Positions 1 to 64,000 of a stretch of 64,000 bases of DNA are shown here, piece by piece (position 1 is the stretch's first letter; every line of letters starts with the position of its first letter). Origin of the DNA: Rhodanobacter thiooxydans (lineage in GTDB: Bacteria > Pseudomonadota > Gammaproteobacteria > Xanthomonadales > Rhodanobacteraceae); the NCBI RefSeq assembly GCF_021545845.1, contig NZ_CP088923.1:3720001-3784000 (forward strand). The letters are read 5' to 3'. A program made the position numbers and the translations under genes. A model generated the notes under the pieces. That model saw nothing but the letters and a program-made list of their open reading frames with translations, made no database searches and was not told the DNA's origin.

Positions 1-1
1 A

Positions 2-337
2 GTCACCCGTGCCATCGAGCAACGCCGCGCGGTCGTCTTCAACGACATCGGCGGCGATGCGTGGCCCGGCGCCTGCGCTTCGGTCGTGCAGGGCGGCTTG
101 CGTACGCTGGTCTGCCTGCCGCTGCTGGACGGCGACCGGGTGCTGGGCGCGATCTACGCCGACCGCCGCGAAGCAGGGCCACCGCTGACCACGCTCGACC
201 TGGAACTGCTGGAGGCATTTGCCGAGCGCACCGCGCTGTGGCTCATCGCGCATCGCGCGCGCGAGGACCTGGCCATGGTCCCGCCCACGCCGCTCGACTG
301 GAACAGCATCCTCGGCGAGAGAATGCTGGAGACATGA
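2..337 (+). CDS. GAF-domain protein, C-terminal fragment (5' end outside window)
   Basis: The reading frame is open from base 2 and ends at a TGA that overlaps the next ATG (ATGA, 334-337). The visible 111 residues have the look of a GAF domain C-terminal half: a hydrophobic strand LVCLPLLDGDRVLGAIYADR, then a helix LELLEAFAERTALWLIAH. Proteins of this kind, often with an N-terminal FHA domain, commonly sit beside Ser/Thr kinases, and the 4-base overlap implies translational coupling to the kinase that follows. Full domain content cannot be judged because the N-terminus is missing. GAF assignment is by pattern, not search. Confidence 0.7.
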   Translation, partial: VTRAIEQRRAVVFNDIGGDAWPGACASVVQGGLRTLVCLPLLDGDRVLGAIYADRREAGPPLTTLDLELLEAFAERTALWLIAHRAREDLAMVPPTPLDWNSILGERMLET

Positions 338-3300
338 CGAGCGAGCCGACCGCCACTGGCATCTATGCGCACATGAACCTGGCGCCCGGCACCATGCTTG
401 CCGGGCGTTTTCGCATCGAGGCGCTGCTCGGGGTGGGCGGCATGGGCGTGGTCTACCGCGCCCATGACACCGCGCTGGACGTGCCGGTCGCGCTCAAGCT
501 GTTGCGGCCCGAGTTGGCGGCGCGGCCGGATGCGTTCGAACGATTCCGCCAGGAGCTGTTGCTCGCGCGCCAGGTTTCCAGCCCGCAGGTGGTGCGCATC
601 CACGACCTCGCCCAGCACGATGGCCACTGGCTGATCAGCATGGACTACGTCGACGGCGAAGGGCTGGACCGGCGCATCGACCGTGGCGCGCTGCCGCTGG
701 AGGACGCGCTGCGGATCACGCGGCAGATCGCTCTCGGCCTGCAGGCTGCGCATGCCCGGCAGGTGGTGCATCGCGATCTGAAACCGGCCAACGTGCTCAT
801 CGATCGCGAGGGCAACGCGTACATCAGCGACTTCGGCGTGGCCCGTTCGCTCGCCAGCAGCGGCCTTACCCTGGCCGGTACGGGCGCGGTGATCGGCACT
901 CCCGACTATCTCTCCCCGGAACAGGCCCGTGGTGATCCGGTGGACACGCGCAGCGACCTGTATGCGCTGGGCCTGATCCTGCGCGAGATGCTGACGGGCA
1001 CGCCTGCGTTCCAGGGCGCCACCGCCGCCGAGGCGATCGCCCAGCGACTGGTCCGTACCCCGTCGCCGGTCACCCGCGAACGCCCCGACGTGCCGACCTG
1101 GGTCGCCCGGCTGATCGAACAGCTGCTGCGACCGCGCCCGGCGCACCGATTGCCGGATGCGGCCGCCGTGATCGAGGCCATCGACCGCCGCGCGATGCCG
1201 CCCGACCTGCGCGCGCATCGTCGCGCCTGGCTCGCCACGGCGGCCTTGCTGACCACGATCGGTGTCGCCGGCACGCTGTGGTGGATGCCGCACGACAAGG
1301 CGGCCGGCATCGCCGCCGCGCCGCCGCTCCACCGGGTGCTGGTGTTGCCGTTGCGCGGCGCGGCGCTGCCGGCGCCGCGCGTGACCGCGCTGGACGCCTA
1401 CCTTCGCGCAACCCTGTTCGCACTGCCCGGCGTCGCCAGCGTCGATGCCGACCGGACCCTCCAGGCGCTGCGCCAGCTGGACGCCGCCGGCAGCGCCCCC
1501 GACCCCGCCACGCTGCGCCGCCTTGCCGTGGCCGACCGCACCCTGTCCCCGGATCTGCGCCAGCGCGACGGTCACTGGTACGTGCACGCCGAGCTGCGCG
1601 GGGACGACGGCGTACCGCAAACCGTGGACGGTCCGCTGGCCGCGGATACGGTTGGCGCCCTGCACGCCTGGCTCACCGAGCCGGCCCTGGCCAAGGCGCT
1701 CGGCGCACCTGCGCCCGCATCGGAGCTGAAACTACCCACCGCCATAGCGACGCTGGATACCTTCGGCGCGGTTCTGCAGGCGCGTGAGAAAAACGACATC
1801 CCCGCCGCACTGACGGATTTGCGCGCCCTCACCCGGCATGAACGCGACGACCCCGAGCTGTGGCGCACCCAGCTCCGCCTGGCGCAGGCGATCGGCGAGC
1901 GCGATGTGGCGCTGGAGGCGATCGAACACGGGCAGCGCGCGGCCAACGCCGGGCCTGCCCGGCTGCAGCGCGTGTTCGCCGCAGAACGCGCGCTGTCCGA
2001 CGGCGACGTTCCGGCTGCGATCACGCAATGGCGTGCGCAACTGGCCGAAACGCCCGACGACACCCTGGCCGATCTGCAACTGGCGCGAGCCCAGGGCGGC
2101 GGCGGCGATTTTCGCGCCGCCATTGCCAGGCTGTCGCAACTTACTGCCCGCGACAGCGACGATCCGCGCGCCTGGTTCGAGCTGGGCAAGTTCTCGATCC
2201 TGCAGGGTGAGGCGAGACGCGCCGTCGACGATTACCTGGTGCGCGCGCTGGTGCTGTACAAGCGTGGCCGCAACCTCTACGGGGTAGCGGAAACGACCAA
2301 CGCGCTCGGCATCGGCTATGGCCGCCTCGGCCAGACCGCCAATGCCGAGGAGCAATACCGCAAGGCGGCGGCGCTGCAGCGCGACGTCGGCAACCGTCGC
2401 GGCGTGGCCACCAGCCTGCGCAATCTGGCCAACGTGCTGAGCCTGCGCGGAGCCTTCGACGAAGCCGGCAGCGCACTCGCGCAGGCCCGCGCGCTGACGG
2501 TCGAGCTCGACGACCGCGAAGGGTTGGCTGCCGTGGACAACGAACTGGGCGTGCTTGCCGAGGAACGCGGCGACTACCATGCAGCACTCGACGCCTACCG
2601 TCGTGCGTTGCAGGGCTGGCAGCAGGTCGGCGATGCGCATGGACTGGCCCAGGCACTCAACGACATCGGCTTCGCCAACTTCCAGCTCGGCCGCTACGAC
2701 GACGCGCAGAGCTACTGGCAACGTACCGCGGAAAGCGAGGCCGGCCTCGGCGACACCGGCCGCATCCGCACCGGGCAGAACCTGGGGCTGCTGGCGGCGG
2801 CGCGCGGCCGCTGGCCAGAGGCGCGCAAGCTGCAGGAAGGCGCGCTGGCTGAAGCCGAAAAGCAGCAGATGCCCGAAGAGGCGGCCGTGAGCCGGCGCAA
2901 TCTGGCCAAGCTCGCGTTGATGCAGGGCGACGTGGCCGGCTCGCTCGCCCAGGCCGACAAGGCCATCGCCCTGTTCAGCCAGCGCGGCGATCGGCGCGGC
3001 GAAGCCGACACCCGCCTGTTGCGCGTGCAGGCCTTGCTCGCCGCGGGCGCCGAGGCCATGGCACGGGGCGAACTCAAGGCGCTCGAAGGTACCGGCCCCG
3101 GCACCTCGCGCGAACAGCGTGCGGGGGTCGAGATCGTGCGTGCGCAGCTGGCCGTGCATGCGGGCGACCCGAGAAGCGCGGCTGCAGCCCTGGACGACGC
3201 GCAGCCATTGGCCGAGGCGTCGGGGGTACGCGAACTTCAACTGCGGGTAGCGCTGCTGCGCGCGCACCTCGACCCGCGCGCCGATACCGGCCTGGATGCT

Positions 3301-3633
3301 GCGACCGCCATGCTCGGCAATGCCGAGCTGCGGCTGGACTGGCTGACCCTGGCGATGCAACGCGCGCTCGCCGCGCTCGATGCGACGGCGGCAGTACGCG
3401 CCTACCGCGAGGCGGTCAACCTGATGCGCGGCAGCGAGGTGCTGGGAGCGCCACAGATCCACACCTTGGGCGCCAGCGCCCAGCGGCTGGCCGGCGACGG
3501 CGCCGGGGCGACGGCTGCCGAGCAAGCCGCGGCGGCGGCGCGGGCCGCCTTCCAGGCCACATTGCCCGACCGATTGCACGATGCAGGAAGTGCGCCGGCC
3601 CGCCGCACGGAAGCGGATGCCCCTATGCCATGA
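334..3633 (+). CDS. Membrane Ser/Thr protein kinase with C-terminal TPR repeats
   Basis: 1099 residues. An N-terminal Hanks-type kinase domain (about 26-290) has a glycine loop GVGGMG (33-38), Lys55 in ALK, HRDLKPAN with catalytic Asp148, DFG at 166-168 and GTPDYLSPEQ (189-198), so it should be active. One hydrophobic segment (about 299-317) probably spans the inner membrane and puts the C-terminus outside. Residues from about 560 to 1060 are alanine-rich helical repeats matching TPRs, likely a protein-docking platform. The open frame extends upstream to 61, but ATG 334 is chosen because GGAGA lies just before it and it overlaps the preceding stop. It overlaps the histidine kinase gene by ATGA. 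Substrate unknown. Confidence 0.9.
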   Translation: MTSEPTATGIYAHMNLAPGTMLAGRFRIEALLGVGGMGVVYRAHDTALDVPVALKLLRPELAARPDAFERFRQELLLARQVSSPQVVRIHDLAQHDGHWLISMDYVDGEGLDRRIDRGALPLEDALRITRQIALGLQAAHARQVVHRDLKPANVLIDREGNAYISDFGVARSLASSGLTLAGTGAVIGTPDYLSPEQARGDPVDTRSDLYALGLILREMLTGTPAFQGATAAEAIAQRLVRTPSPVTRERPDVPTWVARLIEQLLRPRPAHRLPDAAAVIEAIDRRAMPPDLRAHRRAWLATAALLTTIGVAGTLWWMPHDKAAGIAAAPPLHRVLVLPLRGAALPAPRVTALDAYLRATLFALPGVASVDADRTLQALRQLDAAGSAPDPATLRRLAVADRTLSPDLRQRDGHWYVHAELRGDDGVPQTVDGPLAADTVGALHAWLTEPALAKALGAPAPASELKLPTAIATLDTFGAVLQAREKNDIPAALTDLRALTRHERDDPELWRTQLRLAQAIGERDVALEAIEHGQRAANAGPARLQRVFAAERALSDGDVPAAITQWRAQLAETPDDTLADLQLARAQGGGGDFRAAIARLSQLTARDSDDPRAWFELGKFSILQGEARRAVDDYLVRALVLYKRGRNLYGVAETTNALGIGYGRLGQTANAEEQYRKAAALQRDVGNRRGVATSLRNLANVLSLRGAFDEAGSALAQARALTVELDDREGLAAVDNELGVLAEERGDYHAALDAYRRALQGWQQVGDAHGLAQALNDIGFANFQLGRYDDAQSYWQRTAESEAGLGDTGRIRTGQNLGLLAAARGRWPEARKLQEGALAEAEKQQMPEEAAVSRRNLAKLALMQGDVAGSLAQADKAIALFSQRGDRRGEADTRLLRVQALLAAGAEAMARGELKALEGTGPGTSREQRAGVEIVRAQLAVHAGDPRSAAAALDDAQPLAEASGVRELQLRVALLRAHLDPRADTGLDAATAMLGNAELRLDWLTLAMQRALAALDATAAVRAYREAVNLMRGSEVLGAPQIHTLGASAQRLAGDGAGATAAEQAAAAARAAFQATLPDRLHDAGSAPARRTEADAPMP

Positions 3634-4361
3634 CCCACGACACCCCGCCTCCTCCCGCCGAAGCCCACTTGCGCTACCAGCACCTGCTGCAGCGGCTCGA
3701 AGCGAGCGAGCGCGAATTCCGTCGCCTCGGCCGCTCGGTGCTGCACGTGCAGGAGGACGAGCGGCGTCGCCTCGCGCGCGACCTGCACGACGGCATCGGC
3801 CAGAACCTGACGGCGCTCAAGCACCGGCTCGCACAGATCGGCGACGCGCTGCCGGTGCAATTCGGGACGCTGCGCGCCAGCCTCGACGAGGCGATCGCAT
3901 TGTGCGCCGACACCCTCGATGACACCCGCCAGCTCTCGCGGCTGCTGCGCCCGCCGATCCTCGACGACCTCGGCCTTGAACCGGCACTGCGCTGGCTGGC
4001 GCGCAGCCTCGGCGAAGCGGCCGGCATGGCGATCACCGTGGAAATCGAACCGATACCCGCCCTTGACGAAGAGTTGCAGACGCTGCTGTTCCGCATCGCC
4101 CAGGAAGCGCTCAACAACGTGGTCAAGCATGCCGGCGCGCGCAGCGTACTGGTGCACCTGGTCGAGCGCAGCGGCCGCATGCAGCTGCAGATCGTCGACG
4201 ACGGCTGCGGCTTCGACCCGGTGCAGGCACAGGCTGCCGGCGGCACCGGCCTGGGCGGCATCCGTGAACGCCTGCAATTGTTCAACGGCCAGTTCGAGCT
4301 GCGTTCCGCTTCCGGCCACGGCACCCGTCTGCGCGCGGTCGTGCCGCTGGACAATCGCTGA
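3630..4361 (+). CDS. Soluble NarX/DegS-type sensor histidine kinase
   Basis: 243 residues, no membrane segment. The HisKA_3 dimerisation helix carries the phospho-acceptor motif RRRLARDLHDGIGQNL with His53. A HATPase_c domain follows, with the N-box EALNNVVKHA and G-box DDGCGFDP and GGTGLGG. No sensory domain is visible, so input may come from a partner, plausibly the kinase/TPR protein whose stop codon it overlaps (ATGA at 3630-3633). Phosphate would pass to the NarL-type regulator encoded 57 bases downstream. Family assignment is firm; the signal is unknown. Confidence 0.9.
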   Translation: MTHDTPPPPAEAHLRYQHLLQRLEASEREFRRLGRSVLHVQEDERRRLARDLHDGIGQNLTALKHRLAQIGDALPVQFGTLRASLDEAIALCADTLDDTRQLSRLLRPPILDDLGLEPALRWLARSLGEAAGMAITVEIEPIPALDEELQTLLFRIAQEALNNVVKHAGARSVLVHLVERSGRMQLQIVDDGCGFDPVQAQAAGGTGLGGIRERLQLFNGQFELRSASGHGTRLRAVVPLDNR

Positions 4362-4418
4362 CCCGGGCCCGCCGGGCCTGTGCTTGACGCAACCCGGGAT
4401 GGCGGGCACGGTATCCGC

Positions 4419-5069
4419 ATGCCGCCCAAGCCCATCCGTGTCCTGCTCGTGGACGATCACAACCTGGTCCGCGAGAGCCTCGTCGGCATCCTGCAGGGCG
4501 ACGGCGACATCGAGGTCATCGCGCAGGCAGCCGACGGCGTCGAGGCCGTCGGCAAGGCACTGGCCACCCGTCCGGACATCGTCATCACCGACCTGTCGAT
4601 GCCGCGCCTGAGCGGCATCGAGCTGGTGCGGCGCCTGACCCAGGAATTGCCGGACACGCGCGTGCTGGTGCTGACCATGCACCAGGAAGACCAGTACGTG
4701 CTGCAGGCCGTTCGCGTCGGCGCCAGCGGCTACCTGGTCAAGGACAGCGCGGCGGCCGAATTGCTCGCCGCGGTACGCAACGTCCACGCCGGGCGCGCGC
4801 ATTTCGGGCCGCACGCCTCGCGCGCGCTGGCGGAGCAGTTGCAGCATCCCGAGCGCCTGCCGGACGATCGCTACGAACTCCTCACCGCGCGCGAACGCGA
4901 AGTGTTCGGCCTGATTGCCGAGGGCCTGACCACCAAGGAGATCGCGCGCCGCCTGTCGATCAGCACCAAGACGGCGGAAAACCACCGCACCCGCGTACTG
5001 ACCAAGATCGCCGTGCGCAATACCGCCGAGCTGGTGCGATATGCGCTGCGCCGCGGCTTGCTCGACTAG
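4419..5069 (+). CDS. NarL/FixJ-family response regulator
   Basis: 216 residues from ATG 4419; a GTG at 4380 would add 13 residues that do not belong to a receiver domain. The receiver begins VLLVDDH, with phospho-acceptor Asp58 in VITDLSMP and the conserved Lys in YLVKDSAA. The C-terminal LuxR-type helix-turn-helix is LLTAREREVFGLIAEGLTT followed by KEIARRLSISTKTAENHRT. It is the obvious partner of the histidine kinase just upstream. Targets are not indicated by the sequence. Confidence 0.92.
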   Translation: MPPKPIRVLLVDDHNLVRESLVGILQGDGDIEVIAQAADGVEAVGKALATRPDIVITDLSMPRLSGIELVRRLTQELPDTRVLVLTMHQEDQYVLQAVRVGASGYLVKDSAAAELLAAVRNVHAGRAHFGPHASRALAEQLQHPERLPDDRYELLTAREREVFGLIAEGLTTKEIARRLSISTKTAENHRTRVLTKIAVRNTAELVRYALRRGLLD

Positions 5070-5122
5070 CTATCCGCGGCGCGCCGCGCTACGGCGTATT
5101 CAAGACCGACCCGCAGCATGCC

Positions 5123-5908
5123 ATGATGGGTGCCTGCACTCCTCCCGCTCTTTCCGAGCGCTGCATGCCAACGGTGCCCCGCATGCCCACTGCCCCTGAT
5201 GCCGCCGATGGCCCGGCTGACTTTATCGAGACGTACCGCGATGCGCTGACTGCAGCGCAGTGCGCGATGCTGGTGGAGCGCTTTGCCGCCAGCGGAAAAA
5301 CCCGCCCGGGCCGGGTCGGCAGCGGCGTGCTGCCCGAACTGAAGGACAGCCAGGATCTGGCCCTCAGCGAACAAGCCGACTGGCACGACGCGGAAGCGTT
5401 GCTCAACCAGACGGTGTTCCGCGGCCTGCTGGCGTACCTGCGCCGCTATCCGCACGCACTGGTCGCACCGCTGATGCTTGAGGTCCCGGGCCCAGGCGGC
5501 ACGCGCCACCGGCTGACGCCCGAGCGCCTGCGCGCGATGGACGACGGCGCGCTGTCGGCCCTGGCGGAAATGGTCTTCCGGCCGGGCGCCATCAACCTGC
5601 AGCGTTACAGCGCGGGGCGCGGCGGCTATCCCTACTGGCATTGCGAGCTGTACCCGCGCGACCGGCGCGCGGACACCCTGCACCGGCACCTGCTGTGGAC
5701 GATCTACCTCAACGACGGTTTCACCGAGGGGGAAACCGAGTTCCTCCATCAGCAGCGGAAGATCGTTCCGCGCACCGGCACGCTGCTGCTGGCGCCGGCT
5801 TCGTTCACCCACACCCACCGCGGCAACCGCCCGCAGGGCGGCGACAAGGTCATCGCGACGAGCTGGGTGCTGTTCCAGCGCGCCGAGCAGCTGTTCGGCG
5901 GAGCCTGA
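5123..5908 (+). CDS. 2-oxoglutarate/Fe(II)-dependent oxygenase, prolyl-4-hydroxylase-like
   Basis: 261 residues from ATG 5123. Alternative ATGs at 5165 and 5183 are equally possible, as none has a clear ribosome site. The double-stranded beta-helix core is recognisable: WHCEL supplies His173 and Glu175 as the likely iron ligands (an HxE variant of HxD), and FTHTHRGNRP (around 228-237) supplies the distal His and the 2-oxoglutarate-binding Arg. The stretch LWTIYLNDGFTEGETEFL is typical of P4H-like enzymes that hydroxylate proteins or small molecules. Substrate unknown. It stands alone and ends before a bidirectional terminator shared with speD. Confidence 0.75.
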   Translation: MMGACTPPALSERCMPTVPRMPTAPDAADGPADFIETYRDALTAAQCAMLVERFAASGKTRPGRVGSGVLPELKDSQDLALSEQADWHDAEALLNQTVFRGLLAYLRRYPHALVAPLMLEVPGPGGTRHRLTPERLRAMDDGALSALAEMVFRPGAINLQRYSAGRGGYPYWHCELYPRDRRADTLHRHLLWTIYLNDGFTEGETEFLHQQRKIVPRTGTLLLAPASFTHTHRGNRPQGGDKVIATSWVLFQRAEQLFGGA

Positions 5909-5961
5909 ACAGCAGGTGCCGCATGGCACGGTTTCCGACCCGGATCCCGACAGAAAACTCC

Positions 5962-5990
5962 AAAAAAAACCCGCCTTCCGGCGGGTTTTT
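5962..5990. terminator. Bidirectional rho-independent terminator
   Basis: CCCGCC (5970-5975), loop TTCC, GGCGGG (5980-5985), flanked by eight A on the left and five T on the right. It can end both the oxygenase transcript and the convergent speD transcript. Confidence 0.9.
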
Positions 5991-5992
5991 CG

Positions 5993-6778
5993 TCACATCA
6001 GGTTGCGGCCGTGGAACAGTTCCTCGATCTCGCGGCGCAGTAGCTGCTCGATGCGCTGGCGGTCCTTGAACGAGAGGTCGTCGGCGTGCGCCTCGAACAG
6101 GTAGGTGTCGAGGTCGAAGTCCTTGATGTGCATCTTCGTGTGGAACATGTTCTCCTGGTACACGTTGACGTCGAACATCTCGTACTTCTGGCGGATGTGC
6201 TTGGCCAGGTAGTCCTGCACCGAGTTGATCTTGTGGTCGATGAAGTGCTTCTTGCCCTTCACGTCGCGGGTGAAGCCGCGCACGCGGTAGTCGGCGATGA
6301 CGATGTCCGACTCGAAGCTGTCGATCAGGTAGTTCAGCGCCTTCAGCGGCGAGATCACGCCGCAGGTGGCCACGTCGATGTCGGCGCGGAAGGTGGCGAT
6401 GCCGTTGTGCGGATGCGTTTCCGGGTAGGTGTGGACGGTGATGTGGCTCTTGTCCATGTGCGCCACCACCGCGCCCGCGATCGAGTCGCGGCCGAGCTTC
6501 TCCACCACCGGCTCCTCGGAGATCAGGATGGTCACCGAGGCGCCCTGCGGGTCGTAGTCCTGGCGGGCCACGTTGAGGATGTTCGCGCCGATGATCTCGG
6601 CCACGTCGGTGAGGATCTGGGTCAGGCGGTCGGCGTCGTACTGCTCATCGATGTACTCGATGTAGCGCTGGCGCTGGTCCTCGGACACCGCGTAGCAGAT
6701 ATCGTAGATGTTGAAGCTCAACGCCTTGGTCAGGTTGTTGAAACCCTGCAGGCGCAGACGGGGGAGTGGCTTGACCAC
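5993..6778 (-). CDS. speD: S-adenosylmethionine decarboxylase proenzyme
   Basis: Makes decarboxylated SAM, the aminopropyl donor for spermidine. It is the long (enterobacterial) SpeD type, 261 residues. The self-cleavage site that makes the pyruvoyl group is Ser111 in [15 protein letters not shown]. The start is taken as GTG 6778, giving [10 protein letters not shown], because GGAGAG sits 7 bases upstream; a GTG at 6802 in the same frame would add eight residues and has no such site. Found convergent to the oxygenase and divergent from clp, an order familiar in xanthomonads. Confidence 0.95.
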
Positions 6779-6980
6779 AGGCGGCTCTCCATGGCCGAAC
6801 ACTCGGCCAGCAGCAGAGGCGGGTTAGCGACAAGGGTCCCCGCGATATGGTGTGAAGTACAGGCGCGCAGCCTGCACGACCCTTGTGAACCGCATGCGAC
6901 GGCCTCGCCGCATCCGGAAGACCGCGAAGTATGAGGCAAAAAGAACAGAAATTGAACCAGCGACAAGCGCTCAGGTTTGC

Positions 6981-6986
6981 CATAAT
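6981..6986 (+). promoter_or_regulatory. Possible -10 element of the clp promoter
   Basis: CATAAT stands in an A/T-enriched part of the 295-base speD-clp gap, 87 bases before the clp start. A matching -35 is poor (GCGACA at about 6960, spacing 15), so the promoter may need an activator. Nothing else definite is seen in this gap. Confidence 0.3.
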
Positions 6987-7073
6987 GCTGGCTTGCAAGG
7001 ATGGTTCATGAACACGCACGGCGTGTGGCAATGGTTGCCGCTGTTCAATGACAACCACCGTTAGGAGATGATC

Positions 7074-7769
7074 GTGGCGCAACTCAAGTATCAGCTCCAA
7101 CAGGCCTTCGAACGTTCGCAGGCGCCGCTCGGCTTTGCCCCGGACCCCGCCGCGATGGAGCGCTTCCTGGCGCTGTGCCACCGCCGGCGCTACCCGGGCA
7201 AGACCGCGATCATCCGCCCTGGCGACCCGGCCAACACCTTGTATTACGTGATCGACGGCTCGCTGGCGGTGTGCACCGAGGACGAGCAGGGGCGCGAGCT
7301 GATCCTCGCCTACATCAGCCGCGGCCAGTTCATCGGCGAGATGGGCCTGTTCGTGGAGCAGGCGCAGCGCGAGTCGATGGTGCGCACGCGCGCGCCGTGC
7401 GAGATGGCCGAGGTCAGCTACGAGCGCCTGTTCCAGCTGATGGAAGGCCCGCTGCGCGAGGAATGCCCGAAGATCCTGTTCGCCATCGGCTCGCAGCTGA
7501 CCAACCGCCTGCTGCGCACCTCGCGCCAGGTCAGCCGGATGGCCTTCATGGACGTCACCAACCGCATCTCGCGCACCCTGCTGGACCTGTGCCAGGAGCC
7601 GGACTCGATGACCCACCCGGACGGTACCCAGATCCGCATCTCGCGCCAGGAAGTGAGCCGCATCGTCGGTTGCTCGCGCGAGATGGTCGGCCGCGTGCTC
7701 AAGCAGCTGGAGGAACAGCGCATGATCGACGTCTCCGGCAAGACCATCGTGGTGCGCGGCACGCGCTGA
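7074..7769 (+). CDS. clp: CRP/FNR-superfamily global regulator (Clp/Vfr type)
   Basis: 231 residues. The cyclic-nucleotide-binding domain has the PGDPANTLYYVIDGSL, FIGEMGLF and RESMVRTR landmarks, and a C-terminal HTH (about 189-214) reads ISRQEVSRIVGCSREMVGRV, the CRP-type recognition helix. There are no iron-sulfur cysteines. In Xanthomonas the orthologue Clp binds c-di-GMP and controls virulence and extracellular enzymes; whether this one answers cAMP or c-di-GMP is not decided here. AGGAG ends immediately before the ATG at 7068 but 6 bases before GTG 7074, so GTG is chosen. Confidence 0.88.
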   Translation: MAQLKYQLQQAFERSQAPLGFAPDPAAMERFLALCHRRRYPGKTAIIRPGDPANTLYYVIDGSLAVCTEDEQGRELILAYISRGQFIGEMGLFVEQAQRESMVRTRAPCEMAEVSYERLFQLMEGPLREECPKILFAIGSQLTNRLLRTSRQVSRMAFMDVTNRISRTLLDLCQEPDSMTHPDGTQIRISRQEVSRIVGCSREMVGRVLKQLEEQRMIDVSGKTIVVRGTR

Positions 7770-7860
7770 TTCCACGCAGGCTCGACCATCCGCCGTCTGA
7801 ACCGGTTTTTTACGGAGACTGGTCAAGGATGGCGTTCCGCCACCGGCTGCGAGACAACGC

Positions 7861-8604
7861 TTGGACTACGGGCAATTCTTCGTCTTCGCCGGTGTCGGCC
7901 TGCTCGCCCAGCTGGTCGATGGCGCGCTGGGCATGGCCTACGGGCTGGTTTCCAACTCGATCCTACTGGCGCTGGGCCTGCCACCGGCGGTGGCCAGCGC
8001 CACCGTGCACACCGCCGAGGTATTCACCACCGGCGTCTCCGGCGCATCGCACGCCTGGTTCGGCAACGTGCGTTGGCGGCTGTTCTGGCAGCTGGCCATT
8101 CCCGGCGCGATCGGCGGCATCCTCGGCGCGACCTTCCTGGCCAGCGTGCCGGGCGAGGCGATCCGGCCCTGGGTCAACGCCTACCTGCTGATCTTGGGCA
8201 CGATGGTGCTGCTGCGCGCGTTCGGCCGGCGGCTGACCCGCCACCAGGTCCAGCACAGCGGCGTGCTCGGTTTCTTCGCCGGCCTGCTCGACGCGATCGG
8301 CGGCGGCGGCTGGGGCCCGCTGGCCACCAGCACGCTGATCGCACGCGGCGGCGGCGTGCGCAGCACGATCGGTTCGGTCAACGCCGCCGAGTTCGTGGTG
8401 ACGATCTGCGTCTCCGCCACCCTGGTCTGGCACGTCGGCGTCGGCCACTGGCCGATCGTGCTGGGCCTGCTTACCGGCGGCGTGGTCGCCGCGCCGTTCG
8501 CCGCCTGGCTGGTGCGCCACCTGCCCGAACAGGCCGTGATGGCCGCGGTGGGCAGCCTGATCGTGCTGATCAGCCTGGGCCAGCTGGCGCAGACGCTGCT
8601 GTAG
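7861..8604 (+). CDS. TauE/SafE (TSUP) family permease
   Basis: 247 residues with about eight hydrophobic segments and the family's two similar halves, each starting with an acidic-glycine motif: LVDGALGMAYG and LLDAIGGGGWGP. Members export sulfite, sulfoacetate or related anions across the inner membrane. The start is a TTG at 7861 with a weak GAGAC upstream; no in-frame ATG is available, so the start is uncertain. The ends of this gene and the HAD gene converge with a 3-base gap. Substrate not known. Confidence 0.8.
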   Translation: MDYGQFFVFAGVGLLAQLVDGALGMAYGLVSNSILLALGLPPAVASATVHTAEVFTTGVSGASHAWFGNVRWRLFWQLAIPGAIGGILGATFLASVPGEAIRPWVNAYLLILGTMVLLRAFGRRLTRHQVQHSGVLGFFAGLLDAIGGGGWGPLATSTLIARGGGVRSTIGSVNAAEFVVTICVSATLVWHVGVGHWPIVLGLLTGGVVAAPFAAWLVRHLPEQAVMAAVGSLIVLISLGQLAQTLL

Positions 8605-8607
8605 CGG

Positions 8608-9282
8608 CTAGAACCATTCGACGCGGGTGACCGCGCGGCCCAGCGCCTTCTCGATCTTCTTGCACAGCTTGGGCGTGCCGTTGACCAGCACCGCCTCGGC
8701 GGCCAGCGCCAGCATCGCCGCGTCGTGCATCGAATCGCCGTAGGCGACTTGCCAGCCGCCGACGCCGTACTCGGTCAGCGACTGCACCTTGCGGCGGCCC
8801 ACGTTGTGCCGCAGCAAGCGCATGCCCAGCCAACCCGGCCGCAGCTGCGAGGCCAGCACCTCCAGCCCGGTCAGGCCGAGCTGCTGCAGGATCCCGCTGG
8901 CCAGAGTGTGCTCGCAACCGGTCACCACCAGCACGCGGTCCCCCGCCAGCTGGTGTCGACGCAACGCCTGCAGGCCATCGCGGCAGAACTGCTTCGGCCG
9001 CCGCGCCAGCATCGCGGCGAACGCGTCCGCCGCCGCCCGGTAGCGCTGCTCGCCCAGCCCCAGCAGGGCGATGCGCACCAGCGTGTACAGCGGCAGGCGC
9101 CGCGAGAACGGGCGCTGCGCCAGCAACAGCGGCGAACACAGCAGGGCCAGCGCGCAGCGCCACGGCGACCGCCGGTAGCGCTCGCGCACGAACTGGCGGA
9201 ACGTATCGCCGCGGATCAGCACACCGTCGAAATCGAACAGCACCACGCGTGGCGACGCGGCCACCCTTTCCCCCTCGGTCAT
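8608..9282 (-). CDS. HAD-superfamily IB hydrolase (SerB-like phosphatase)
   Basis: 224 residues. Motif I is VVLFDFDGVLIRGD, with nucleophile Asp17 and general acid Asp19. VLVVTGCEH resembles motif II and AYGDSMHDAAML is motif IV, the SerB/HAD-IB layout. The open frame runs upstream inside trpC; ATG 9282 is chosen, although a GTG overlapping the trpC stop (9291) is also possible. It lies directly after trpC and is probably in the same transcript. The substrate is not evident; similar genes are often annotated as phosphoserine phosphatase-like or lipid phosphatases. Confidence 0.75.
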   Translation of the reverse strand: MTEGERVAASPRVVLFDFDGVLIRGDTFRQFVRERYRRSPWRCALALLCSPLLLAQRPFSRRLPLYTLVRIALLGLGEQRYRAAADAFAAMLARRPKQFCRDGLQALRRHQLAGDRVLVVTGCEHTLASGILQQLGLTGLEVLASQLRPGWLGMRLLRHNVGRRKVQSLTEYGVGGWQVAYGDSMHDAAMLALAAEAVLVNGTPKLCKKIEKALGRAVTRVEWF

Positions 9283-9287
9283 CACGG

Positions 9288-10082
9288 TCACGGCAGGGCG
9301 AACAGCCGCTTGAGCTCGCTGCCCGGGTCCTCGGCGCGCATGAACGCCTCGCCGACCAGGAACGCCTGGATGCCGCCCTCGCGCAGGCGCGCCACGTCTT
9401 CTTGCGTGTGGATGCCGGACTCGGCCACCAGCACGCGGTCGTACTCGATCAGCCCCTGCAGGGCCAGCGAGGTCTCCAGCGAGGTCTCGAAGCTGCGCAG
9501 GTTGCGGTTGTTCACGCCGATCAACGGCACCGGCAGCGCCTGCGCGCGCTCCAGCTCCTCCTCGTCGTGCACCTCGCACAGCACGTCCAGGTCGAGCTCC
9601 GCCGCCAGCAGCGACAGTTGCAGCAGCACGTCGTCATCCAGCGCCGAGACGATCAGCAGCACGCAATCGGCGCCGATCGCGCGGGCCTCGTACACCTGGT
9701 AGGCGTCGATGATGAAATCCTTGCGCAGCACCGGCAGCGAGCACGCCTCGCGCGCCTGCTGCAGGAACGCCTCGCTGCCCTGGAAGAAATCGCTGTCGGT
9801 CAGCACCGACAGGCAGGCAGCGCCGGCCGCCGCGTAGCTCCTGGCGATCGCGGCCGGGTCGAAGTCGGTGCGGATCAGCCCCTTGCTCGGGCTGGCCTTC
9901 TTCACCTCGGCGATCACCGCCGGCAGGCCGGCGTCAATCTTGGCCTCGATCGCCGCGGCGAAACCGCGGGTGCCGGGCAGCTCGGCGATGCGCGCGACCA
10001 GCTCGGTTTCCGGCAGCCGGGTCCGGCGCTCGGCCACCTCTTCCGTCTTGCGCGCAAGAATGCGATTGAGGATGTCAGTCAT
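9288..10082 (-). CDS. trpC: Indole-3-glycerol-phosphate synthase
   Basis: 264 residues, single-function type (no fused TrpF). It closes the indole ring from CdRP in tryptophan synthesis. Family landmarks: [17 protein letters not shown] with the catalytic Lys and phosphate-binding Ser, LRKDFIID with the second active-site Lys, GVNNRNL, VAESGI and FLVGEAFM. Third gene of trpG-trpD-trpC, 63 bases after trpD. Confidence 0.96.
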
Positions 10083-10145
10083 GGCATCTCACTGGTGGTG
10101 TGGGGCGCGTCCAGTGCGCAACAAGGATACCGGCGCCGCGTGCAG

Positions 10146-11204
10146 CTACCGCGAAGGGGCAAGCCGCCGGGTGGCTGCCACGAAGACCTGCATTTTCGCA
10201 TGCGCCGCGCCGCTGGCAATCGTGGCGCGAGCCAGCTCGATGCCTTCGCCGATCGAAGCGGCCACATCGGCGGTGTACAGCGCCGCGCCGGCGTTCAGGC
10301 AGACGATGTCGTGCTGCACGCCATGACGACCCTGCAGCACGTCCAGCAGCATGCCCTTCGACTCGTCCGCATTCTCCACCCGCAGGTTGCGGCTGGATGC
10401 CATCGCCAGGCCGAAATCCTCCGGCTCCACCTCATACTCGCGCACCACGCCGTCGCGCAACTCGCCGACCAGCGTCGCGGCGCCCAGCGAGATCTCGTCC
10501 AGACCGTCGCGGCCCCACACCACCAGCGCATGGCGTGCACCAAGCTGCTGCAGCACGCGCACCTGGATGCCGACCAGGTCGGGATGGAACACGCCCATCA
10601 GGATGTTCGGCGCACCGGCCGGGTTGGTCAGCGGGCCGAGGATGTTGAACAGCGTGCGTACGCCCATTTCCCTGCGCACCGGCGCCACCACCTTCATCGC
10701 CGGGTGGTGGTTCGGCGCGAACATGAAGCCGATGCCGGTCTCGGCCATGCACTGCGCGACCTGCGCCGGCGGCAGCTCGATCGCCGCGCCCAGCGCTTCC
10801 AGCACGTCAGCGCTGCCGGACTTCGACGACACGCTGCGCCCGCCGTGCTTGGCGATGCGCGCACCGGCCGCCGCCGCCACGAACATCGCCGTGGTGGAGA
10901 TGTTGAAGCTGGAGGCGCCGTCGCCGCCGGTGCCGACGATGTCGACGAAGTGCTGGTGCGCCGGCACGTCCACCTTCGCCGATAGCTCGCGCATCACCCG
11001 CGCGGCGCCGGTGATCTCGCCCACCGTTTCCTTCTTCACGCGCAGGCCGGTGATGATCGCCGCAGTCATCAGCGGGCTCACCTCGCCGCCCATGATCTGG
11101 CGCATCAGCGCGATCATCTCGTCGTGGAAGATCTCGCGGTGCTCGATCGTGCGCTGCAACGCCTCCTGCGGCGTGATGGTGATCTCGCGGGCGTGACCGT
11201 TCAT
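10146..11204 (-). CDS. trpD: Anthranilate phosphoribosyltransferase
   Basis: 352 residues. Transfers phosphoribose from PRPP to anthranilate. Shows the PRPP-binding [14 protein letters not shown] motif, [42 protein letters not shown] and the Mg site DEIS. The open frame continues far upstream, but ATG 11204 overlaps the trpG stop by ATGA, which fixes the start. TrpD and TrpG are separate proteins here, unlike the enterobacterial fusion. Confidence 0.96.
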
Positions 11205-11797
11205 GCTGCCACCCTCAGCGGCTGGCCCAGGAAATTGCGCAGCAGGTCGTGGCCGTGCTGGGTCAGGATCGATTCGGGGTGGAACTGCACGCCCTCGACC
11301 GCGAGTGTCTTGTGGCGCAGGCCCATGATCTCGTCGATCGAGCCGTCCGGGTTTTCCGTCCACGCGGTGACTTCCAGGCAATCCGGCAGCGAGCCCTGCT
11401 CCACCACCAGCGAGTGGTAGCGCGTGGCCTCGAACGGATTCGGCAGGCCGGCGAACACGCCCTGCCCGCGATGGATCACCGGCGAGGTCTTGCCGTGCAT
11501 GATCCGCTTGGCGCGGACCACCTTGCCGCCGAACACCTGGCCGATCGCCTGGTGGCCCAGGCACACGCCGAACACCGGAATCTCGCCGACCAGCTCGCGC
11601 AGCACGTCCAGCGACACGCCCGCATCGTCCGGCGTGCCCGGCCCCGGCGAGATCATGATGTGCGAGGGCTTCAGCGCGCGGATGCCGGCCACGGTGAGCG
11701 CATCGTTGCGCACCACCTTGACCGTCTGCCCCAACTCGCCCAGGTACTGCACGAGGTTGTAGGTGAAACTGTCGTAGTTGTCGATCATCAGCAGCAT
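11201..11797 (-). CDS. trpG: Anthranilate synthase component II (glutamine amidotransferase)
   Basis: 198 residues beginning [21 protein letters not shown] class I glutamine amidotransferase with nucleophile Cys79 in GVCLGHQ, SPGPGTP and the His/Glu pair in FHPES. It supplies ammonia to TrpE, and possibly also to PabB. In-frame ATGs exist upstream (11836, 11833), but the chosen one gives the family's N-terminus. Its partner trpE lies about 25 kb away at 37.1-38.6 kb on the same strand. Confidence 0.94.
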
Positions 11798-11907
11798 GGC
11801 GGGAGTCGCTTCGGTCGCATTGGCGCAGTGCATCATGATAACCGCACTGCGCGCACCGCGCGTGACCGCGCCGGGTCGCCGGCCCGCGCCACCGCCACCG
11901 CGTCAAT

Positions 11908-13155
11908 TCACGGAAGCGCCCGGCCGAGGTCGCCCCGCGACTGCCGCGCCACCACGCTGGTGGCGGTCATGTCACCGGTGACGTTGCCCAGCGTGGCCAG
12001 CGCGTCGGGGATGGTGTCGACGGCCAGCATTAGGCCCAGCGGGGACAGCGGCAGGCCCATCGCCTGCGCCACCGGCAGATTGGTGGCGATGAAGGTGACC
12101 TGGCCCGGCAGGCCGACCGAACCCAGGCTGATCACCACCGCCAGCAGCGCACCGGCCAACAGCTGCGCGGTGCCGAGGTCGATGCCGTAGGCCCAGGCGA
12201 TGAACACCGCCGAGGTGACGTACTGCACCGGGCTGGTCAGGCGGAACAGGCTCACCGCCATCGGCAGCACCAGCGCAGCCACCTGCTGCGGGTAGCCGAG
12301 CCGGCGGTCGGCGCTTTCCAGCATCGCCGGCAGCGAGGCCAGCGAGGACTGCGTGCTGATCGCCACCACCTGCGCCGGCACCAGCGCCAGCGCGAAACGG
12401 CGCAGCTTCTCGCCGCCGAACGCCACCGCCAGCGGCAGCATCATCGCGGTGACCGACAGATACAGCAGGCACTCCACCAGCACGTACACGCCGAGCGCGC
12501 TGAGCATGCCCAGGCCCGAGCGGGCGCAGACCGAAAGAATCAGCGCGAACACGCCCAGCGGCGCGATCCACAGCACCCAGCGCACGATCACGATCATCGC
12601 GTCGGCGACCGCCTGGAAGAACTCCATCAGCAGCGCGCGCCGCTTTGCTTCGATCCGGGTCAGCGCGAAACCGAGGAACAGCGCGAACACCACCAGCGGC
12701 AGCATCGCGCTCTGCGCCGCGGCCATGATCGCGTTGTTCGGCACGATCGCCACCAGCGTGTCGATCCAGTTCGGCGCCGCCTGCACGGCCGCCGGCACGC
12801 TGGCATGGTCGAGCGCTGTGATCAGCGCCGGATTGTGCGGGAACAGCGAGAATACCAGCGGCGCGGCCAGCGCCGCGAACAGCGCGCCGCCGCTCAGCAC
12901 CACGATGAACACCACGATCGCGCGGCGCGCGATGCGGCCCGAGGCGGCCGCGTCGGTGGCGGTGTTGACGCCCACCACCACCAGCGCCAGCACCAGCGGC
13001 ACCACCGTCATCTGCAGCGCGTTCAGCCACAGCTTGCCGATCGGCTGCGCCACGTTCGCCACCTGCAGCGCCACGGTTTCGTTCCAGCCGGCCAGCAGTA
13101 AACCGATCACCGCGCCGGCGGCCAGCCCGATCAGCACCCGGGTAGTGGCACTCAC
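11908..13155 (-). CDS. Dicarboxylate/amino acid:cation symporter (DAACS/GltP family)
   Basis: 415 residues with the DAACS pattern: hydrophobic helices throughout, the serine-rich reentrant loop [13 protein letters not shown], and [27 protein letters not shown], which matches the substrate/cation-binding TM8 region. Imports dicarboxylates or acidic/neutral amino acids with Na+ or H+. Start GTG 13155 overlaps the stop of the upstream L,D-transpeptidase-like gene (GTGA). Because it follows an epimerase/peptidase cluster that should release Glu and Ala, it may retrieve those amino acids; that role is inference. Confidence 0.85.
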
Positions 13156-13913
13156 CGCGCAGCCTCCGCCAGCGCCGGCAGTTGCCACGATGCGCGCAGG
13201 CGTTCGTACTCACCCTGCGGCAGCAGCACGAACACCGGATGATCCTGCGGCTTCAGCCAGGCCAGCAGTCTCTGCATCAGCGCGGGCGCCATCGCGGTGC
13301 AGCCGGCGGTGGCGTCGGCCGGCGACTTCCACAGGTGCGCGAAAATGCAGCTGCCGCCCTGCGGCGCCGCCTGCGCGTTGTGCTCGATCACGAAGCCGAG
13401 CCGGTAGCGCTGGTCGCCGTTCGCGTGCAGGTCGCGCCGCATCGGTTCGCTGGAACTGTTCACCGCCTCCAGGCCGACCACGTCCGCATCGACGATGCGG
13501 TTGTACTGCGCCGCGCCACTGACATCCATGCACCAGTCGGTGGCGGTGAGCGCACGGTACGGCAGCGCGGTGGCCGCGTGGGCGGCGTAGCCGAACGCCT
13601 CGCCGATGCGGAACACGCCGGCCGGGCTGCGCTTGTCACCCTCACGTTTCACTGGGCCACCGGTTTGCGGCGCACTCAGGCCCAGGCCCCAGCCGGCGCC
13701 GTTCTTGCCGACGGTCACCGGCGCGGGCGCGACGACCTCCTGCCAGGCGTCACCGCTACGCTCGAAGGCGCGCAGCTCGCCGTGATCGACGTTCCAGTCG
13801 GCGGTGGTGACCACGATCATCTGGCGGGCGTTCTGCCATGGCGCGTTCGCGGCGCCGGCGTGCGCGGTGCCGGCAAACAGGATGGCAAAGCCGAGCAGCA
13901 GGGAAATACGCAT
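13152..13913 (-). CDS. Secreted L,D-transpeptidase/YkuD-like protein
   Basis: 253 residues with a signal peptide (MRISLLLGFAILFAGTAHA). The C-terminal half has a YkuD-like layout: SAPQTGGPVKREGDKRSPAGVF, then IFAHLWKSPADATAGCTAM, where the His and the Cys after TAG fit the catalytic His...Cys pair. Family members cross-link or trim peptidoglycan stem peptides at DAP. The motif is a loose match, so transpeptidase versus carboxypeptidase activity is open. Start ATG 13913 is chosen because upstream in-frame codons lie in repeat DNA. It sits in the murein-peptide cluster and overlaps the symporter gene. Confidence 0.72.
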   Translation of the reverse strand: MRISLLLGFAILFAGTAHAGAANAPWQNARQMIVVTTADWNVDHGELRAFERSGDAWQEVVAPAPVTVGKNGAGWGLGLSAPQTGGPVKREGDKRSPAGVFRIGEAFGYAAHAATALPYRALTATDWCMDVSGAAQYNRIVDADVVGLEAVNSSSEPMRRDLHANGDQRYRLGFVIEHNAQAAPQGGSCIFAHLWKSPADATAGCTAMAPALMQRLLAWLKPQDHPVFVLLPQGEYERLRASWQLPALAEAAR

Positions 13914-13940
13914 GGTTTGCGACGACCTCGCACGGTGGGA

Positions 13941-14043
13941 CCCCTCTCCCCTTGGGAGAGGGGCAGGGGTGAGGGTTCGGGCGGAGCGGAGCGTGCGGCC
14001 TTGCCGTACCCTCTCCCCAACCCCTCTCCCGGGGGGAGAGGGG
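13941..14043. repeat. Paired C/G-palindrome repeat, copy 1
   Basis: Two palindromes of CCCCTCTCCC-N3/4-GGGAGAGGGG type flank about 55 bases. The same arrangement and spacer recur at 28819-28923 in the same orientation. A REP/BIME-like element lying just upstream of the transpeptidase-like gene. Confidence 0.85.
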
Positions 14044-14082
14044 CTCAGGCGCCGAGGCATCGGGAACGCCTGAACGGCCAAA

Positions 14083-14940
14083 TCACGGCTCCAGCATCAG
14101 CTGGATGCGGTCAAGGTTGGCCAGCAGCTGCGCGTGGAGGTCGTCGTGGCCTTCGCACAACTGCACGAACACGCCGTCGAGCAGGTGCTGCAGCGCCGAC
14201 TGGTACAGCAGCGGCTGGATGTACGGCAGCTCATCGTGCGCCGATACCACCAGGCTGAGGTCGGCCAGCGCGCGCAGCGGGTTGGCGGTGTGCCGGGTCA
14301 CCGTGATCACCTGGCCGCGGCGCTCGCGGAAATAGCGGGCGATCTTGCACAGCGCCGGGTGGTTGCCGTGCTCGGAGAACACCAGCAGCACGTCGCCGGG
14401 ACCGGCGGCGGAGACGTTCGCGGTCATCCGCGCGGTGTCGAAATTGTGCACGGTGAGGATGCCCAGCAGCGACAGCCTCAGCGCGAAGCCGCGCGCATGG
14501 ATGTCGTCCTCGCCCAGCCCGATGATGAACACCTTGCCGGCGCGGCCGGCCTGCTCGATCGCGTCGGCCACGGCATGCAGGGTTCCCGGTGGGTTGATCA
14601 GCCGGGTCGCCTCCTCGGCTTCGGACTTGCGCCGCCACAGGTGGCCGGCGGATGCGCCGCCGCCTTCGCCGCCGCTCGCCTCCGCGACCTGCGGCGTGTC
14701 GCCGTTGTCGGCGCGGGCGATGGCCTCGCCGACCGAGTACTTCAGGTCCGGGTAACCCTTGAAGCCCAACTTCTGGGTGAATTTGACCACGCTGGACTGG
14801 CTGATCCCCAGCGCATTGGCCAGCTGCTGCGACGAGTAGTCGCGCAGCAGCTGCGCGTTCTCCAGGATGAAGTCGGCGATGCGCCGCTCCACTGCCGACA
14901 TCTGGTCGCGTTCCGAACGGATTTTGACCAGCGGCGACAT
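14083..14940 (-). CDS. RpiR/MurR-family transcriptional regulator
   Basis: 285 residues. The N-terminal HTH_6 domain is visible (MSAVERRIADFILEN, then SSQQLANALGISQSSVVKF and TQKLGFKGYPDLK). A SIS sugar-phosphate-binding domain lies from about 120 to 260 (KVFIIGLGEDDIHARGFALR, then VLLVFSEHGNHP). RpiR proteins sense sugar phosphates; MurR senses MurNAc-6-phosphate. Its start overlaps the epimerase stop by one base (TGATG). The position implies control of the murein-peptide genes, and a perfect palindrome at 18864-18883 is a plausible operator. The effector is not known. Confidence 0.88.
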   Translation of the reverse strand: MSPLVKIRSERDQMSAVERRIADFILENAQLLRDYSSQQLANALGISQSSVVKFTQKLGFKGYPDLKYSVGEAIARADNGDTPQVAEASGGEGGGASAGHLWRRKSEAEEATRLINPPGTLHAVADAIEQAGRAGKVFIIGLGEDDIHARGFALRLSLLGILTVHNFDTARMTANVSAAGPGDVLLVFSEHGNHPALCKIARYFRERRGQVITVTRHTANPLRALADLSLVVSAHDELPYIQPLLYQSALQHLLDGVFVQLCEGHDDLHAQLLANLDRIQLMLEP

Positions 14941-16037
14941 CAGGCTTCGATCCTCTCCAATCCGCGGATCTCGCGGATGCCCAGTCCGGGCGCGTCCGTC
15001 ACGGAGATCTCCGACTCGTTGAAGATTACCCCACCGTCGACCGGGTTGAACTGGCACAGCGAGGGGCCGTCCAGGTCGACCTTGGTGATCACGTTCGACT
15101 TCGCCACCGCCACGTGCACCGCCGCGGCCACGCTGATCGAGGTTTCCAGCATGCAGCCGATCATGCACTCGACGCCGTGCATGCCGGCGATGTCGGCGAT
15201 GCGCACCGCATTGGAGATGCCGCCGGTCTTCATCAGCTTGATGTTGATGATGTCGGCCGCGCGCAGGCGGATCAGTTCGATCACCTCCATCGGGCCGAAC
15301 ACGCTCTCGTCGGCCATCACCGGGGTGTGCACGCGCTCGGTGACGTAGCGCATGCCGGCCAGGTCGCGCGCCTTCACTGGCTGCTCGATCAGCTCCAGCT
15401 TGATGCCGGCGTCCTCCAGCGTCTGCAGCGCGTACACCGCCTGCTTCGCGGTCCAGCCCTGGTTCGCGTCCAGCCGCAGCAGCGCACGCCCTTCCACCGC
15501 GGCATAGATCGCCTTGACCCGCTCGATGTCGACGCCGATGTCCTTGCCCACCTTGATCTTCAACGATTCGAAACCGCGCTCCACCGCGGAGACCGAGTCG
15601 GCCACCATCTTGTCGATGTAGTCGACGCTGATGGTGATGTCGGTGGTGATCACCGGGTCGCCGCCGCCCAGCAGCTTGTACAGCGGCGCGCCGTAGAGCT
15701 GGCCCCACAGGTCGTACAGCGCGATCTCCACCGCCGCCTTGGCGCTGGTGTTCTTCTCCATCGAAGACTGGATCAGCTGGGTGAGGTGATTGAGGTTGGC
15801 GATGTCCTGGCCGATCAGCCGCGGCGAGATGTAGTGGCGGATCGCGTCGATGATCGAACCGTGGGTGTCGCCGGTGATCACCGCGGTGGCCGGCGCCTCG
15901 CCGTAGCCGACCTGGCCCGAGTCGGTGTGCACCATCACCACGATGTCCTCCACCGTGTTGACCGTGCGCAGCGCCGTCTTGAACGGGGTTTTCAGCGGCA
16001 CCCGCAGCATGCCGAACTGGATGTCTGTGATCTTCAT
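14940..16037 (-). CDS. ykfB: L-Ala-D/L-Glu dipeptide epimerase (enolase superfamily)
   Basis: 365 residues. Muconate-lactonizing subgroup of the enolase superfamily: Lys160 and Lys162 in SLKIKVG, metal ligands Asp190 (LRLDAN), Glu218 (IEQP) and Asp243 (ADES), and Lys267 in NIKLMKTGG, the second base. These match L-Ala-D/L-Glu epimerases, which convert the L-Ala-D-Glu released from murein into L-Ala-L-Glu for peptidases. Start ATG 16037 gives MKITDIQFGML; earlier ATGs lie in repeat DNA. Coupled to rpiR and 172 bases after the NlpC/P60 gene. Substrate assigned from context and motifs; the ykfB symbol is by function. Confidence 0.85.
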   Translation of the reverse strand: MKITDIQFGMLRVPLKTPFKTALRTVNTVEDIVVMVHTDSGQVGYGEAPATAVITGDTHGSIIDAIRHYISPRLIGQDIANLNHLTQLIQSSMEKNTSAKAAVEIALYDLWGQLYGAPLYKLLGGGDPVITTDITISVDYIDKMVADSVSAVERGFESLKIKVGKDIGVDIERVKAIYAAVEGRALLRLDANQGWTAKQAVYALQTLEDAGIKLELIEQPVKARDLAGMRYVTERVHTPVMADESVFGPMEVIELIRLRAADIINIKLMKTGGISNAVRIADIAGMHGVECMIGCMLETSISVAAAVHVAVAKSNVITKVDLDGPSLCQFNPVDGGVIFNESEISVTDAPGLGIREIRGLERIEA

Positions 16038-16077
16038 GGATTGGCTTGCTCTGATCCTGTGCGATGACATGTCACGA

Positions 16078-16184
16078 CGTGATTCCCGCGCAAGCGGTAG
16101 ATGCTTTTTCAACAGCGAAGCTGGGCATCCATCCTGCTCCGGACCGGGAAGGCAAAGTGGATTCCCGCTTGCGCGGGAATGACG
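16078..16184. repeat. Palindromic repeat with GATTCCCGC ends
   Basis: GATTCCCGCGCAAGCGG at the left and a hairpin ATTCCCGC-TTGC-GCGGGAAT at the right bound about 70 bases. The right hairpin resembles the dispersed element at 30036-30178 (TTCCGGCG...CGCCGGAA) but differs in sequence. It fills the NlpC-epimerase gap. Confidence 0.7.
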
Positions 16185-16209
16185 CCGCGAGAGAGGGGAT
16201 GGGTTTCCG

Positions 16210-17613
16210 TCATGGGCGGATGCGCACGATGCTGGTCATGCGCTCGACATAGCTCTGCTGGTCGTTGAACAGCAGCGGCAGCAGCGGCGTCACCGACACC
16301 GCGTTGAGCTTGACCCGCGCCTTGCTGCCGTCGGCCTTGCGGTAGCTCATGCCGGTGGTGTCGTGGATCACGTACGGCTGGCCGTGCAGGTGGCCGATCA
16401 CCATCATCACGTGAGCTGGGATGTAGACCAGGTCGCCCACCTCGAGCGCCTGCACGGCCGCGATGCGCGCCTCGCGGCTGTCCTTCGTGGTGAACGCGCG
16501 GTGCTCCAGCGCGGGGCTGATCGCCTGCCTGCTGGTATTGCGCGGCATCTCGACGCCCATGCTGCGGTACACATCGGAGACGAAGCCCGAGCAGTCGCGG
16601 CCGTCGTAGGCGTGGCCCCAGCCATAGCGCTCGCCGAGGAACTTGAACGCCTGGCGGATGATGTTGGCGCGGGTCAGCGGCAGGTAGTCGGCGGCGGTAT
16701 CGGTGTTCTTCTGCAGCAGCGCCGGGGTGAACGCCAGCGTGCCGTCAGCCTTGCGCAGCGGCAGCTCGAGCACGTGCGCGGTATACGGCGTCTGGCCGTT
16801 GACCGGCTGGTCCGGCGGCAGGTCGGTGACCAGCGGTATGCGCGCACCCATGTCCAGTTGCAGCTGCGATACCGCCGGCTGCTCGCGGGTAAACACGGTG
16901 TGCTCGGTGGCGCCGGTGATCACCCGGTATGGCGTCTTGTCGGCGTAGCCAAACACTTGCGCAGCACTACCTTCGGCCACGTTTTCCTTCCCGGTCCACG
17001 CGGCGTAGCGGGGGCTGACCACGAACAGCCACCGGCCGTCGGCGCTGGCGTGCACGATCGCCACCGGCGTGCCGGGGAATTCGGCGGTCTCCTGGAAACG
17101 GTCGATGTCGGTGTCGCCCTTCTCGCTGAATACGCGCAGCGCGGTGGGGAACGTGCGCAGCGCAGCGCGGCGCACCACCAGGCCGTAGCGTGTCGGCTGC
17201 TGTGCGGGGATCGCGCCGAGGGCGAGGTTGCCGACCATGGCGTCCAGCGTGGCGGCCGGCACCGGCTGGCCGTCGACGTCGAACAGCGGACGGTCCGGTC
17301 GCTCGGACAACGCCGTGATCCAGCCGGCGACCTGCTCGCGACTCAGCGTTTTCGGCAACGCGCGCAGGTCGTGCATCGACGGATCGACCTGCAGCAGCTT
17401 CGCGTTCTGCGCCTCGATCGCCGCGCGGTCGAGGATCACCCGGTCGGGCTCGGCCTGCAGACCGATCCAGAACGTGGGGGTGAGCTGCGCCTCGCCGACG
17501 CCTAGCACGCCGGACGGCGGCACGGTCAACGCATCGTTCGCCGCGCGCGCCTGCAGCGGTGCGCCGGCGAAGGCGAGCGCGAGTACGGTGGCGGCAAGCA
17601 GGGGAATTCGCAT
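16210..17613 (-). CDS. Exported NlpC/P60 peptidase, YkfC-like gamma-D-Glu-diamino acid endopeptidase
   Basis: 467 residues with a signal peptide ending near QARA. A central SH3b-like region (about 150-250) binds wall peptides in this family. The C-terminal NlpC/P60 domain has RYGWGHAYDGRDCSGFV with Cys341, His401 in PAHVMMVIG and a third polar His (HDTTG). YkfC-type enzymes cut gamma-D-Glu-DAP in L-Ala-gamma-D-Glu-DAP, giving the dipeptide that the adjacent epimerase uses. Being exported, it would act in the periplasm. 26 bases after the DUF819 gene. Confidence 0.85.
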   Translation of the reverse strand: MRIPLLAATVLALAFAGAPLQARAANDALTVPPSGVLGVGEAQLTPTFWIGLQAEPDRVILDRAAIEAQNAKLLQVDPSMHDLRALPKTLSREQVAGWITALSERPDRPLFDVDGQPVPAATLDAMVGNLALGAIPAQQPTRYGLVVRRAALRTFPTALRVFSEKGDTDIDRFQETAEFPGTPVAIVHASADGRWLFVVSPRYAAWTGKENVAEGSAAQVFGYADKTPYRVITGATEHTVFTREQPAVSQLQLDMGARIPLVTDLPPDQPVNGQTPYTAHVLELPLRKADGTLAFTPALLQKNTDTAADYLPLTRANIIRQAFKFLGERYGWGHAYDGRDCSGFVSDVYRSMGVEMPRNTSRQAISPALEHRAFTTKDSREARIAAVQALEVGDLVYIPAHVMMVIGHLHGQPYVIHDTTGMSYRKADGSKARVKLNAVSVTPLLPLLFNDQQSYVERMTSIVRIRP

Positions 17614-17639
17614 CGTCTTGGTCCTATGTTGAAACCGCG

Positions 17640-18797
17640 TCACGGGCCGGCCAGCGCCGACAACACCATCGCCACCACCAGCCCGAAGCCGGTACCCAGG
17701 ATGTAACCGAGCAGCGCCAGCAGGATGCCGACCGGCACCAGTGCGGCCGAATAGCTCGCCGCCAGGATCGGCGTGGCCGCCACCCCGCCAATATGCGCCA
17801 GCGAGGAGATCCCGCACAGGTACAGGTCGAAGCGGAACAGTTTGGCGAAGCCGACCAGCAGCACCGCGTGGATGGCGATGATGGTGACGCCACACAGCAG
17901 GTACAGCGGCGCCGCGGCGATGCCTTCGAAGTTGCTCTGCGAGGCCAGCACCGCTACCACGCTGATCAGCATCGCGCTGGAGATCGTGCTGGCGCCGGGG
18001 AACTCCGCCAGCGGCGTGTGCGCCGCCACCAGACCGAAGCCGGTAGCCAGCAGGATGGTCCAGGTGGTCGCGCTGACCATGCCGGATGCCGGCAGCCAGT
18101 CGGCCAGCCAGCCCGCCAGCGCCGCCGCCGCCAGCGCCATGCCCAGCCACAGCAGCACGCTGTCGTAGGTGGTCGGCGCCTTGGTCTTCGCCGGCGCCAG
18201 CGGGATGTCGCCGCTGGATACCGCCCGGGTCCAGCGGTTGAACGCCGGCGCCAGTCGCGCCACCGAGAACAGCACCACCACCCACATCGAGTAGCCGAGC
18301 GCATCGGTCAGCAGCGACATCGCCAGATAGGTATCGGACATGCCGATCGCCTGCTTCACCGCGATCATGTTCGCGCTGCCGCCAACCCAGCTGCCGGACA
18401 GCGCGGCCAGCGGCTGCCAGGCGTCGCCGGGCAGCCAGTGGCGGTAGAGCAGGTAGGTGGCGATGAAGGCCACGAACAGGCTGAGCGAGGTGCAGGCGAA
18501 CACGCCGAGCACGCGCGGTCCGAGCCGCCAGATCGCGCGCAGGTCGCAATTGATCATCAGCAGGAACAGCAGCGCCGGCACCAGGTGGGAGACCAGCATC
18601 GACTGCGCCGCCTTGATCTCCGCGTTGACCTGCCACAGCCCGGACACCGCCAGCGCGGTGACAAACAGATAGGTCAGCACGATCGGCGGCAGCACCGAAA
18701 ACACCTTCCAGCCGAAGCGGCGTTCGATCGCCGGAAACAGCCCGGCGATCAGCAGCATCAGCGCCAGGTAAGGCCAGACCGTATGGATCACTTGCAT
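17640..18797 (-). CDS. DUF819 family integral membrane protein (YjcL-like)
   Basis: 385 residues with ten or more hydrophobic helices and the DUF819 signature GSWVGGSANMIAVK, plus CGISSLAHIGGVAATPILAA. Function of DUF819 is unproven; its neighbours here (epimerase, NlpC peptidase) suggest uptake of murein-derived dipeptides or amino acids. The start is ATG 18797, but AGGGG abuts this codon, so the GTG two codons on (18791) has better spacing. First gene of the leftward arm, divergent from the transglutaminase gene. Confidence 0.82.
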   Translation of the reverse strand: MQVIHTVWPYLALMLLIAGLFPAIERRFGWKVFSVLPPIVLTYLFVTALAVSGLWQVNAEIKAAQSMLVSHLVPALLFLLMINCDLRAIWRLGPRVLGVFACTSLSLFVAFIATYLLYRHWLPGDAWQPLAALSGSWVGGSANMIAVKQAIGMSDTYLAMSLLTDALGYSMWVVVLFSVARLAPAFNRWTRAVSSGDIPLAPAKTKAPTTYDSVLLWLGMALAAAALAGWLADWLPASGMVSATTWTILLATGFGLVAAHTPLAEFPGASTISSAMLISVVAVLASQSNFEGIAAAPLYLLCGVTIIAIHAVLLVGFAKLFRFDLYLCGISSLAHIGGVAATPILAASYSAALVPVGILLALLGYILGTGFGLVVAMVLSALAGP

Positions 18798-18863
18798 CCC
18801 CTCGTGGATCGTTCGCGGGTATTCGCAGGCTGGCCGGCTTCCGCCATCAAGGAATAGTTGATT

Positions 18864-18883
18864 CTTCTTTCATATTAAAGAAG
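18864..18883. promoter_or_regulatory. Perfect palindrome in the divergent promoter, candidate RpiR operator
   Basis: CTTCTTT (18864-18870), CATATT, AAAGAAG (18877-18883). It lies in the only AT-rich stretch of the 160-base gap between the two arms of the peptidoglycan-peptide locus, 67 bases from the DUF819 start and 75 bases from the transglutaminase start. One site here could switch both arms. No copy was noticed elsewhere in the window. Confidence 0.55.
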
Positions 18884-18957
18884 CATAAATTATTGACCGG
18901 CATTTGCAAGCGTGTTACACAGCGGTTTCAGGGGATTCGTTGCGGGGACGTTTGTCG

Positions 18958-20484
18958 ATGGATACGTTGCTGCCTGTCGCACCGGGAATATGCCGTCGCA
19001 CTCGCGGCCTGCGCCTCGCTGCGCCCCTGCTCGCCCTGCTGCTCGTCGTGCCGTTCGCGCATGCCGAAAACAACAAAGACGGCAAGGCCGTCACCCCCAT
19101 CATCGCCCAGATCGACGCCGGCCACTTCAAGGCCGCCGAAGCGGCGATCGCCGACGCACTGGCACAACCCGGACTGACCGCCGGCACGCGCGACGCGCTC
19201 GCCTTCCAGCGTGAACGCATGCGCCGCATCCTGCTCGACTTCACGCTGAGCGCCGACGATGTCGAGGCGCGCGTGCACAAGCAGATCCCCGACCTCACCG
19301 ATGCCGAGTTCGCCAAATGGGACGCGGCCGGCCTGTTCGAACATCAGCTGATTGACGGCCGCACGCTGTACTTCAAGCGCGCGCCCGGCAACCTGTTCCG
19401 GCTCAGCCCCGAAGCGGTGGCGCGGCGAGCGGTGCGGACGCCGATCAGCGACGGCCCGATGGAAGTGCTGAACGACCACCAGCGCGCGATCTACCAGGCC
19501 GCGCTGGCCGAACACAAGAGCAGCGTGCTGCCGCAGCGCCTGCGCATGACGCAGACGCTGAGCATCGACGCCGACGCGGTGCCCGCCGGCGAGACGGTGC
19601 GCGCATGGATCCCCTACCCGCAGGCGGTGCCGGGCCAGCAGGAAGACATCCGCTACGTGGCCAGCATGCCGGCGAAACACGACATCGCGCCGGCGTCGGC
19701 GCCGCAGCGCACGGTGTACCTGGAAAAGCCCGCCGTGGCCGGGCAGAAGACGGTGTTCTCGGTCACCTACGAGCTGACCCTGCTGGCGCAGTACCACGCG
19801 CTCGACCCGGCCAAGGTCACCGCGGAAAAAATCACGCCGGAACTGGCCCCGTTCGTGGCCGAGCGCGCGCCGCACATCGTGTTCACCGACGCGATGCGCG
19901 CGTTCTCGCGCAAGGTCGTCGGCGACGAGAAGAACCCGTACCGCATCGCACAGAAGCTGTTCGCCGCGGTCGACCGCATCCCCTGGGCCGGCGCGCGCGA
20001 GTACTCGACGATCTCCAACATCAGCGACTACGCGCTGCACGCCGGCCACGCCGACTGCGGCCAGCAGACCCTGCTGCTGATGACCCTGCTGCGGCTCAAC
20101 GGCATCCCCGCGCGCTGGCAGTCGGGCATGGTCTATTCGGACGACGGCAGCCGTTACAGCAACATCCACGACTGGGGCTACCTATACCTGCCGCCGTACG
20201 GCTGGGTGCCGATGGACGTCACCACCGGCCGCCTGCAGCCGAAACCCGGCGACGACCAGGCGCTGGAGTGGTTCTACCTCGGCGGCCTCGACAACTGGCG
20301 CATCGCCTTCAACGACGACTTCGGCCGCCGCTTCCAGCCGTCCAAACGGCACTTCCGTTCCGACGACGTGGACTCGCAGCGCGGCGAAGCCGAATGGCGC
20401 GGCGGCAACCTTTATTTCGATCAACTGGATTACGACTTCGACTGGCAGGTTCTGCCAGCGGCGCAGGGACGCAGCAGCAACTAA
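18958..20484 (+). CDS. Exported transglutaminase-like protein
   Basis: 508 residues from ATG 18958; a TTG at 18904 is also in frame but GGGGA precedes 18958. The signal peptide has a long hydrophobic core (APLLALLLVVPFAHA). The C-terminal transglutaminase core has Cys367 in HADCGQQTLLLMTLL, His in NIHDWGYLYLPPYGW and Asp in VPMDVTTG, a full papain-like triad. Such bacterial domains are usually peptidases or amidases. As first gene of the rightward arm it may cut cross-linked stem peptides; that is inferred from context only. Confidence 0.82.
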   Translation: MDTLLPVAPGICRRTRGLRLAAPLLALLLVVPFAHAENNKDGKAVTPIIAQIDAGHFKAAEAAIADALAQPGLTAGTRDALAFQRERMRRILLDFTLSADDVEARVHKQIPDLTDAEFAKWDAAGLFEHQLIDGRTLYFKRAPGNLFRLSPEAVARRAVRTPISDGPMEVLNDHQRAIYQAALAEHKSSVLPQRLRMTQTLSIDADAVPAGETVRAWIPYPQAVPGQQEDIRYVASMPAKHDIAPASAPQRTVYLEKPAVAGQKTVFSVTYELTLLAQYHALDPAKVTAEKITPELAPFVAERAPHIVFTDAMRAFSRKVVGDEKNPYRIAQKLFAAVDRIPWAGAREYSTISNISDYALHAGHADCGQQTLLLMTLLRLNGIPARWQSGMVYSDDGSRYSNIHDWGYLYLPPYGWVPMDVTTGRLQPKPGDDQALEWFYLGGLDNWRIAFNDDFGRRFQPSKRHFRSDDVDSQRGEAEWRGGNLYFDQLDYDFDWQVLPAAQGRSSN

Positions 20485-20542
20485 CCAACCAGCAGCTTTT
20501 CATGAACATGGCATCGACGGCGTCGATGGGGGAGATGGGGAC

Positions 20543-23539
20543 ATGAACAATACCCGGACATTGCGCAGGACCGTACTCGGCACGGCGCTCGGACTGGCAC
20601 TGGCCGCCTTCGGCGGACCGCAGGTGTACGCAGCCAACAACGACGGTTCGGTGGCCGGCCGCACCCAGGCCGGCGCCACCGTGGTCGTGACCAATCCGGC
20701 CACCGGCCTGACCCGCACGATCACCGCCGACAACGACGGCAACTACCGCTTCCCGTTCCTGCCGGTGGGCCAGTACACCATCAGCGCCAGCAGCAGCGGC
20801 CAGCCGGTGGGGCCGACGCGCAACGTCACGGTGGCGCTGGGCACCACCACCACGGTGGACCTGGGCGCGGCGAACGCGACCAGCCTGGCCACCATCAACG
20901 TCACCGGCTCGGTGCTGCCGGTGATCGACGTGAGCTCCACCGAGTCGGCCACCATCGTCTCGCGCGCCGAACTGGCGCGCCTGCCGGTCGACCAGAACGT
21001 CACCTCGGTGGCCCTGCTGGCCCCCGGCGTGGTCAAGGGCAACGCTGCCTTCGGCGGCATTTCCTTCGGCGGCTCCTCGATCGCCGAGAACGCGTTCTAC
21101 GTCAACGGCCTCAACGTCACCGACTTCTACAACCGCAACGGTTTCTCCGAGGCACCGTTCGCGTTCTACGACCAGTTCCAGGTCAAGACCGGCGGCTACT
21201 CGGTCGAGTTCGGCCGCACCACCGGCGGTGTGGTCAACGCGGTGGTGCGTTCGGGCTCCAACGAATTCAAGGGCGGCATGGAGATCACCCTGGAACCGGG
21301 CAACTGGCATTCGCGCGCCGATGACCACTACGACGCCAGCGGCCGGCGCTACCTCACCGCCAGCCGCGACCAGGACTCGCTGGTGAAGACCAACGTCTGG
21401 GCCTCCGGCCCGATCGTCAAGGACAAGCTGTTCATCTTCGCCATGTACGAGGCGCGCGGCAGCAGCCCGCGCAACACCAACAACGCCGGCACCACGCTGA
21501 CTTCCAACAACTCGCACACCGGCTTCTGGGGCACCACCATCGACTGGAACATCACCGGCAGCAACGTGCTGCAGCTGATGGCGTTCTCCGACAAGAACAA
21601 GAACACCGGCGACGTCTACGGCTACGACTACGACACCAACACCACCGGCACCCGCACCAACCAGGTCTTCACCGACACCGGCGGCAAGAACTGGGCATTG
21701 ACCTGGACCAGCTACCTCACCAACGACCTGTCGATGAAGCTGATGACCGGTCGCAACGAGCGCGAGGCGTTCACCCACTCGCAGCTGGACATCGACTGCA
21801 ACTACGTCGCGGCCAACAACGCCTTCAGGCGGCTGCACGACCCCGGCGTGCGGCTGGGCTGCACCAGCAGTTCCTCCGTGTACAAGCGCAACGACACCCG
21901 CAAGCAGGCGCGTGCCGACTTCGAGTGGACGCTGGGCGACCACCTGGTGCGCTTCGGCTACGACCACGAGAACGACACCTCCGACTACAGCCGCCACTAC
22001 GCCGGACCGGGTGCGTACTACTACAACCTGTACGCCGCCAGCGCCGGCTCCACCATCTCCAACGGCGGCGTGGTGCCGGCCGGCTACGACGCCTACGTGC
22101 GCGCGCGGCGCTATGAGATCGCCGGCACCTTCACCACCAAGAACGCCGCGTACTACATCGAGGACAACTGGCAGCTCACGCCCAACCTGGTGATCAACGC
22201 CGGCGTGCGCAACGACAGCTTCGACAACCAGGACGCCGCCGGCCGCAGCTACATCAAGATGAGCCGGCAGATCGCGCCACGGCTGGGCTTCTCCTGGGAC
22301 ATGAAGGGCGACGGCAGCACCAAGCTGTTTGGCAACCTCGGCCGCTACTACCTGCCGGTGGCCAACGTGATCAACATCAAGCAGGCCGGCGGCCTGCTCG
22401 ACGAGCGCACCTACTACGCGTTCGCCGGCTGGGAGTACAAGACCCTCAACGGCGTGCAGTACGCTGTCCCGAAGCTCGGGCCGCAAATCGGCGCGGTCGA
22501 CAATTCGCAGGGCGACGGCACCGTGGGCGACCTGCGTTCCGAGGTCGACAAGAACATGGACCCGGTCTACCAGGACGAGGCGATCCTGGGCTTCCAGCAG
22601 CTGATCACGTCGCAGTGGTCGTGGGGCGTCAGCGCCACCTACCGGCGCCTGCACAACGCGATCGACGACATGGAGATCACCGCCACCCCGCAGTGCGGCG
22701 GCAACGGCTACATCGGCTGGGTGATGGCCAACCCAGGCAAGAACGTCACCGTGTGGGGCGACACCCACTGCACCGGCACCGCCGACGGCTGGGTCACCAT
22801 CGATACCTCCAAGCAAGGCTGGGCGATGTACGACGCCTCCGGCAATTATCTCGGCCAGCGCGGCTGGGTGAAGCCGAAGCGAACCTACGCCGCCGTCGAG
22901 CTGCAGTTGAACCGCGCGTGGGACGAGAAATGGGCGATGAACGCCTCGTACACGATGTCGTGGAACCGCGGCAACGCGGAAGGCCCGGTCAACTCGGATA
23001 CCGACTTCGACGACACCGGCCGCACCGAGAACTTCGACGATCCGTGGGTGAACCTGGGCGGCAACGGCTACCTGCCGAACGACCGCCGCCACCAGTTCAA
23101 GCTGCGCGGCACCTATGCGCTCACCCCGCACTGGCAGCTGGGCGCCGATGTGAACGCCGCCTCCGGCGGCCCGATCACCGGCTTCGGCGTAGGCAACCCC
23201 TACGACGCCACCAACTACCACAGCTACTTCATCTGCGTGCAGAACTGCGACTCGCCGGTATCCGAGAACCGCGTCTACCAGCGCTCGCCGCGCGGCAAGT
23301 ACGGCCGCCTGCCGTGGACCTTCACGCTCAACGCCGGCATCAGCTACATCCTGCCGTTCGAAGGCGGCGAGTTCCGGGTCAAGCTGGCCGTCTACAACCT
23401 GCTCAACCAGAAGCACACCACCGCGGTGGACCAGGATCTGCAGACGTCCATCTCCAACTCCACCAGCGACACGTTCCGCCAGCCGCTGGGCTTCCAGTCG
23501 CCGCGGTTCACCCAGCTGACGATGTCCGTCAACTTCTGA
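20543..23539 (+). CDS. TonB-dependent outer-membrane receptor, Oar/CarboxypepD_reg type
   Basis: 998 residues. Signal peptide to QVYA, then a carboxypeptidase-regulatory-like fold (AGATVVVTNPATGLTRTI and DNDGNYRFPFLPVGQYTIS, about 42-80), a plug (VIDVSSTESATIVSRAELARLP, then LAPGVV; about 125-240) and a long beta-barrel ending in SPRFTQLTMSVNF with terminal Phe. The Oar-like group imports large or peptide ligands. It follows the transglutaminase by 58 bases with GGGGA before the ATG, and ends in a strong terminator. Muropeptide import is inferred from the neighbours. Confidence 0.9.
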   Translation: MNNTRTLRRTVLGTALGLALAAFGGPQVYAANNDGSVAGRTQAGATVVVTNPATGLTRTITADNDGNYRFPFLPVGQYTISASSSGQPVGPTRNVTVALGTTTTVDLGAANATSLATINVTGSVLPVIDVSSTESATIVSRAELARLPVDQNVTSVALLAPGVVKGNAAFGGISFGGSSIAENAFYVNGLNVTDFYNRNGFSEAPFAFYDQFQVKTGGYSVEFGRTTGGVVNAVVRSGSNEFKGGMEITLEPGNWHSRADDHYDASGRRYLTASRDQDSLVKTNVWASGPIVKDKLFIFAMYEARGSSPRNTNNAGTTLTSNNSHTGFWGTTIDWNITGSNVLQLMAFSDKNKNTGDVYGYDYDTNTTGTRTNQVFTDTGGKNWALTWTSYLTNDLSMKLMTGRNEREAFTHSQLDIDCNYVAANNAFRRLHDPGVRLGCTSSSSVYKRNDTRKQARADFEWTLGDHLVRFGYDHENDTSDYSRHYAGPGAYYYNLYAASAGSTISNGGVVPAGYDAYVRARRYEIAGTFTTKNAAYYIEDNWQLTPNLVINAGVRNDSFDNQDAAGRSYIKMSRQIAPRLGFSWDMKGDGSTKLFGNLGRYYLPVANVINIKQAGGLLDERTYYAFAGWEYKTLNGVQYAVPKLGPQIGAVDNSQGDGTVGDLRSEVDKNMDPVYQDEAILGFQQLITSQWSWGVSATYRRLHNAIDDMEITATPQCGGNGYIGWVMANPGKNVTVWGDTHCTGTADGWVTIDTSKQGWAMYDASGNYLGQRGWVKPKRTYAAVELQLNRAWDEKWAMNASYTMSWNRGNAEGPVNSDTDFDDTGRTENFDDPWVNLGGNGYLPNDRRHQFKLRGTYALTPHWQLGADVNAASGGPITGFGVGNPYDATNYHSYFICVQNCDSPVSENRVYQRSPRGKYGRLPWTFTLNAGISYILPFEGGEFRVKLAVYNLLNQKHTTAVDQDLQTSISNSTSDTFRQPLGFQSPRFTQLTMSVNF

Positions 23540-23557
23540 TCGGCCTCCCCCGGCCGT

Positions 23558-23587
23558 GGCCCGCGCAATTGGCGGGCCGCTTTTTTT
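23558..23587 (+). terminator. Rho-independent terminator after the TonB receptor
   Basis: GGCCCGC (23558-23564), loop, GCGGGCC (23572-23578), GC, then seven T. It separates the receptor from lysA, so the downstream genes must be read through or have their own promoter; none is obvious in the 35 bases left. Confidence 0.9.
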
Positions 23588-23622
23588 CCGGCGCCACCGC
23601 ACCAGCCACCGATAGCGAACCC

Positions 23623-24927
23623 ATGCCCACGCAGACGACGAACCGCCCGGCAGCGCAGGAAACCGCCCGGGAAACGGACGGTGCCCCCGGCATGTTCGAC
23701 GGCGTCGACCTGCGGCAACTGGCCGAACGCATCGCCACCCCCTTTCATGCCTACTCCGCCAGCGCGATCCGCCAGCGCATCGACGAACTCCAGGCCGCGC
23801 TGGCCGGCCTCGACGCCGCCATCTGCTTCGCGGTCAAGGCCAACCCGAACCTCGCCATCCTGCAATTGATGGCGAACGCCGGCGTCGGCGCCGACATCGT
23901 CTCGGTCGGCGAACTGCGCCGCGCGCTCAACGCCGGCATCCCGGCCGAGCGCATCGTGTTTTCCGGCGTCGGCAAGAGCGCCGACGAGATCGCCGGCGCG
24001 TTGAACGTCGGCATCATGCACTTCAACGTCGAATCGCTGGACGAGCTGCACACCCTGCAGCGCCTCGCGAAAGCGCAAGAGGTGACCGCGCGTGCCGCAA
24101 TGCGCATCAACCCCGACGTGGACGCGCAGACCCACGCGAGGATCTCCACCGGCAAATCGGAAAACAAGTTCGGCGTCAGCATCGACGAGGCACGCCGCTG
24201 GTTCGCCGGCCGCAAGGCGCTGACCCACGTGCAGCTCGACGGCCTGCACGTGCACATTGGCTCGCAGATCCTCAGCCTCGACCCGTTCCGCCTCGCGCTG
24301 CAGCGGGTCGCCGCGTTCTGGCGCGAACTCGAACAGGCCGGCCATCCGGTCAACAGCATCGACGTGGGCGGCGGTCTCGGCGTGTGCTACCGCGCCGGCG
24401 TGGACCGGCCACTCGCTGCCACCGATTACGTCGGCGTGATCCGCGCCGCGCTGGCCGGCTTCCGCGGCCGCCTGCTGCTGGAGCCGGGCCGCTGGCTGGT
24501 GGCCGAGGCTGGCGTGCTGCTGACCCGCGTGCTGCGCATCAAGCAAGGCGCCGAGCGGCGCTTCCTGGTGCTGGACGCGGCGATGAACGATCTGCAGCGG
24601 CCCAGCCTGTACGACGCCTGGCACGACATCGTGCCGGTCGCGGACGAACCGCGCCCGCCGGCTACCTACGACATCGTCGGCCCGGTCTGCGAAACCGGCG
24701 ATACTTTCGCTCGGGCGCGCGAGCTGCCCGAGTGCTCGGCGGGCGACCTCTTGCTGATCAGGGCCACCGGCGCGTACGGTGCGTCGATGGCGTCCAGCTA
24801 CAACTCGCGGACGCTGGCGGCCGAGGTCCTGCTCGACCAGGGCCGCTATGCCGTGGTGCGCCGTCGCCAGCACTTCGAGGAAATGATCGCCGGCGAGCAG
24901 CCGGCGCGGAACTGGGAAACCGCATGA
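23623..24927 (+). CDS. lysA: Diaminopimelate decarboxylase (alanine-racemase-fold PLP enzyme)
   Basis: 434 residues. Decarboxylates meso-DAP to L-lysine. PLP Lys72 in CFAVKANPN; also GADIVSVGELRRAL, SGVGKS, HVHIGSQ, GGGLG, EPGRWLV, GPVCETGDTFARAR and GAYGASMASSYNSR, all LysA landmarks. The open frame runs upstream through the receptor gene in another frame, so ATG 23623 is chosen; ATG 23692 is an alternative. Its stop overlaps the dipeptidase start (ATGA). In this setting it may convert DAP freed from murein peptides, but it could equally be the biosynthetic enzyme. Confidence 0.92.
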   Translation: MPTQTTNRPAAQETARETDGAPGMFDGVDLRQLAERIATPFHAYSASAIRQRIDELQAALAGLDAAICFAVKANPNLAILQLMANAGVGADIVSVGELRRALNAGIPAERIVFSGVGKSADEIAGALNVGIMHFNVESLDELHTLQRLAKAQEVTARAAMRINPDVDAQTHARISTGKSENKFGVSIDEARRWFAGRKALTHVQLDGLHVHIGSQILSLDPFRLALQRVAAFWRELEQAGHPVNSIDVGGGLGVCYRAGVDRPLAATDYVGVIRAALAGFRGRLLLEPGRWLVAEAGVLLTRVLRIKQGAERRFLVLDAAMNDLQRPSLYDAWHDIVPVADEPRPPATYDIVGPVCETGDTFARARELPECSAGDLLLIRATGAYGASMASSYNSRTLAAEVLLDQGRYAVVRRRQHFEEMIAGEQPARNWETA

Positions 24928-26135
24928 ACCTGACCGTCCGCCTCGCCCTTCTCGCCGCCCTGGCCTGGCCCGCCGCTTCGCCGGCGCAGGCCGCGCAGGA
25001 CCCACCGGTCACCATCGACACCCACGTCGACATTCCGTTCAACTACATGGCCGAGCCGCGCTTCGACGTCGGCAAGGACACCCGCCTGCTGGTCGACCTC
25101 GGCAAGATGGAGCGCGGCGGCCTCAACGCGGTGTTCTTCGTGGTGTGGGTGCCGCAGCACGCACTCGACGCCGCCGGCTACGCCAAGGCGGTGCAGCAGG
25201 CCAGCCAGAAGTACGACGGCATCGGCCGCATGCTGATGATGTATCCCGACCGCATCCGCCTGGCCACCACACCGGAGCAGCTCGTCGCCAACCACAAGGC
25301 CGGCCTGCTCTCGGCCACCATCGAGATCGAGAACGCCTACTCGCTCGGCCACGACCTCCGCCGCCTCGACGCCGCGTTCGATCGTGGCGCCCGTTCGGTC
25401 GGCCTGGTCCATGTCGGCAACAACGACCTGTGCACCAGCTCGCTGCCCGACACCGAACACAGCGAGCCGGCGATGAACAGCGCCGGCGACCAGGGCATGA
25501 GCGCGTTCGGCCGCGCCGTGGTGAAGCGCGCCAACCAGCTCGGCATGCTGGTCGACATCTCGCACGCCTCGGACAAGTGCGTGCGCGATGCGCTCCAGGC
25601 ATCCGCCGCCCCGATCATCGCCACCCACTCCGGTGCCCGCGCCGTGCTCGACCACCCGCGCAACCTGCCCGACGAGCTGCTGCGCGCGATCGCCGCGAAG
25701 GGCGGCGTGGTGCAGGCAGTGGCGTACAAGGAATTCCTGAAGCACGACCCCGGCCGCGAGGCTGCCGAGAAGAAATTGCAGGAGGCCGTGGCCAAACAGG
25801 CCGGCGAGAAGGCATACGACAGCGACAACGACGACTACCGGCCCGAGATGGAAGCAGGCATGGCCGAGATCCAGAAGACCTACCCGCTGGCCACGCTGGA
25901 CGACTACGTGAAGCAGATCCGGCACATGGTGAAAGTGGCTGGCATCGACCACGTCGGCCTCGCCTCTGACTTCGACGGCGGTGGTGGCATCACCAGCTGG
26001 AAGGACGCCAGCGAAACCCGCAACGTCACCGCTGCGCTGCGCAAGGCCGGCTTCAGCGACGCCGACATCGCCAAACTGTGGGGCGGCAACCTGCTGCGCG
26101 TGTGGGGCGAGGTCGAGCGGCATGCGCAACATTGA
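24924..26135 (+). CDS. Exported M19-family membrane (renal) dipeptidase
   Basis: 403 residues. Signal peptide to PAQA. Binuclear zinc site pieces: His34 and Asp36 in IDTHVD, the bridging Glu in IEIENAYS, and His residues in DISHAS and THSGAR; the C-terminus has GIDHVGLASDFDGGGG. These enzymes split dipeptides, including ones with a D-residue at the C-terminus. It would finish epimerised or VanX-type dipeptides from the wall. Start ATG overlaps the lysA stop. Confidence 0.92.
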   Translation: MNLTVRLALLAALAWPAASPAQAAQDPPVTIDTHVDIPFNYMAEPRFDVGKDTRLLVDLGKMERGGLNAVFFVVWVPQHALDAAGYAKAVQQASQKYDGIGRMLMMYPDRIRLATTPEQLVANHKAGLLSATIEIENAYSLGHDLRRLDAAFDRGARSVGLVHVGNNDLCTSSLPDTEHSEPAMNSAGDQGMSAFGRAVVKRANQLGMLVDISHASDKCVRDALQASAAPIIATHSGARAVLDHPRNLPDELLRAIAAKGGVVQAVAYKEFLKHDPGREAAEKKLQEAVAKQAGEKAYDSDNDDYRPEMEAGMAEIQKTYPLATLDDYVKQIRHMVKVAGIDHVGLASDFDGGGGITSWKDASETRNVTAALRKAGFSDADIAKLWGGNLLRVWGEVERHAQH

Positions 26136-27960
26136 CGCCGCGCACTTTCTGCTCCCTCCCCTGCATTGCAGGGGAGGGTTGGGATGGGGTGCTCTCCCGC
26201 ACGCCCGGGCCACCCCTTCCCTGCCTCCCCCTGCAAGCAGGGGGAGGAGTCAGAAGCGCAGCGCCGACGCTCTGCTCCCTCCCCTGCATTGCAGGGGAGG
26301 GTTGGGGTGGGGTGCTCTCCCGCACGCCCGAGCCACCCCCTCCCAACCTCCCCCTGCAGGCAGGGGGAGGAGCCAGAAGCATTCGCTCCCTCCCCTGCAT
26401 TGCAGGGGAGGGCTGGGGTGGGGTGCTCTTGCCCTTCTGCTCCTACTCGCACCGTTTGGCACCAACGCCCGATCCGCCAACCGCATCTATGACCCCATCG
26501 TCGACGCCGTCGTCGCCCGCTATCATCTGCCCGGCATCGCCGTCGGCGTGATCGAGAACGGGCAGGTCGTCTATATGCGCACCGCCGGCGAGACCGTCGC
26601 CGGCTCTGGCCAGCCGGTCACCCCGCGCACGCTGTTCAAGATCGCCTCCAACAGCAAGGCGATGACCACCGCCCTGCTCGGCCGGCTGGTCGACCAGGGC
26701 AAGCTGCGCTGGGACGATCCGGTGACGAAGTACCTGCCGCAGTTCCGCATGCACGACCCGTGGGTCACCACGAACATGCGCGTGGCCGACCTGCTCACCC
26801 ATTCCAGCGGCCTGCCCGAGGGCGGCGGCGACCTGATGCTGTGGCCGGAGCCGAATGCGTTCACCCGCGCCGACATCATCCACGGCCTGGCCTTCATCAA
26901 GCCCAGCTACAGCTTCCGTGCGCAGTACCAGTACGACAACCTGCTCTACGTGGTGGCCGGCGAAGTGGCCGCCGCCGCAGGCGGTGCGCCGTACGAGACG
27001 CTGATGCGCCGCGAGGTGTTCGCGCCGCTGGGGCTGGACCGCTGCCAGGTCGGCGCATGGAACCGCGACGCGGTCGGCGACGTGGCCGCGCCGCACCGTC
27101 GCGACGGCAACCGCAATGTGGCGATGCCCGAGGCCACGGCAATCCCCGCGATCACCTCCGCGGCGGCCGGCGGCATCCGCTGCGGCCTCACCGACATGCT
27201 GAGCTGGGCGCGCAACTGGCTGACACCCACCCACGCGCAGCTGCAATGGCTGTCGCCGGTGCAGCGCGAAGTGCTGCAGGCGCCGCACATGCTGATCCCG
27301 ATTTCCGAACAGCGCCGCGCCTGGGATAACACGCACGTGATGGCCTACGGCTACGGCTGGCGCATGGCCGACGTCGACGGCCAGTGGAGCGTGTGGCACA
27401 CCGGCACGCTGAACGGCATGTACTCGATGCTGGCCCTGCTGCCCGACCGCGACGACGGCTTCGTGTTCATGATCAACGGCGACGCGGACGAAGCGCGCAC
27501 CGTGCTTGGCGAAGTATTGATGAAGCACTTCACCGCGCCCGGCGACGATCGCGGCGTGGACTGGTACGCCGATGCGCTGGCGCAGCGGGCGAAGCAGCGG
27601 GCGCCGTCGTCGTCCGCGCCGGATACCTCGGCGCAGCGGCCAGCCTCGCCGGCCGAACTGGCGCACTGGAGCGGGCAGTATCGCGACGCGTGGTTCGGCG
27701 ACGTCACGCTATGCCCGCGCGAGGGGAAGATGCATTTCGCCGCCGCGAAGTCGCCGACACTGGCCGGCACGGTGATGCGCCTGGGCGATCGCTACCTGGT
27801 GCACTGGGACGATTCGGCCAACCTCGACGCCTGGCTGGATTTTCGCGCCGTCAGCAACGACCAGCCGATCGCCCTGCGCATGGCCAAGCTCGACCCGCTG
27901 GGCGACTTCAGCTCCGATTATGAAGACCTCGACTTCCGCCGCGTAGGACGCTGCCCATGA
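26122..27960 (+). CDS. Serine beta-lactamase-fold hydrolase (class C/DD-peptidase-like) with repeat-expanded N-terminus
   Basis: 612 residues from ATG 26122, which overlaps the dipeptidase end. The catalytic domain is clear: Ser176-x-x-Lys179 in IASNSK, YDN in QYQYDNLLY and HTG in VWHTGTLNG. A DUF3471-like C-terminal domain (about 525-612) follows. Residues 11-103 come from three in-frame copies of a palindromic repeat (26152-26430) lying between MRNIDAAHFL and a hydrophobic stretch LALLLLLAPFGTNA that looks like the rest of a signal peptide. The true start may instead be a TTG or GTG in the repeats. Substrate likely D-amino-acyl or muropeptide; the next start overlaps (ATGA). Confidence 0.82.
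   Translation: MRNIDAAHFLLPPLHCRGGLGWGALPHARATPSLPPPASRGRSQKRSADALLPPLHCRGGLGWGALPHARATPSQPPPAGRGRSQKHSLPPLHCRGGLGWGALALLLLLAPFGTNARSANRIYDPIVDAVVARYHLPGIAVGVIENGQVVYMRTAGETVAGSGQPVTPRTLFKIASNSKAMTTALLGRLVDQGKLRWDDPVTKYLPQFRMHDPWVTTNMRVADLLTHSSGLPEGGGDLMLWPEPNAFTRADIIHGLAFIKPSYSFRAQYQYDNLLYVVAGEVAAAAGGAPYETLMRREVFAPLGLDRCQVGAWNRDAVGDVAAPHRRDGNRNVAMPEATAIPAITSAAAGGIRCGLTDMLSWARNWLTPTHAQLQWLSPVQREVLQAPHMLIPISEQRRAWDNTHVMAYGYGWRMADVDGQWSVWHTGTLNGMYSMLALLPDRDDGFVFMINGDADEARTVLGEVLMKHFTAPGDDRGVDWYADALAQRAKQRAPSSSAPDTSAQRPASPAELAHWSGQYRDAWFGDVTLCPREGKMHFAAAKSPTLAGTVMRLGDRYLVHWDDSANLDAWLDFRAVSNDQPIALRMAKLDPLGDFSSDYEDLDFRRVGRCP
26152..26430. repeat. Three tandem copies of a C/G-rich palindromic repeat inside a reading frame
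   Basis: CTCCCTCCCCTGCATTGCAG with its palindromic partner begins at 26152, 26275 and 26386. Each unit carries a second palindrome (CCTCCCCCTGC-GCAGGGGGAGG type) and GGGGTGCTCTCCCGCACGCC. Unit offsets are 123 and 111 bases, both multiples of three, so the reading frame stays open through all of them. Confidence 0.9.
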
Positions 27961-28799
27961 TCACCCACTCACTAGTGACGCCCCGTAGGAGCCCGCTCGC
28001 GGGCGATGCTTTTGCTCTCACGAATCCCGAATCCCATATCCCAAATCCCGACCCCAAGAGCATCGCCCGCAAGCGGGCTCCTACGACAGCTTGGTGTCTG
28101 TTCGTGCTCGCCTGGCTCGTCGCCTCCGGTGGCATCGCCCGCGCGGAGCAGCCACCCACCCTGTCGCCCGTCAGGACGGCCGCTGCGGCGAACCTCGTCG
28201 ACATCCGCATGCTGGTGCCGGACATCGCCGAAGACATCAAGTACGCTGGCCACAACAACTTCGTGGGTGCGCCGGTCGATGGCTACCTGGCACCGAAGTG
28301 CCTGCTGCTGCGCCCGGTCGCCGAAGCGCTGGCGCGGGTCGAGCGCGAGCTGCGCACGCAGCAGCTGCGCCTGAAGATCTGGGACTGCTATCGCCCGGCC
28401 CGCGCCGTGGCGCATTTCGTGCGCTGGGCGCACGACCTCAACGACCAGCGTACCAAGCCGCAGCACTATCCCACGCTGGACAAGTCGAAACTGCTCGGCG
28501 ATTACATCGCACCGGTCTCCGGCCACAGCCGCGGCGCCACCGCCGACCTCACCCTGCAGCGCTGCGCCGCCGACGGCACGCACTGCACGCCGCTGGACAT
28601 GGGCACCGATTTCGACTTCTTCGACGTGCGCGCGCACACCGATGCGCCCGGCATCACTGCCGCGCAGCATGCGAACCGTCTGCTGCTGCGCGATGCAATG
28701 GAGCGCGAGGGTTTCCGCAACTATGCGCTGGAGTGGTGGCATTACACGCTAACGCCGGAACCCACGCCGCACACGCTGTACGACGTGCCGGTGCAATGA
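27957..28799 (+). CDS. ddpX: D-Ala-D-Ala dipeptidase, VanX/DdpX family (M15D)
   Basis: 280 residues from ATG 27957, overlapping the previous stop. Zinc site SGHSRGATADLTL (SxHxxGxAxD) and catalytic EWWHY; YRPARAVAHFVRWA is also typical. VanX/DdpX enzymes split D-Ala-D-Ala, letting cells feed on it or removing it during glycopeptide resistance; no vanHA partners are present, so a catabolic role fits. Residues about 10-43 are encoded by a REP element (27985-28084) inserted in frame between the start and the hydrophobic signal segment WCLFVLAWLVASGGIARA. Confidence 0.9.
   Translation: MITHSLVTPRRSPLAGDAFALTNPESHIPNPDPKSIARKRAPTTAWCLFVLAWLVASGGIARAEQPPTLSPVRTAAAANLVDIRMLVPDIAEDIKYAGHNNFVGAPVDGYLAPKCLLLRPVAEALARVERELRTQQLRLKIWDCYRPARAVAHFVRWAHDLNDQRTKPQHYPTLDKSKLLGDYIAPVSGHSRGATADLTLQRCAADGTHCTPLDMGTDFDFFDVRAHTDAPGITAAQHANRLLLRDAMEREGFRNYALEWWHYTLTPEPTPHTLYDVPVQ
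27985..28084. repeat. GTAGGAGCCCGC REP pair, copy 1 (within ddpX)
   Basis: GTAGGAGCCCGCTCGCGGGC at the left and GCCCGCAAGCGGGCTCCTAC at the right, in inverted orientation around about 60 bases. Other copies: 43443-43534, 47233-47341, 52757-52842. Read through in frame by ddpX. Confidence 0.92.
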
Positions 28800-28818
28800 C
28801 GCCGTACCCATCGAAACT

Positions 28819-28923
28819 CCCCTCTCCCCGTGGGAGAGGGGTCGGGGGAGAGGGTCCGGGCGGAGCCGAGCACCGCGGCGATCCCGCACCCTCACCCCAA
28901 CCCCTCTCCCGACGGGAGAGGGG
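28819..28923. repeat. Paired C/G-palindrome repeat, copy 2
   Basis: Same organisation and spacer (GAGGGTCCGGGCGGAGC...) as 13941-14043. It lies between ddpX and the next hydrolase gene. Confidence 0.85.
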
Positions 28924-28950
28924 CTCAAACCAAAGGCACGGAGCCTTGCC

Positions 28951-30006
28951 ATGCGTCTCGCCACGATCTTCGTCTCGATGCTGTTCTGCGCCGGCAGCGC
29001 TGGCGCATCGACCGCCGATGCCATCCGCCACGCCGATCAGTTGATGCAGAAGTACGCCGGCGACGTGCCCGGCGCCTCGCTGCTGGTGCTCAAGGATGGC
29101 AAGCCGATCGTGCGCCGCGGCTACGGCCTGGCCAATCTCGAAGACCGCGAGCGCGCCACGCCGGCCACCAACTACCGGCTCGCCTCGGTGAGCAAGCAGT
29201 TCACCGCCGCGGCGATCCTGCTGCTGGTCGAGGACGGCCACCTCCACCTGGACGACCCGGTGCAGCGCTGGCTGCCCACGCTGCCGCAGACGACGGCCGC
29301 GGTCACGCTGCGCCAGCTGCTCGACCACACCGGCGGCCTGGTCGACTACGAGGACCTGATCCCGCCCGGCACCACCGCCCAGGTCAGCGACGACGACGTG
29401 CTGCGCCTGCTCTCCGCCACGCCGAGGACCTACTTCGCGCCGGGCAGTGCCTACCGCTACAGCAACTCCGGCTACGTGCTGCTCGGCCTGGTGGTGGAAC
29501 GCGCCTCCGGCATGAGCCTGCCGCTGTACCTCAAGCAGCGCATCTTCCGGCCGCTGCACATGGACCACACCCTGCTCTACGAGCACGGCAAGGGGCCGGA
29601 AGTGGCGGACCGCGCCTACGGCTACAGCGAGGAGCACGGCCACTGGACGCGCACCGACCAGAGCATCACCAGCGCCACCCGCGGCGACGGCGGCATCTAC
29701 TCCTCGATCGACGACCTGGCCAAGTGGGACGCCGCCCTGTACGACGACCGCCTGCTCAGCGCCGCCTCGCGGCGGCTGGCCTTCAGCCCGCACGTGAAGG
29801 TCACCGGCGAACCGTACCAGGCCAGCTACGGCTACGGCTGGCGCATCACCGGCGACACACTGTGGCACTCCGGCGAAAGCATCGGCTTCCGCAACGTGAT
29901 CGTGCGCTGGCCGCAGCAGCGCCTCACGGTGATCCTGCTCAGCAACCGCAACGACCCGGAGCCTTACCGCACCGCACTGGCGATCGCCGAGCCCTATCTG
30001 CATTGA
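28951..30006 (+). CDS. Exported serine beta-lactamase-family hydrolase
   Basis: 351 residues; signal peptide MRLATIFVSMLFCAGSAGAS. Penicillin-binding fold motifs: Ser79-x-x-Lys82 in RLASVSK, YSN in YRYSNSGY and HSGE in place of KTG. No DUF3471 tail, so it differs from the other hydrolase of the locus. DD-carboxypeptidase, D-aminopeptidase or esterase activity are all possible. Fourth hydrolase gene in a row in the murein-peptide arm. Confidence 0.85.
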   Translation: MRLATIFVSMLFCAGSAGASTADAIRHADQLMQKYAGDVPGASLLVLKDGKPIVRRGYGLANLEDRERATPATNYRLASVSKQFTAAAILLLVEDGHLHLDDPVQRWLPTLPQTTAAVTLRQLLDHTGGLVDYEDLIPPGTTAQVSDDDVLRLLSATPRTYFAPGSAYRYSNSGYVLLGLVVERASGMSLPLYLKQRIFRPLHMDHTLLYEHGKGPEVADRAYGYSEEHGHWTRTDQSITSATRGDGGIYSSIDDLAKWDAALYDDRLLSAASRRLAFSPHVKVTGEPYQASYGYGWRITGDTLWHSGESIGFRNVIVRWPQQRLTVILLSNRNDPEPYRTALAIAEPYLH

Positions 30007-30035
30007 CCGCTGCCATCACTTTCGCCCACCTTCAC

Positions 30036-30178
30036 CGTCATTCCAGCGAAAGCCGGAGACGCATTTCAACAGTCGTAGGCTGGTCATCCAGTGATATATG
30101 CGTGCGAAGCACACGAAATGGATTTTGAGTACTTCGCACGAGTCACCCGACTGGATTCCGGCGTTCGCCGGAATGACG
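30036..30178. repeat. Inverted repeat with CGTCATTCC ends
   Basis: CGTCATTCCAGCGAAAGCCGG at the left end and CCGGCGTTCGCCGGAATGACG at the right form imperfect inverted ends around about 100 bases. It resembles small non-autonomous dispersed elements of xanthomonads and fills the gap before the amidase gene. Confidence 0.75.
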
Positions 30179-30197
30179 AGCCATCAAGCCCAACGCC

Positions 30198-30968
30198 ATG
30201 TGCCCGACACTCCCTGCATTCCGCCTTCTGCACATCGTTGGCCTGCTGATCCCGCTCGCCCTGCTCGCCGCCTGCGCCCCGCTGCCGCCGCGCAACCCGC
30301 TGGCGACCTGGGTGCCATCGCCGAACCACGACATCCGTCGGCCGGTGCTGATCGTGCTGCACTACACACAGCAGCAGTCGGTGCAGCAGAGCCTGGACAC
30401 CCTGCGCTCGAGCAACAGCATGGGCCCGGTCAGCGCGCATTACCTGATCGGCGCCGACGGCCACATCTACCAGCTGGTGCCCGACCAGTGGCGCGCCTGG
30501 CAGGCCGGTCCGGGCCGCTGGGGCACCATCACCGACCTCAACTCCGCCTCGATCGGCATCGAGCTGGACAACGACGGTGCCACGCCGTTCGCCCAGCCGC
30601 AGATCGACGGCCTGCTGCGCCTGCTCGCCGACCTCACCACGCGGCTGCGCATCCCGCCCACCCAGATCATCGGTCATGAGGACCTCGCCCCCGGCCGCAA
30701 GGACGACCCCGGCCCGCTGTTCCCGTGGCAGCAGCTCGCCGCCGCCGGCTACGGCCGCTGGCCACAGGGCGAACTGGTCGAGCCGCCCGCCGGCTTCGAC
30801 CCGTGGATGGCGCTGGGCCTGGTCGGCTACCCGCTGGACGACCGCCCCGCTGCGGTGCGCGCGTTCCACCACCACTTCCGCGGCATGCAGGGCGACACGC
30901 TGGACGACGAAGACCTGCGCATCCTGTACAACCTGGCGCAGCGGATCGTGGGCGGCAGCGGGAACTGA
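30198..30968 (+). CDS. Lipoprotein N-acetylmuramoyl-L-alanine amidase (AmiD/AmpD-like, Amidase_2)
   Basis: 256 residues. Lipobox LLAAC with Cys26, so probably anchored in the outer membrane facing the periplasm. The Amidase_2 zinc site is His55 in VLHYTQ, then GHEDLAPGRKDDPGPLF with the second His and the Asp, and the substrate-shaping SAHYLIGADGHIYQLV. It cuts the MurNAc-L-Ala bond and releases stem peptides. A putative peptidoglycan-binding tail (AVRAFHHHFRG) ends it. Last gene of the rightward arm; supplies peptides for the other enzymes. Confidence 0.9.
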   Translation: MCPTLPAFRLLHIVGLLIPLALLAACAPLPPRNPLATWVPSPNHDIRRPVLIVLHYTQQQSVQQSLDTLRSSNSMGPVSAHYLIGADGHIYQLVPDQWRAWQAGPGRWGTITDLNSASIGIELDNDGATPFAQPQIDGLLRLLADLTTRLRIPPTQIIGHEDLAPGRKDDPGPLFPWQQLAAAGYGRWPQGELVEPPAGFDPWMALGLVGYPLDDRPAAVRAFHHHFRGMQGDTLDDEDLRILYNLAQRIVGGSGN

Positions 30969-30978
30969 GCCACCCCGG

Positions 30979-33900
30979 CTACACCTCCAGGCGGTCGTCC
31001 GGCCGCGCCACGATCGCGTACAGCGCCGGCATCAGGAACACGCTGATCAGCAGGCGGGTGAACAGGCCGCTGACGATGACCAGCGCGAACGGCCGCTGCG
31101 TGTCGGTGCCGACGCCGGTGGCCAGCGCCGCCGGCAGCAGGCCGAGCGCGGCCACCAGCGCGGTCATCATGATCGGACGCAGGCGCAGGATCGCGCCTTC
31201 GCGGATCGCCTCGGCCACGCCGACGCCGTTGCGGCGCAGCTCGTTGACGTAGGAGATGTACACCACCGCGGTCTGCACCGAGACGCCGAACAGCGCGAGG
31301 AAGCCGATGCCCGAGGACACCGAGAACGGCGTGCCGGTCAGCCACAGCGCGATGATGCCGCCGGCCGGCGCGGACAGCACCACGCCGAGCACGGTGATGA
31401 AGGGGAACTTGAAGTTGCTGTACAGCGCGAACAGCAGCAGGAAGATCAAACCCACGGTGAGCGGCACGATCAGGTTCAGCTGCGCGCGCGAAGCGGTGTA
31501 TTCCTTGTACTCGCCGCCCCAGTCCAGCCGGTAGCCCTGTTGCAGCTTCACCTTCGCGTCGACCTGGGCGATCGCATCCTCCACCGCGCCGGCCAGGTCG
31601 CGGCCTTCCACCGAGAACTGCACGCCGATGTAGCGCGAGTTGTCCTGCCGGTAGATGAAGGAGGCGCCGCTGGTCACCCGGATATCGGCGAATTCCTTCA
31701 GCGGCAGCTGCTGGCCGCCGGGCGTGGCCACCAGGATGTTGCCGATCGCCTCGGCGTTGTCGCGGAACGGCTGGTCCAGCCGCACGACCAGATCGAACTG
31801 CTTCTCGCCCTGGATCACCTGGGTGGCCACGTCGCCGCCGATCGCGGTCTGGATCAGACCGTTGATGTCGTCCACGTTCAGGCCGTAGCGGGCGATCACC
31901 GCGCGGTTGATGGTGATGCTGAGGCTGGGCTGGCCGAGCTCCTGCACCAGCGTCACGTCACGGATGCCGCGCACCTGTTCCAGCACGTGTTTGATCGCCT
32001 TGCCCTTCGCCTGCAGCGTGTTCAGATCGGTGCCGAACACCTTCACCGCCAGCGCGCTCTTCAGGCCGGTCTCGGCCTCGTCCACCGCGTCCTCGGCCGG
32101 CTGGGTGTAGTTGAAGCTGATGCCGGGGAAGACTTGCAGCTTGCGGTTGATCGCTGCGATCAGTTCGGCCTTGTCGTGGTACGCGCCCTTCCACTGCGCG
32201 TACGGCTTCAGGCCGACGTAGAACTCGACGTTGAAGAAGCCGGTGTGATCGGTGCCATCGTCGGGCCGGCCCAGCTCCGAGGCAACCGTGGTGACCTCGG
32301 GGAACGAGCGCAGGATGGCGCGGATCTGTGGCGCGATTTTCGCCGACTCGTCGAACGAGATGGTGTACGGCATGGTCGCGCGCACCCACAGCGCGCCCTC
32401 GTCCAGGTGCGGCATGAACTCCGCGCCGATGCGCGGCACCAGCAGCAGCGACAAGCCCAGCAGCAACGCCGAGACCGCCGTGGTCAGCCATGCCCGGGCG
32501 AGGCAGAAATCCAGACCCTTGGCATAGACCGACCTGATCGCCTCGAACATGCGGTTGCGCCGCTCGCGTACGCCCTTGCGCATCAGCCACGAACACAGCA
32601 CCGGCAGCAGCGTCAGCGTAACGGCGAGCGAGCCGACCAGCGCGAACACCATGGTGTCCGCCATCGGCTTGAACAGCGTGCCGGACGGCCCGGACAGCAC
32701 GTAGATCGGCAGGAAGCTGACCACGATCACCGCCACCGCGTAGAACAGCGGGCGGTCGACCTCCGCCGCCGCGTCGCGGATCACCTCGACGACGTTGAAC
32801 TTCGTGCCCGCGCGATCGGCGAGCTGGCGATGGATGTTCTCCACCATCACCACCGCCGCGTCGACCAGGATGCCGAAGTCGATCGCGCCGATCGACAGCA
32901 GGTTGGCCGAGGCGCCCTGCAGGTCCAGCCCGATGAAGGCGACCAGCAGGGACAGCGGGATGGTGACCGCCACGATCAGCCCGGTACGCACGTCGTACAG
33001 GAAGAAGATCAGCACCACCACGACCAGCAGCATGCCGCGCAGCAGGTTGTCCCTGACCACCTGGGTGGTGATCGTCACCAGGTCGCTGCGGTCGTAGAAC
33101 GGGTGGACCTTGATGTCCTTCGGCAGGATCTGCTCGTTGAGCTCCTGCGTCTTCGCCTCGACCCGCTGCAGCACGTCCTGGGTCTTCTCGCCGGTGCGCA
33201 GCGAGATCACCCCCTCGACCGCGTCGTTCTGCTTCTCGTAACCGAACAGGCCCAGCCGCGGCGCGATGCCGATGACCACGCGGCCGACGTCCTTGACCAG
33301 CACCGGATTGCCGTCGTGCACCGCCAGCACCACATTGCCGATGTCCTCCAGCGTGCGCAGCCGGCCCACGCCGCGCACGTAGTAGAACTGGCCACCCTGC
33401 GAATAGAAGCCGCCGCCGGCGTTGGCGTTGTTGGCGGCCAGCGCGGCCTGCACCTGCGTTGCGCTCAGGCCGACGCCGGCGAGTTTGGCCGGGTCGAGCA
33501 GCACCTGGTACTGCATCGTGCCGCCGCCGAAGCCGGAGTCGTCCGCCACGCCGGCGACCGCGCGGTACTGCGGCTCGACCACCCAGTCCTCGAACGTCTT
33601 CAGCTCCATCGGCGAACGGTCGGAGCTCTGCAGCACGTAGCGGTAGATCAGCCCCGACGGCGACGACAGCGGCGACACCGACGGCTTCACGCCGTCAGGA
33701 AGCTCGAGACCACCGAGCCGATTGAACACCTGCTGCCGCGCGAAATAGTTGCCGGTGCCGATGTCGAAGGTCAGCGTGACCACCGACAGGCCGTACAGCG
33801 AGATCGAGCGGACGTTGGCGGTCTTCGGGATACCGGTCATGCCGCGCTCGGCCGGCACCGTGATCAGCCGCTCCACTTCCTCGGCGGTATGCCCCGGCCA

Positions 33901-34098
33901 CTGCGTGACGATCTCCACGCTGGGCGGCGACAGGTCGGGGTAGGCATCCACCGGCAGGCGGTGCAGCGCATGCACACCGGCGCCGATCAGCACCAGCACC
34001 AGCAAGGCGACCAGGAAGCGTTGCGCCAGCGAGGCACCGACGATGCGATTCATCAGCGAGGCCGCACGCGACGGCATGGGCGGCAGCGGGTCGCTCAT
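30979..34098 (-). CDS. czcA: Heavy-metal efflux RND pump (CzcA/CusA family)
   Basis: 1039 residues, the normal size for an HME-RND pump. Twelve-helix layout with two large periplasmic loops; the proton-relay acidic cluster is in TM4 (AIDFGILVDAAVVMVEN). RLDWGGEYKEY and QGASANLLSIGAIDFG are family landmarks. Drives divalent or monovalent metal export across the envelope. Start overlaps the adaptor stop by ATGA. The metal (Co/Zn/Cd versus Cu/Ag) is not certain from sequence. Confidence 0.92.
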   Translation of the reverse strand: MSDPLPPMPSRAASLMNRIVGASLAQRFLVALLVLVLIGAGVHALHRLPVDAYPDLSPPSVEIVTQWPGHTAEEVERLITVPAERGMTGIPKTANVRSISLYGLSVVTLTFDIGTGNYFARQQVFNRLGGLELPDGVKPSVSPLSSPSGLIYRYVLQSSDRSPMELKTFEDWVVEPQYRAVAGVADDSGFGGGTMQYQVLLDPAKLAGVGLSATQVQAALAANNANAGGGFYSQGGQFYYVRGVGRLRTLEDIGNVVLAVHDGNPVLVKDVGRVVIGIAPRLGLFGYEKQNDAVEGVISLRTGEKTQDVLQRVEAKTQELNEQILPKDIKVHPFYDRSDLVTITTQVVRDNLLRGMLLVVVVLIFFLYDVRTGLIVAVTIPLSLLVAFIGLDLQGASANLLSIGAIDFGILVDAAVVMVENIHRQLADRAGTKFNVVEVIRDAAAEVDRPLFYAVAVIVVSFLPIYVLSGPSGTLFKPMADTMVFALVGSLAVTLTLLPVLCSWLMRKGVRERRNRMFEAIRSVYAKGLDFCLARAWLTTAVSALLLGLSLLLVPRIGAEFMPHLDEGALWVRATMPYTISFDESAKIAPQIRAILRSFPEVTTVASELGRPDDGTDHTGFFNVEFYVGLKPYAQWKGAYHDKAELIAAINRKLQVFPGISFNYTQPAEDAVDEAETGLKSALAVKVFGTDLNTLQAKGKAIKHVLEQVRGIRDVTLVQELGQPSLSITINRAVIARYGLNVDDINGLIQTAIGGDVATQVIQGEKQFDLVVRLDQPFRDNAEAIGNILVATPGGQQLPLKEFADIRVTSGASFIYRQDNSRYIGVQFSVEGRDLAGAVEDAIAQVDAKVKLQQGYRLDWGGEYKEYTASRAQLNLIVPLTVGLIFLLLFALYSNFKFPFITVLGVVLSAPAGGIIALWLTGTPFSVSSGIGFLALFGVSVQTAVVYISYVNELRRNGVGVAEAIREGAILRLRPIMMTALVAALGLLPAALATGVGTDTQRPFALVIVSGLFTRLLISVFLMPALYAIVARPDDRLEV

Positions 34099-35267
34099 TG
34101 GTTCTGCATGAACTGCACGAAGATGCCGCCGTCGACCACGATTCGGTCGCCCGGCCTGAGGCCGTCGCTGACCAGGTAGTCGTCACCCGTGCGCGAACCC
34201 GTCGTGACGTGCCGCCGCGCGAAGCTGCCGTCGGCCTGGGCGAGATAGACGAACGGCAGGTTGTCGTCGTCGCGCAGCAGCGCCGACGCCGGAACCAGCA
34301 GGCCCTTGCTGGCCTGGCGCGACTGGATCCGCACGCGCACGTACATCTGTTTGCGCAGCGCGCCCTGCGGGTTCGGCACCACGATGCGCGCGGCAATCGC
34401 ACGAGTGTTCGGGTTCACCACCGCGGCGATGTTGTCCAGCGTGCCCGCCAGCTCGCCACCCGCTGCAGCCTCGGCCTGCGCCGGGTCGCCGACCCGGATT
34501 CCGGCAAGCTCCGCTGCCGTCACCTGCGCCATCACCCACACCTTGGACAGGTCGGCCACGGTGAAGCACGGCGTCGTGCCCGCCTGCAACAGCTGCCCGG
34601 GGCTGATCAGCTTTTCCACCACGGTACCGGCGACCGGTGCGCGGATGATGCCCTGCGTGCGCGCCACCGTGCGGCCGGACTGGATCGCCTCGATCGTGCC
34701 GGCGTCGACATGCAGCGCCACCAGCGCCTGCAACGCTGCATCGCGGTCGGCTTCGGCGCTGGCGGCGTCGGTCTGCGCCTGCTCGGCCTCGCGCCGCGAT
34801 ACGCCTTGGTGCTGCAGCAGGTCCTGGTCGGTGTCGGCCAATTTGCGGGCGTTGCGCGCACTGGCCAGTGCCTTGCGATAGGCGCCGATCGCGGCGGCGA
34901 AGTCCGGCGAGTCCACCAGCGCCAGCGGCTGGCCCTGGTGCACCTGGTCGCCCGGCGCCACCAGCACGCGCAACACCGGTCCGGAGAACGGCGCGAGCAC
35001 GCCGGTCGCCTGGTCGTTGTCGAAATCCACCACGCCGGTGGTCTCGATCGCGCGATGGAAGCTGGCCGGCGCGACGGTGAACAGATGGATGCGCTGGCGC
35101 TGCGCCGGCGTCATCGTCACGTTCTGCGGCGTGTCGGATGCCGCAGCGTGTTGCGCTTCGGACCTGGAGGAACAGCCGGCCGCAGCAAGCACCGCGCCCA
35201 GCGCGAGCGCGAATGCCACAGGACGCCACGGTATCCGGCACGACGCCGAAGATGATCTACTTTTCAT
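34095..35267 (-). CDS. czcB: RND periplasmic adaptor lipoprotein (CzcB-like membrane fusion protein)
   Basis: 390 residues, lipobox LAAAGC. Lipoyl-like half-motifs PFSGPVLRVLVAPGDQVHQG and RAPVAGTVVEKLISPGQLL flank an alpha-hairpin (about 140-200); the C-terminal beta-barrel and proximal domains follow. Bridges pump and outer-membrane channel. ATG 35267 overlaps the end of the channel gene by 11 bases and the stop overlaps czcA. Confidence 0.9.
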   Translation of the reverse strand: MKSRSSSASCRIPWRPVAFALALGAVLAAAGCSSRSEAQHAAASDTPQNVTMTPAQRQRIHLFTVAPASFHRAIETTGVVDFDNDQATGVLAPFSGPVLRVLVAPGDQVHQGQPLALVDSPDFAAAIGAYRKALASARNARKLADTDQDLLQHQGVSRREAEQAQTDAASAEADRDAALQALVALHVDAGTIEAIQSGRTVARTQGIIRAPVAGTVVEKLISPGQLLQAGTTPCFTVADLSKVWVMAQVTAAELAGIRVGDPAQAEAAAGGELAGTLDNIAAVVNPNTRAIAARIVVPNPQGALRKQMYVRVRIQSRQASKGLLVPASALLRDDDNLPFVYLAQADGSFARRHVTTGSRTGDDYLVSDGLRPGDRIVVDGGIFVQFMQNQ

Positions 35268-36858
35268 CGCTGTCCCGGTCTGCCTTGGCGTGATCCGAAT
35301 CGGAGGGGCGTGGCTGCGTCGCTGCGGAATGGGCCTGCGCGCCGTCCGCGGCGTTCCACCAGCCACCGCCCAGCGCCTGGAACAGCGCCGCGGTGTCGGC
35401 GTAGCGGCTGGCCTGCGCCTGCACCAGCGCGATGCGCGCCTGCTGGTAGCCCTGCTCGGCACCGAGCAGCGACAGGTAGCCGGCATAGCCGTCCTTGTAC
35501 TGCCGCTGCGACAGATCCAGGGTGAGCTTCGCCGCCTGTGCGGCGCTGCTCGCCGCCTGCAGGCCTTCGGCGTCGTGCTGCAATGCGGCCAGCGTATCGG
35601 CCACATTCTGGAACGCCGTCAGCACCGTGCTGCGGTATTGCTCGGACGCCTGCACGTAGGCCGCCTTGGCGGCGCGTTCCTGGTGCAGCAGGCTGCCGCC
35701 GTGAAAAATCGGCGCGGCGATATCGGCACCGATGCCCCAGAAGCCCGTACCGCTCTTGAACACCTGGCCGATCGCCACCGCGGTGCTGCCCGCGTTCGCG
35801 GTCAATGAAACATTCGGCAACCGATTCGCGATCGCCACGCCGATATTGGCGCTGGCCGCATGCATGTTCGCCTCGGCCTGGCGCACGTCCGGACGCTGTG
35901 CCACCAGCCTGGATGGCAGGCTCAGCGGCAGTTGCTGCGGCAAGTGCAGGCTGGCCAGATCGAATGCCGGCGCCGGCGCCCCACTGGGCAACCGCCCGGC
36001 CAGCACCGCCAGCAAATCGTTCTGCTGATCCAGCCGGGTCAGCAACGGCGGCAGCGTGGCCTGCAGCTGGGCCAGCTGCGATTCCTGCGCGGCGAGATCG
36101 AGCCGGCCGGCATACCCCTTGGCCAGCTGGTAGCGCAGGATGTCCACCATTTTCGAGTCGATCGCGATCAGCTCGCGGCTCGCGGCGATCTGCTCCCGCA
36201 ACGAGGCCTGCTGCACGGCCGCCGCCACCACGTTGGTACTCAGCGTGATGCGGGCGGCGATCATCTGGAAACGCACGGACTGCTCCTGCGCCTGCAGCGA
36301 CTCCACCGTGCGCCGGTTCAGGCCGAACAGGTCCGGCGCATACGAAATGCTGAGCTGCGGAGTGAAGAAGCTGTACAGATACTCCTGGGGTACCACCGGA
36401 TAGTTCGGCCCGGGCGCAACCTGCTGTGATTGCTTCTGGCGGGTAGCCGAGAAGCCGGCGTTGACCGCGGGGTAGTAGGCACCGCGCTGCGCCCGGGCAT
36501 TCTCGTGCGCCACCGCCAACGCTGCCTGCGCGGCCTTCAGATCGGAGTTGTGCGCCAGCGATTGTTCGATCAGCGCATTGAGCTCGGCGGAATGGAACAG
36601 TGTCCACCACTGCGCGGGAATGTCGGCGTCCAGGACGAAGCGCTGCGGCTGCCCGCCCGCGACATCCGCACCGGCGGTGGTGGTCGGCAGCGGGGCGGCG
36701 GTCAGGCGGCCGACTGCGGGTGCGGCCGGCCGCTGAAAATCCGGCCCCACCGCGCACCCGGCGAGACCCAGCACGACGACAGCCGCAAGCAGACGCCACA
36801 ACGGCAACCACGCCGTGGATCGCAATGAGCGCGCTCGCCCGATCATCGCAGCCATCAT
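35257..36858 (-). CDS. czcC: RND outer-membrane channel lipoprotein (CzcC/NodT family)
   Basis: 533 residues from ATG 36858; ATG 36846 is an alternative just upstream of the signal peptide. Lipobox LGLAGC followed by AVGPDFQRP, the NodT-family N-terminus. Two TolC-like repeats: WWTLFHSAELNALIEQSLAHN, later QNDLLAVLAGRLP and LPSRLVAQRPDVRQAEANM. First gene of the czcCBA-like operon. The 261 bases upstream to trpE show no clear operator or terminator. Confidence 0.9.
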   Translation of the reverse strand: MMAAMIGRARSLRSTAWLPLWRLLAAVVVLGLAGCAVGPDFQRPAAPAVGRLTAAPLPTTTAGADVAGGQPQRFVLDADIPAQWWTLFHSAELNALIEQSLAHNSDLKAAQAALAVAHENARAQRGAYYPAVNAGFSATRQKQSQQVAPGPNYPVVPQEYLYSFFTPQLSISYAPDLFGLNRRTVESLQAQEQSVRFQMIAARITLSTNVVAAAVQQASLREQIAASRELIAIDSKMVDILRYQLAKGYAGRLDLAAQESQLAQLQATLPPLLTRLDQQNDLLAVLAGRLPSGAPAPAFDLASLHLPQQLPLSLPSRLVAQRPDVRQAEANMHAASANIGVAIANRLPNVSLTANAGSTAVAIGQVFKSGTGFWGIGADIAAPIFHGGSLLHQERAAKAAYVQASEQYRSTVLTAFQNVADTLAALQHDAEGLQAASSAAQAAKLTLDLSQRQYKDGYAGYLSLLGAEQGYQQARIALVQAQASRYADTAALFQALGGGWWNAADGAQAHSAATQPRPSDSDHAKADRDSDEK

Positions 36859-37119
36859 GTCGACGGTGCCGGCAAGCACTCGAACCACGGGTCGTTCATG
36901 CGGGCGCGTCTTGGCGAGAAGATCGGAGACGCAACGATATAACGTACCAATTCGCCGCAAAACCCTGCAAGAAATTGCGTTCAACGATGTGCTGGCAACC
37001 ACGGGGTCCGACGCGCAGGCCTGCTCGTCGAGTCGCACCTCGAACGTCGGAACAGCCGCGTACGGGCACACCGCCCGAACGAGTCGCAGGCTGGACGAAG
37101 CAGCCGGCGACAGCCGCGC

Positions 37120-38634
37120 CTACAGCCCCTTCGCCGCCTGCGCCACCGCGCGGAACAGCGCGCGGCCCTTGTTCATCGTCTCCTCCCACTCGGCGGCGGG
37201 ATCGGAGTCGAACACGATGCCGGCGCCGGCCTGCACGTGCAGGCGGCCGCCATGGATCACCGCGGTGCGGATCGCGATGGCGGTGTCGGCGTCGCCCCAC
37301 CAGCCGATCCAGCCGATCGCGCCGCCGTAGATGTTGCGCTTGTACGGTTCCAGTTCCTGGATGATCTCCAGCGCGCGCACCTTCGGCGCGCCCGAGAGCG
37401 TGCCGGCCGGGAAGGTGGCCTTCAGCACGTCCATATAGCTCAAGCCTTTGCGCACCGTGCCCTGCACCTGCGACACGATGTGCATCACGTGCGAGTAGCG
37501 CTCGATCGCAAACGAGCCGCTCACCTCCACGCTGCCGGTCTCGCTGATCCGGCCCAGGTCGTTGCGGCCGAGGTCGATCAGCATCACGTGCTCGGCGCGC
37601 TCCTTCGGGTCGGCCAGCAGCTCGGCTTCCAGCGCCTGGTCTTCCGCTTCCGTGGCACCGCGCCTGCGCGTGCCGGCGAGCGGGCGCACCACCACCTTGC
37701 CGTCCTTCAGCCGCGCCAGGATCTCCGGCGAGGAGCCCACGATCTGCGTTTCGCCGAGGTCGACGAAGTACATGTACGGCGACGGGTTCAGTGCGCGCAG
37801 CGCGCGGTACACGTCCACCGGCCGCGCGTTGAAGCCGACGCTGAGACGCTGCGACGGCACCACCTGGAAGATGTCGCCGGCGCGGATGTACTCCTTCGCC
37901 TTCTCCACCATCGCCTCGAACTCGTCCCTGGTAAACGAGGACTTGAAGTCGCCCTCGTCCAGCGCGATCGACTGCGTGAGCTGCGGATATGACGCGCCGC
38001 CCTGGCGCAGCCGGTAGACCAGCGCATCGAGCCGGCGCTGCGCGGCGGCATACGCCTGCGGCTGCGCGGGGTCCGCATGCACGATCAGGTACAGCCGGCC
38101 CTTGAGGTTGTCGAATACGGCCACTTCCTCGGCCAGCATCAGGAGCACGTCGGGCGTGCGCAATTCGTCGGCGCGATCCCACTGCGCGAGGCGCGGCTCG
38201 ATGTAGCCGATCGTCTCGAAGCCGAAGTAGCCGACCAGGCCGCCCGAGAACGCGGGCAGCTGCGGCAGCCGCGGCACGTCGTACTGCGCGCGCAGCTTCT
38301 CGATTTCCGCCAGCGGATCATCCAGGTGCCGGCGCTCGCTGACTTCGCCGGAGTCTTCCACTTCGAGCTCATGCCCATGCAGGCGAAACACCCGCTTCGC
38401 CGGCAGGCCGATGATCGAATAGCGCCCCCAGGTGGCGCCGCCCTCGACCGACTCGAACAGGAAGGTGTACGGGCCATCGGCCAGCTTCAGGTACACCGAC
38501 AGCGGCGTGTCGAGGTCGGAGAACACCTCGCGCACCAGCGGGATGCGGGTGTGGCCCTGGGCCACCAGCGCGTCGTATTCGTCTCGGGAGATCACGTAGG
38601 GGAGATCCGGATGGCCAAACGAGGAAGCGGCCAT
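37120..38634 (-). CDS. trpE: Anthranilate synthase component I
   Basis: 504 residues. Chorismate to anthranilate with ammonia from TrpG. Catalytic core landmarks: FQVVPSQRLS, SPSPYMYFVDLG-like NPSPYMYFVDLG, GSSPEIL, PLAGTRRRG, LIDLGRNDLGR and GAPKVRALEIIQELEP. The N-terminal FLFESVEGG corresponds to the tryptophan feedback (LLES) region. It is separated from trpG by about 25 kb. Confidence 0.96.
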   Translation of the reverse strand: MAASSFGHPDLPYVISRDEYDALVAQGHTRIPLVREVFSDLDTPLSVYLKLADGPYTFLFESVEGGATWGRYSIIGLPAKRVFRLHGHELEVEDSGEVSERRHLDDPLAEIEKLRAQYDVPRLPQLPAFSGGLVGYFGFETIGYIEPRLAQWDRADELRTPDVLLMLAEEVAVFDNLKGRLYLIVHADPAQPQAYAAAQRRLDALVYRLRQGGASYPQLTQSIALDEGDFKSSFTRDEFEAMVEKAKEYIRAGDIFQVVPSQRLSVGFNARPVDVYRALRALNPSPYMYFVDLGETQIVGSSPEILARLKDGKVVVRPLAGTRRRGATEAEDQALEAELLADPKERAEHVMLIDLGRNDLGRISETGSVEVSGSFAIERYSHVMHIVSQVQGTVRKGLSYMDVLKATFPAGTLSGAPKVRALEIIQELEPYKRNIYGGAIGWIGWWGDADTAIAIRTAVIHGGRLHVQAGAGIVFDSDPAAEWEETMNKGRALFRAVAQAAKGL

Positions 38635-38652
38635 TGTAGGCGAAGCGCGCCC

Positions 38653-40668
38653 TCAGCCACTCAGCCGTTGTCGCGGCATACCGCGCAAGCGCAGGGTGAA
38701 CGCCACGCCGCTGCCGTCGTCGAGGTTGCGTGCGCTGGCGATGCCGCCGTGGCGTTCGGCGACCAGCCGCACCACGTACAGGCCCAGACCCAGGTGCGGG
38801 ACCCCGCCGGGGGTGGCCTTGTCGCGCAGGCTGACCAGCGAGTCGAATAGCCGGCCCTGCATCGCCGCAGGCAGCGGCGGGCCCTGGTTGGCCAGCTCGA
38901 TCTCGGCGCCATCGGGTGTGGCGCGCAGCGCGAGACGCAGCCAGCCATCCGGCGGCGTGAACGACAATGCGTTGTCGAGCAGCTTGTCCAGCGCCTGCGC
39001 GATCAGCTCGGGCGCGCAGTGCAACGGCAGCAGCGCATCAGGCAGTGTGCAGTCGAGCCGGCGCGCCCCGATCAGTGGCCGGTAGGCATCGGCACAGCCG
39101 CGCACCACGTCACGCAGGTCGACGTCCTCAGGTTCGGCGGCAAGGATCGAGCGTTCCATCCGGCTCGACTCGCTCATCGCGCGCACCAGTGCGCCCAGCC
39201 GCGCCACGCCGTCGCGGGCGCGCGCCAGGTACGGCTGCGCCTCGGCCGGCAAGGCGGCATGCTCGAGGTTGTCCAGCGACGATTTCACGATCGCCAGCGG
39301 CGTGTTGAGTTCGTGCGAAAGCTTCGAGGCCAGCGTGCGCAGGTAATCGGTGTAGCTGCCGACCACCTCGAACAGCCGCTCGAAGCTGCGCGCCAGGTCG
39401 CCGATCTCGTCGGGCGCGTCGGTCATCGGGAACTTGCCGCGTTCGAACAGGCCGTCCAGACGTCCATCGTTGAGCTGGGCGCGCTCGGCCGCGTTGCGCA
39501 GGCGGCCCAGCCGCAGGCTGAGCTTGGTGGCGAACAGCAGCAGGATGCCGCCGGCGACCAGCAGCACGCCGAAGCTGGTCAGCAGCAGACCAAACAACGC
39601 ACGGTTGGCGAGCAGCGGCACGCTGCGGCTGGCCTGCTCCAGCAGCAGCACGCCACCGACCCGGCCGGCATGTCCGATCGGCACCGCGGCGGCCAGCACC
39701 ACGCTGCCGCGCTCCTCGCCGCTGCGCCACACCGATACCGGCTGACCGGCACCCGCCTCGGCCACTTCGCGGGTGTCCAGCCGCGGCACGTCCTGCGCCC
39801 ACAGGTTTGCATCTTCCAGCCGCGTCGCCAGTAGCGAGCGGTAGACCAGCGCGGCGAACCAGCCTGGCTGGCCGTCGCTGCCGGGCATCGTGTTCAGGCG
39901 GCCGCTGCGTGCCAGCAGCCAGCCCTGCGGCGCCAGCACGCGCGCCTGCACGCGGTCGGGCACCAGCTGCGCCAGCTCGCCGGCAAGCTTGCCCGAATAG
40001 CTGAGCAGTGGCCGCGTATCGGCGGCCAGCCGGTCGCCGCCCGCGGCCGTGTCGTACACGCCGATGCCGAGCGTGCGCAGCTTGAGATCACGCGGCAGGC
40101 GCAACTCGACCCGGTAACCGCTGCCGTCTTCCTGCCACTGCGCGGCGATCAGCTCGGGCAGGCCCTCCACCGGAGGATCGAGCGGCTGCGCGGTGAGCGG
40201 ACCGGGCGCCGCGCTGGCCAGCAGGTAGCGGCGCCGGCCTTCCGCGTTGCCCAGCACGAGGATCAGGTGATCAGCCGCCAGCGCATTCGCATCGCCGGCG
40301 TCGGCACGCGTGCGGCGGGTGTCGCGCACGTCGGCGTAGAGGTACAGCCCGTCGTCGTCTACGGCCAGCAACAGCTTGCCGTTCGTGCCAAGCGGCTGGC
40401 TCCACGGCGTCAGCGGCGCCCAGTCGTCGCCGTAGCCGTCCACGGTGATCGGATTGGCTGCCTGTTGCACGTACCAGCCCCGGCCCGATGCCGGCGCCAC
40501 CGCGCCGGTCACCACCAGGCTGCGCGCCACCGCATTCGCCGACGCCAGCAGCGCCTGCGCCTGGCCTTCGCGCAGCAGCGTTTCCATCTGCCGCACGTAC
40601 AGCCAGCCGGCCACCGGCAGCGCCAGCGTGCACAGTGCGACCAGCAGCAGCTTGCGGCGCAGCGTCAT
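38653..40668 (-). CDS. Membrane sensor histidine kinase with large periplasmic domain
   Basis: 671 residues. TM1 near 5-25 and TM2 near 350-375 enclose a periplasmic domain that begins ITVDGYGDDWAPLTPWSQ and LAVDDDGLYLYADVRD, resembling a CBM9-like fold. HAMP-like linker, then HisKA with His452 in KLSHELNTPLAIVKSS, and a HATPase (LLDNALSFTPP, GLGLYVVR). This arrangement recalls the proteobacterial dedicated sortase system kinase (PdsS) family, a tentative link because no sortase is seen here. Forms a unit with the regulator and small exported protein upstream. Confidence 0.85.
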   Translation of the reverse strand: MTLRRKLLLVALCTLALPVAGWLYVRQMETLLREGQAQALLASANAVARSLVVTGAVAPASGRGWYVQQAANPITVDGYGDDWAPLTPWSQPLGTNGKLLLAVDDDGLYLYADVRDTRRTRADAGDANALAADHLILVLGNAEGRRRYLLASAAPGPLTAQPLDPPVEGLPELIAAQWQEDGSGYRVELRLPRDLKLRTLGIGVYDTAAGGDRLAADTRPLLSYSGKLAGELAQLVPDRVQARVLAPQGWLLARSGRLNTMPGSDGQPGWFAALVYRSLLATRLEDANLWAQDVPRLDTREVAEAGAGQPVSVWRSGEERGSVVLAAAVPIGHAGRVGGVLLLEQASRSVPLLANRALFGLLLTSFGVLLVAGGILLLFATKLSLRLGRLRNAAERAQLNDGRLDGLFERGKFPMTDAPDEIGDLARSFERLFEVVGSYTDYLRTLASKLSHELNTPLAIVKSSLDNLEHAALPAEAQPYLARARDGVARLGALVRAMSESSRMERSILAAEPEDVDLRDVVRGCADAYRPLIGARRLDCTLPDALLPLHCAPELIAQALDKLLDNALSFTPPDGWLRLALRATPDGAEIELANQGPPLPAAMQGRLFDSLVSLRDKATPGGVPHLGLGLYVVRLVAERHGGIASARNLDDGSGVAFTLRLRGMPRQRLSG

Positions 40669-40680
40669 CGGCGCCGGCGA

Positions 40681-41256
40681 TCAGCGGCCATGCGCGGGCG
40701 CCGCGTCCTTCGCCCAGCGCGTGGCCACCACCACGCGCATGAAGTCGTCGAGCAGTGCGTGGCGCGACGGGTCGGCGTCGTCGAATGCCATCGACCAGCT
40801 CAGCCGCACCCCGCTGGCCGTGCCGGGGTCGCAGAACACCAGCACGTCGTCGATGCGATCGCTGCCCTGGTAGACCGAAGCCTCGCACGGCATGGCCGGA
40901 TGCCGCACGACGAAGGCGGACACCTTGCCGGCGGGGTCGTGCTGCAGGTAGCGCTTGCGATCAGCCTGCACCTCGTCGGCCAGCGTGGCCAGCTGGCGCG
41001 GCCACACGTTGAGCACCATCACCCGCTGCGGCTTGCCGCTCCACTCGCCCTGGTAAAGCACGGCATTGACGCCGATCGCGCGCGCGTAGGTGCAGCAGTC
41101 GCGCGTCCAGCCGGGCGGCGTGGCCACGCTGATCGCCCAGGCCGGCGCGTCGCCGTCGCGGGCGCCACGCGCCAGCACGCCGTCGTCCTGGCCGGCGGCC
41201 GGCGCCGCGACGGCGAACAGCAAGCACGCCAACGCCGGCAGCAGGCGTCGCCTCAC
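40681..41256 (-). CDS. Exported hypothetical protein between response regulator and sensor kinase
   Basis: 191 residues from GTG 41256, overlapping the regulator stop (GTGA). Signal peptide MRRRLLPALACLLFAVAAPAAG. The mature part has paired cysteines (DCCTYAR, MPCEAS, VFCDPG) and no family I recognise. Its place between regulator and kinase genes with 12 bases to the latter suggests it modulates the sensor in the periplasm; this is inference from position. Confidence 0.72.
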   Translation of the reverse strand: MRRRLLPALACLLFAVAAPAAGQDDGVLARGARDGDAPAWAISVATPPGWTRDCCTYARAIGVNAVLYQGEWSGKPQRVMVLNVWPRQLATLADEVQADRKRYLQHDPAGKVSAFVVRHPAMPCEASVYQGSDRIDDVLVFCDPGTASGVRLSWSMAFDDADPSRHALLDDFMRVVVATRWAKDAAPAHGR

Positions 41257-41942
41257 GGCTTCCACCGGTAGCCCACGCCGTGCACCGTCTCGATCGCGTC
41301 GAACTCCGGCGCCACCGCGATGAACTTCTTGCGGATACGCTTGATGTGCGAGGTGATGGTGGCGTCGTCCACCACCAGCTCCGCCTCGCGCATCAGCTGG
41401 TCGCGGTTCTTCACATGGCCGGGAAAGCGGATCAGCGTGTGCACCATCCAGAATTCGGTGACGGTGAGCGGAATCTCCTCGCCGTTCCAGGTGATGCGCA
41501 TGCGCTCGGATTCCAGCTTCAGCGGGCCGTGCTCGATCACCGTCTCGCTGCTGGCCGGCACCTTCAGCGACTCGATGCGGCGGAACAGCGCGGCGATGCG
41601 CGCAGCCAGCTGGTGCAGGCTGGTGTCCTTGGAAAGGTAATCGTCGGCGCCCAGGCGCAGGCCGGAGATCACGTCGAAATCCGAGTCGCGCGCGGTGAGG
41701 AAGATGATCGGCAGCGTGGCCGACTTCGCGCGCAGCTCGCGGCACAGGTCGAAGCCGCCCTCCGGCTCGTCGCCCAGGCCGATGTCGATGATCACCAGCT
41801 CCGGCAGGCGCATCGCGAAGGCGCCGGAGGCCTCCCGGCGCGAGCCGTAGCCGCGCGCGTCGTAGCCGAAACGGTTCAGCGCCTCGACGTAGTTGGCGCG
41901 GATCAACGGTTCGTCCTCGACGATGGCAATGCTGCGGCCCAT
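41253..41942 (-). CDS. OmpR-family response regulator
   Basis: 229 residues. Receiver with EDE at 9-11, Asp53 in VIIDIGLGDEPEGG (an unusual insertion after the phospho-site) and Lys in DDYLSKDTS. C-terminal winged helix: LTVTEFWMVHTLIRFPG, DATITSHIKRIRKKF, HGVGYRW. ATG 41942 has AGGGAG upstream; the longer frame to 42029 is not needed. Partner of the kinase two genes on. A palindromic FNR-box lies 142 bases upstream. Confidence 0.92.
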   Translation of the reverse strand: MGRSIAIVEDEPLIRANYVEALNRFGYDARGYGSRREASGAFAMRLPELVIIDIGLGDEPEGGFDLCRELRAKSATLPIIFLTARDSDFDVISGLRLGADDYLSKDTSLHQLAARIAALFRRIESLKVPASSETVIEHGPLKLESERMRITWNGEEIPLTVTEFWMVHTLIRFPGHVKNRDQLMREAELVVDDATITSHIKRIRKKFIAVAPEFDAIETVHGVGYRWKP

Positions 41943-42083
41943 GGCGCGCTCCCTGTAGTGGTGCGCGCAGCGTGCTATGCGAATCGCGCGTACGCAAGCC
42001 GCGTGACGCAGCTGTCCCCGTTTTGCCACACGGCGACAGCCGCTAGGCCCGATTCCGCCGGCGCCAGCGCCCGCGGCGACGGT

Positions 42084-42097
42084 TTGATGTGCATCAA
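42084..42097. promoter_or_regulatory. Perfect FNR/Anr box in the gene-poor region
   Basis: TTGAT-GTGC-ATCAA matches the FNR/Anr consensus exactly. It lies between the leftward response-regulator gene and two rightward small ORFs. Unlike the boxes at 53-62 kb, no CAGACT-like -10 is found 21-23 bases away on either side, so direction is undecided. Confidence 0.7.
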
Positions 42098-42119
42098 GCC
42101 ATCCGCAGGACGTTCAACG

Positions 42120-42236
42120 ATGCCGCAGCCCGAATCCCCCGACCGAGATCCCAACGCCGAACTGCACGGCTTCGAGCCATTGCGCGCCGCACTGGCGATC
42201 GGCGCGTTGCTGCTCGGGCTGCTGCTCAGCCTCTGA
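42120..42236 (+). CDS. Small membrane protein, 38 residues (candidate)
   Basis: MPQPESPDRDPNAELHG followed by a hydrophobic helix ALAIGALLLGLLLSL at the very C-terminus: a one-helix, tail-anchored-like peptide with a charged cytoplasmic head. AGGA stands 10 bases before ATG. It begins 22 bases after an FNR-box and is followed by another small ORF and a terminator. If the box acts at the usual -41.5, transcription would begin inside this ORF, which speaks against it. Unknown function. Confidence 0.45.
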   Translation: MPQPESPDRDPNAELHGFEPLRAALAIGALLLGLLLSL

Positions 42237-42246
42237 GGCGAGTGCC

Positions 42247-42378
42247 ATGGACACATCCTGTTTCGACCCGTACCCGTTCGATCTCCTCTCCGTGGAAGAC
42301 GGCGGTGCATCCGGCGCGAAGGGAGTCGCGCCGGATGCGGGGCAAGCGCAACCCGATCCCGACTGGCGCCCGCTGTAG
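42247..42378 (+). CDS. Small acidic protein, 43 residues (candidate)
   Basis: Begins MDTSCFDPYPFDLLSVEDGG and ends DPDWRPL; acidic, one Cys, no membrane segment. GAGG lies 8 bases before the ATG, and it starts 10 bases after the membrane-peptide stop. A terminator follows 36 bases after its stop. I recognise no family. Confidence 0.45.
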   Translation: MDTSCFDPYPFDLLSVEDGGASGAKGVAPDAGQAQPDPDWRPL

Positions 42379-42414
42379 CGCGACCACCGCGCCCGTCCCG
42401 CAGGGTGGTCGGTT

Positions 42415-42439
42415 TCCCCTCCTTGCGAGGGGATTTTTT
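42415..42439 (+). terminator. Rho-independent terminator after the small ORFs
   Basis: TCCCCTC (42415-42421), loop CTTGC, GAGGGGA (42427-42433), then six T. Supports a short rightward transcript covering the two small ORFs. Confidence 0.85.
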
Positions 42440-42524
42440 CGGCCGGGGACCGCGCCACGTCGTGGCATCGGCTCCGTTCAGGAATCTGCGGGAACCAAAC
42501 CGGATCACCCCGGTCAATAGTACT

Positions 42525-42680
42525 GATTGGTACCGTTCCCCTTGCCATGGAACGTGCCGGCACGACGGCAGACACCCTCCCTGTGAAGCAGTCGTGCCGG
42601 CACACCAATCAATGGTGTTTCCTCTCACGTCATCGATGACGTTTTGTCCCGGCGCAGCCGTTCACTGCGTCGGGATTTTT
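42525..42680 (+). ncRNA. Candidate small RNA: three-way junction with C-rich loop
   Basis: P1 GATTGGT (42525-42531) pairs with ACCAATC (42604-42610). Inside it, P2 is GTTCC/GGAAC (42535-42539, 42549-42553). P3 is GTGCCGGCACGAC (42554-42566) with its exact complement at 42591-42603. The helices abut with almost no unpaired bases. P3 carries a CAC/GTG mini-hairpin presenting CCTCCCT, complementary to a Shine-Dalgarno sequence. A 16-base palindrome (42627-42642) and a terminator (42648-42680) follow. No ORF fits. The 85 bases before it (42440-42524) hold no gene, and no clear promoter was found. Function as a regulatory RNA is inference. Confidence 0.55.
42648..42680 (+). terminator. Rho-independent terminator after the candidate RNA
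   Basis: CCCGGCGCAG (42648-42657), loop CCGTTCA, CTGCGTCGGG (42665-42674), A, five T; ten pairs with one G-T wobble. Confidence 0.85.
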
Positions 42681-42742
42681 ATGCGCGGCAGGTTCGCGCG
42701 ATCGTGCTTAGCCGATCGCATCGCGCCCCGCGGCGGGCACGC

Positions 42743-43411
42743 TCAAGCGATCGCCTTGCGCATCGCGGCGATCTCGGCCACGTAATCCGGAGCGTGGAAG
42801 ATCGCCGAGCCGGCGACGAAGGTGTCGGCACCGGCGCCGGCGATCGCGCCGATATTCTGCGCGGTGACGCCGCCGTCGACTTCCAGCCTGATCGCGCGGC
42901 CGCTGGCCTCGATGCGCGCACGCGCCTGGCGCAACTTGTCCAGCGCGCCGGGGATGAACTTCTGCCCGCCAAAACCGGGGTTGACCGACATGATCAGGAT
43001 CAGGTCGAGCTTGTCCATCACATAGTCGAGGTAGTCCAGTGGCGTGGCCGGGTTGAACACCAGTCCGGCCTGGCAGCCCGATTCCCTGATCAGGCCCAGC
43101 GTACGGTCGACGTGCTCGCTCGCCTCCGGGTGGAAGCTGATCAGGCTGGCGCCGGCCTTGGCGAAATCCGGCACGATGCGGTCGACCGGCTTGACCATCA
43201 GGTGCACATCGACCGGCGCGATGATGCCGTACTTGCGCAGCGACTGCAGCACCATCGGGCCGATCGTGAGGTTTGGCACGTAATGGTTGTCCATCACGTC
43301 GAAATGTACCCAGTCGGCGCCCGCGGCCAGTGCGGCGGCGGTGTCCTCGCCGAGCCGGGCGAAATCGGCAGCGAGAATGGACGGGGCAATGACAGGGGTT
43401 TGCTTGCTCAT
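42743..43411 (-). CDS. rpe: Ribulose-phosphate 3-epimerase
   Basis: 222 residues from ATG 43411 ([21 protein letters not shown]). Interconverts ribulose-5-P and xylulose-5-P in the pentose phosphate pathway. TIM-barrel landmarks: [17 protein letters not shown] with metal/catalytic Asp, [26 protein letters not shown] and FVAGSAIF. It lies after tkt on the same strand, with a REP pair between. Confidence 0.96.
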
Positions 43412-43442
43412 GACGACTATCCGGTATATCGGAGACGTGATT

Positions 43443-43534
43443 GTAGGAGCCCGCTGGCGGGCGATACTCCTGCCCTGGTGCAACGTAGGGGACATCAAGG
43501 CGAAAAAAAGCATCGCCCGCCAGCGGGCTCCTAC
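43443..43534. repeat. GTAGGAGCCCGC REP pair, copy 2
   Basis: GTAGGAGCCCGCTGGCGGGC and GCCCGCCAGCGGGCTCCTAC in inverted orientation, in the tkt-rpe gap. Confidence 0.92.
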
Positions 43535-43549
43535 AAGAGCTGATGAGTC

Positions 43550-45559
43550 TCAGCGAAGGGTGCGCTTCACCGCATCGACCACATGGGCCACGGTGAAACC
43601 GAAGTGCTCGAACAGTTGCGGTGCGGGCGCCGAGGCGCCGAACGTGGTCATGCCGATCACCTCGCCGTCCAGGCCCACGTACTTGCGCCAGAAGTCGGCG
43701 GTGCCGGCTTCCACGGCGACGCGTGCGCGGCACCAACCCGGCAGCACACCTTCGCGGTATTCCAGTGGCTGCGCATCGAACACCTCGGTGCACGGCATCG
43801 ATACCACGCGCACGGCCACGCCCTGCTGCGCCAGCGCACGCGCGGCCTCCATTGCCAGTTCCACTTCCGAACCGGTGGCGATCAGAATCGCCTGGAACTT
43901 CGTATCCAGCGGATCGGACAGCACGTAGCCGCCGCGCATGATGTCGGCCACCTGCTGTGCGCTGCGCTGCTGGTGCTTCAGGTTCTGCCGCGAGAACACC
44001 AGGCAGGCCGGGTGGCCGTTGCGCTCGATCGCCGCCTTCCACGATGCGGCCGACTCCACCGCATCGCACGGGCGCCACAGCTGGTTGTCCGGGATGTAGC
44101 GCAGGGACGCCATGTGCTCGACCGGCTGGTGGGTCGGGCCGTCCTCGCCCAGGCCGATCGAGTCGTGCGTGTAGACGTGGATCGCGTGCGCCGGGATCAG
44201 CGCGCTCATGCGCACCGCGTTGCGCGCGTAGTCGGAGAACACCAGGAACGTCGCATCGTACGGAATGAAGCCGCCGTGCAGGGCCAGGCCGTTGGCGATC
44301 GCGGTCATGCCGAACTCGCGCACCCCGTAGTGGACGTAGTTGCCCTTGCCGCCGGCGCTGTCGCCGGTGGCGGCGTCGAGGCTGCCCTTCCACTTGGTGA
44401 GGTTGGAGCCGGCCAGGTCGGCCGAGCCGCCGATCAGCTCCGGCAGCAGCGGCGCGAACGCCTCGATGCTCATCTGGGAGGCCTTGCGCGAAGCCACTTC
44501 GGGGCCGTCGGCCTGCAGCTTGTCGATGAACGCCTGCGACTTCGCGGCCCAGTCCGCCGGCAGCTCGCCGCTCATGCGACGGCTGAACTCGGCGGCCAGC
44601 TGTGGATGGGCGGCGGCGTATTTCGCAAACGCGTCGTTCCAGGCCTGTTCGGCAGTGGCGCCCCTGGCCTTGTGATCCCAGCCGGCGTAGATCTCGGCCG
44701 GGATCTCGAACGGCGCGTGATGCCAGCCCAGCTGCTCGCGCGCGGCGGCGATCTCGTCCTTGCCCAGCGGCGCGCCGTGGCTTTCCTCCTTGCCCTGCTT
44801 GTGCGGTGCGCCGAAGCCAATGACGGTCTTCGCGCAGATCAGGGTGGGCTTGTCGTGCTGGGCAGTGGCGCTGGCGATCGCCTGCTTGATCGCCCCCGCA
44901 TCGTGCCCGTCCACGCCGCGGATCACGTTCCAGCCGTACGCCTCGAAGCGCGCCGGGGTGTCGTCGGTGAACCAGCCGTGCACTTCGCCGTCGATCGAGA
45001 TGCCATTGTCGTCGTAGATCGCCACCAGCTTGCCCAGCTGCCAGGTGCCGGCCAGCGAGGCGACCTCGTGCGAGATGCCTTCCATCAGGCAGCCGTCGCC
45101 GAGGAACACGTAAGTGTGGTGGTCGACCACGTCGTGACCCGGACGGTTGAAGTGCGCCGCCAGCACCTTCTCGGCCAGCGCGAAGCCGACCGCGTTGGCC
45201 AGGCCCTGGCCGAGTGGGCCGGTGGTGGTTTCCACTCCCGGCGTTTCGCTGGCCTCCGGGTGGCCGGCGGTCTTCGAGTGCAGCTGACGGAAACGCTTCA
45301 GCTGGTCCATCGGCAGGTCGAAGCCGGTCAGGTGCAGCAGCGCGTACTGCAACATCGAGCCGTGGCCGTTGGAGAGCACGAAGCGGTCGCGGTTGAACCA
45401 CTTCGGGTTGGCCGGGTTGAACTTCAGGAAGTCGTTCCAGAGCACCTCGGCGAGGTCGGCCATGCCCATCGGCATGCCCGGATGACCGGACCTGGCCGCC
45501 TCCACGGCGTCCATGGCAAGGGCGCGCACGGCATTGGCGAGTTCGCGGCGGGTGGTCAT
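43550..45559 (-). CDS. tkt: Transketolase
   Basis: 669 residues, usual length. Thiamine-PP motif [18 protein letters not shown] through [26 protein letters not shown] near the N-terminus; [15 protein letters not shown] and [17 protein letters not shown] in the pyrimidine domain. Moves two-carbon units in the pentose phosphate pathway. Start ATG 45559 ([17 protein letters not shown]) with GGAGA upstream; the frame to 45682 has no support. Confidence 0.97.
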
Positions 45560-45630
45560 CGGGCGGTCTCCGGAGGGTGCAAAAGCGCCATTGTCGCCGA
45601 TCCGGCCGCCAGCTGTCGCCCGCGGCCACG

Positions 45631-45651
45631 GAATTAATCGCCGCTTAATTC
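45631..45651. promoter_or_regulatory. Palindrome upstream of the first barrel gene
   Basis: GAATTAATCGCCGCTTAATTC, an inverted repeat (GAATTAA.../...TTAATTC). It lies 152 bases before the ATG and is nearly repeated before the second barrel gene. In the 223-base tkt-barrel gap it is the only evident signal. Confidence 0.45.
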
Positions 45652-45782
45652 CCCACCATACGGTTCGGCGAGCTTCAGCCACGACCCACTATCACTGCGC
45701 CCCGCAGCGCCATCCCCAGGTGCTGCCCGGCCGCGCGCCTGGTCCACAGCGCCGGCCCGGTCCAAAAACGAGGAGTATCCCC

Positions 45783-46409
45783 ATGAAAAAGAATCTGATC
45801 GCCCTTGCCCTCGCCTCCGCCACGCTGTGCGCCCTGCCGGCCTTTGCTCAAGACACCACGCCGGTCGCCGGTGGCAACTTCCAGCCATCGCAGCCGATCG
45901 GCAGCGGCAACTGGTTCGTCAACGGCAGCGTCGGCCAGGCCCACATGCGCGTGGGCCCGTACGACGACCACCCGACCACCTACGCGCTCAATGGCGGCTA
46001 CCGCTGGAAGGTGGGCCAGGATCTGGGCCTCGGCGTGGAAGCCGGCTACAACGACCTGGGCAACTTCAGGTTGAAGAACGTGTTCAACAGCAACGACGTC
46101 AACCTGACCTCGCAGCGTCAGGCCCTGCGCGGCTGGACCGCGGGCGTCAACGGCAAGATCAACGTGTGGCAGGGCCTGTACGTCAGTGGCCGCACCGGCG
46201 TGTACGGCTGGCGGGGTCACGGCTACGCCAACCAGGACATCAACCGGCACAAGCTGGACAAGGTCGACTGGTACGCCGGCGTGGGTACCGGCTACGACTT
46301 CAGTGAGCACTTCGGCCTGGGCCTGTCGTACGACTACTACCGCGCGAACAAAGATCAGATCAAGTTGAGTTCCGATACGGCGTCGCTGACCGCGGAGTAC
46401 CGCTTTTGA
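45783..46409 (+). CDS. Outer-membrane beta-barrel protein (OmpW/Ail-like), paralogue 1
   Basis: 208 residues; signal peptide MKKNLIALALASATLCALPAFA. Alternating strands (NWFVNGSVGQAHMRVG, GGYRWKVGQDLGLGVEAGYND, GLYVSGRTGVYGWRG, DWYAGVGTGYDFSEHFGLG) and a C-terminal LTAEYRF with terminal Phe, the barrel-insertion signal. About eight strands. GAGGAG before the ATG. Over half identical to the next gene; a tandem duplication. Ligand or function unknown. Confidence 0.88.
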   Translation: MKKNLIALALASATLCALPAFAQDTTPVAGGNFQPSQPIGSGNWFVNGSVGQAHMRVGPYDDHPTTYALNGGYRWKVGQDLGLGVEAGYNDLGNFRLKNVFNSNDVNLTSQRQALRGWTAGVNGKINVWQGLYVSGRTGVYGWRGHGYANQDINRHKLDKVDWYAGVGTGYDFSEHFGLGLSYDYYRANKDQIKLSSDTASLTAEYRF

Positions 46410-46419
46410 GCCCGGCGCC

Positions 46420-46439
46420 GAATTAACTCGAGCTTAATA
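46420..46439. promoter_or_regulatory. Palindrome upstream of the second barrel gene
   Basis: GAATTAACTCGAGCTTAATA, a close copy of the element at 45631 and at almost the same distance (160 bases) from its ATG. Either a shared regulator site or a leftover of the duplication. Confidence 0.4.
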
Positions 46440-46579
46440 CTGAACTAATCGGTATTGAATCTTCCAGGGCACGACCCATCTAAGGAATCAGGTGTCGCCG
46501 GCCGAACGGACGGCGCACCGCCAGCAGCGGCCATTCCCCCTCAGGGCCGACTGCCACGACAACAAATTGGAGAAGCTCC

Positions 46580-47179
46580 ATGAAAACGAACAAGACCCTG
46601 CTTGCCCTCGCCTTCGCTTCCGCCGGCCTGCTGGCCGTTCCCGCCGTGTTCGCGCAAAGCGCGTCCACCGACAAGGGTGGCTGGTTCATCAACGGCAATG
46701 TCGGCCAGGCCTCGCTGAACCATGGCCCGTACGACGACAGCACCACCGGCTACGGCATCAACGGCGGCTACCGCTGGGCGCTGAACCCGTCGGTCGCGCT
46801 GGGCGCCGAGGTGGGCTACAACGACCTGGGCAACATCCACCCGAAGAACATCTTCAACAGCCAGCCGGTCGTCGACCGCGGCAAGTCGCAGTTGCACGGG
46901 TGGACCGCCGGCGTGAACGGCCACTTCAACGTCAGCCCGAACTGGTACGTCAGCGCGCGTACCGGCATCTACGGCTGGAAGGGCCACGGCCTCAGCAATG
47001 ACGCCAACCCGATCCGCAAGGGCCTGGACGACACCAGCTGGTACGCCGGTGCGGGCGTGGGCTACGACTTCAGCAACAACGTCAGTGTCGGCCTGAACTA
47101 CGACTACTACGACGCCAAGAAGGACCGCGTGAACCTGAGCACCGACATGGTCTCGGTCAGCGCGGAATACCGCTTCTGA
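46580..47179 (+). CDS. Outer-membrane beta-barrel protein (OmpW/Ail-like), paralogue 2
   Basis: 199 residues; signal peptide ending VPAVFA. Same strands as paralogue 1 (GWFINGNVGQASLNHGPYDD, GAEVGYNDLGNIHPKNIFNS, WYAGAGVGYDFSNN) and end VSAEYRF. GGAGAAG before the ATG. Ends in a strong terminator. It has its own upstream region, so it is probably transcribed separately as well. Confidence 0.88.
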   Translation: MKTNKTLLALAFASAGLLAVPAVFAQSASTDKGGWFINGNVGQASLNHGPYDDSTTGYGINGGYRWALNPSVALGAEVGYNDLGNIHPKNIFNSQPVVDRGKSQLHGWTAGVNGHFNVSPNWYVSARTGIYGWKGHGLSNDANPIRKGLDDTSWYAGAGVGYDFSNNVSVGLNYDYYDAKKDRVNLSTDMVSVSAEYRF

Positions 47180-47200
47180 GTCTCGATGTTTCATGCATCA

Positions 47201-47229
47201 AAAAAAGGGCGCCGCAAGGCGCCCTTTTT
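47201..47229 (+). terminator. Rho-independent terminator after the barrel genes
   Basis: GGGCGCC (47207-47213), GCAA, GGCGCCC (47218-47224), T5, with A6 on the left. Confidence 0.92.
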
Positions 47230-47232
47230 ACT

Positions 47233-47341
47233 GTAGGAGCCCGCTTGCGGGCGATGTTTTTGAAGCCGGGATGACCAGACCTTCGTCTGTTGAGAGCCGG
47301 AATTCGAAGAGCAGAAGCATCACCCGCAAGCGGGCTCCTAC
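47233..47341. repeat. GTAGGAGCCCGC REP pair, copy 3
   Basis: GTAGGAGCCCGCTTGCGGGC left, CACCCGCAAGCGGGCTCCTAC right, about 70 bases between. With the two terminators beside it, it fills the barrel-fba gap. Confidence 0.92.
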
Positions 47342-47370
47342 GGCTTCTGATCGGTTAGCCGATCACACGG

Positions 47371-47408
47371 AAAAAGAAACGGGCACCTCACGGTGCCCGT
47401 TTCTTTTC
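47371..47408. terminator. Bidirectional terminator before fba
   Basis: GAAACGGGCACC, loop TCAC, GGTGCCCGTTTC, flanked by A5 and followed by TTTT. Placed to end the leftward fba transcript; could stop rightward reading too. Confidence 0.88.
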
Positions 47409-47478
47409 TGAGCAGTGCAGCCATGGATGGCTGCCCGTTTGACTCTCGCGATCGTCGATAATCGCGGGAGCTAACCCC

Positions 47479-48483
47479 TCAGCCGTTCCACTGCCCCAGC
47501 GCAGCCAGGCCGTTGTCGCGGGCGCGGGCGTGCACGGTCTTCTGCGCTTCGGCGTAGTTCGCCTTCATATCCTTCGACCACAGCTTCAGCGCCGCCTGCT
47601 GCATGGCGCGACCGTAGGAGAACGACAGCGGCCACGGGTGCGGGCCGATCTGGTTCATCGCGTTGAGGTGCGCGGTGGACTGCTGGTCGGTCTGGCCGCC
47701 GGAGAGGAACACGATGCCCGGCAGTGAGGCCGGCACGGTGGACTTCAGCACGCGCACGGTGGCCTCGGCGACTTCCTCGACGTCGGCCTGCTCGTCGCAA
47801 TCCTTGCCCGGAATGACCATGCTGACCTTCAGGATGGTGCCTTCCAGCATCACGTTCTGCTCGTACAGCGCGTTGAACAGGCTGCGCAGCACGGCTTCAT
47901 GCACCTCGTAGCTGACCTCGATGCTGTGGTCGCCGTCCATGATCACCTCCGGCTCGACCATCGGCACCAGGCCGGCTTCCTGGCACAGTGCGGCGTAGCG
48001 GGCCAGCACGTGGCAATTCGCCTCGATCGCGGTGGAGCTGGGGTTTTCCTCGGAAATATTGATCACCGCGCGCCACTTGGCGAACTGGGCGCCCAGCTTC
48101 ACGTATTCCTGCAGGCGCTCGCGCAGGCCGTCGAGGCCTTCGGTGACCACATCGCCGGGGAAGCCGGCCAGCGGCTGCGGGCCCTTGTCGACCTTGATGC
48201 CGGGGATGATGCCGTTCTTCTTCATCACCTCGGTGAACGGCACGCCGTCGCGGGTCTTCTGGCGGATCGTCTCGTCGTACAGGATCGCGCCGGAGATGTG
48301 CTCGTTCAGGCCCGGCGTGGTCAGCAGCAGCTCGCGGTAGGCGCGGCGGTTTTCCTCGGTGTTCTCGATGCCGACCGCCTCGAAGCGCTTCCTGATGGTG
48401 TTGGTCGACTCGTCGATGGCGATGATGCCCTTGCCGGGCGCAACCATCGCCAGGGCGATGCTTTCGAGATCTTCAATACTCAT
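47479..48483 (-). CDS. fba: Fructose-bisphosphate aldolase, class I
   Basis: 334 residues from ATG 48483. Schiff-base (class I, metal-free) type: GKGIIAIDESTNTIRKRF, KWRAVINISEENPS, VPMVEPEVIMDGDHS, and the Schiff-base Lys in GTILKVSMVIPGK, then FLSGGQTDQQSTAHLNAMN. Splits fructose-1,6-bisphosphate in glycolysis and works backwards in gluconeogenesis. Neighbours pyk and gapA are also glycolytic. Confidence 0.95.
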   Translation of the reverse strand: MSIEDLESIALAMVAPGKGIIAIDESTNTIRKRFEAVGIENTEENRRAYRELLLTTPGLNEHISGAILYDETIRQKTRDGVPFTEVMKKNGIIPGIKVDKGPQPLAGFPGDVVTEGLDGLRERLQEYVKLGAQFAKWRAVINISEENPSSTAIEANCHVLARYAALCQEAGLVPMVEPEVIMDGDHSIEVSYEVHEAVLRSLFNALYEQNVMLEGTILKVSMVIPGKDCDEQADVEEVAEATVRVLKSTVPASLPGIVFLSGGQTDQQSTAHLNAMNQIGPHPWPLSFSYGRAMQQAALKLWSKDMKANYAEAQKTVHARARDNGLAALGQWNG

Positions 48484-48620
48484 GACGACTCCGTGGTGCA
48501 CGGGCATGCCCGCCCGCACAAGGTGGAAGCCGCCTCGGGGCCGAAGCGGCACGGTTCAAAACGGGGATTATAGGCCAGATGGCGTCCGCCAGCGCCAGCG
48601 CGCCGACGGACGGCCCCGGC

Positions 48621-49061
48621 TCAGGGGGCGTAGCCGGGCAGCTTGCACTGGTCGGTCAGCTGCTGGCGCTGGGCCGGGTCCTTCGGCGCGTTGAACGGCA
48701 CCACGTAATAGGTGGCGACCGGCTCGCCGATGCGGTTGGTCAGCGACGGACCGTAGCGGAAATTGGAGACCGCACTGCGCGCCGCCGGACCGAGGTCGCT
48801 TTTGGGCACCAGCTTGACCACCTGCACGTTCATCGGCACGCCATCCGAACCGATCGTATAGGTCACCGCCGCGCAGCTGGGCTGGTCCAGGTTGAGCCCG
48901 CTGTTGGGCACATCCATCTTCACCTGCGTGTTGAGCAGGATCCAGTAGCGATACAGCTCCTGCGGGTCGATCCGGCGCATCTGCGCCAGCGCCGGCGCGA
49001 CGAAGCCCAGCGCCAACGCCAGCAGCAGGCCCTGGCGAAGCAGGCGGGACACGGATGTCAT
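48621..49061 (-). CDS. Exported protein with TonB C-terminal-like domain
   Basis: 146 residues; signal peptide MTSVSRLLRQGLLLALALGF with APALA cleavage. The mature part CAAVTYTIGSDGVPMNVQVVKLVPKSDLGPAARSAVSNFRYGP resembles the TonB_C fold (variable part of energy-transducer proteins), but there is no membrane anchor or proline-rich linker. Possibly a stand-alone periplasmic partner. Lies between pyk and fba on their strand. Function unknown. Confidence 0.65.
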   Translation of the reverse strand: MTSVSRLLRQGLLLALALGFVAPALAQMRRIDPQELYRYWILLNTQVKMDVPNSGLNLDQPSCAAVTYTIGSDGVPMNVQVVKLVPKSDLGPAARSAVSNFRYGPSLTNRIGEPVATYYVVPFNAPKDPAQRQQLTDQCKLPGYAP

Positions 49062-49156
49062 GGCGTTCTCCTGGCCGGGGTGACGGCATGAAGTGTAGCG
49101 GCATTGCGGCCCGCCATCAGCCGGCGGCGGGCGGCCGGACAGCGGCGCGTCAGCCG

Positions 49157-50629
49157 TCACAGGTCGCGCAGGCTCTCGACCGTGCCGCCGGGACCGACCG
49201 CGAGCAGTTTCAGCGTGTTGGTGCCGCCGACGTGGCCGACGCGGTCGCCATAGGTGATCACCACGCTGTCGCCCTCGGCCAGCTTGCCCTGCTCGAACAG
49301 CAGCCGCACCGCGGCCCGGGTGGAGGCGGCCATGCTCCGCTTCTCGTCGTGATCGAACGCCACCGGCTGCACGTCGCGCAGCACCTGCATGCGCCGGCGC
49401 GCGGCGGCGGACGGCGACATGCCGTAGATCGGCACCGCGCTGCGGTAGCGCGACAGCCACTGCGCGGTGGCGCCGGACTCGGTCAGCGCCACGATCGCCC
49501 GCACGCCGAGCTGGCCGGCCAGCACCATCGCGGCCAGCGCGATCGCCTGGTCGGTGCGATTCATGTGGTGGCTGGCGCTGGCCAGATCCTCCTTCGGCTC
49601 GAACTGGCGCTCGGCGCCGAGGCAGATGCGCGCCATCGCCGCCACCGCCTTGTCCGGGTGCGCGCCGGCCGCGGTTTCCTCCGACAACATCACCGCGTCG
49701 GTGCCGTCGATCACCGCGTTGGCCACGTCCAGCACCTCGGCGCGGGTGGGGATCGGCGAGCGCACCATCGACTGCAGCATCTGCGTGGCGGTGATCACCG
49801 CGCGGTTGCGCTGCACCGATTCGCGGATGATCTTCTTCTGCAGGCCGGGCAGTTCGGCGTCGCCGATCTCCACGCCGAGGTCGCCGCGCGCCACCATCAC
49901 CACGTCGGAGGCGTCGATGATCTCGCCCAGCACCGGGATCGCGTCGGCGCGCTCGATCTTCGCCACCAGCGCCGCGTTGCCGCCGGCCTCGTGCAGCAGG
50001 CGGCGGGCCTGGTGCATGTCTTCGGCCGAACGCACGAACGACACCGCAAGGAAATCGGCGCCGATCTCGGCGGCCAGCCTGATGTCGGCCTTGTCCTTGT
50101 CCGACAGCGCCGTCACCGACAGCCCGCCGCCCTGCCGGTTGAGCCCCTTGCGGTTGGACAGTTTGCCGCCGATCAGCACCCTGGAGCGCACCTCGGCGCC
50201 GACCACTTCCTGCACGGTCAGCGCGATCAGCCCGTCGTCCAGCAGCAGCACGTCGCCGGCACGCACGTCGTGCGGCAGGCCGTAGTAGCTGACGCCGACG
50301 CGGGTCGCGTCGCCGGGCGGCGCGTCGGGGCGGCAATCCAGCACGAACGTGGCGCCTTCGTGCAGTTCCACCGGCCCGTTGGCGAAGGTCTCGATGCGGA
50401 TCTTCGGCCCCTGCAGGTCGGCCAGGATGCTCACTTCGCGCCCGGCGGCCACCGATGCCGCCCGCACCGCGTTGGCGCGGGCGCGGTGGTCGTCAGGCTG
50501 GCCGTGCGAGAGGTTCAGGCGGGCCACGTTGATGCCTTCGGCGATGATCTTCTCAAGCATGCCCGGCACGTCGGTGGCGGGGCCAAGGGTGGCGACGATC
50601 TTGGTGCGGCGCAGGGGATTCGGGTTCAT
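49157..50629 (-). CDS. pyk: Pyruvate kinase
   Basis: 490 residues. PEP plus ADP to pyruvate plus ATP. RRTKIVATLGPATD at the N-terminus, NLSHGQPDDH, catalytic Lys in VAKIERADA, metal Glu/Asp in MVARGDLGVEI and MLQSM, and VMLSEETAAGAHPDKAV. Start ATG 50629 gives MNPNPLRRTK. Confidence 0.96.
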   Translation of the reverse strand: MNPNPLRRTKIVATLGPATDVPGMLEKIIAEGINVARLNLSHGQPDDHRARANAVRAASVAAGREVSILADLQGPKIRIETFANGPVELHEGATFVLDCRPDAPPGDATRVGVSYYGLPHDVRAGDVLLLDDGLIALTVQEVVGAEVRSRVLIGGKLSNRKGLNRQGGGLSVTALSDKDKADIRLAAEIGADFLAVSFVRSAEDMHQARRLLHEAGGNAALVAKIERADAIPVLGEIIDASDVVMVARGDLGVEIGDAELPGLQKKIIRESVQRNRAVITATQMLQSMVRSPIPTRAEVLDVANAVIDGTDAVMLSEETAAGAHPDKAVAAMARICLGAERQFEPKEDLASASHHMNRTDQAIALAAMVLAGQLGVRAIVALTESGATAQWLSRYRSAVPIYGMSPSAAARRRMQVLRDVQPVAFDHDEKRSMAASTRAAVRLLFEQGKLAEGDSVVITYGDRVGHVGGTNTLKLLAVGPGGTVESLRDL

Positions 50630-50703
50630 GCGCCGAGGCTAGCAGATGCCGCGCGGCGCGCCATCATCTTGCATTCGTATGCAATACGCTGGCCGACCCT
50701 CGC

Positions 50704-51525
50704 TCATCGCGGCGTCAACGCCAGGTTGAGCACGGCGGCCAGCCGGCGCCCGCCGATGCGCAGCTGGTTTTCGGCCACCGGCAGCTCGGCGTCGACATAG
50801 GCCTGGCCGATCCTGTGGCCATCCGGATAGAAGCCGGGCGCAGCGGTGGCATGGCAGGATTCCCGCGCCCACGGCGCGTAGGGATCGTCCAGCGGCGCAA
50901 TCGGCGGCGGCAGCGGTGCCAGGCCCTCGGCGTCCAGCTTCGCTGCGTAAGCCTGCCAGCCCAGGCCGCGCGTCTCCAGCATGCCCGTGTCCCAGACCCT
51001 GTGCAGGTTGCTGCCCTTGCCCTCGAACTGCACCTGGTACCGGTTGCCGCCGAGGTCGTCGCGGTAGCCGGCATGCAGCGGCTGGTGGATGTCGCCCGCG
51101 AAATGCACCACGAACTTCAGGGCCTCCAGGCGCGCGGCGTCGCTTTGCGCCTTGTCGCCGAGGATCGCCACATAGCGCCTCAGCCCTGCCACGATGCATG
51201 CGCCATTGCGGCAGTCGCGCGGCGGCTCGTAGTCGCAACCCGGACCGCCACGGAAATTGACGTAGTGGAGCTTGCGCGTCTGCTGCCACAACGTGGCCTG
51301 CGCGGGATCATTCTGGATCTGGTCGGGCCAGCCGGCGACGTCGGCCAGTTGCGTGGTGTGCTCCGCCGCCAGCAGGCGTTCCAGCTCGGCCCCGGCGGCG
51401 GGGCCGAGGTGCCGCTGCGCCAGCTCGGCGACCACGCGGTGACCGAGCGGTCCCCAGGCGCGGGTTGCCGGCGCGACCACGAGCAGGATGGCCGCGAAGG
51501 CCAGCGAACAACGACGCAAAGACAT
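50704..51525 (-). CDS. Secreted S1/P1-type nuclease
   Basis: 273 residues from ATG 51525. Signal peptide to ATRA; the mature protein begins with Trp24 in WGPLGHR, whose amino group is a zinc ligand in this family, followed by His29. Other zinc ligands: ADVAGWPDQI, KLHYVNF, KFVVHFAGDIHQPLH and GGNRYQVQFEG...NLHRVWD. Degrades single-stranded DNA/RNA outside the cell, presumably for phosphate or nucleotides. Divergent from gapA. Confidence 0.92.
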   Translation of the reverse strand: MSLRRCSLAFAAILLVVAPATRAWGPLGHRVVAELAQRHLGPAAGAELERLLAAEHTTQLADVAGWPDQIQNDPAQATLWQQTRKLHYVNFRGGPGCDYEPPRDCRNGACIVAGLRRYVAILGDKAQSDAARLEALKFVVHFAGDIHQPLHAGYRDDLGGNRYQVQFEGKGSNLHRVWDTGMLETRGLGWQAYAAKLDAEGLAPLPPPIAPLDDPYAPWARESCHATAAPGFYPDGHRIGQAYVDAELPVAENQLRIGGRRLAAVLNLALTPR

Positions 51526-51616
51526 GATGGCCACCGGCCCAAAGGGCCGCAGTCTGCCACAGCGATAATCCGGCACGGGCCATCCGGGCGCATTCATTGT
51601 AAGATTCGGCGGTTGA

Positions 51617-52690
<1,074 letters not shown>

Positions 52691-52704
52691 GCCCCCGCGA
52701 CCGC

Positions 52705-52743
52705 CACACGGAGAGGCCGGGCAATGCCCGGCCTCTCCGTGTG
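52705..52743. terminator. Perfect 18-pair hairpin after gapA
   Basis: CACACGGAGAGGCCGGGC (52705-52722), loop AAT, exact complement 52726-52743. No T-run follows, so it may protect the 3' end or stop transcription poorly rather than act as a normal terminator. Confidence 0.7.
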
Positions 52744-52756
52744 TGACGCTCCCTGT

Positions 52757-52842
52757 GTAGGAGCCCGCTCGCGGGCGATGCTTTCGCTTTTGCGAATCCC
52801 GAATCCCGGACTTCAGAGCATCGCCCGCGAGCGGGCTCCTAC
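52757..52842. repeat. GTAGGAGCCCGC REP pair, copy 4
   Basis: GTAGGAGCCCGCTCGCGGGC left, GCCCGCGAGCGGGCTCCTAC right. Its right end overlaps the 3' end of the ferredoxin gene and supplies the stop codon. Confidence 0.92.
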
Positions 52843-53165
52843 GTGCGCTGCAACAGCGGCAGCTTGTTCGGCACGCCGTCCCACTTGTCGGCGTCTTCCA
52901 TCGACGGGATCTTGCTGGTCAGCACCGGCCACTCCTTCGACAGCTCGGCGTTGATCGAGAGGAAGACTTCCTGACCAGCCGGCACGTCGAGCTCGGGGAA
53001 GATCGCGCCGACCGGACACTCTTCCACGCACAGCGTGCAGTCGATACACTCATCGGGGTCGATCACCAGGAAGTTCGGACCTTCGTGGAAACAATCCACC
53101 GGGCACACCTCGACGCAGTCGGTGTGCTTGCAGTTGATGCAGTTTTCGGTGACGACGTGCGTCAT
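52839..53165 (-). CDS. fdxA: 7Fe-type ferredoxin ([3Fe-4S][4Fe-4S])
   Basis: 108 residues from ATG 53165. [20 protein letters not shown] with [13 protein letters not shown] and [18 protein letters not shown] give the cluster cysteines (Cys9, 12, 17, 21, 25, 40, 43, 46, 50). The C-terminal extension ([15 protein letters not shown]) is family-typical up to the last residues. The stop TAG is part of the REP element GTAGGAGC, so the native end may have been replaced. The FNR-type site at 53230 could also read this way, with a poorer -10. Confidence 0.93.
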
Positions 53166-53229
53166 CATGCCTCCTTCCGGCATGCGCCGGCGGTTGCCAA
53201 AGTGTCGAACGACGGCAGGTGCTGCAGCA

Positions 53230-53243
53230 ATGACCCAGATCAG
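53230..53243. promoter_or_regulatory. FNR/Anr-type site and -10 for azurin
   Basis: ATGAC-CCAG-ATCAG (reverse CTGAT-CTGG-GTCAT). A -10-like CAGAAT begins 22 bases later (53266-53271), which puts the dyad centre at about -41.5 and the start near 53278, with azurin ATG at 53309. Confidence 0.65.
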
Positions 53244-53308
53244 TGACCGCCGCGCGCCGCCATCGCAGAATCCACCCGCATCTCACCACTTCCCCAAGGA
53301 GCGACACC

Positions 53309-53755
53309 ATGCGCAAACTGATTGCCCTTGCCCTGCTCGGCCTGCTCTCCACCCCGCTGATGGCCGCCGAGTGCGCGACCACCGTCGAGGCCAGCGACGC
53401 CATGCAGTTCAACACCAAGACCATCACCGTGCCGAAGACCTGCAAGACCTTCAAGGTGACCCTGAAGCACACCGGCAAGCTGCCGATCGCCGCGATGGGC
53501 CACAACTGGGTGCTGTCGCACAGCGCCGACGAAACCGGCGTGATCGCCGACGGCATGAAGGCCGGCGCCGCCAACAGCTACGAGAAGCCGGGTGACGCGC
53601 GCATCGTCGCGCATACCAAGCTGATCGGCGGCGGCGAGTCCGACACCGCCACGATCAACGTGGCCAAACTCAAGGCCGGCGAGCAGTACGCCTTCTTCTG
53701 CACCTTCCCCGGCCACGCCGCGCTGATGAAGGGCAGCTTGAGCCTGGGCCAGTAA
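53309..53755 (+). CDS. azu: Azurin (type 1 copper electron carrier)
   Basis: 148 residues; signal peptide MRKLIALALLGLLSTPLMA. In mature numbering: His46 in GHNWVLS, Cys112, His117 and Met121 in FFCTFPGHAALM, and the Cys3-Cys26 disulfide. A periplasmic electron donor, commonly to nitrite reductase or peroxidase, fitting the nirK cluster 3 kb on. AAGGAG before the ATG. Preceded by an FNR-type promoter. Confidence 0.96.
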   Translation: MRKLIALALLGLLSTPLMAAECATTVEASDAMQFNTKTITVPKTCKTFKVTLKHTGKLPIAAMGHNWVLSHSADETGVIADGMKAGAANSYEKPGDARIVAHTKLIGGGESDTATINVAKLKAGEQYAFFCTFPGHAALMKGSLSLGQ

Positions 53756-53770
53756 GCTTCACGGACCAGC

Positions 53771-53805
53771 AACGCATCCGGCCGTCATGGCCGGGTGCGT
53801 TTTTT
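53771..53805 (+). terminator. Rho-independent terminator after azurin
   Basis: ACGCATCCGGCC, loop GTCAT, GGCCGGGTGCGT (one G-T pair), then T5. Confidence 0.92.
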
Positions 53806-53847
53806 GTTGGTGCCGGCTTCACAACTTGTTCCGCGCACGGATCCATC

Positions 53848-54267
53848 ATGTTCCGCATGAACCCGCAGTCGCCACTGGACGAACCAGCGCTCGCCCGACT
53901 GGTCGACCGTTTCTACGAGAAAGTCAGGCGCGACGCGCAGATCGGCCCGATCTTCAATGCCGCGGTGCACGACTGGGACGAACACAAGCACCTGCTGACC
54001 TCATTCTGGGCTTCGGTAGCGCTGCGCGCGGGCAGCTACCGCGGCAACCCGATGGGTGCGCACCGACCGCATCCGATCCGCGCCGAACATTTCGACCGCT
54101 GGCTGGCTCTGTGGCGCGAAACCACCGCCGAGGAGCTGGACGAGGCCGGCGCCGTGCAGATGCAGGAATACGCCGAGCGTATCGGCCGCAGCCTGAAGTA
54201 CGGGCTGGGCCTGCAGGCGCAGGCGCAACCGTTTGGCGTGCCGATCGTCGGCATCGGGCGACCGTAG
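53848..54267 (+). CDS. Group III truncated haemoglobin
   Basis: 139 residues. Short 2-on-2 globin: LVDRFYEKVRRDAQIGPIFNAAV at helices B-E, DEHKHLLTSFWASVALRAG, then HPIRAEHFDRWLALW with the likely proximal His region. Group III members may handle NO or peroxides; the denitrification neighbourhood fits NO protection. ATG 53848 (MFRMNPQ) or 53857. Convergent with tpx. Confidence 0.85.
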   Translation: MFRMNPQSPLDEPALARLVDRFYEKVRRDAQIGPIFNAAVHDWDEHKHLLTSFWASVALRAGSYRGNPMGAHRPHPIRAEHFDRWLALWRETTAEELDEAGAVQMQEYAERIGRSLKYGLGLQAQAQPFGVPIVGIGRP

Positions 54268-54275
54268 GAGCGCTG

Positions 54276-54776
54276 TCAGCCCAGCGCCTTCAGCGCCGCG
54301 TCGTAGTTCGGTTCGTGACCGATCTCGCTGACCAGTTCGGCGTGCAGCACCTTGTCGCGGCCGTCCAGCACCAGCACCGCGCGTGCGGCCAGCCCGGCCA
54401 GCGGGCCACTGGCGATCGCCACGCCATAGTCGTTGAGGAACTGGCGGCCGCGCATCAGCGACAGGTTGGTCACCCGCTCCAGCCCCTCGGTGCCGCAGAA
54501 GCGAGCCTGCGCGAACGGCAGGTCGGCCGAGATGCACAGCACCACGGTGTGGTCGAGCTTGGCAGCCAGTTCGTTGAAGCGGCGCACCGAGGCGGCGCAT
54601 ACGCTGGTGTCGACGCTGGGGAAGATGTTCAGCACCTTGCGCTTGCCGGCGTAGCCGGACAGCACCACGTCGGACAGGTCGGCGCCAACCAGGCTGAATG
54701 CCGGCGCGGTCGAACCCACCGCGGGAAACTGGCCGTCGACGCTGACCGGCTGACCCTTGAACGTGACCTGGGACAT
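54276..54776 (-). CDS. tpx: Thiol peroxidase (2-Cys peroxiredoxin)
   Basis: 166 residues. Peroxidatic Cys60 in [16 protein letters not shown], resolving Cys94 in ARFCGTEG, the Tpx spacing. Reduces H2O2 and alkyl peroxides. ATG 54776 or the adjacent 54779; GAGG is upstream. Follows the CopD-like gene by 26 bases, so probably shares its FNR-type promoter. Confidence 0.95.
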
Positions 54777-54802
54777 CATGCACCTCGTGTGTGGATGGAT
54801 GG

Positions 54803-55240
54803 CTACAAGTAGAACATGGTCTTGGCCAGGAAGACGATGCCCACCATCAGGCCCAGCACGATGCGATGGGTGTGCCGGAACCGGCACGCGTCCATCTTGC
54901 CGCTGCGCATCGCCCACATCGCGTTGACGAACACACCGAGCACGCCGAACGCCAGCAGCGTCTTCAGCAGCAACCAGTTGCCGAAACGGCTGCCCACGCA
55001 GGCCACGCCGTCGCAGCGGATGTCGAACAGCACGAGGCCGCTGGCGAACAGCAGCACCACGAACACCGGCATGAACCGGCGCACCCTTGCCATGATTGCC
55101 TGCTCGATGCGATGCAGGGTGGCCGCGTCGAAATGCCGGTGCAGCGACTCGACCACCAGCACCTCGAACGTCACCGCACCGACGAACACGATGGCGCACG
55201 CCAGGTGCACCAGCACGATCCACGGATACCACGCCGCCAT
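54803..55240 (-). CDS. CopD-like integral membrane protein
   Basis: 145 residues with four hydrophobic helices ([76 protein letters not shown]). Conserved His in the first, second-loop and last helices could bind haem or copper. Resembles short CopD-family/DUF proteins; name tentative. Promoter just upstream has an FNR-type site with CAGACT -10. Confidence 0.65.
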
Positions 55241-55294
55241 GCGGATTCTCCCGAAGCTCTCGTGCAAGTCTGCGCGCGGCTGGCAGCGGTCGCG

Positions 55295-55308
55295 CTGACC
55301 TGGATCAG
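55295..55308. promoter_or_regulatory. FNR/Anr-type site for the CopD-like/tpx genes
   Basis: CTGAC-CTGG-ATCAG. Reading leftward, CAGACT (55272-55267) begins after exactly 22 bases, predicting a start near 55260 and a 20-base leader to ATG 55240. Confidence 0.65.
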
Positions 55309-55327
55309 GCTGCGGGAGACGACCGCC

Positions 55328-55900
55328 TCAGTCGTGCGGCTGCGCAACCACCTTGCGGATCGCTTCCACGAACTCGGGATCGAGCTTGCCGATCCGCGCA
55401 GTACGCGCGGCGATGCGACCGTCGGCGTCGAGCAGGATCAGTTCACTGGAGTGGTTGAATTCGCCGTCGGGCAGTTGCCGGTACTGCAGACCGAGCACGC
55501 CGGAGAGCTGGCGCACCTGCGCCGACTTGGCCCGCGCTAGCGTCCAGATGCGCGGATCCAGCTTGCGCTTCCCCGCATAGCTCTTCAGCGTGGCCACGTC
55601 GTCCCGCGCCGGGTCGAAGCTCACCGCCAGCAGGTCGATGCGCGCGCGGGTGGCCGGATCCAGCGCGTTGCGGGTCAGCCGCAGGCTGTCGATGATCATC
55701 GGACAGACCATCTGGCACGAGGTGTAGAACATCGTCACCAGCTGCGGCCGGCCGCGCCGCTCGGCCAGCGTCTGCTGGCGGCCGTCCTGGTCGGTCAGCT
55801 GCACCTTCAGGTTGTAGACGGAGTCGCCGGGCAGCGGCGTGGCCGCCCGGGCGCTGCCGAGCAGCAGGAGCATCGCGAACAGGGGCAACAGGCGTTTCAT
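55328..55900 (-). CDS. SCO1/SenC-family copper chaperone
   Basis: 190 residues; signal peptide ending SARA. Thioredoxin fold with copper ligands Cys62 and Cys66 in YTSCQMVCPMI and His in FNHSSELIL. Delivers copper or acts as thiol reductase for cuproenzymes. Follows nirV by 10 bases, so likely serves NirK copper loading or protection. ATG 55900 chosen over 55927. Confidence 0.9.
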   Translation of the reverse strand: MKRLLPLFAMLLLLGSARAATPLPGDSVYNLKVQLTDQDGRQQTLAERRGRPQLVTMFYTSCQMVCPMIIDSLRLTRNALDPATRARIDLLAVSFDPARDDVATLKSYAGKRKLDPRIWTLARAKSAQVRQLSGVLGLQYRQLPDGEFNHSSELILLDADGRIAARTARIGKLDPEFVEAIRKVVAQPHD

Positions 55901-55910
55901 GACGCGTTCC

Positions 55911-56675
55911 TCATTCGGGCTTCGCACAGCGGAAGCCCATGTTGTTGGTGGTGTCGGCGGCCTTCAGCGCGGAGAGCATGGCGATGCGCATCAGCACCGC
56001 GTAGTTCTCCTTCTCCTGCAGGCTGACCGCGCCGGCGCCACAGAACTTCAGCACGTCGGGATCGTTCTGGTCACGGCTGTCGCTGGCTACCAGCAGCGCA
56101 TTGAAGTCGTCCACCCACTCCCACACCGGCTTGGTGATGTCGCGCACGCCGTAGACGTTCGGCGCGCCGCCGACGTCCGACAGCGGCGCGCTGGACGGGC
56201 GCGAGTACCAGGACAACAGTTTCTCGCGCCAGGCCGGGTCGCTGCGCGCGTCGCGGCGGGTAGCGTCGGCCGCCGCCGCGTACTCCCACTCGTACCAGCT
56301 GGGCAGGCGCGCGCCTTCGCTCTCGCAGTACGCCCGGGCGGCGAACCAGCTGACCCTGGTCACCGGCTGTCTGGGCAACGCCTCGCTGCCCAGCGTGTCG
56401 GCACCGGCCCAGTGGCTGAGGTAGCGCCGGTCGGCGAGGATGCTGGCGACGCGGTCGCGCCGCCATTCGGGATAGGCCTTCACGAAGGCCAGGAATTCGG
56501 CATTGGTGACCGGCTCGGTGCGCAGGCGGAACGGTGCGATCTGCGCCGGCGCCGCCTTGCCGTCGGCCGGCAGCACGCTGGCGAAGCGCCCTCCCGGCAG
56601 GGCGGCGTAGTCCGCCGCCACTGCCGGCAGTACCAGTATCAGGCCGAGCAGGGCCAGTGCCAGACGGTTGCGCAT
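55911..56675 (-). CDS. nirV: NirV: formylglycine-generating-enzyme-like (SUMF1) protein
   Basis: 254 residues; signal peptide to AVA. SUMF1/FGE-sulfatase fold: PVTNAEFLAFVKAYPEWRRD, QPVTRVSWFAARAYCESEGARLPSWYEWEYAA, KPVWEWVDDFN and NNMGFRCAK. NirV proteins follow nirK in many denitrifiers; the biochemical role is unproven. The gene starts one base after the nirK stop. Confidence 0.88.
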   Translation of the reverse strand: MRNRLALALLGLILVLPAVAADYAALPGGRFASVLPADGKAAPAQIAPFRLRTEPVTNAEFLAFVKAYPEWRRDRVASILADRRYLSHWAGADTLGSEALPRQPVTRVSWFAARAYCESEGARLPSWYEWEYAAAADATRRDARSDPAWREKLLSWYSRPSSAPLSDVGGAPNVYGVRDITKPVWEWVDDFNALLVASDSRDQNDPDVLKFCGAGAVSLQEKENYAVLMRIAMLSALKAADTTNNMGFRCAKPE

Positions 56676-56676
56676 C

Positions 56677-58200
56677 TCAGTGCTCCGCGGTCGCCGCCGG
56701 GGTTACCGCGGCGCGTGCCTTGGCGACTTCTTCCTTGCTGATCTGCCCGCCCGGGTTGCCCCAGCTGTTCAGCACGTAGGTCAGGATGTTCGCCACCTCG
56801 TCGTCGGTCAGCTGCGCCATCGGCGGCATCACCGAGTCGTACTCGTGACCGTTCACCGTGACCTTGCCGGTCAGACCATGCGTCACGATGGTCATCGCCC
56901 GCTTCGGGTCGACCGCCAGGTAGTCCGACTTGGCCAGCGGCGGGAACACGTTCGCCAGGCCTTCGCCGTTCGCCTGGTGGCACACCGAGCAGGTGCCTGT
57001 GAACAGCTGCTTGCCCGCCGCGATCTGCTCCGCCTTGGTCAGCGTGCCGGCCGCATGCGCCTTCGCTGCCGTGGTCACCGCCTGCAGGTTCGGCTCCGAA
57101 CGGTCGCCCAGGTACACCGAGTCGACTTCCTTGCCCGAGTAGATCGTCTTGTCTTCCGGGCCGTCCACCTTGAGGATGCCCAACGCGCCCTTGTTGAATG
57201 CGCGGAAGATCGAGTGGTCGACCAGCACGTAGCTGCCCGGCACATCGGTGTGGAACTCCACCATCGCCGCACCGCCAGCCGGGATCAGCGTGGTCTGCAC
57301 GTTGTGCTGCGCCACCGTGCCGCCTTCGGGCTGCACCTTGTCGAAGATCTCGCCGATCACGTGGAAGCTCGATACCAGGTTCGGCCCGCCGTTGCCCACG
57401 AACAGGCGCACCGTCTGGTCGGTTTTCGCGGTCAGCGCGTTGTCGCCGGTCAGCGCCCCTTCCTTGCCGTTGAACAGCACGTAGGTCGGGTGCTCGTCGA
57501 TCGCCTTCTCCATATCGAACGGCTGGTGGCCCTTCTGCCGGTACTTGCCGGTGGTGTAGAAGTCGCCCTGCATCACGTAGTACTCGTGGTCGACCTTCGG
57601 CAACCCTTCCGGCGGCTCGACCAGGATCAGCCCGTACATGCCGTTGGCGATGTGCATGCCCACCGGCGCGGTGGCGCAGTGGTACACGTAGATGCCCTGG
57701 TTCAACGCCTTGAAGGTGAACTGCGAGGCGTGCCCCGGCGCAGTGAAGCTGGACGCCGCGCCACCGCCCGGCCCGGTCACCCCGTGCAGGTCGATGTTGT
57801 GCGGCATCTTGCTGTCCGGCGCGTTCTTCAGGTGGAACTCCACCGTGTCGCCCTGGCGCACGCGGATGAAGCTGCCCGGCACGGTGCCGCCGAAGGTCCA
57901 GAACGTGTAGCTGACGCCTTCGGAGATCGGCATCTCCTTCTCCACCACCTCCAGCTCGACGATCACCTTGGCCGGATGGTTGCGGTTGACCGGCGGCGGC
58001 ACGTGCGGCGGACTGGTCAGCACGGCGTGGATCGGCTCGCCCTGCGGCGGACCGAAGTCGCCGCGGGTGGCGGCGATCGCGGCGGGGCTGGAGCTGGCGT
58101 CAGCCTCCCCCACCGGCGATACCGCGGACGGCTTGCCGGAGCAGGCGGCCAGGGCCAGCATGGCGGCCGCGGCAACAGCGAGAAGCGGTGAACGTAGCAT
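56677..58200 (-). CDS. nirK: Copper nitrite reductase (class II, AniA-like) lipoprotein fused to cytochrome c
   Basis: 507 residues. Lipobox LALAAC (Cys20), so likely outer-membrane anchored. Two cupredoxin domains (about 75-370): PHNIDLHG gives His134, catalytic Asp137 and His139; His174/Cys175, His183 and Met188 in [18 protein letters not shown] are type 1 copper ligands in the short class II spacing; SSFHVIG gives the catalytic His. A C-terminal cytochrome c domain has CSVCH (Cys404, Cys407, His408) and Met in SVMPPM. Reduces nitrite to NO. FNR-type site upstream; nirV and sco follow. Confidence 0.97.
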
Positions 58201-58257
58201 GGGCGGTCTCCGTGAATTCTTGCGAATCCTAGCCTAGGCGATCGCCCAATGGGGCGT

Positions 58258-58271
58258 CTGACCTGGGTCAA
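58258..58271. promoter_or_regulatory. FNR/Anr-type site for nirK
   Basis: CTGAC-CTGG-GTCAA. Leftward, TAGGCT (58236-58231) begins after 21 bases; predicted start near 58223, leader about 23 bases to ATG 58200. Confidence 0.65.
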
Positions 58272-58319
58272 GCCGGAGTTCGCCGGAACCGCACTGCGTC
58301 ACCCTGCCGCGGCACGCCC

Positions 58320-59570
58320 TTACCCGGGCTTGCCGTCCGCCCGCGGGGTCAGGTAGATCCATGCCGAGCGCAACACCCACGGCAGGAACGCCAGCAGCCA
58401 GCCGTAGGCGGCGATCACCAGCCACAGGTAGACATCCCCGCCCAGCTCGGCACGGATGCGCAGCAGCGCCACCACCTGCAGCAGGGCGAAGCACAGCCAG
58501 GCCACCGCGCCCATCTGCAGTGGCCGACCGGAATGGCCCTGGGTCACCCGGGTCACCATCGCCACCAGCATCGAGCCGAAGAAGCCGATGCCCAGCGCAT
58601 GCAGCGGCGCGCGGCCGAGGATCAGATGCCCGCTGGTCGCGTACGCCACGTCCTGCACCGCGTAGAGCACGAACGCCACCGGCAGCCATGCGAACGCCAG
58701 GTGCAGCACGGCCAGGATGCCCGGGTGCATGGCTTTCCATGGCCGCCAGGTCAGCGAGTGCCACGCAAACACCAGCGCCAGCGGCAGGTCGACCAGCCAC
58801 AGCCAGCCCAGCGCGCCGCGCCATTCCAGCAACAGGTGCGCCAGCAGCAGCACCCACACCACCGGCATGCTCCAGTCCGGGCGGATCACCTCGTAGCCTT
58901 TCACCATGTTGCCGGTGAAGAACGGAAGCATGCGGTGCATCACCGTGAAATAGATCGGCAGCAGCAGGCCGTAAGTACCCAGCTTGATCGCCAGCAAGGC
59001 GCAATCCTCCGGCGCGCCGAACAGGTAGGCCAGGAACACCGCCAGCCCCACGCAACCCAGGCTCAACGCCATCAGGCAGGAACGCGCATGGCCCTTGCGC
59101 TCGGCCACCGAGGCGCGCAGCACCCCGCCCAGCGTCCACACGCCGACCAGGTAGCCGACCAGCATCACCGCGATGCCCAGCTTCAGCAGCCACGGCAGGT
59201 CGAGCAGGCCGACGTTCGCCAGCACGTAGCCGCCGAACACGCAGCCGGCCACCGGCAGGTAGCGCGTCCACGGCAGATCGGGCCGGCCCAGCCAGCGCGG
59301 GAAGGTGGTCATCAGGAAGCCGAACATGAACAGCGGGAACAGGCCGTACTGGATCAGCATCGCGTGCGCCCAACCGGGCGGTATCGACGGCTGCGGCCAG
59401 CCGGCCAGGCCGAAGCGCATCCAGGTCAGCTCCACCGCCCACCAGGTCATGCTGAGCAACACCGCGACGGTGCCGGCCAGAAACAGCGGCCGATGCGGCG
59501 CGGAAGCCAGCAGCGCCGTCAGCTGTGCCGGTGCGACCACTTCCGCCGCGGGAGATCGTGATTCAGCCAT
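58320..59570 (-). CDS. nnrS: NnrS family haem/copper membrane protein
   Basis: 416 residues, about twelve helices, with ALGIGFFGSMLVAMVTRVTQGHSGRPL, the NnrS signature. Known members bind haem and copper and protect against NO stress. Separated from nirK by its promoter region. No sign of truncation. Confidence 0.93.
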   Translation of the reverse strand: MAESRSPAAEVVAPAQLTALLASAPHRPLFLAGTVAVLLSMTWWAVELTWMRFGLAGWPQPSIPPGWAHAMLIQYGLFPLFMFGFLMTTFPRWLGRPDLPWTRYLPVAGCVFGGYVLANVGLLDLPWLLKLGIAVMLVGYLVGVWTLGGVLRASVAERKGHARSCLMALSLGCVGLAVFLAYLFGAPEDCALLAIKLGTYGLLLPIYFTVMHRMLPFFTGNMVKGYEVIRPDWSMPVVWVLLLAHLLLEWRGALGWLWLVDLPLALVFAWHSLTWRPWKAMHPGILAVLHLAFAWLPVAFVLYAVQDVAYATSGHLILGRAPLHALGIGFFGSMLVAMVTRVTQGHSGRPLQMGAVAWLCFALLQVVALLRIRAELGGDVYLWLVIAAYGWLLAFLPWVLRSAWIYLTPRADGKPG

Positions 59571-59631
59571 GCCGATGCCAACTCGAACGAGAATGATTCA
59601 CCATGGTGGCAGGTTAGCACCCACACGGACA

Positions 59632-59645
59632 CTGATCTGGGTCAG
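59632..59645. promoter_or_regulatory. FNR/Anr-type site for nnrS
   Basis: CTGAT-CTGG-GTCAG, centre 68 bases before ATG 59570. The -10 is weak (CACCAT after 23 bases). Confidence 0.55.
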
Positions 59646-59668
59646 CCACCCGGAGTGCCTCGCGGTGC

Positions 59669-60430
59669 TCACTCCGGCAGCAGCGCCTGGCCGATCTCGC
59701 GCAGCTTCTTGGGATTCAGCAGCTCCAGTTCGCGCCCTTCGATCTCGATCAGCTTCTGGCTGCGGAAGCGGCTGAGCACGCGGCTGACGGTTTCCGCGGC
59801 CAGGCGCAGGTAGTTGGCGATGTCGCCGCGCGACATGCTGAGATGAAAGCGCGTGCCAGAGAAGCCACGCACGGCGTAGCGGCCAGCCAGGTCCATCAGG
59901 AATGCGGCGACGCGCTCGTCGGCGCTGTGGTCGCCGGCCAGCAGGCTGGCGGTGCCCAGCTCCTTGCTCAGCATGCGGAACAGGTGCTGCTGCACGGCAG
60001 GAATGCGCGAGGCCAGCGCGCTCATCGCGGGGAACGAGAAGCGGCAGAAGTAGGCGGTATCCAGCGCCACCGCGTCGCAGGGGAAATGCTCGGGGTAGAT
60101 CGCGTTGAGGCCGATCACCTCGCCGGGCAGGTAGAAGCCCAGCACTTGCTCGCGGCCTTCCTTGTCGACCATGCGGGTTTTCACCGTACCCGCCCGCACG
60201 GCGAAGATCGCGCGGAACGGATCGCCGGTGCGGAAGATGTGCTCGCCGGCGCGGAACGGGCCCACGTGTTCGACCAGGCATTGCAGCTCGGCCAGCTCCG
60301 GCTTGTCGTAGCCGGCCGCGATGCACGCGCTGGAGAACGCGCAGGTGCCGCAGAAGCGCGTCTCGTCGCCGTCGTCGACAATCGGGCTGGGCGGCTCGGG
60401 CAGACGACCTGCCAGGGGCTTGGATTGCAT
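59669..60430 (-). CDS. anr: FNR/Anr-type oxygen-sensing transcription regulator
   Basis: 253 residues from ATG 60430. The oxygen-labile [4Fe-4S] cluster ligands are present: Cys27, Cys30 and Cys36 in FCGTCAFSSAC, plus Cys129 (AYFCRF, aligned with E. coli Cys122). CRP-like effector fold, then HTH MSRGDIANYLRLAAETVSRV with the E-xx-SR reading head that recognises TTGAT. So it is FNR/Anr, not the cysteine-free Dnr. It probably acts on the FNR-type sites at 53-62 kb. Confidence 0.93.
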   Translation of the reverse strand: MQSKPLAGRLPEPPSPIVDDGDETRFCGTCAFSSACIAAGYDKPELAELQCLVEHVGPFRAGEHIFRTGDPFRAIFAVRAGTVKTRMVDKEGREQVLGFYLPGEVIGLNAIYPEHFPCDAVALDTAYFCRFSFPAMSALASRIPAVQQHLFRMLSKELGTASLLAGDHSADERVAAFLMDLAGRYAVRGFSGTRFHLSMSRGDIANYLRLAAETVSRVLSRFRSQKLIEIEGRELELLNPKKLREIGQALLPE

Positions 60431-60465
60431 GATGGTGATGGGCTGCCGGATTGGGGCTGCGTGGA

Positions 60466-61866
60466 TCAGATCACGCGCGAGTAGCGTGGGGCCTGTGCCG
60501 CGTCGTCCAGGTAGGCGTCGAAGCACATGGCGATGATACGCAACAGCAGCCGTCCCCGCGAGGTGACCCGGATCTCGCGTGGATTTTCCGTGACCAGCCC
60601 ATCCTCGACCAGCGGCACCAGGCGCTGCCGCTCGCGTGCGAAGTATTCGTCGAACAGCAACCGGTGGCGCGCGCCGAACGCCTGCTTGTCCACGCTGCCG
60701 TGGCACATCAATTCGTTGATCAGTTCGCGCCGGATCAGGTCGTCCTCGTCCAGCTGCAGCCCGCGCATCAGCGGCAGGCGGCCGGCGTCCAGCGTTGCGT
60801 AGTAGCCGATCAGGTCACGCGCGTTCTGGCTGTAGCTGTCGCCGATGCGGCCGATCGCGCTGACGCCGAGGCCGACGATGTCGCAGTCGCCGTGCGTCGA
60901 ATAGCCCTGGAAGTTGCGTTGCAGCGTGCCGGCGCGCTGCGCCAGCACCAGCTCGTCGCTGGCCTTGGCGAAGTGGTCCATGCCGATGTAGACGTAACCG
61001 GCCGCCGACAGATGTTCCAGCGCACGGCCGAACAGCGCCAGCCGGGTGGTCGCGTCGGGCAGGTCGGCGGCCTCGATCTGCCGCTGCGCCTTGAACATCT
61101 CCGGCAGGTGAGCGTAGCCGTACACCGCCACGCGGTCCGGGTTCAGCGCCACCACCTGGTCCAGCGTGCGGCTGAAGCCGTCGACGCTCTGGAACGGCAG
61201 GCCGTAGATCAGGTCGACGCTGGCCGAGCGGAAACCCGAGGCCCGCGCCGCCTCGATCACCTCGCGGGTCTGCTCGAAGCTCTGGATCCGGTTCACCGCC
61301 TTCTGCACCACTGGGTCGAAATCCTGGATGCCCACCGAGATGCGGTTGAAGCCCAGCTCGCCCATGGCGCGGATGTAGGCGGCGTCGGCGAAGCGTGGGT
61401 CGATTTCGATGCCGTACTCGCGGTCTGCCGCGTGACTGAAGCTGAAATGCCGCGCCAGCGACTCCAGCAGCTCGCCCATGTGCGCGGTGTCGAGGAAGTT
61501 CGGCGTGCCGCCGCCGAAGTGCAGCTGGCGCACCGGGCGGTCGCGGTCGAACAGCGGCGCGATCAGCTCGATCTCGCGGTACAGCCGTTCCAGGTAGCGG
61601 TCGGCCTGGGTTACGTCGCGGGTGATCACCCGGTTGCAGCCGCAGTAGAAGCACGGGCTCATGCAGAACGGCACGTGCACGTACACCGACAGCGGGCGCG
61701 GGATCGGCTCCTCGTTGGAAGCGCGGATCACCGCACGCAGGGCCGCCTCGTCGAACTCGGCCTTGAAGTGCGGCGCGGTCGGGTAGCTGGTGTAGCGCGG
61801 CCCGGCCACGTCGTAGCGGGCGATCAGCGCCGGGTCGAATTCAGGAGGAACGATGGGAATGGCCAT
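60466..61866 (-). CDS. hemN: Oxygen-independent coproporphyrinogen III dehydrogenase
   Basis: 466 residues. Radical SAM cluster Cys68, Cys72 and Cys75 (CMSPCFYC, then Gly-Cys77), GGGTPNFL, EIDPRF and GIQDFDP. Makes protoporphyrinogen IX without oxygen, supplying haem under denitrifying growth. Its FNR-type promoter places the start at or next to the ATG (see regulatory entry). Ends 35 bases before anr. Confidence 0.96.
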   Translation of the reverse strand: MAIPIVPPEFDPALIARYDVAGPRYTSYPTAPHFKAEFDEAALRAVIRASNEEPIPRPLSVYVHVPFCMSPCFYCGCNRVITRDVTQADRYLERLYREIELIAPLFDRDRPVRQLHFGGGTPNFLDTAHMGELLESLARHFSFSHAADREYGIEIDPRFADAAYIRAMGELGFNRISVGIQDFDPVVQKAVNRIQSFEQTREVIEAARASGFRSASVDLIYGLPFQSVDGFSRTLDQVVALNPDRVAVYGYAHLPEMFKAQRQIEAADLPDATTRLALFGRALEHLSAAGYVYIGMDHFAKASDELVLAQRAGTLQRNFQGYSTHGDCDIVGLGVSAIGRIGDSYSQNARDLIGYYATLDAGRLPLMRGLQLDEDDLIRRELINELMCHGSVDKQAFGARHRLLFDEYFARERQRLVPLVEDGLVTENPREIRVTSRGRLLLRIIAMCFDAYLDDAAQAPRYSRVI

Positions 61867-61901
61867 GTTGCGGAGTCTGTCGGTGAGCTTGCCAGCATGC
61901 C

Positions 61902-61915
61902 TTGATCCGGGTCAA
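61902..61915. promoter_or_regulatory. FNR/Anr-type site for hemN, apparently leaderless
   Basis: TTGAT-CCGG-GTCAA. Leftward, CAGACT (61879-61874) follows after exactly 22 bases; seven bases later comes the ATG at 61866, so the mRNA would begin at or within one base of the start codon. Confidence 0.65.
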
Positions 61916-61961
61916 TTCACACGCCGGTCGCGACGACCTGCCGCAGCACCGGCGATGCGCC

Positions 61962-62948
61962 TCAGCGCCGGTACGCTTCGATCCGCTGCTCGATGGCGCC
62001 GAAGATCGAGGCGCCGGCGGCGTCGGTGACGTCGATCTTCAGGCGGTCGCCGAACTTCAGGAACGGCGTGCTCGGGTGGCCGTCGCGTAGGGTTTCCACC
62101 GTGCGCTGCTCGGCCAGGCAGGAAGCGCCCTTGCCGGTGTCCTGGTTGGCGATGGTGCCGGAACCGACGATGGTGCCGGCGGTGAGCGGGCGGGTTTTCG
62201 CCACATGCGCCACCAGTTCGGCGAACGAAAACTGCATGTCCACGCCGCATTCGGCCTCGCCGAACCAGGCGCCGTTCAGCCAGGTGCGCATCGGCAGGTG
62301 CAGCTTGTCGCCGGCCCACGCGTCGCCCAGTTCGTCCGGCGTCGCCAGCACCGGCGACAGCGCCGAGCGCGGTTTGCTCTGCAGGAAGCCGAAGCCCTTG
62401 GCCAGCTCACCGGGGATCAGCCCGCGCAGGCTGACGTCGTTGACCAGCCCGACCAGCTGGATGTGCGCGGAAGCCTCGCCCGGCGTGACTGCCATCGGCA
62501 CGTCGTCGGTGACCACCACCACCTCGGCTTCCAGATCGATGCCGTAACCCTCGCTGGGTACAACGACCGGATCGCGCGGGCTGAGAAAGCCGGCGCTAGT
62601 GGCCTGGTACATCAGCGGGTCGGTGTAGAACGAGGCCGGCACCTCGGCGCCACGCGCGCGACGCACGCGCTCGACGTGCGGCAGGTAGGCCGAGCCGTCG
62701 ACGAACTCGTAGGCGCGCGGCAGCGGCGAGGCCAGCGCGGCCATGTCCAGCGCGAACGCGCCGGCGGCACCGCCGGCATTCAATTCCTCGGACAGCGCAT
62801 TGAGCCGCGGCGCCGCATTCGACCAGTCGTCCAGCGCCGCCTGCAGCGTCGGCGCGATACCGGCCGCCTTCACCGCGCAGGAAAGATCGCGGCTGACCAC
62901 CACCAGCGTGCCGTCGCGGCCGCCGTCCTTGAGAGTTCCGAGCTTCAT
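61962..62948 (-). CDS. Fumarylacetoacetate hydrolase family protein
   Basis: 328 residues. FAH-fold metal site DLEAEVVVVTDDV, then IQLVGLVNDVSLRGL and GFGFLQSKPRSALSPVL and GSGTIANQD. Lies 37 bases after hmgA, so probably the last step of tyrosine breakdown, fumarylacetoacetate to fumarate and acetoacetate (or maleylacetoacetate handling). The larger FAH family has varied substrates, so activity is by context. Confidence 0.88.
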   Translation of the reverse strand: MKLGTLKDGGRDGTLVVVSRDLSCAVKAAGIAPTLQAALDDWSNAAPRLNALSEELNAGGAAGAFALDMAALASPLPRAYEFVDGSAYLPHVERVRRARGAEVPASFYTDPLMYQATSAGFLSPRDPVVVPSEGYGIDLEAEVVVVTDDVPMAVTPGEASAHIQLVGLVNDVSLRGLIPGELAKGFGFLQSKPRSALSPVLATPDELGDAWAGDKLHLPMRTWLNGAWFGEAECGVDMQFSFAELVAHVAKTRPLTAGTIVGSGTIANQDTGKGASCLAEQRTVETLRDGHPSTPFLKFGDRLKIDVTDAAGASIFGAIEQRIEAYRR

Positions 62949-62985
62949 CGTGTCGCCTTGTGCCTGCTGCGTGGAGGGATCGCCG

Positions 62986-64000
62986 TCACGGCGCGAAGTG
63001 CTTGCCGATATCCTGCCAGCATCGGTAGTAGTCGTGCTGCAACTGCGGCGCGTCCAGCGCCTGCCGCGTGGGGCGGATCACCTTGCGCGTCTCGAACATG
63101 AAGGCCATGGTGCCGCCGATCACGTCCGGCTTCGACAGGTCGGCCTGCGAGGCCTTCTCGAACGTGGCTGCGTCCGGGCCGTGAGCGCTCATGCAATTGT
63201 GCAGCGAGGCGCCGCCAGGCACGAAACCCTCGGCCTTGGCGTCGTACACGCCGGCGATCAGGCCCATGAACTCGCTGGCCACGTTGCGGTGGAACCACGG
63301 CGGGCGGAAGGTGTGCTGCGCCACCAGCCAGCGCGGCGGGAAGATCGCGAAATCCATGTTGGCCGTGCCGGGCGTGTCGCTGGCCGAGGTCAGCACGGTG
63401 AAGATGCACGGATCGGGATGGTCGACGCTGATCGAGCCGATGGTGTTGAAGCGGCGCAGGTCGTACTTGTACGGCGCATAGTTGCCGTGCCAGGCCACCA
63501 CGTCCAGCGGCGAGTGGCGGATCGACGCGCTCCACAATGCACCCTGGAATTTCGTCACCAGCTCGAACGCGCCTTCGATGTCCTCCCAGGCGGCGTGCGG
63601 GGTGAGAAAGTCGCGCGCGTGGGCCAGCCCGTTCGAGCCGATCGGGCCGAGCTCCGGCAGGCGCAGCAGTGCGCCGAAGTTCTCGCAGACGTAACCTCGG
63701 GCCACTCCTGCGCTTTCGGCGCCCGTGACACTCGCACTTCCATGTGCGTCGGCCGCTCCCTCGGGCAGCTCGACGCGGAAGCGCACGCCGCGCGGGATCA
63801 CCGCGATCTCCTGCGGCTCGATCTCGACCACGCCCAGCTCGGTGGTCAGATGCAGCCGACCCTGCTGCGGCACGATCAGCAGCTCGCCGTCGGCGTTGCA
63901 GAAGAAGCGGCCCTGCATCGAGCGGTTGGCCGCGTAGAGGTGGATGCCGATGCCGCCCTGCTCGGCCGCGCCGCCGTTGCCGGCGATCGTCACCAGGCCA
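62986..64000 (-). CDS. hmgA: Homogentisate 1,2-dioxygenase, N-terminus beyond window
   Basis: 338 residues visible, out of about 430-440 normally; the frame is open to the window edge, so the start is missing. [28 protein letters not shown], then [16 protein letters not shown] (iron His and Glu) and [20 protein letters not shown] (the second His). Opens the ring of homogentisate in tyrosine catabolism. Confidence 0.95.

Follow-up and report, generated by a model that had tools for sequence, protein, structure and literature searches.

The ykfABCD genes of Bacillus encode an epimerase together with an SH3b-NlpC/P60 γ-D-Glu-diamino-acid endopeptidase, and sets of this type include an S66 LD-carboxypeptidase. 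In E. coli, muropeptides are imported through AmpG and processed in the cytosol; both in ycjG-mpaA and in AmpG/Mpl recycling, the L-Ala-D/L-Glu epimerase acts at a late step. Polysaccharide utilization loci of Bacteroidetes, in turn, bring together a TonB receptor, exported hydrolases and a local regulator.

The locus described here, found in the soil bacterium Rhodanobacter thiooxydans, has features of all three. Profile searches of a window of 64,000 nucleotides (contig NZ_CP088923.1, positions 3,720,001 to 3,784,000) place 14 genes at positions 11908-30968, arranged as two divergent arms. Like ykfABCD, they include an epimerase and an SH3b-NlpC/P60 endopeptidase; in contrast to it, the enzymes are mostly exported, an outer-membrane receptor, an amidase, a VanX-type enzyme, LysA and an RpiR regulator are added, a YkuD fold is present instead of S66, and none of the 14 genes encodes an ABC transporter. 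The epimerase would again be a late step, as in E. coli, but here the source genome carries Mpl besides the locus. Unlike the Bacteroidetes loci, the gene content points to a peptide substrate: glycoside hydrolases are absent from the 14 genes, and the receptor has no SusD-family partner among them that would make up a SusC/SusD-like pair. We found no description of such a locus in those parts of the open-licence literature that our search covered; its best reading is a variant of the ykf-type sets.

On the minus-strand side, the Pfam content consists of an SDF symporter, HTH_6 with SIS (RpiR), MR_MLE N and C, SH3_6 with NLPC_P60, and DUF819. The plus-strand side holds Transglut_core, CarboxypepD_reg with Plug and a TonB barrel, an Orn/DAP/Arg decarboxylase, Peptidase_M19, two Beta-lactamase domains (PF00144), Peptidase_M15 and Amidase_2. 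To the left lie trpG and trpC, identified by profile, and trpD, read by eye; to the right, CusA/CusB were found by profile, convergent with the locus. An Rfam scan of the window gave no match at the gathering threshold. Pfam and NCBIfam profiles agree in placing every family named in a preliminary description of this DNA where it had been read, but that inventory overlooked the YkuD-domain gene.

The block was compared across relatives in two samples: 55 relatives seeded on DUF819, with flanks of about 10 kb, and 43 neighbourhoods seeded on an epimerase orthologue (at least 60%), free of DUF819 bias; the two overlap in eight locus pairs with identical intergenic sequence. In the first, NlpC/P60 occurs in 54/55, the epimerase in 52/55 and RpiR in 48/55; the transglutaminase is found in the same 48 as RpiR, the TonB receptor in 47/55, and the arms are divergent in 48/48. 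In the second, NlpC/P60 lies near the epimerase in 42/43 and a divergent transglutaminase arm in 27/43, with a TonB receptor in 26 of these 27. Synteny extends over Rhodanobacteraceae, Lysobacter, Steroidobacter and Peristeroidobacter. The presence of LysA (32/55 in the first sample), M19 (37/55), VanX, SDF and DUF819 varies. Altogether, gene order establishes the block as a real conserved unit with peptidoglycan-type enzymes. To call it a complete scavenging system, as first proposed, is nonetheless too strong: several genes are variable, and annotation of the locus revealed neither a cytosolic L-Ala-L-Glu peptidase nor an evident carrier for DAP.

Additional neighbours in the relatives are a DAO-family FAD oxidoreductase (17 loci), an S66 LD-carboxypeptidase (6) and an alanine racemase (6), as judged from one profiled member per cluster; all three fit the peptidoglycan-peptide reading. 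The FAD oxidoreductase falls under every NCBIfam cut-off. In another locus (L063), no family was found for the frame 3663-4712, which is distinct from the frame clustering with alanine racemase.

Two enzymes of the minus-strand arm recur in nearly all DUF819-seeded relatives. The exported NlpC/P60 endopeptidase with an SH3b domain (16210-17625, minus strand, start uncertain; PF12913 and PF00877) has as its closest solved relative 3m1u, a γ-D-Glu-diamino-acid endopeptidase. In the sections available of the account of YkfC, Tyr226, Trp228, Asp237 and Ser239 are the S1 residues for γ-D-Glu, Asp256 serves the free N-terminal L-Ala, and Tyr118 of SH3b1 is another criterion of the subfamily (PMC2954226). 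The YkfC catalytic triad and the four S1 residues are all present in the window protein, two His residues being placed via the 3m1u alignment. Among relatives, these sites are kept in 78 to 84 of 84, depending on the site, with the catalytic Cys and the first His in 84/84. Asp256 of the strict subfamily is absent: the position is Asn in the window and in 78/84, and Asp in 6/84.

The L-Ala-D/L-Glu-type dipeptide epimerase (14940-16067, minus strand; MR_MLE N and C) is closest to 1jpm/1tkk, an L-Ala-D/L-Glu epimerase (355.8 bits), and residue 11 of its translation is a Met that aligns with the 1jpm start. Nine catalytic, metal and dipeptide DXD columns are identical in 83/83 relatives, and the K268 column is kept in 84/84, own copy counted; we assume here the site numbers of B. 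subtilis AEE. It scores below the cut-offs of the NCBIfam equivalogs (NF041118, 252.4 of 500 bits; PRK15129, 113.3 of 343). Some epimerase matches among the relatives contain an in-frame TGA. In L070, the flagged case that was read, it is no defect, since this codon terminates the NlpC frame lying upstream; L027 and L044, with frames that had come out short, show the same arrangement.

When 11 proteins were examined across relatives for an exported N-terminus, NlpC/P60 was positive in 73/84, and only the epimerase (0/83) and LysA (0/37) never were. With these two enzymes placed in the cytosol, a dipeptide importer is therefore required.

The overlooked gene (13152-13913, minus strand; PF03734) encodes a secreted YkuD-fold protein. 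While a sequence search of solved structures returned nothing usable, its predicted structure is nearest to Pgp2 and Csd6, which we take to be L,D-carboxypeptidases, and it combines the YkuD fold with a catalytic Cys in the manner of these proteins. On the strength of the model, it likely provides the L,D-carboxypeptidase step, though at 253 residues it is shorter than Csd6, Pgp2 and Bd1075 (268-316) and shares 17-20% identity with them. That it substitutes here for a missing S66 enzyme is not supported, since the genome has one S66 gene elsewhere, outside the 14 genes. S66 occurs in 3/24 genomes of group f2 in the sample, and an S66 enzyme in 6/7 loci of group f8; the replacement could be conceived only for genomes devoid of S66.

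Pgp2 and Csd6 are cell-shape proteins, and their likeness to the YkuD protein would suit an alternative recycling or remodelling, in which the cell's own turnover peptides are processed in the periplasm and the TonB receptor serves another substrate. The smaller sets that lack the transglutaminase arm speak for it too, as they retain the pair of NlpC and epimerase, frequently accompanied by YkuD and by VanX or the amidase. However, Mpl is above its cut-off in 147/151 genomes of the order, the source genome included, so tripeptide reuse already exists. In addition, the receptor belongs to the regulated arm in 47/48 DUF819-seeded and 26/27 epimerase-seeded transglutaminase loci. We consider this explanation unlikely. 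The prevalence of Mpl also leads us to reject a replacement of canonical recycling by the locus. Moreover, the source genome has a separate bifunctional AspK-LysA, a biosynthetic DAP decarboxylase, beside the LysA of the locus; together with Mpl, it makes the locus an addition to normal recycling.

The plus-strand arm opens with an exported transglutaminase-fold cysteine hydrolase (18958-20484; Transglut_core). Its start is ATG 18958, the TTG of the open reading frame at 18904 falling within a promoter pattern. No usable match came from the search of solved structures, and with a model of middling quality (pLDDT 71.2) the core match alone was used. It is followed on the same strand by the TonB-dependent outer-membrane receptor with its CarboxypepD_reg domain (20543-23539; Pfam), then by a second, stand-alone diaminopimelate decarboxylase, the cytosolic LysA (23644-24927; TIGR01048, 465.7 bits over a cut-off of 297.9), and by an M19 dipeptidase (24924-26135; PF01244, 303 bits; 3b40, 2rag). 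The latter has a signal-like start in the window translation and is exported in 25/41 relatives by a simple test.

Further along the plus strand come exported serine hydrolase 1 of β-lactamase fold (26398-27960, start uncertain; PF00144), with SxxK in 59/59, and a VanX-type D-Ala-D-Ala dipeptidase (27957-28799; PF01427), closest to VanX 1r44 (153.3 bits). Five active-site residues of the latter, following what we presume to be the VanX numbering, are kept in 57/57. Exported serine hydrolase 2, of the same fold (28951-30006; PF00144), has SxxK in 25/25. The arm ends with an AmpDh2-like lipoprotein N-acetylmuramoyl-L-alanine amidase (30198-30968; PF01510), closest to AmpDh2 4bpa (125.9 bits), with a lipoprotein-type start read in translation and an exported N-terminus in 6/6 relatives.

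Judged by family names, the VanX-type dipeptidase and the β-lactamase-fold proteins could guard against glycopeptides or β-lactams. Resistance VanX acts in the cytosol, however, whereas the present protein has an exported N-terminus in 49/57 relatives and stays below the resistance-VanX cut-off (NF033115, 192.5 of 320 bits). The class C β-lactamase models that appear among the 25 top-scoring families, out of 47 and 48, are likewise below theirs, and a resistance locus would have no place for the epimerase, LysA or the receptor; such a role is scarcely credible.

Two inner-membrane transporters had been noted initially, and both are in the window, but they are not constant among relatives, where DUF819, SDF, an amino-acid permease or two Gate proteins are found. 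The GltP/DctA-like SDF-family symporter (11908-13188, minus strand; PF00375, 272.2 bits) remains below the cut-off of the GltP model (148.6 bits against 638). DUF819 (17640-18797, minus strand; PF05684, 253.6 bits over a cut-off of 27) is the best candidate for the dipeptide importer, and is missing from 13/27 transglutaminase-arm loci. The family has no assigned function in Pfam; it is placed in the CPA/AT clan in the portion of the literature source available (PMC8396727).

As a family-wide cell-wall transporter, DUF819 was rejected: only 6 of 49 other DUF819 neighbourhoods held at least two peptide families, a count that omits L095 and includes one positive (L096) through weak matches; in the control, it was 0/20 Mpl neighbourhoods. 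DgcN-like genes lie within 12 kb of DUF819 in 6/49 cases, in 6 genomes of 4 genera, where about 0.3 would be expected (0.28 from 138 DUF819 rows, counted by hand); one of the six (G108) exceeds the DgcN cut-off. This link is narrower and holds better than a general cell-wall role. A phylum-wide scan for DUF819 was too sparse to be usable (9/200). The DgcN-DgcA D-glutamate pathway shares with our locus a DUF819 gene nearby, as seen for the DgcN-like genes of these six genomes, but the DUF819 members and the epimerase are different ones.

The proximity of some DUF819 genes to DgcN-like genes of D-glutamate use is in line with a regulon that handles D-residue-containing peptides at large and serves D-amino-acid nutrition, peptidoglycan being only one source; M19, the two serine hydrolases, SDF and the FAD oxidoreductases are broad-acting by family. 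Against this, Amidase_2, NlpC/P60, the VanX-type enzyme and DAP decarboxylase jointly indicate peptidoglycan, which makes so general a role improbable.

The RpiR/MurR-type regulator (HTH_6 and SIS by Pfam/NCBIfam profiles) is encoded at 14083-14943 on the minus strand. Comparison of relatives revealed a conserved paired box between the arms, GAATA-N25/26-VVATAWWTTATTGA (18852-18896, plus strand), a putative operator of both. A conserved rightward promoter-like pattern, TTGACC-N17-TACACA (18893-18921, plus strand), overlaps the second box with its -35 element. The box is found in 65/66 RpiR-bearing loci versus 0/34 without RpiR, and together with the promoter pattern in 65/65 loci having RpiR, transglutaminase and epimerase. 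In the epimerase-seeded set, one such combination lies between the arms in 27/27 transglutaminase loci and 0/16 others, and the box occurs once in each of these 27 genomes. A scan of 151 whole genomes found the box 29 times, never more than once in a genome, and 27 of these occurrences are at the present locus; in the source genome it is the single site. As predicted in advance, two box-less genomes were without RpiR and transglutaminase, and a transglutaminase was present in 14/14 box-bearing loci, 7 of which were already in the sample under public names. Folding of the site is nothing unusual (z -1.42). A lack of co-regulation of the arms had been named at the outset as grounds for giving up the proposal; the shared single-copy box supports co-regulation at the level of sequence. 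RpiR is not singled out as its binder, because both travel with the transglutaminase arm.

We now propose, as the probable reading, that the locus is one RpiR-controlled regulon for the extracytoplasmic breakdown of peptidoglycan stem peptides and the import of the products, with RpiR presumably acting at the shared box. The TonB receptor would let in muropeptides or peptides, and the lipoprotein amidase would detach MurNAc from the stem peptide. Trimming or splitting of the D-Ala end may fall to the two serine hydrolases together with the YkuD-fold and VanX-type proteins, and NlpC/P60 would cleave γ-D-Glu-DAP. L-Ala-D-Glu, imported in the present lineage by DUF819, would be converted by the cytosolic epimerase to L-Ala-L-Glu; imported DAP would become lysine through the second LysA, and leftover D-containing dipeptides and glutamate-like products could be handled by M19 and SDF. 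Substrates, direction of flux and receptor cargo are as we infer them; use of outside peptidoglycan, rather than of own turnover peptides, is suggested mainly by the TonB receptor. It counts against the proposal that the receptor, SDF and transglutaminase families are not peptidoglycan-specific.

More tentatively, and with some doubt on our part, the locus may be an undescribed nutrient regulon: a TonB-equipped system for peptidoglycan-peptide utilisation that RpiR switches at one site. DUF819, a clan relative of GltS, would in that case be its symporter for L-Ala-D-Glu or D-Glu. If so, DUF819, the YkuD-fold subfamily and an unassigned transglutaminase-fold hydrolase would gain testable functions, and the ligand of the single-site regulator may be a cell-wall product. 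Peptidoglycan would then be a food polymer for Rhodanobacter, Lysobacter and their relatives, with receptor, hydrolases, importer and switch united in a single regulon.

The 4.2-Mb genome that holds the window consists of two contigs, and the locus (window 11908-30968, 14 genes) lies between trp genes on one side and a CusA/CusB pair on the other. Judged by its DUF819 gene, the closest named genome is that of Rhodanobacter thiooxydans (97%), in a scan from which the genome itself and very similar ones may be missing. From the middle outward, its left arm encodes DUF819, NlpC/P60, the epimerase, RpiR, YkuD and SDF on the minus strand. The right arm, on the plus strand, carries in order a transglutaminase, a TonB receptor, LysA, M19, serine hydrolase 1, a VanX-type protein, serine hydrolase 2 and a lipoprotein amidase. 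Each family assignment of the preliminary description, which had proposed a peptidoglycan-peptide scavenging system here, was borne out by profile search; the YkuD gene is the only one that it had left out. Gap translations at window 26140-26400, 13913-14081 and 28799-28951 display repeated GC-rich stretches, which look like repeated intergenic elements within operons.

The two arms share a divergent region of 160 bp. Aligned across 65 loci, it contains a GAATA...ATTC palindrome followed by a second AT-rich box, beginning 30-31 bases after the first, and a TTGACC-N17-TACACA pattern oriented toward the transglutaminase; in the window they correspond to a paired box at 18852..18896 (+) and a promoter-like pattern at 18893..18921 (+). 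Among 100 loci surveyed, which include one duplicate pair, all 65 with RpiR, transglutaminase and epimerase carry a single copy of the paired box together with the promoter pattern. The box was found neither in the 34 loci without RpiR, 18 of which have the epimerase, nor in L094, which has RpiR and lacks the transglutaminase. As RpiR is hardly ever found without the transglutaminase arm, or that arm without RpiR, these data do not separate the two.

Scanning 151 whole genomes of the order returned 29 box sites, no genome having more than one; 27 are no further than 4 kb from the epimerase, and two are elsewhere (genomes G113 and G114). The same pattern read backwards gave three matches. When neighbourhoods were sampled by the epimerase, box and promoter pattern were present in 27/27 transglutaminase loci and 0/16 others. 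Before fetching further loci, we predicted that two genomes carrying the epimerase without the box would lack RpiR and transglutaminase, and that those with the box would have both. The former behaved as predicted (2/2); among the latter, the transglutaminase was present in 14/14 and RpiR in 12/14, the other two being cut off by a contig end, a test weaker than it appears, 7 of the 14 loci being ones already included under their public names and G141 sharing its genus with the previously seen G101. Co-regulation of the two arms, whose absence would have spoken against the initial proposal, is thus favoured at the sequence level, with RpiR as the putative binder of the box. In L064, a Thermomonas MAG, the amidase is divergent from DUF819 (position 9908) and the promoter half of the site is present; no epimerase, NlpC or RpiR match was found there.

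Among solved structures, the epimerase is best matched by the L-Ala-D/L-Glu epimerase of B. subtilis (355.8 bits). Nine columns, selected for catalytic, metal-binding or dipeptide-binding residues but with K271 standing in for K268, are identical in 83/83 relatives, and the K268 column holds Lys in 84/84, the window's own copy counted; here and for the other active sites, the relatives include some near-identical loci, so the counts are not independent events. The VanX-type protein retains five VanX residues (57/57), and the nearest relative of the amidase is AmpDh2. LysA scores above the lysA cut-off; elsewhere the genome encodes both a bifunctional aspartokinase/DAP decarboxylase (1220 bits against a cut-off of 802) and an arginine decarboxylase, making the locus LysA an extra one. 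The NlpC/P60 protein was compared with YkfC at sites taken from PMC2954226, both His positions being assigned via the 3m1u alignment. Tyr226, Trp228, Asp237, Cys238, Arg255 and His291 are retained in 84/84, His303 in 82/84 and Ser239 in 78/84 (Thr in six). Asp256, tied in that source to free N-terminal L-Ala, is replaced by Asn in the window and in 78/84; hence the protein falls outside YkfC in the strict sense.

By a simple hydrophobic-stretch test across relatives, an exported N-terminus is found in NlpC (73/84), VanX-type (49/57), transglutaminase (54/64), YkuD (60/70), TonB receptor (46/60), serine hydrolases 1 (47/59) and 2 (18/25), amidase (6/6) and M19 (25/41), and is absent from the epimerase (0/83) and LysA (0/37). 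Gamma-D-Glu-DAP would thus most likely be cleaved outside the cytoplasm and the epimerase act within, an arrangement that would require import of L-Ala-D-Glu.

Published work places DUF819 in the CPA/AT clan alongside the glutamate symporter and the Asp:Ala exchanger (PMC8396727), reports that GltS of this clan can gain D-glutamate uptake through single changes (PMC12502697), and, in one N. meningitidis study, finds an M15 peptidase gene followed by a DUF819 gene in 75/128 genomes (PMC12671195). In the mini-loci L038, L044 and L165, of the two transporter families in the locus DUF819 alone adjoins NlpC-epimerase-YkuD. Its absence from 13/27 full loci counts against an importer role, as does the lack of such neighbours for most other DUF819 genes. 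Elsewhere in the order, six genomes of four genera have a DUF819 gene no more than 12 kb away from a DgcN-like one (about 0.3 expected), DgcN-DgcA being a described D-glutamate route (PMC10845958). Such pairs occur in L088 (8883-12146), L095, L125, L126 and L141, most with an epimerase-like gene too; in L088, whose DgcN is over the cut-off, this gene, the epimerase and DUF819 lie side by side. Outside the locus, DUF819 near DgcN-like genes is possibly a D-glutamate uptake gene. Other transporters near relatives' loci are SDF, an amino-acid permease (6 loci) and two Gate-domain proteins (in loci of the f8 variant family), the latter two identified from one profiled member per cluster.

An epimerase orthologue (at least 60%) occurs in 44 of the 151 genomes, a sample chosen to escape DUF819 bias; 43 neighbourhoods were examined, G132 being left out with its gene cut at a contig end. 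NlpC is present in 42/43 and the transglutaminase in 27/43. These 27 loci contain the TonB receptor in 26, RpiR in 25 (in the remaining two the contig ends too early), VanX in 24, SDF in 17, DUF819 in 14, M19 in 13 and LysA in 12; the 20-kb stretches limit some of these counts. The remaining 16 hold smaller gene sets, which vary in kind: NlpC-epimerase-YkuD with VanX divergent, for example, or the epimerase alone (G054). In G130, of the window's genus, neither the epimerase (E <= 1e-20) nor DUF819 found a match, and the locus is apparently absent. In the f8 family (L075-L078, L089-L091), amidase, NlpC and epimerase occur together; 6/7 of these loci also have an S66 LD-carboxypeptidase and Gate-domain proteins, and 5/7 an alanine racemase cluster; a weak partial TonB-receptor match (27-30%, ~300 residues) adjoins the amidase in 6/7.

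A DUF819-seeded scan of named genomes, which overlaps this sample in eight locus pairs with identical intergenic sequence, yielded 61 loci from Rhodanobacter, Frateuria, Dyella, Luteibacter, Pinirhizobacter, Dokdonella, Lysobacter, Steroidobacter, Peristeroidobacter and others. Among the 55 with ~10 kb flanks, we counted NlpC in 54, epimerase in 52, YkuD in 49, RpiR and transglutaminase in 48 each, TonB receptor in 47, serine hydrolase 1 in 46, SDF and VanX in 41 each, M19 in 37 and LysA in 32, as well as serine hydrolase 2 in 24 and the amidase in 4, both limited by flank length. In L055 and L062 (Steroidobacter group) the epimerase is 84% identical to the window's and most other genes 50-64%, which may reflect either strong constraint or transfer. 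In L063, from a Phycisphaerales metagenome, NlpC is followed by the epimerase, DUF819 and an SDF-YkuD protein; the last, a single 700-residue open frame (11085-13187) joining SDF symporter and YkuD domain, is either a fusion or a metagenome assembly effect. In 17 loci (e.g. L057:16657-17799), a DAO-family FAD oxidoreductase (PF01266; one member profiled), none of which was seen in the window, lies beyond SDF or YkuD and could oxidise released D-amino acids.

A search of open-licence papers, at the level of listings and the openings of abstracts, found no description of this locus. With the ykf theme it shares the core pair of epimerase and SH3b-NlpC/P60. In contrast to ykf, most of its enzymes are exported, a TonB receptor, an amidase, a VanX-type enzyme and an extra LysA are added, and a single conserved site lies beside the RpiR gene.
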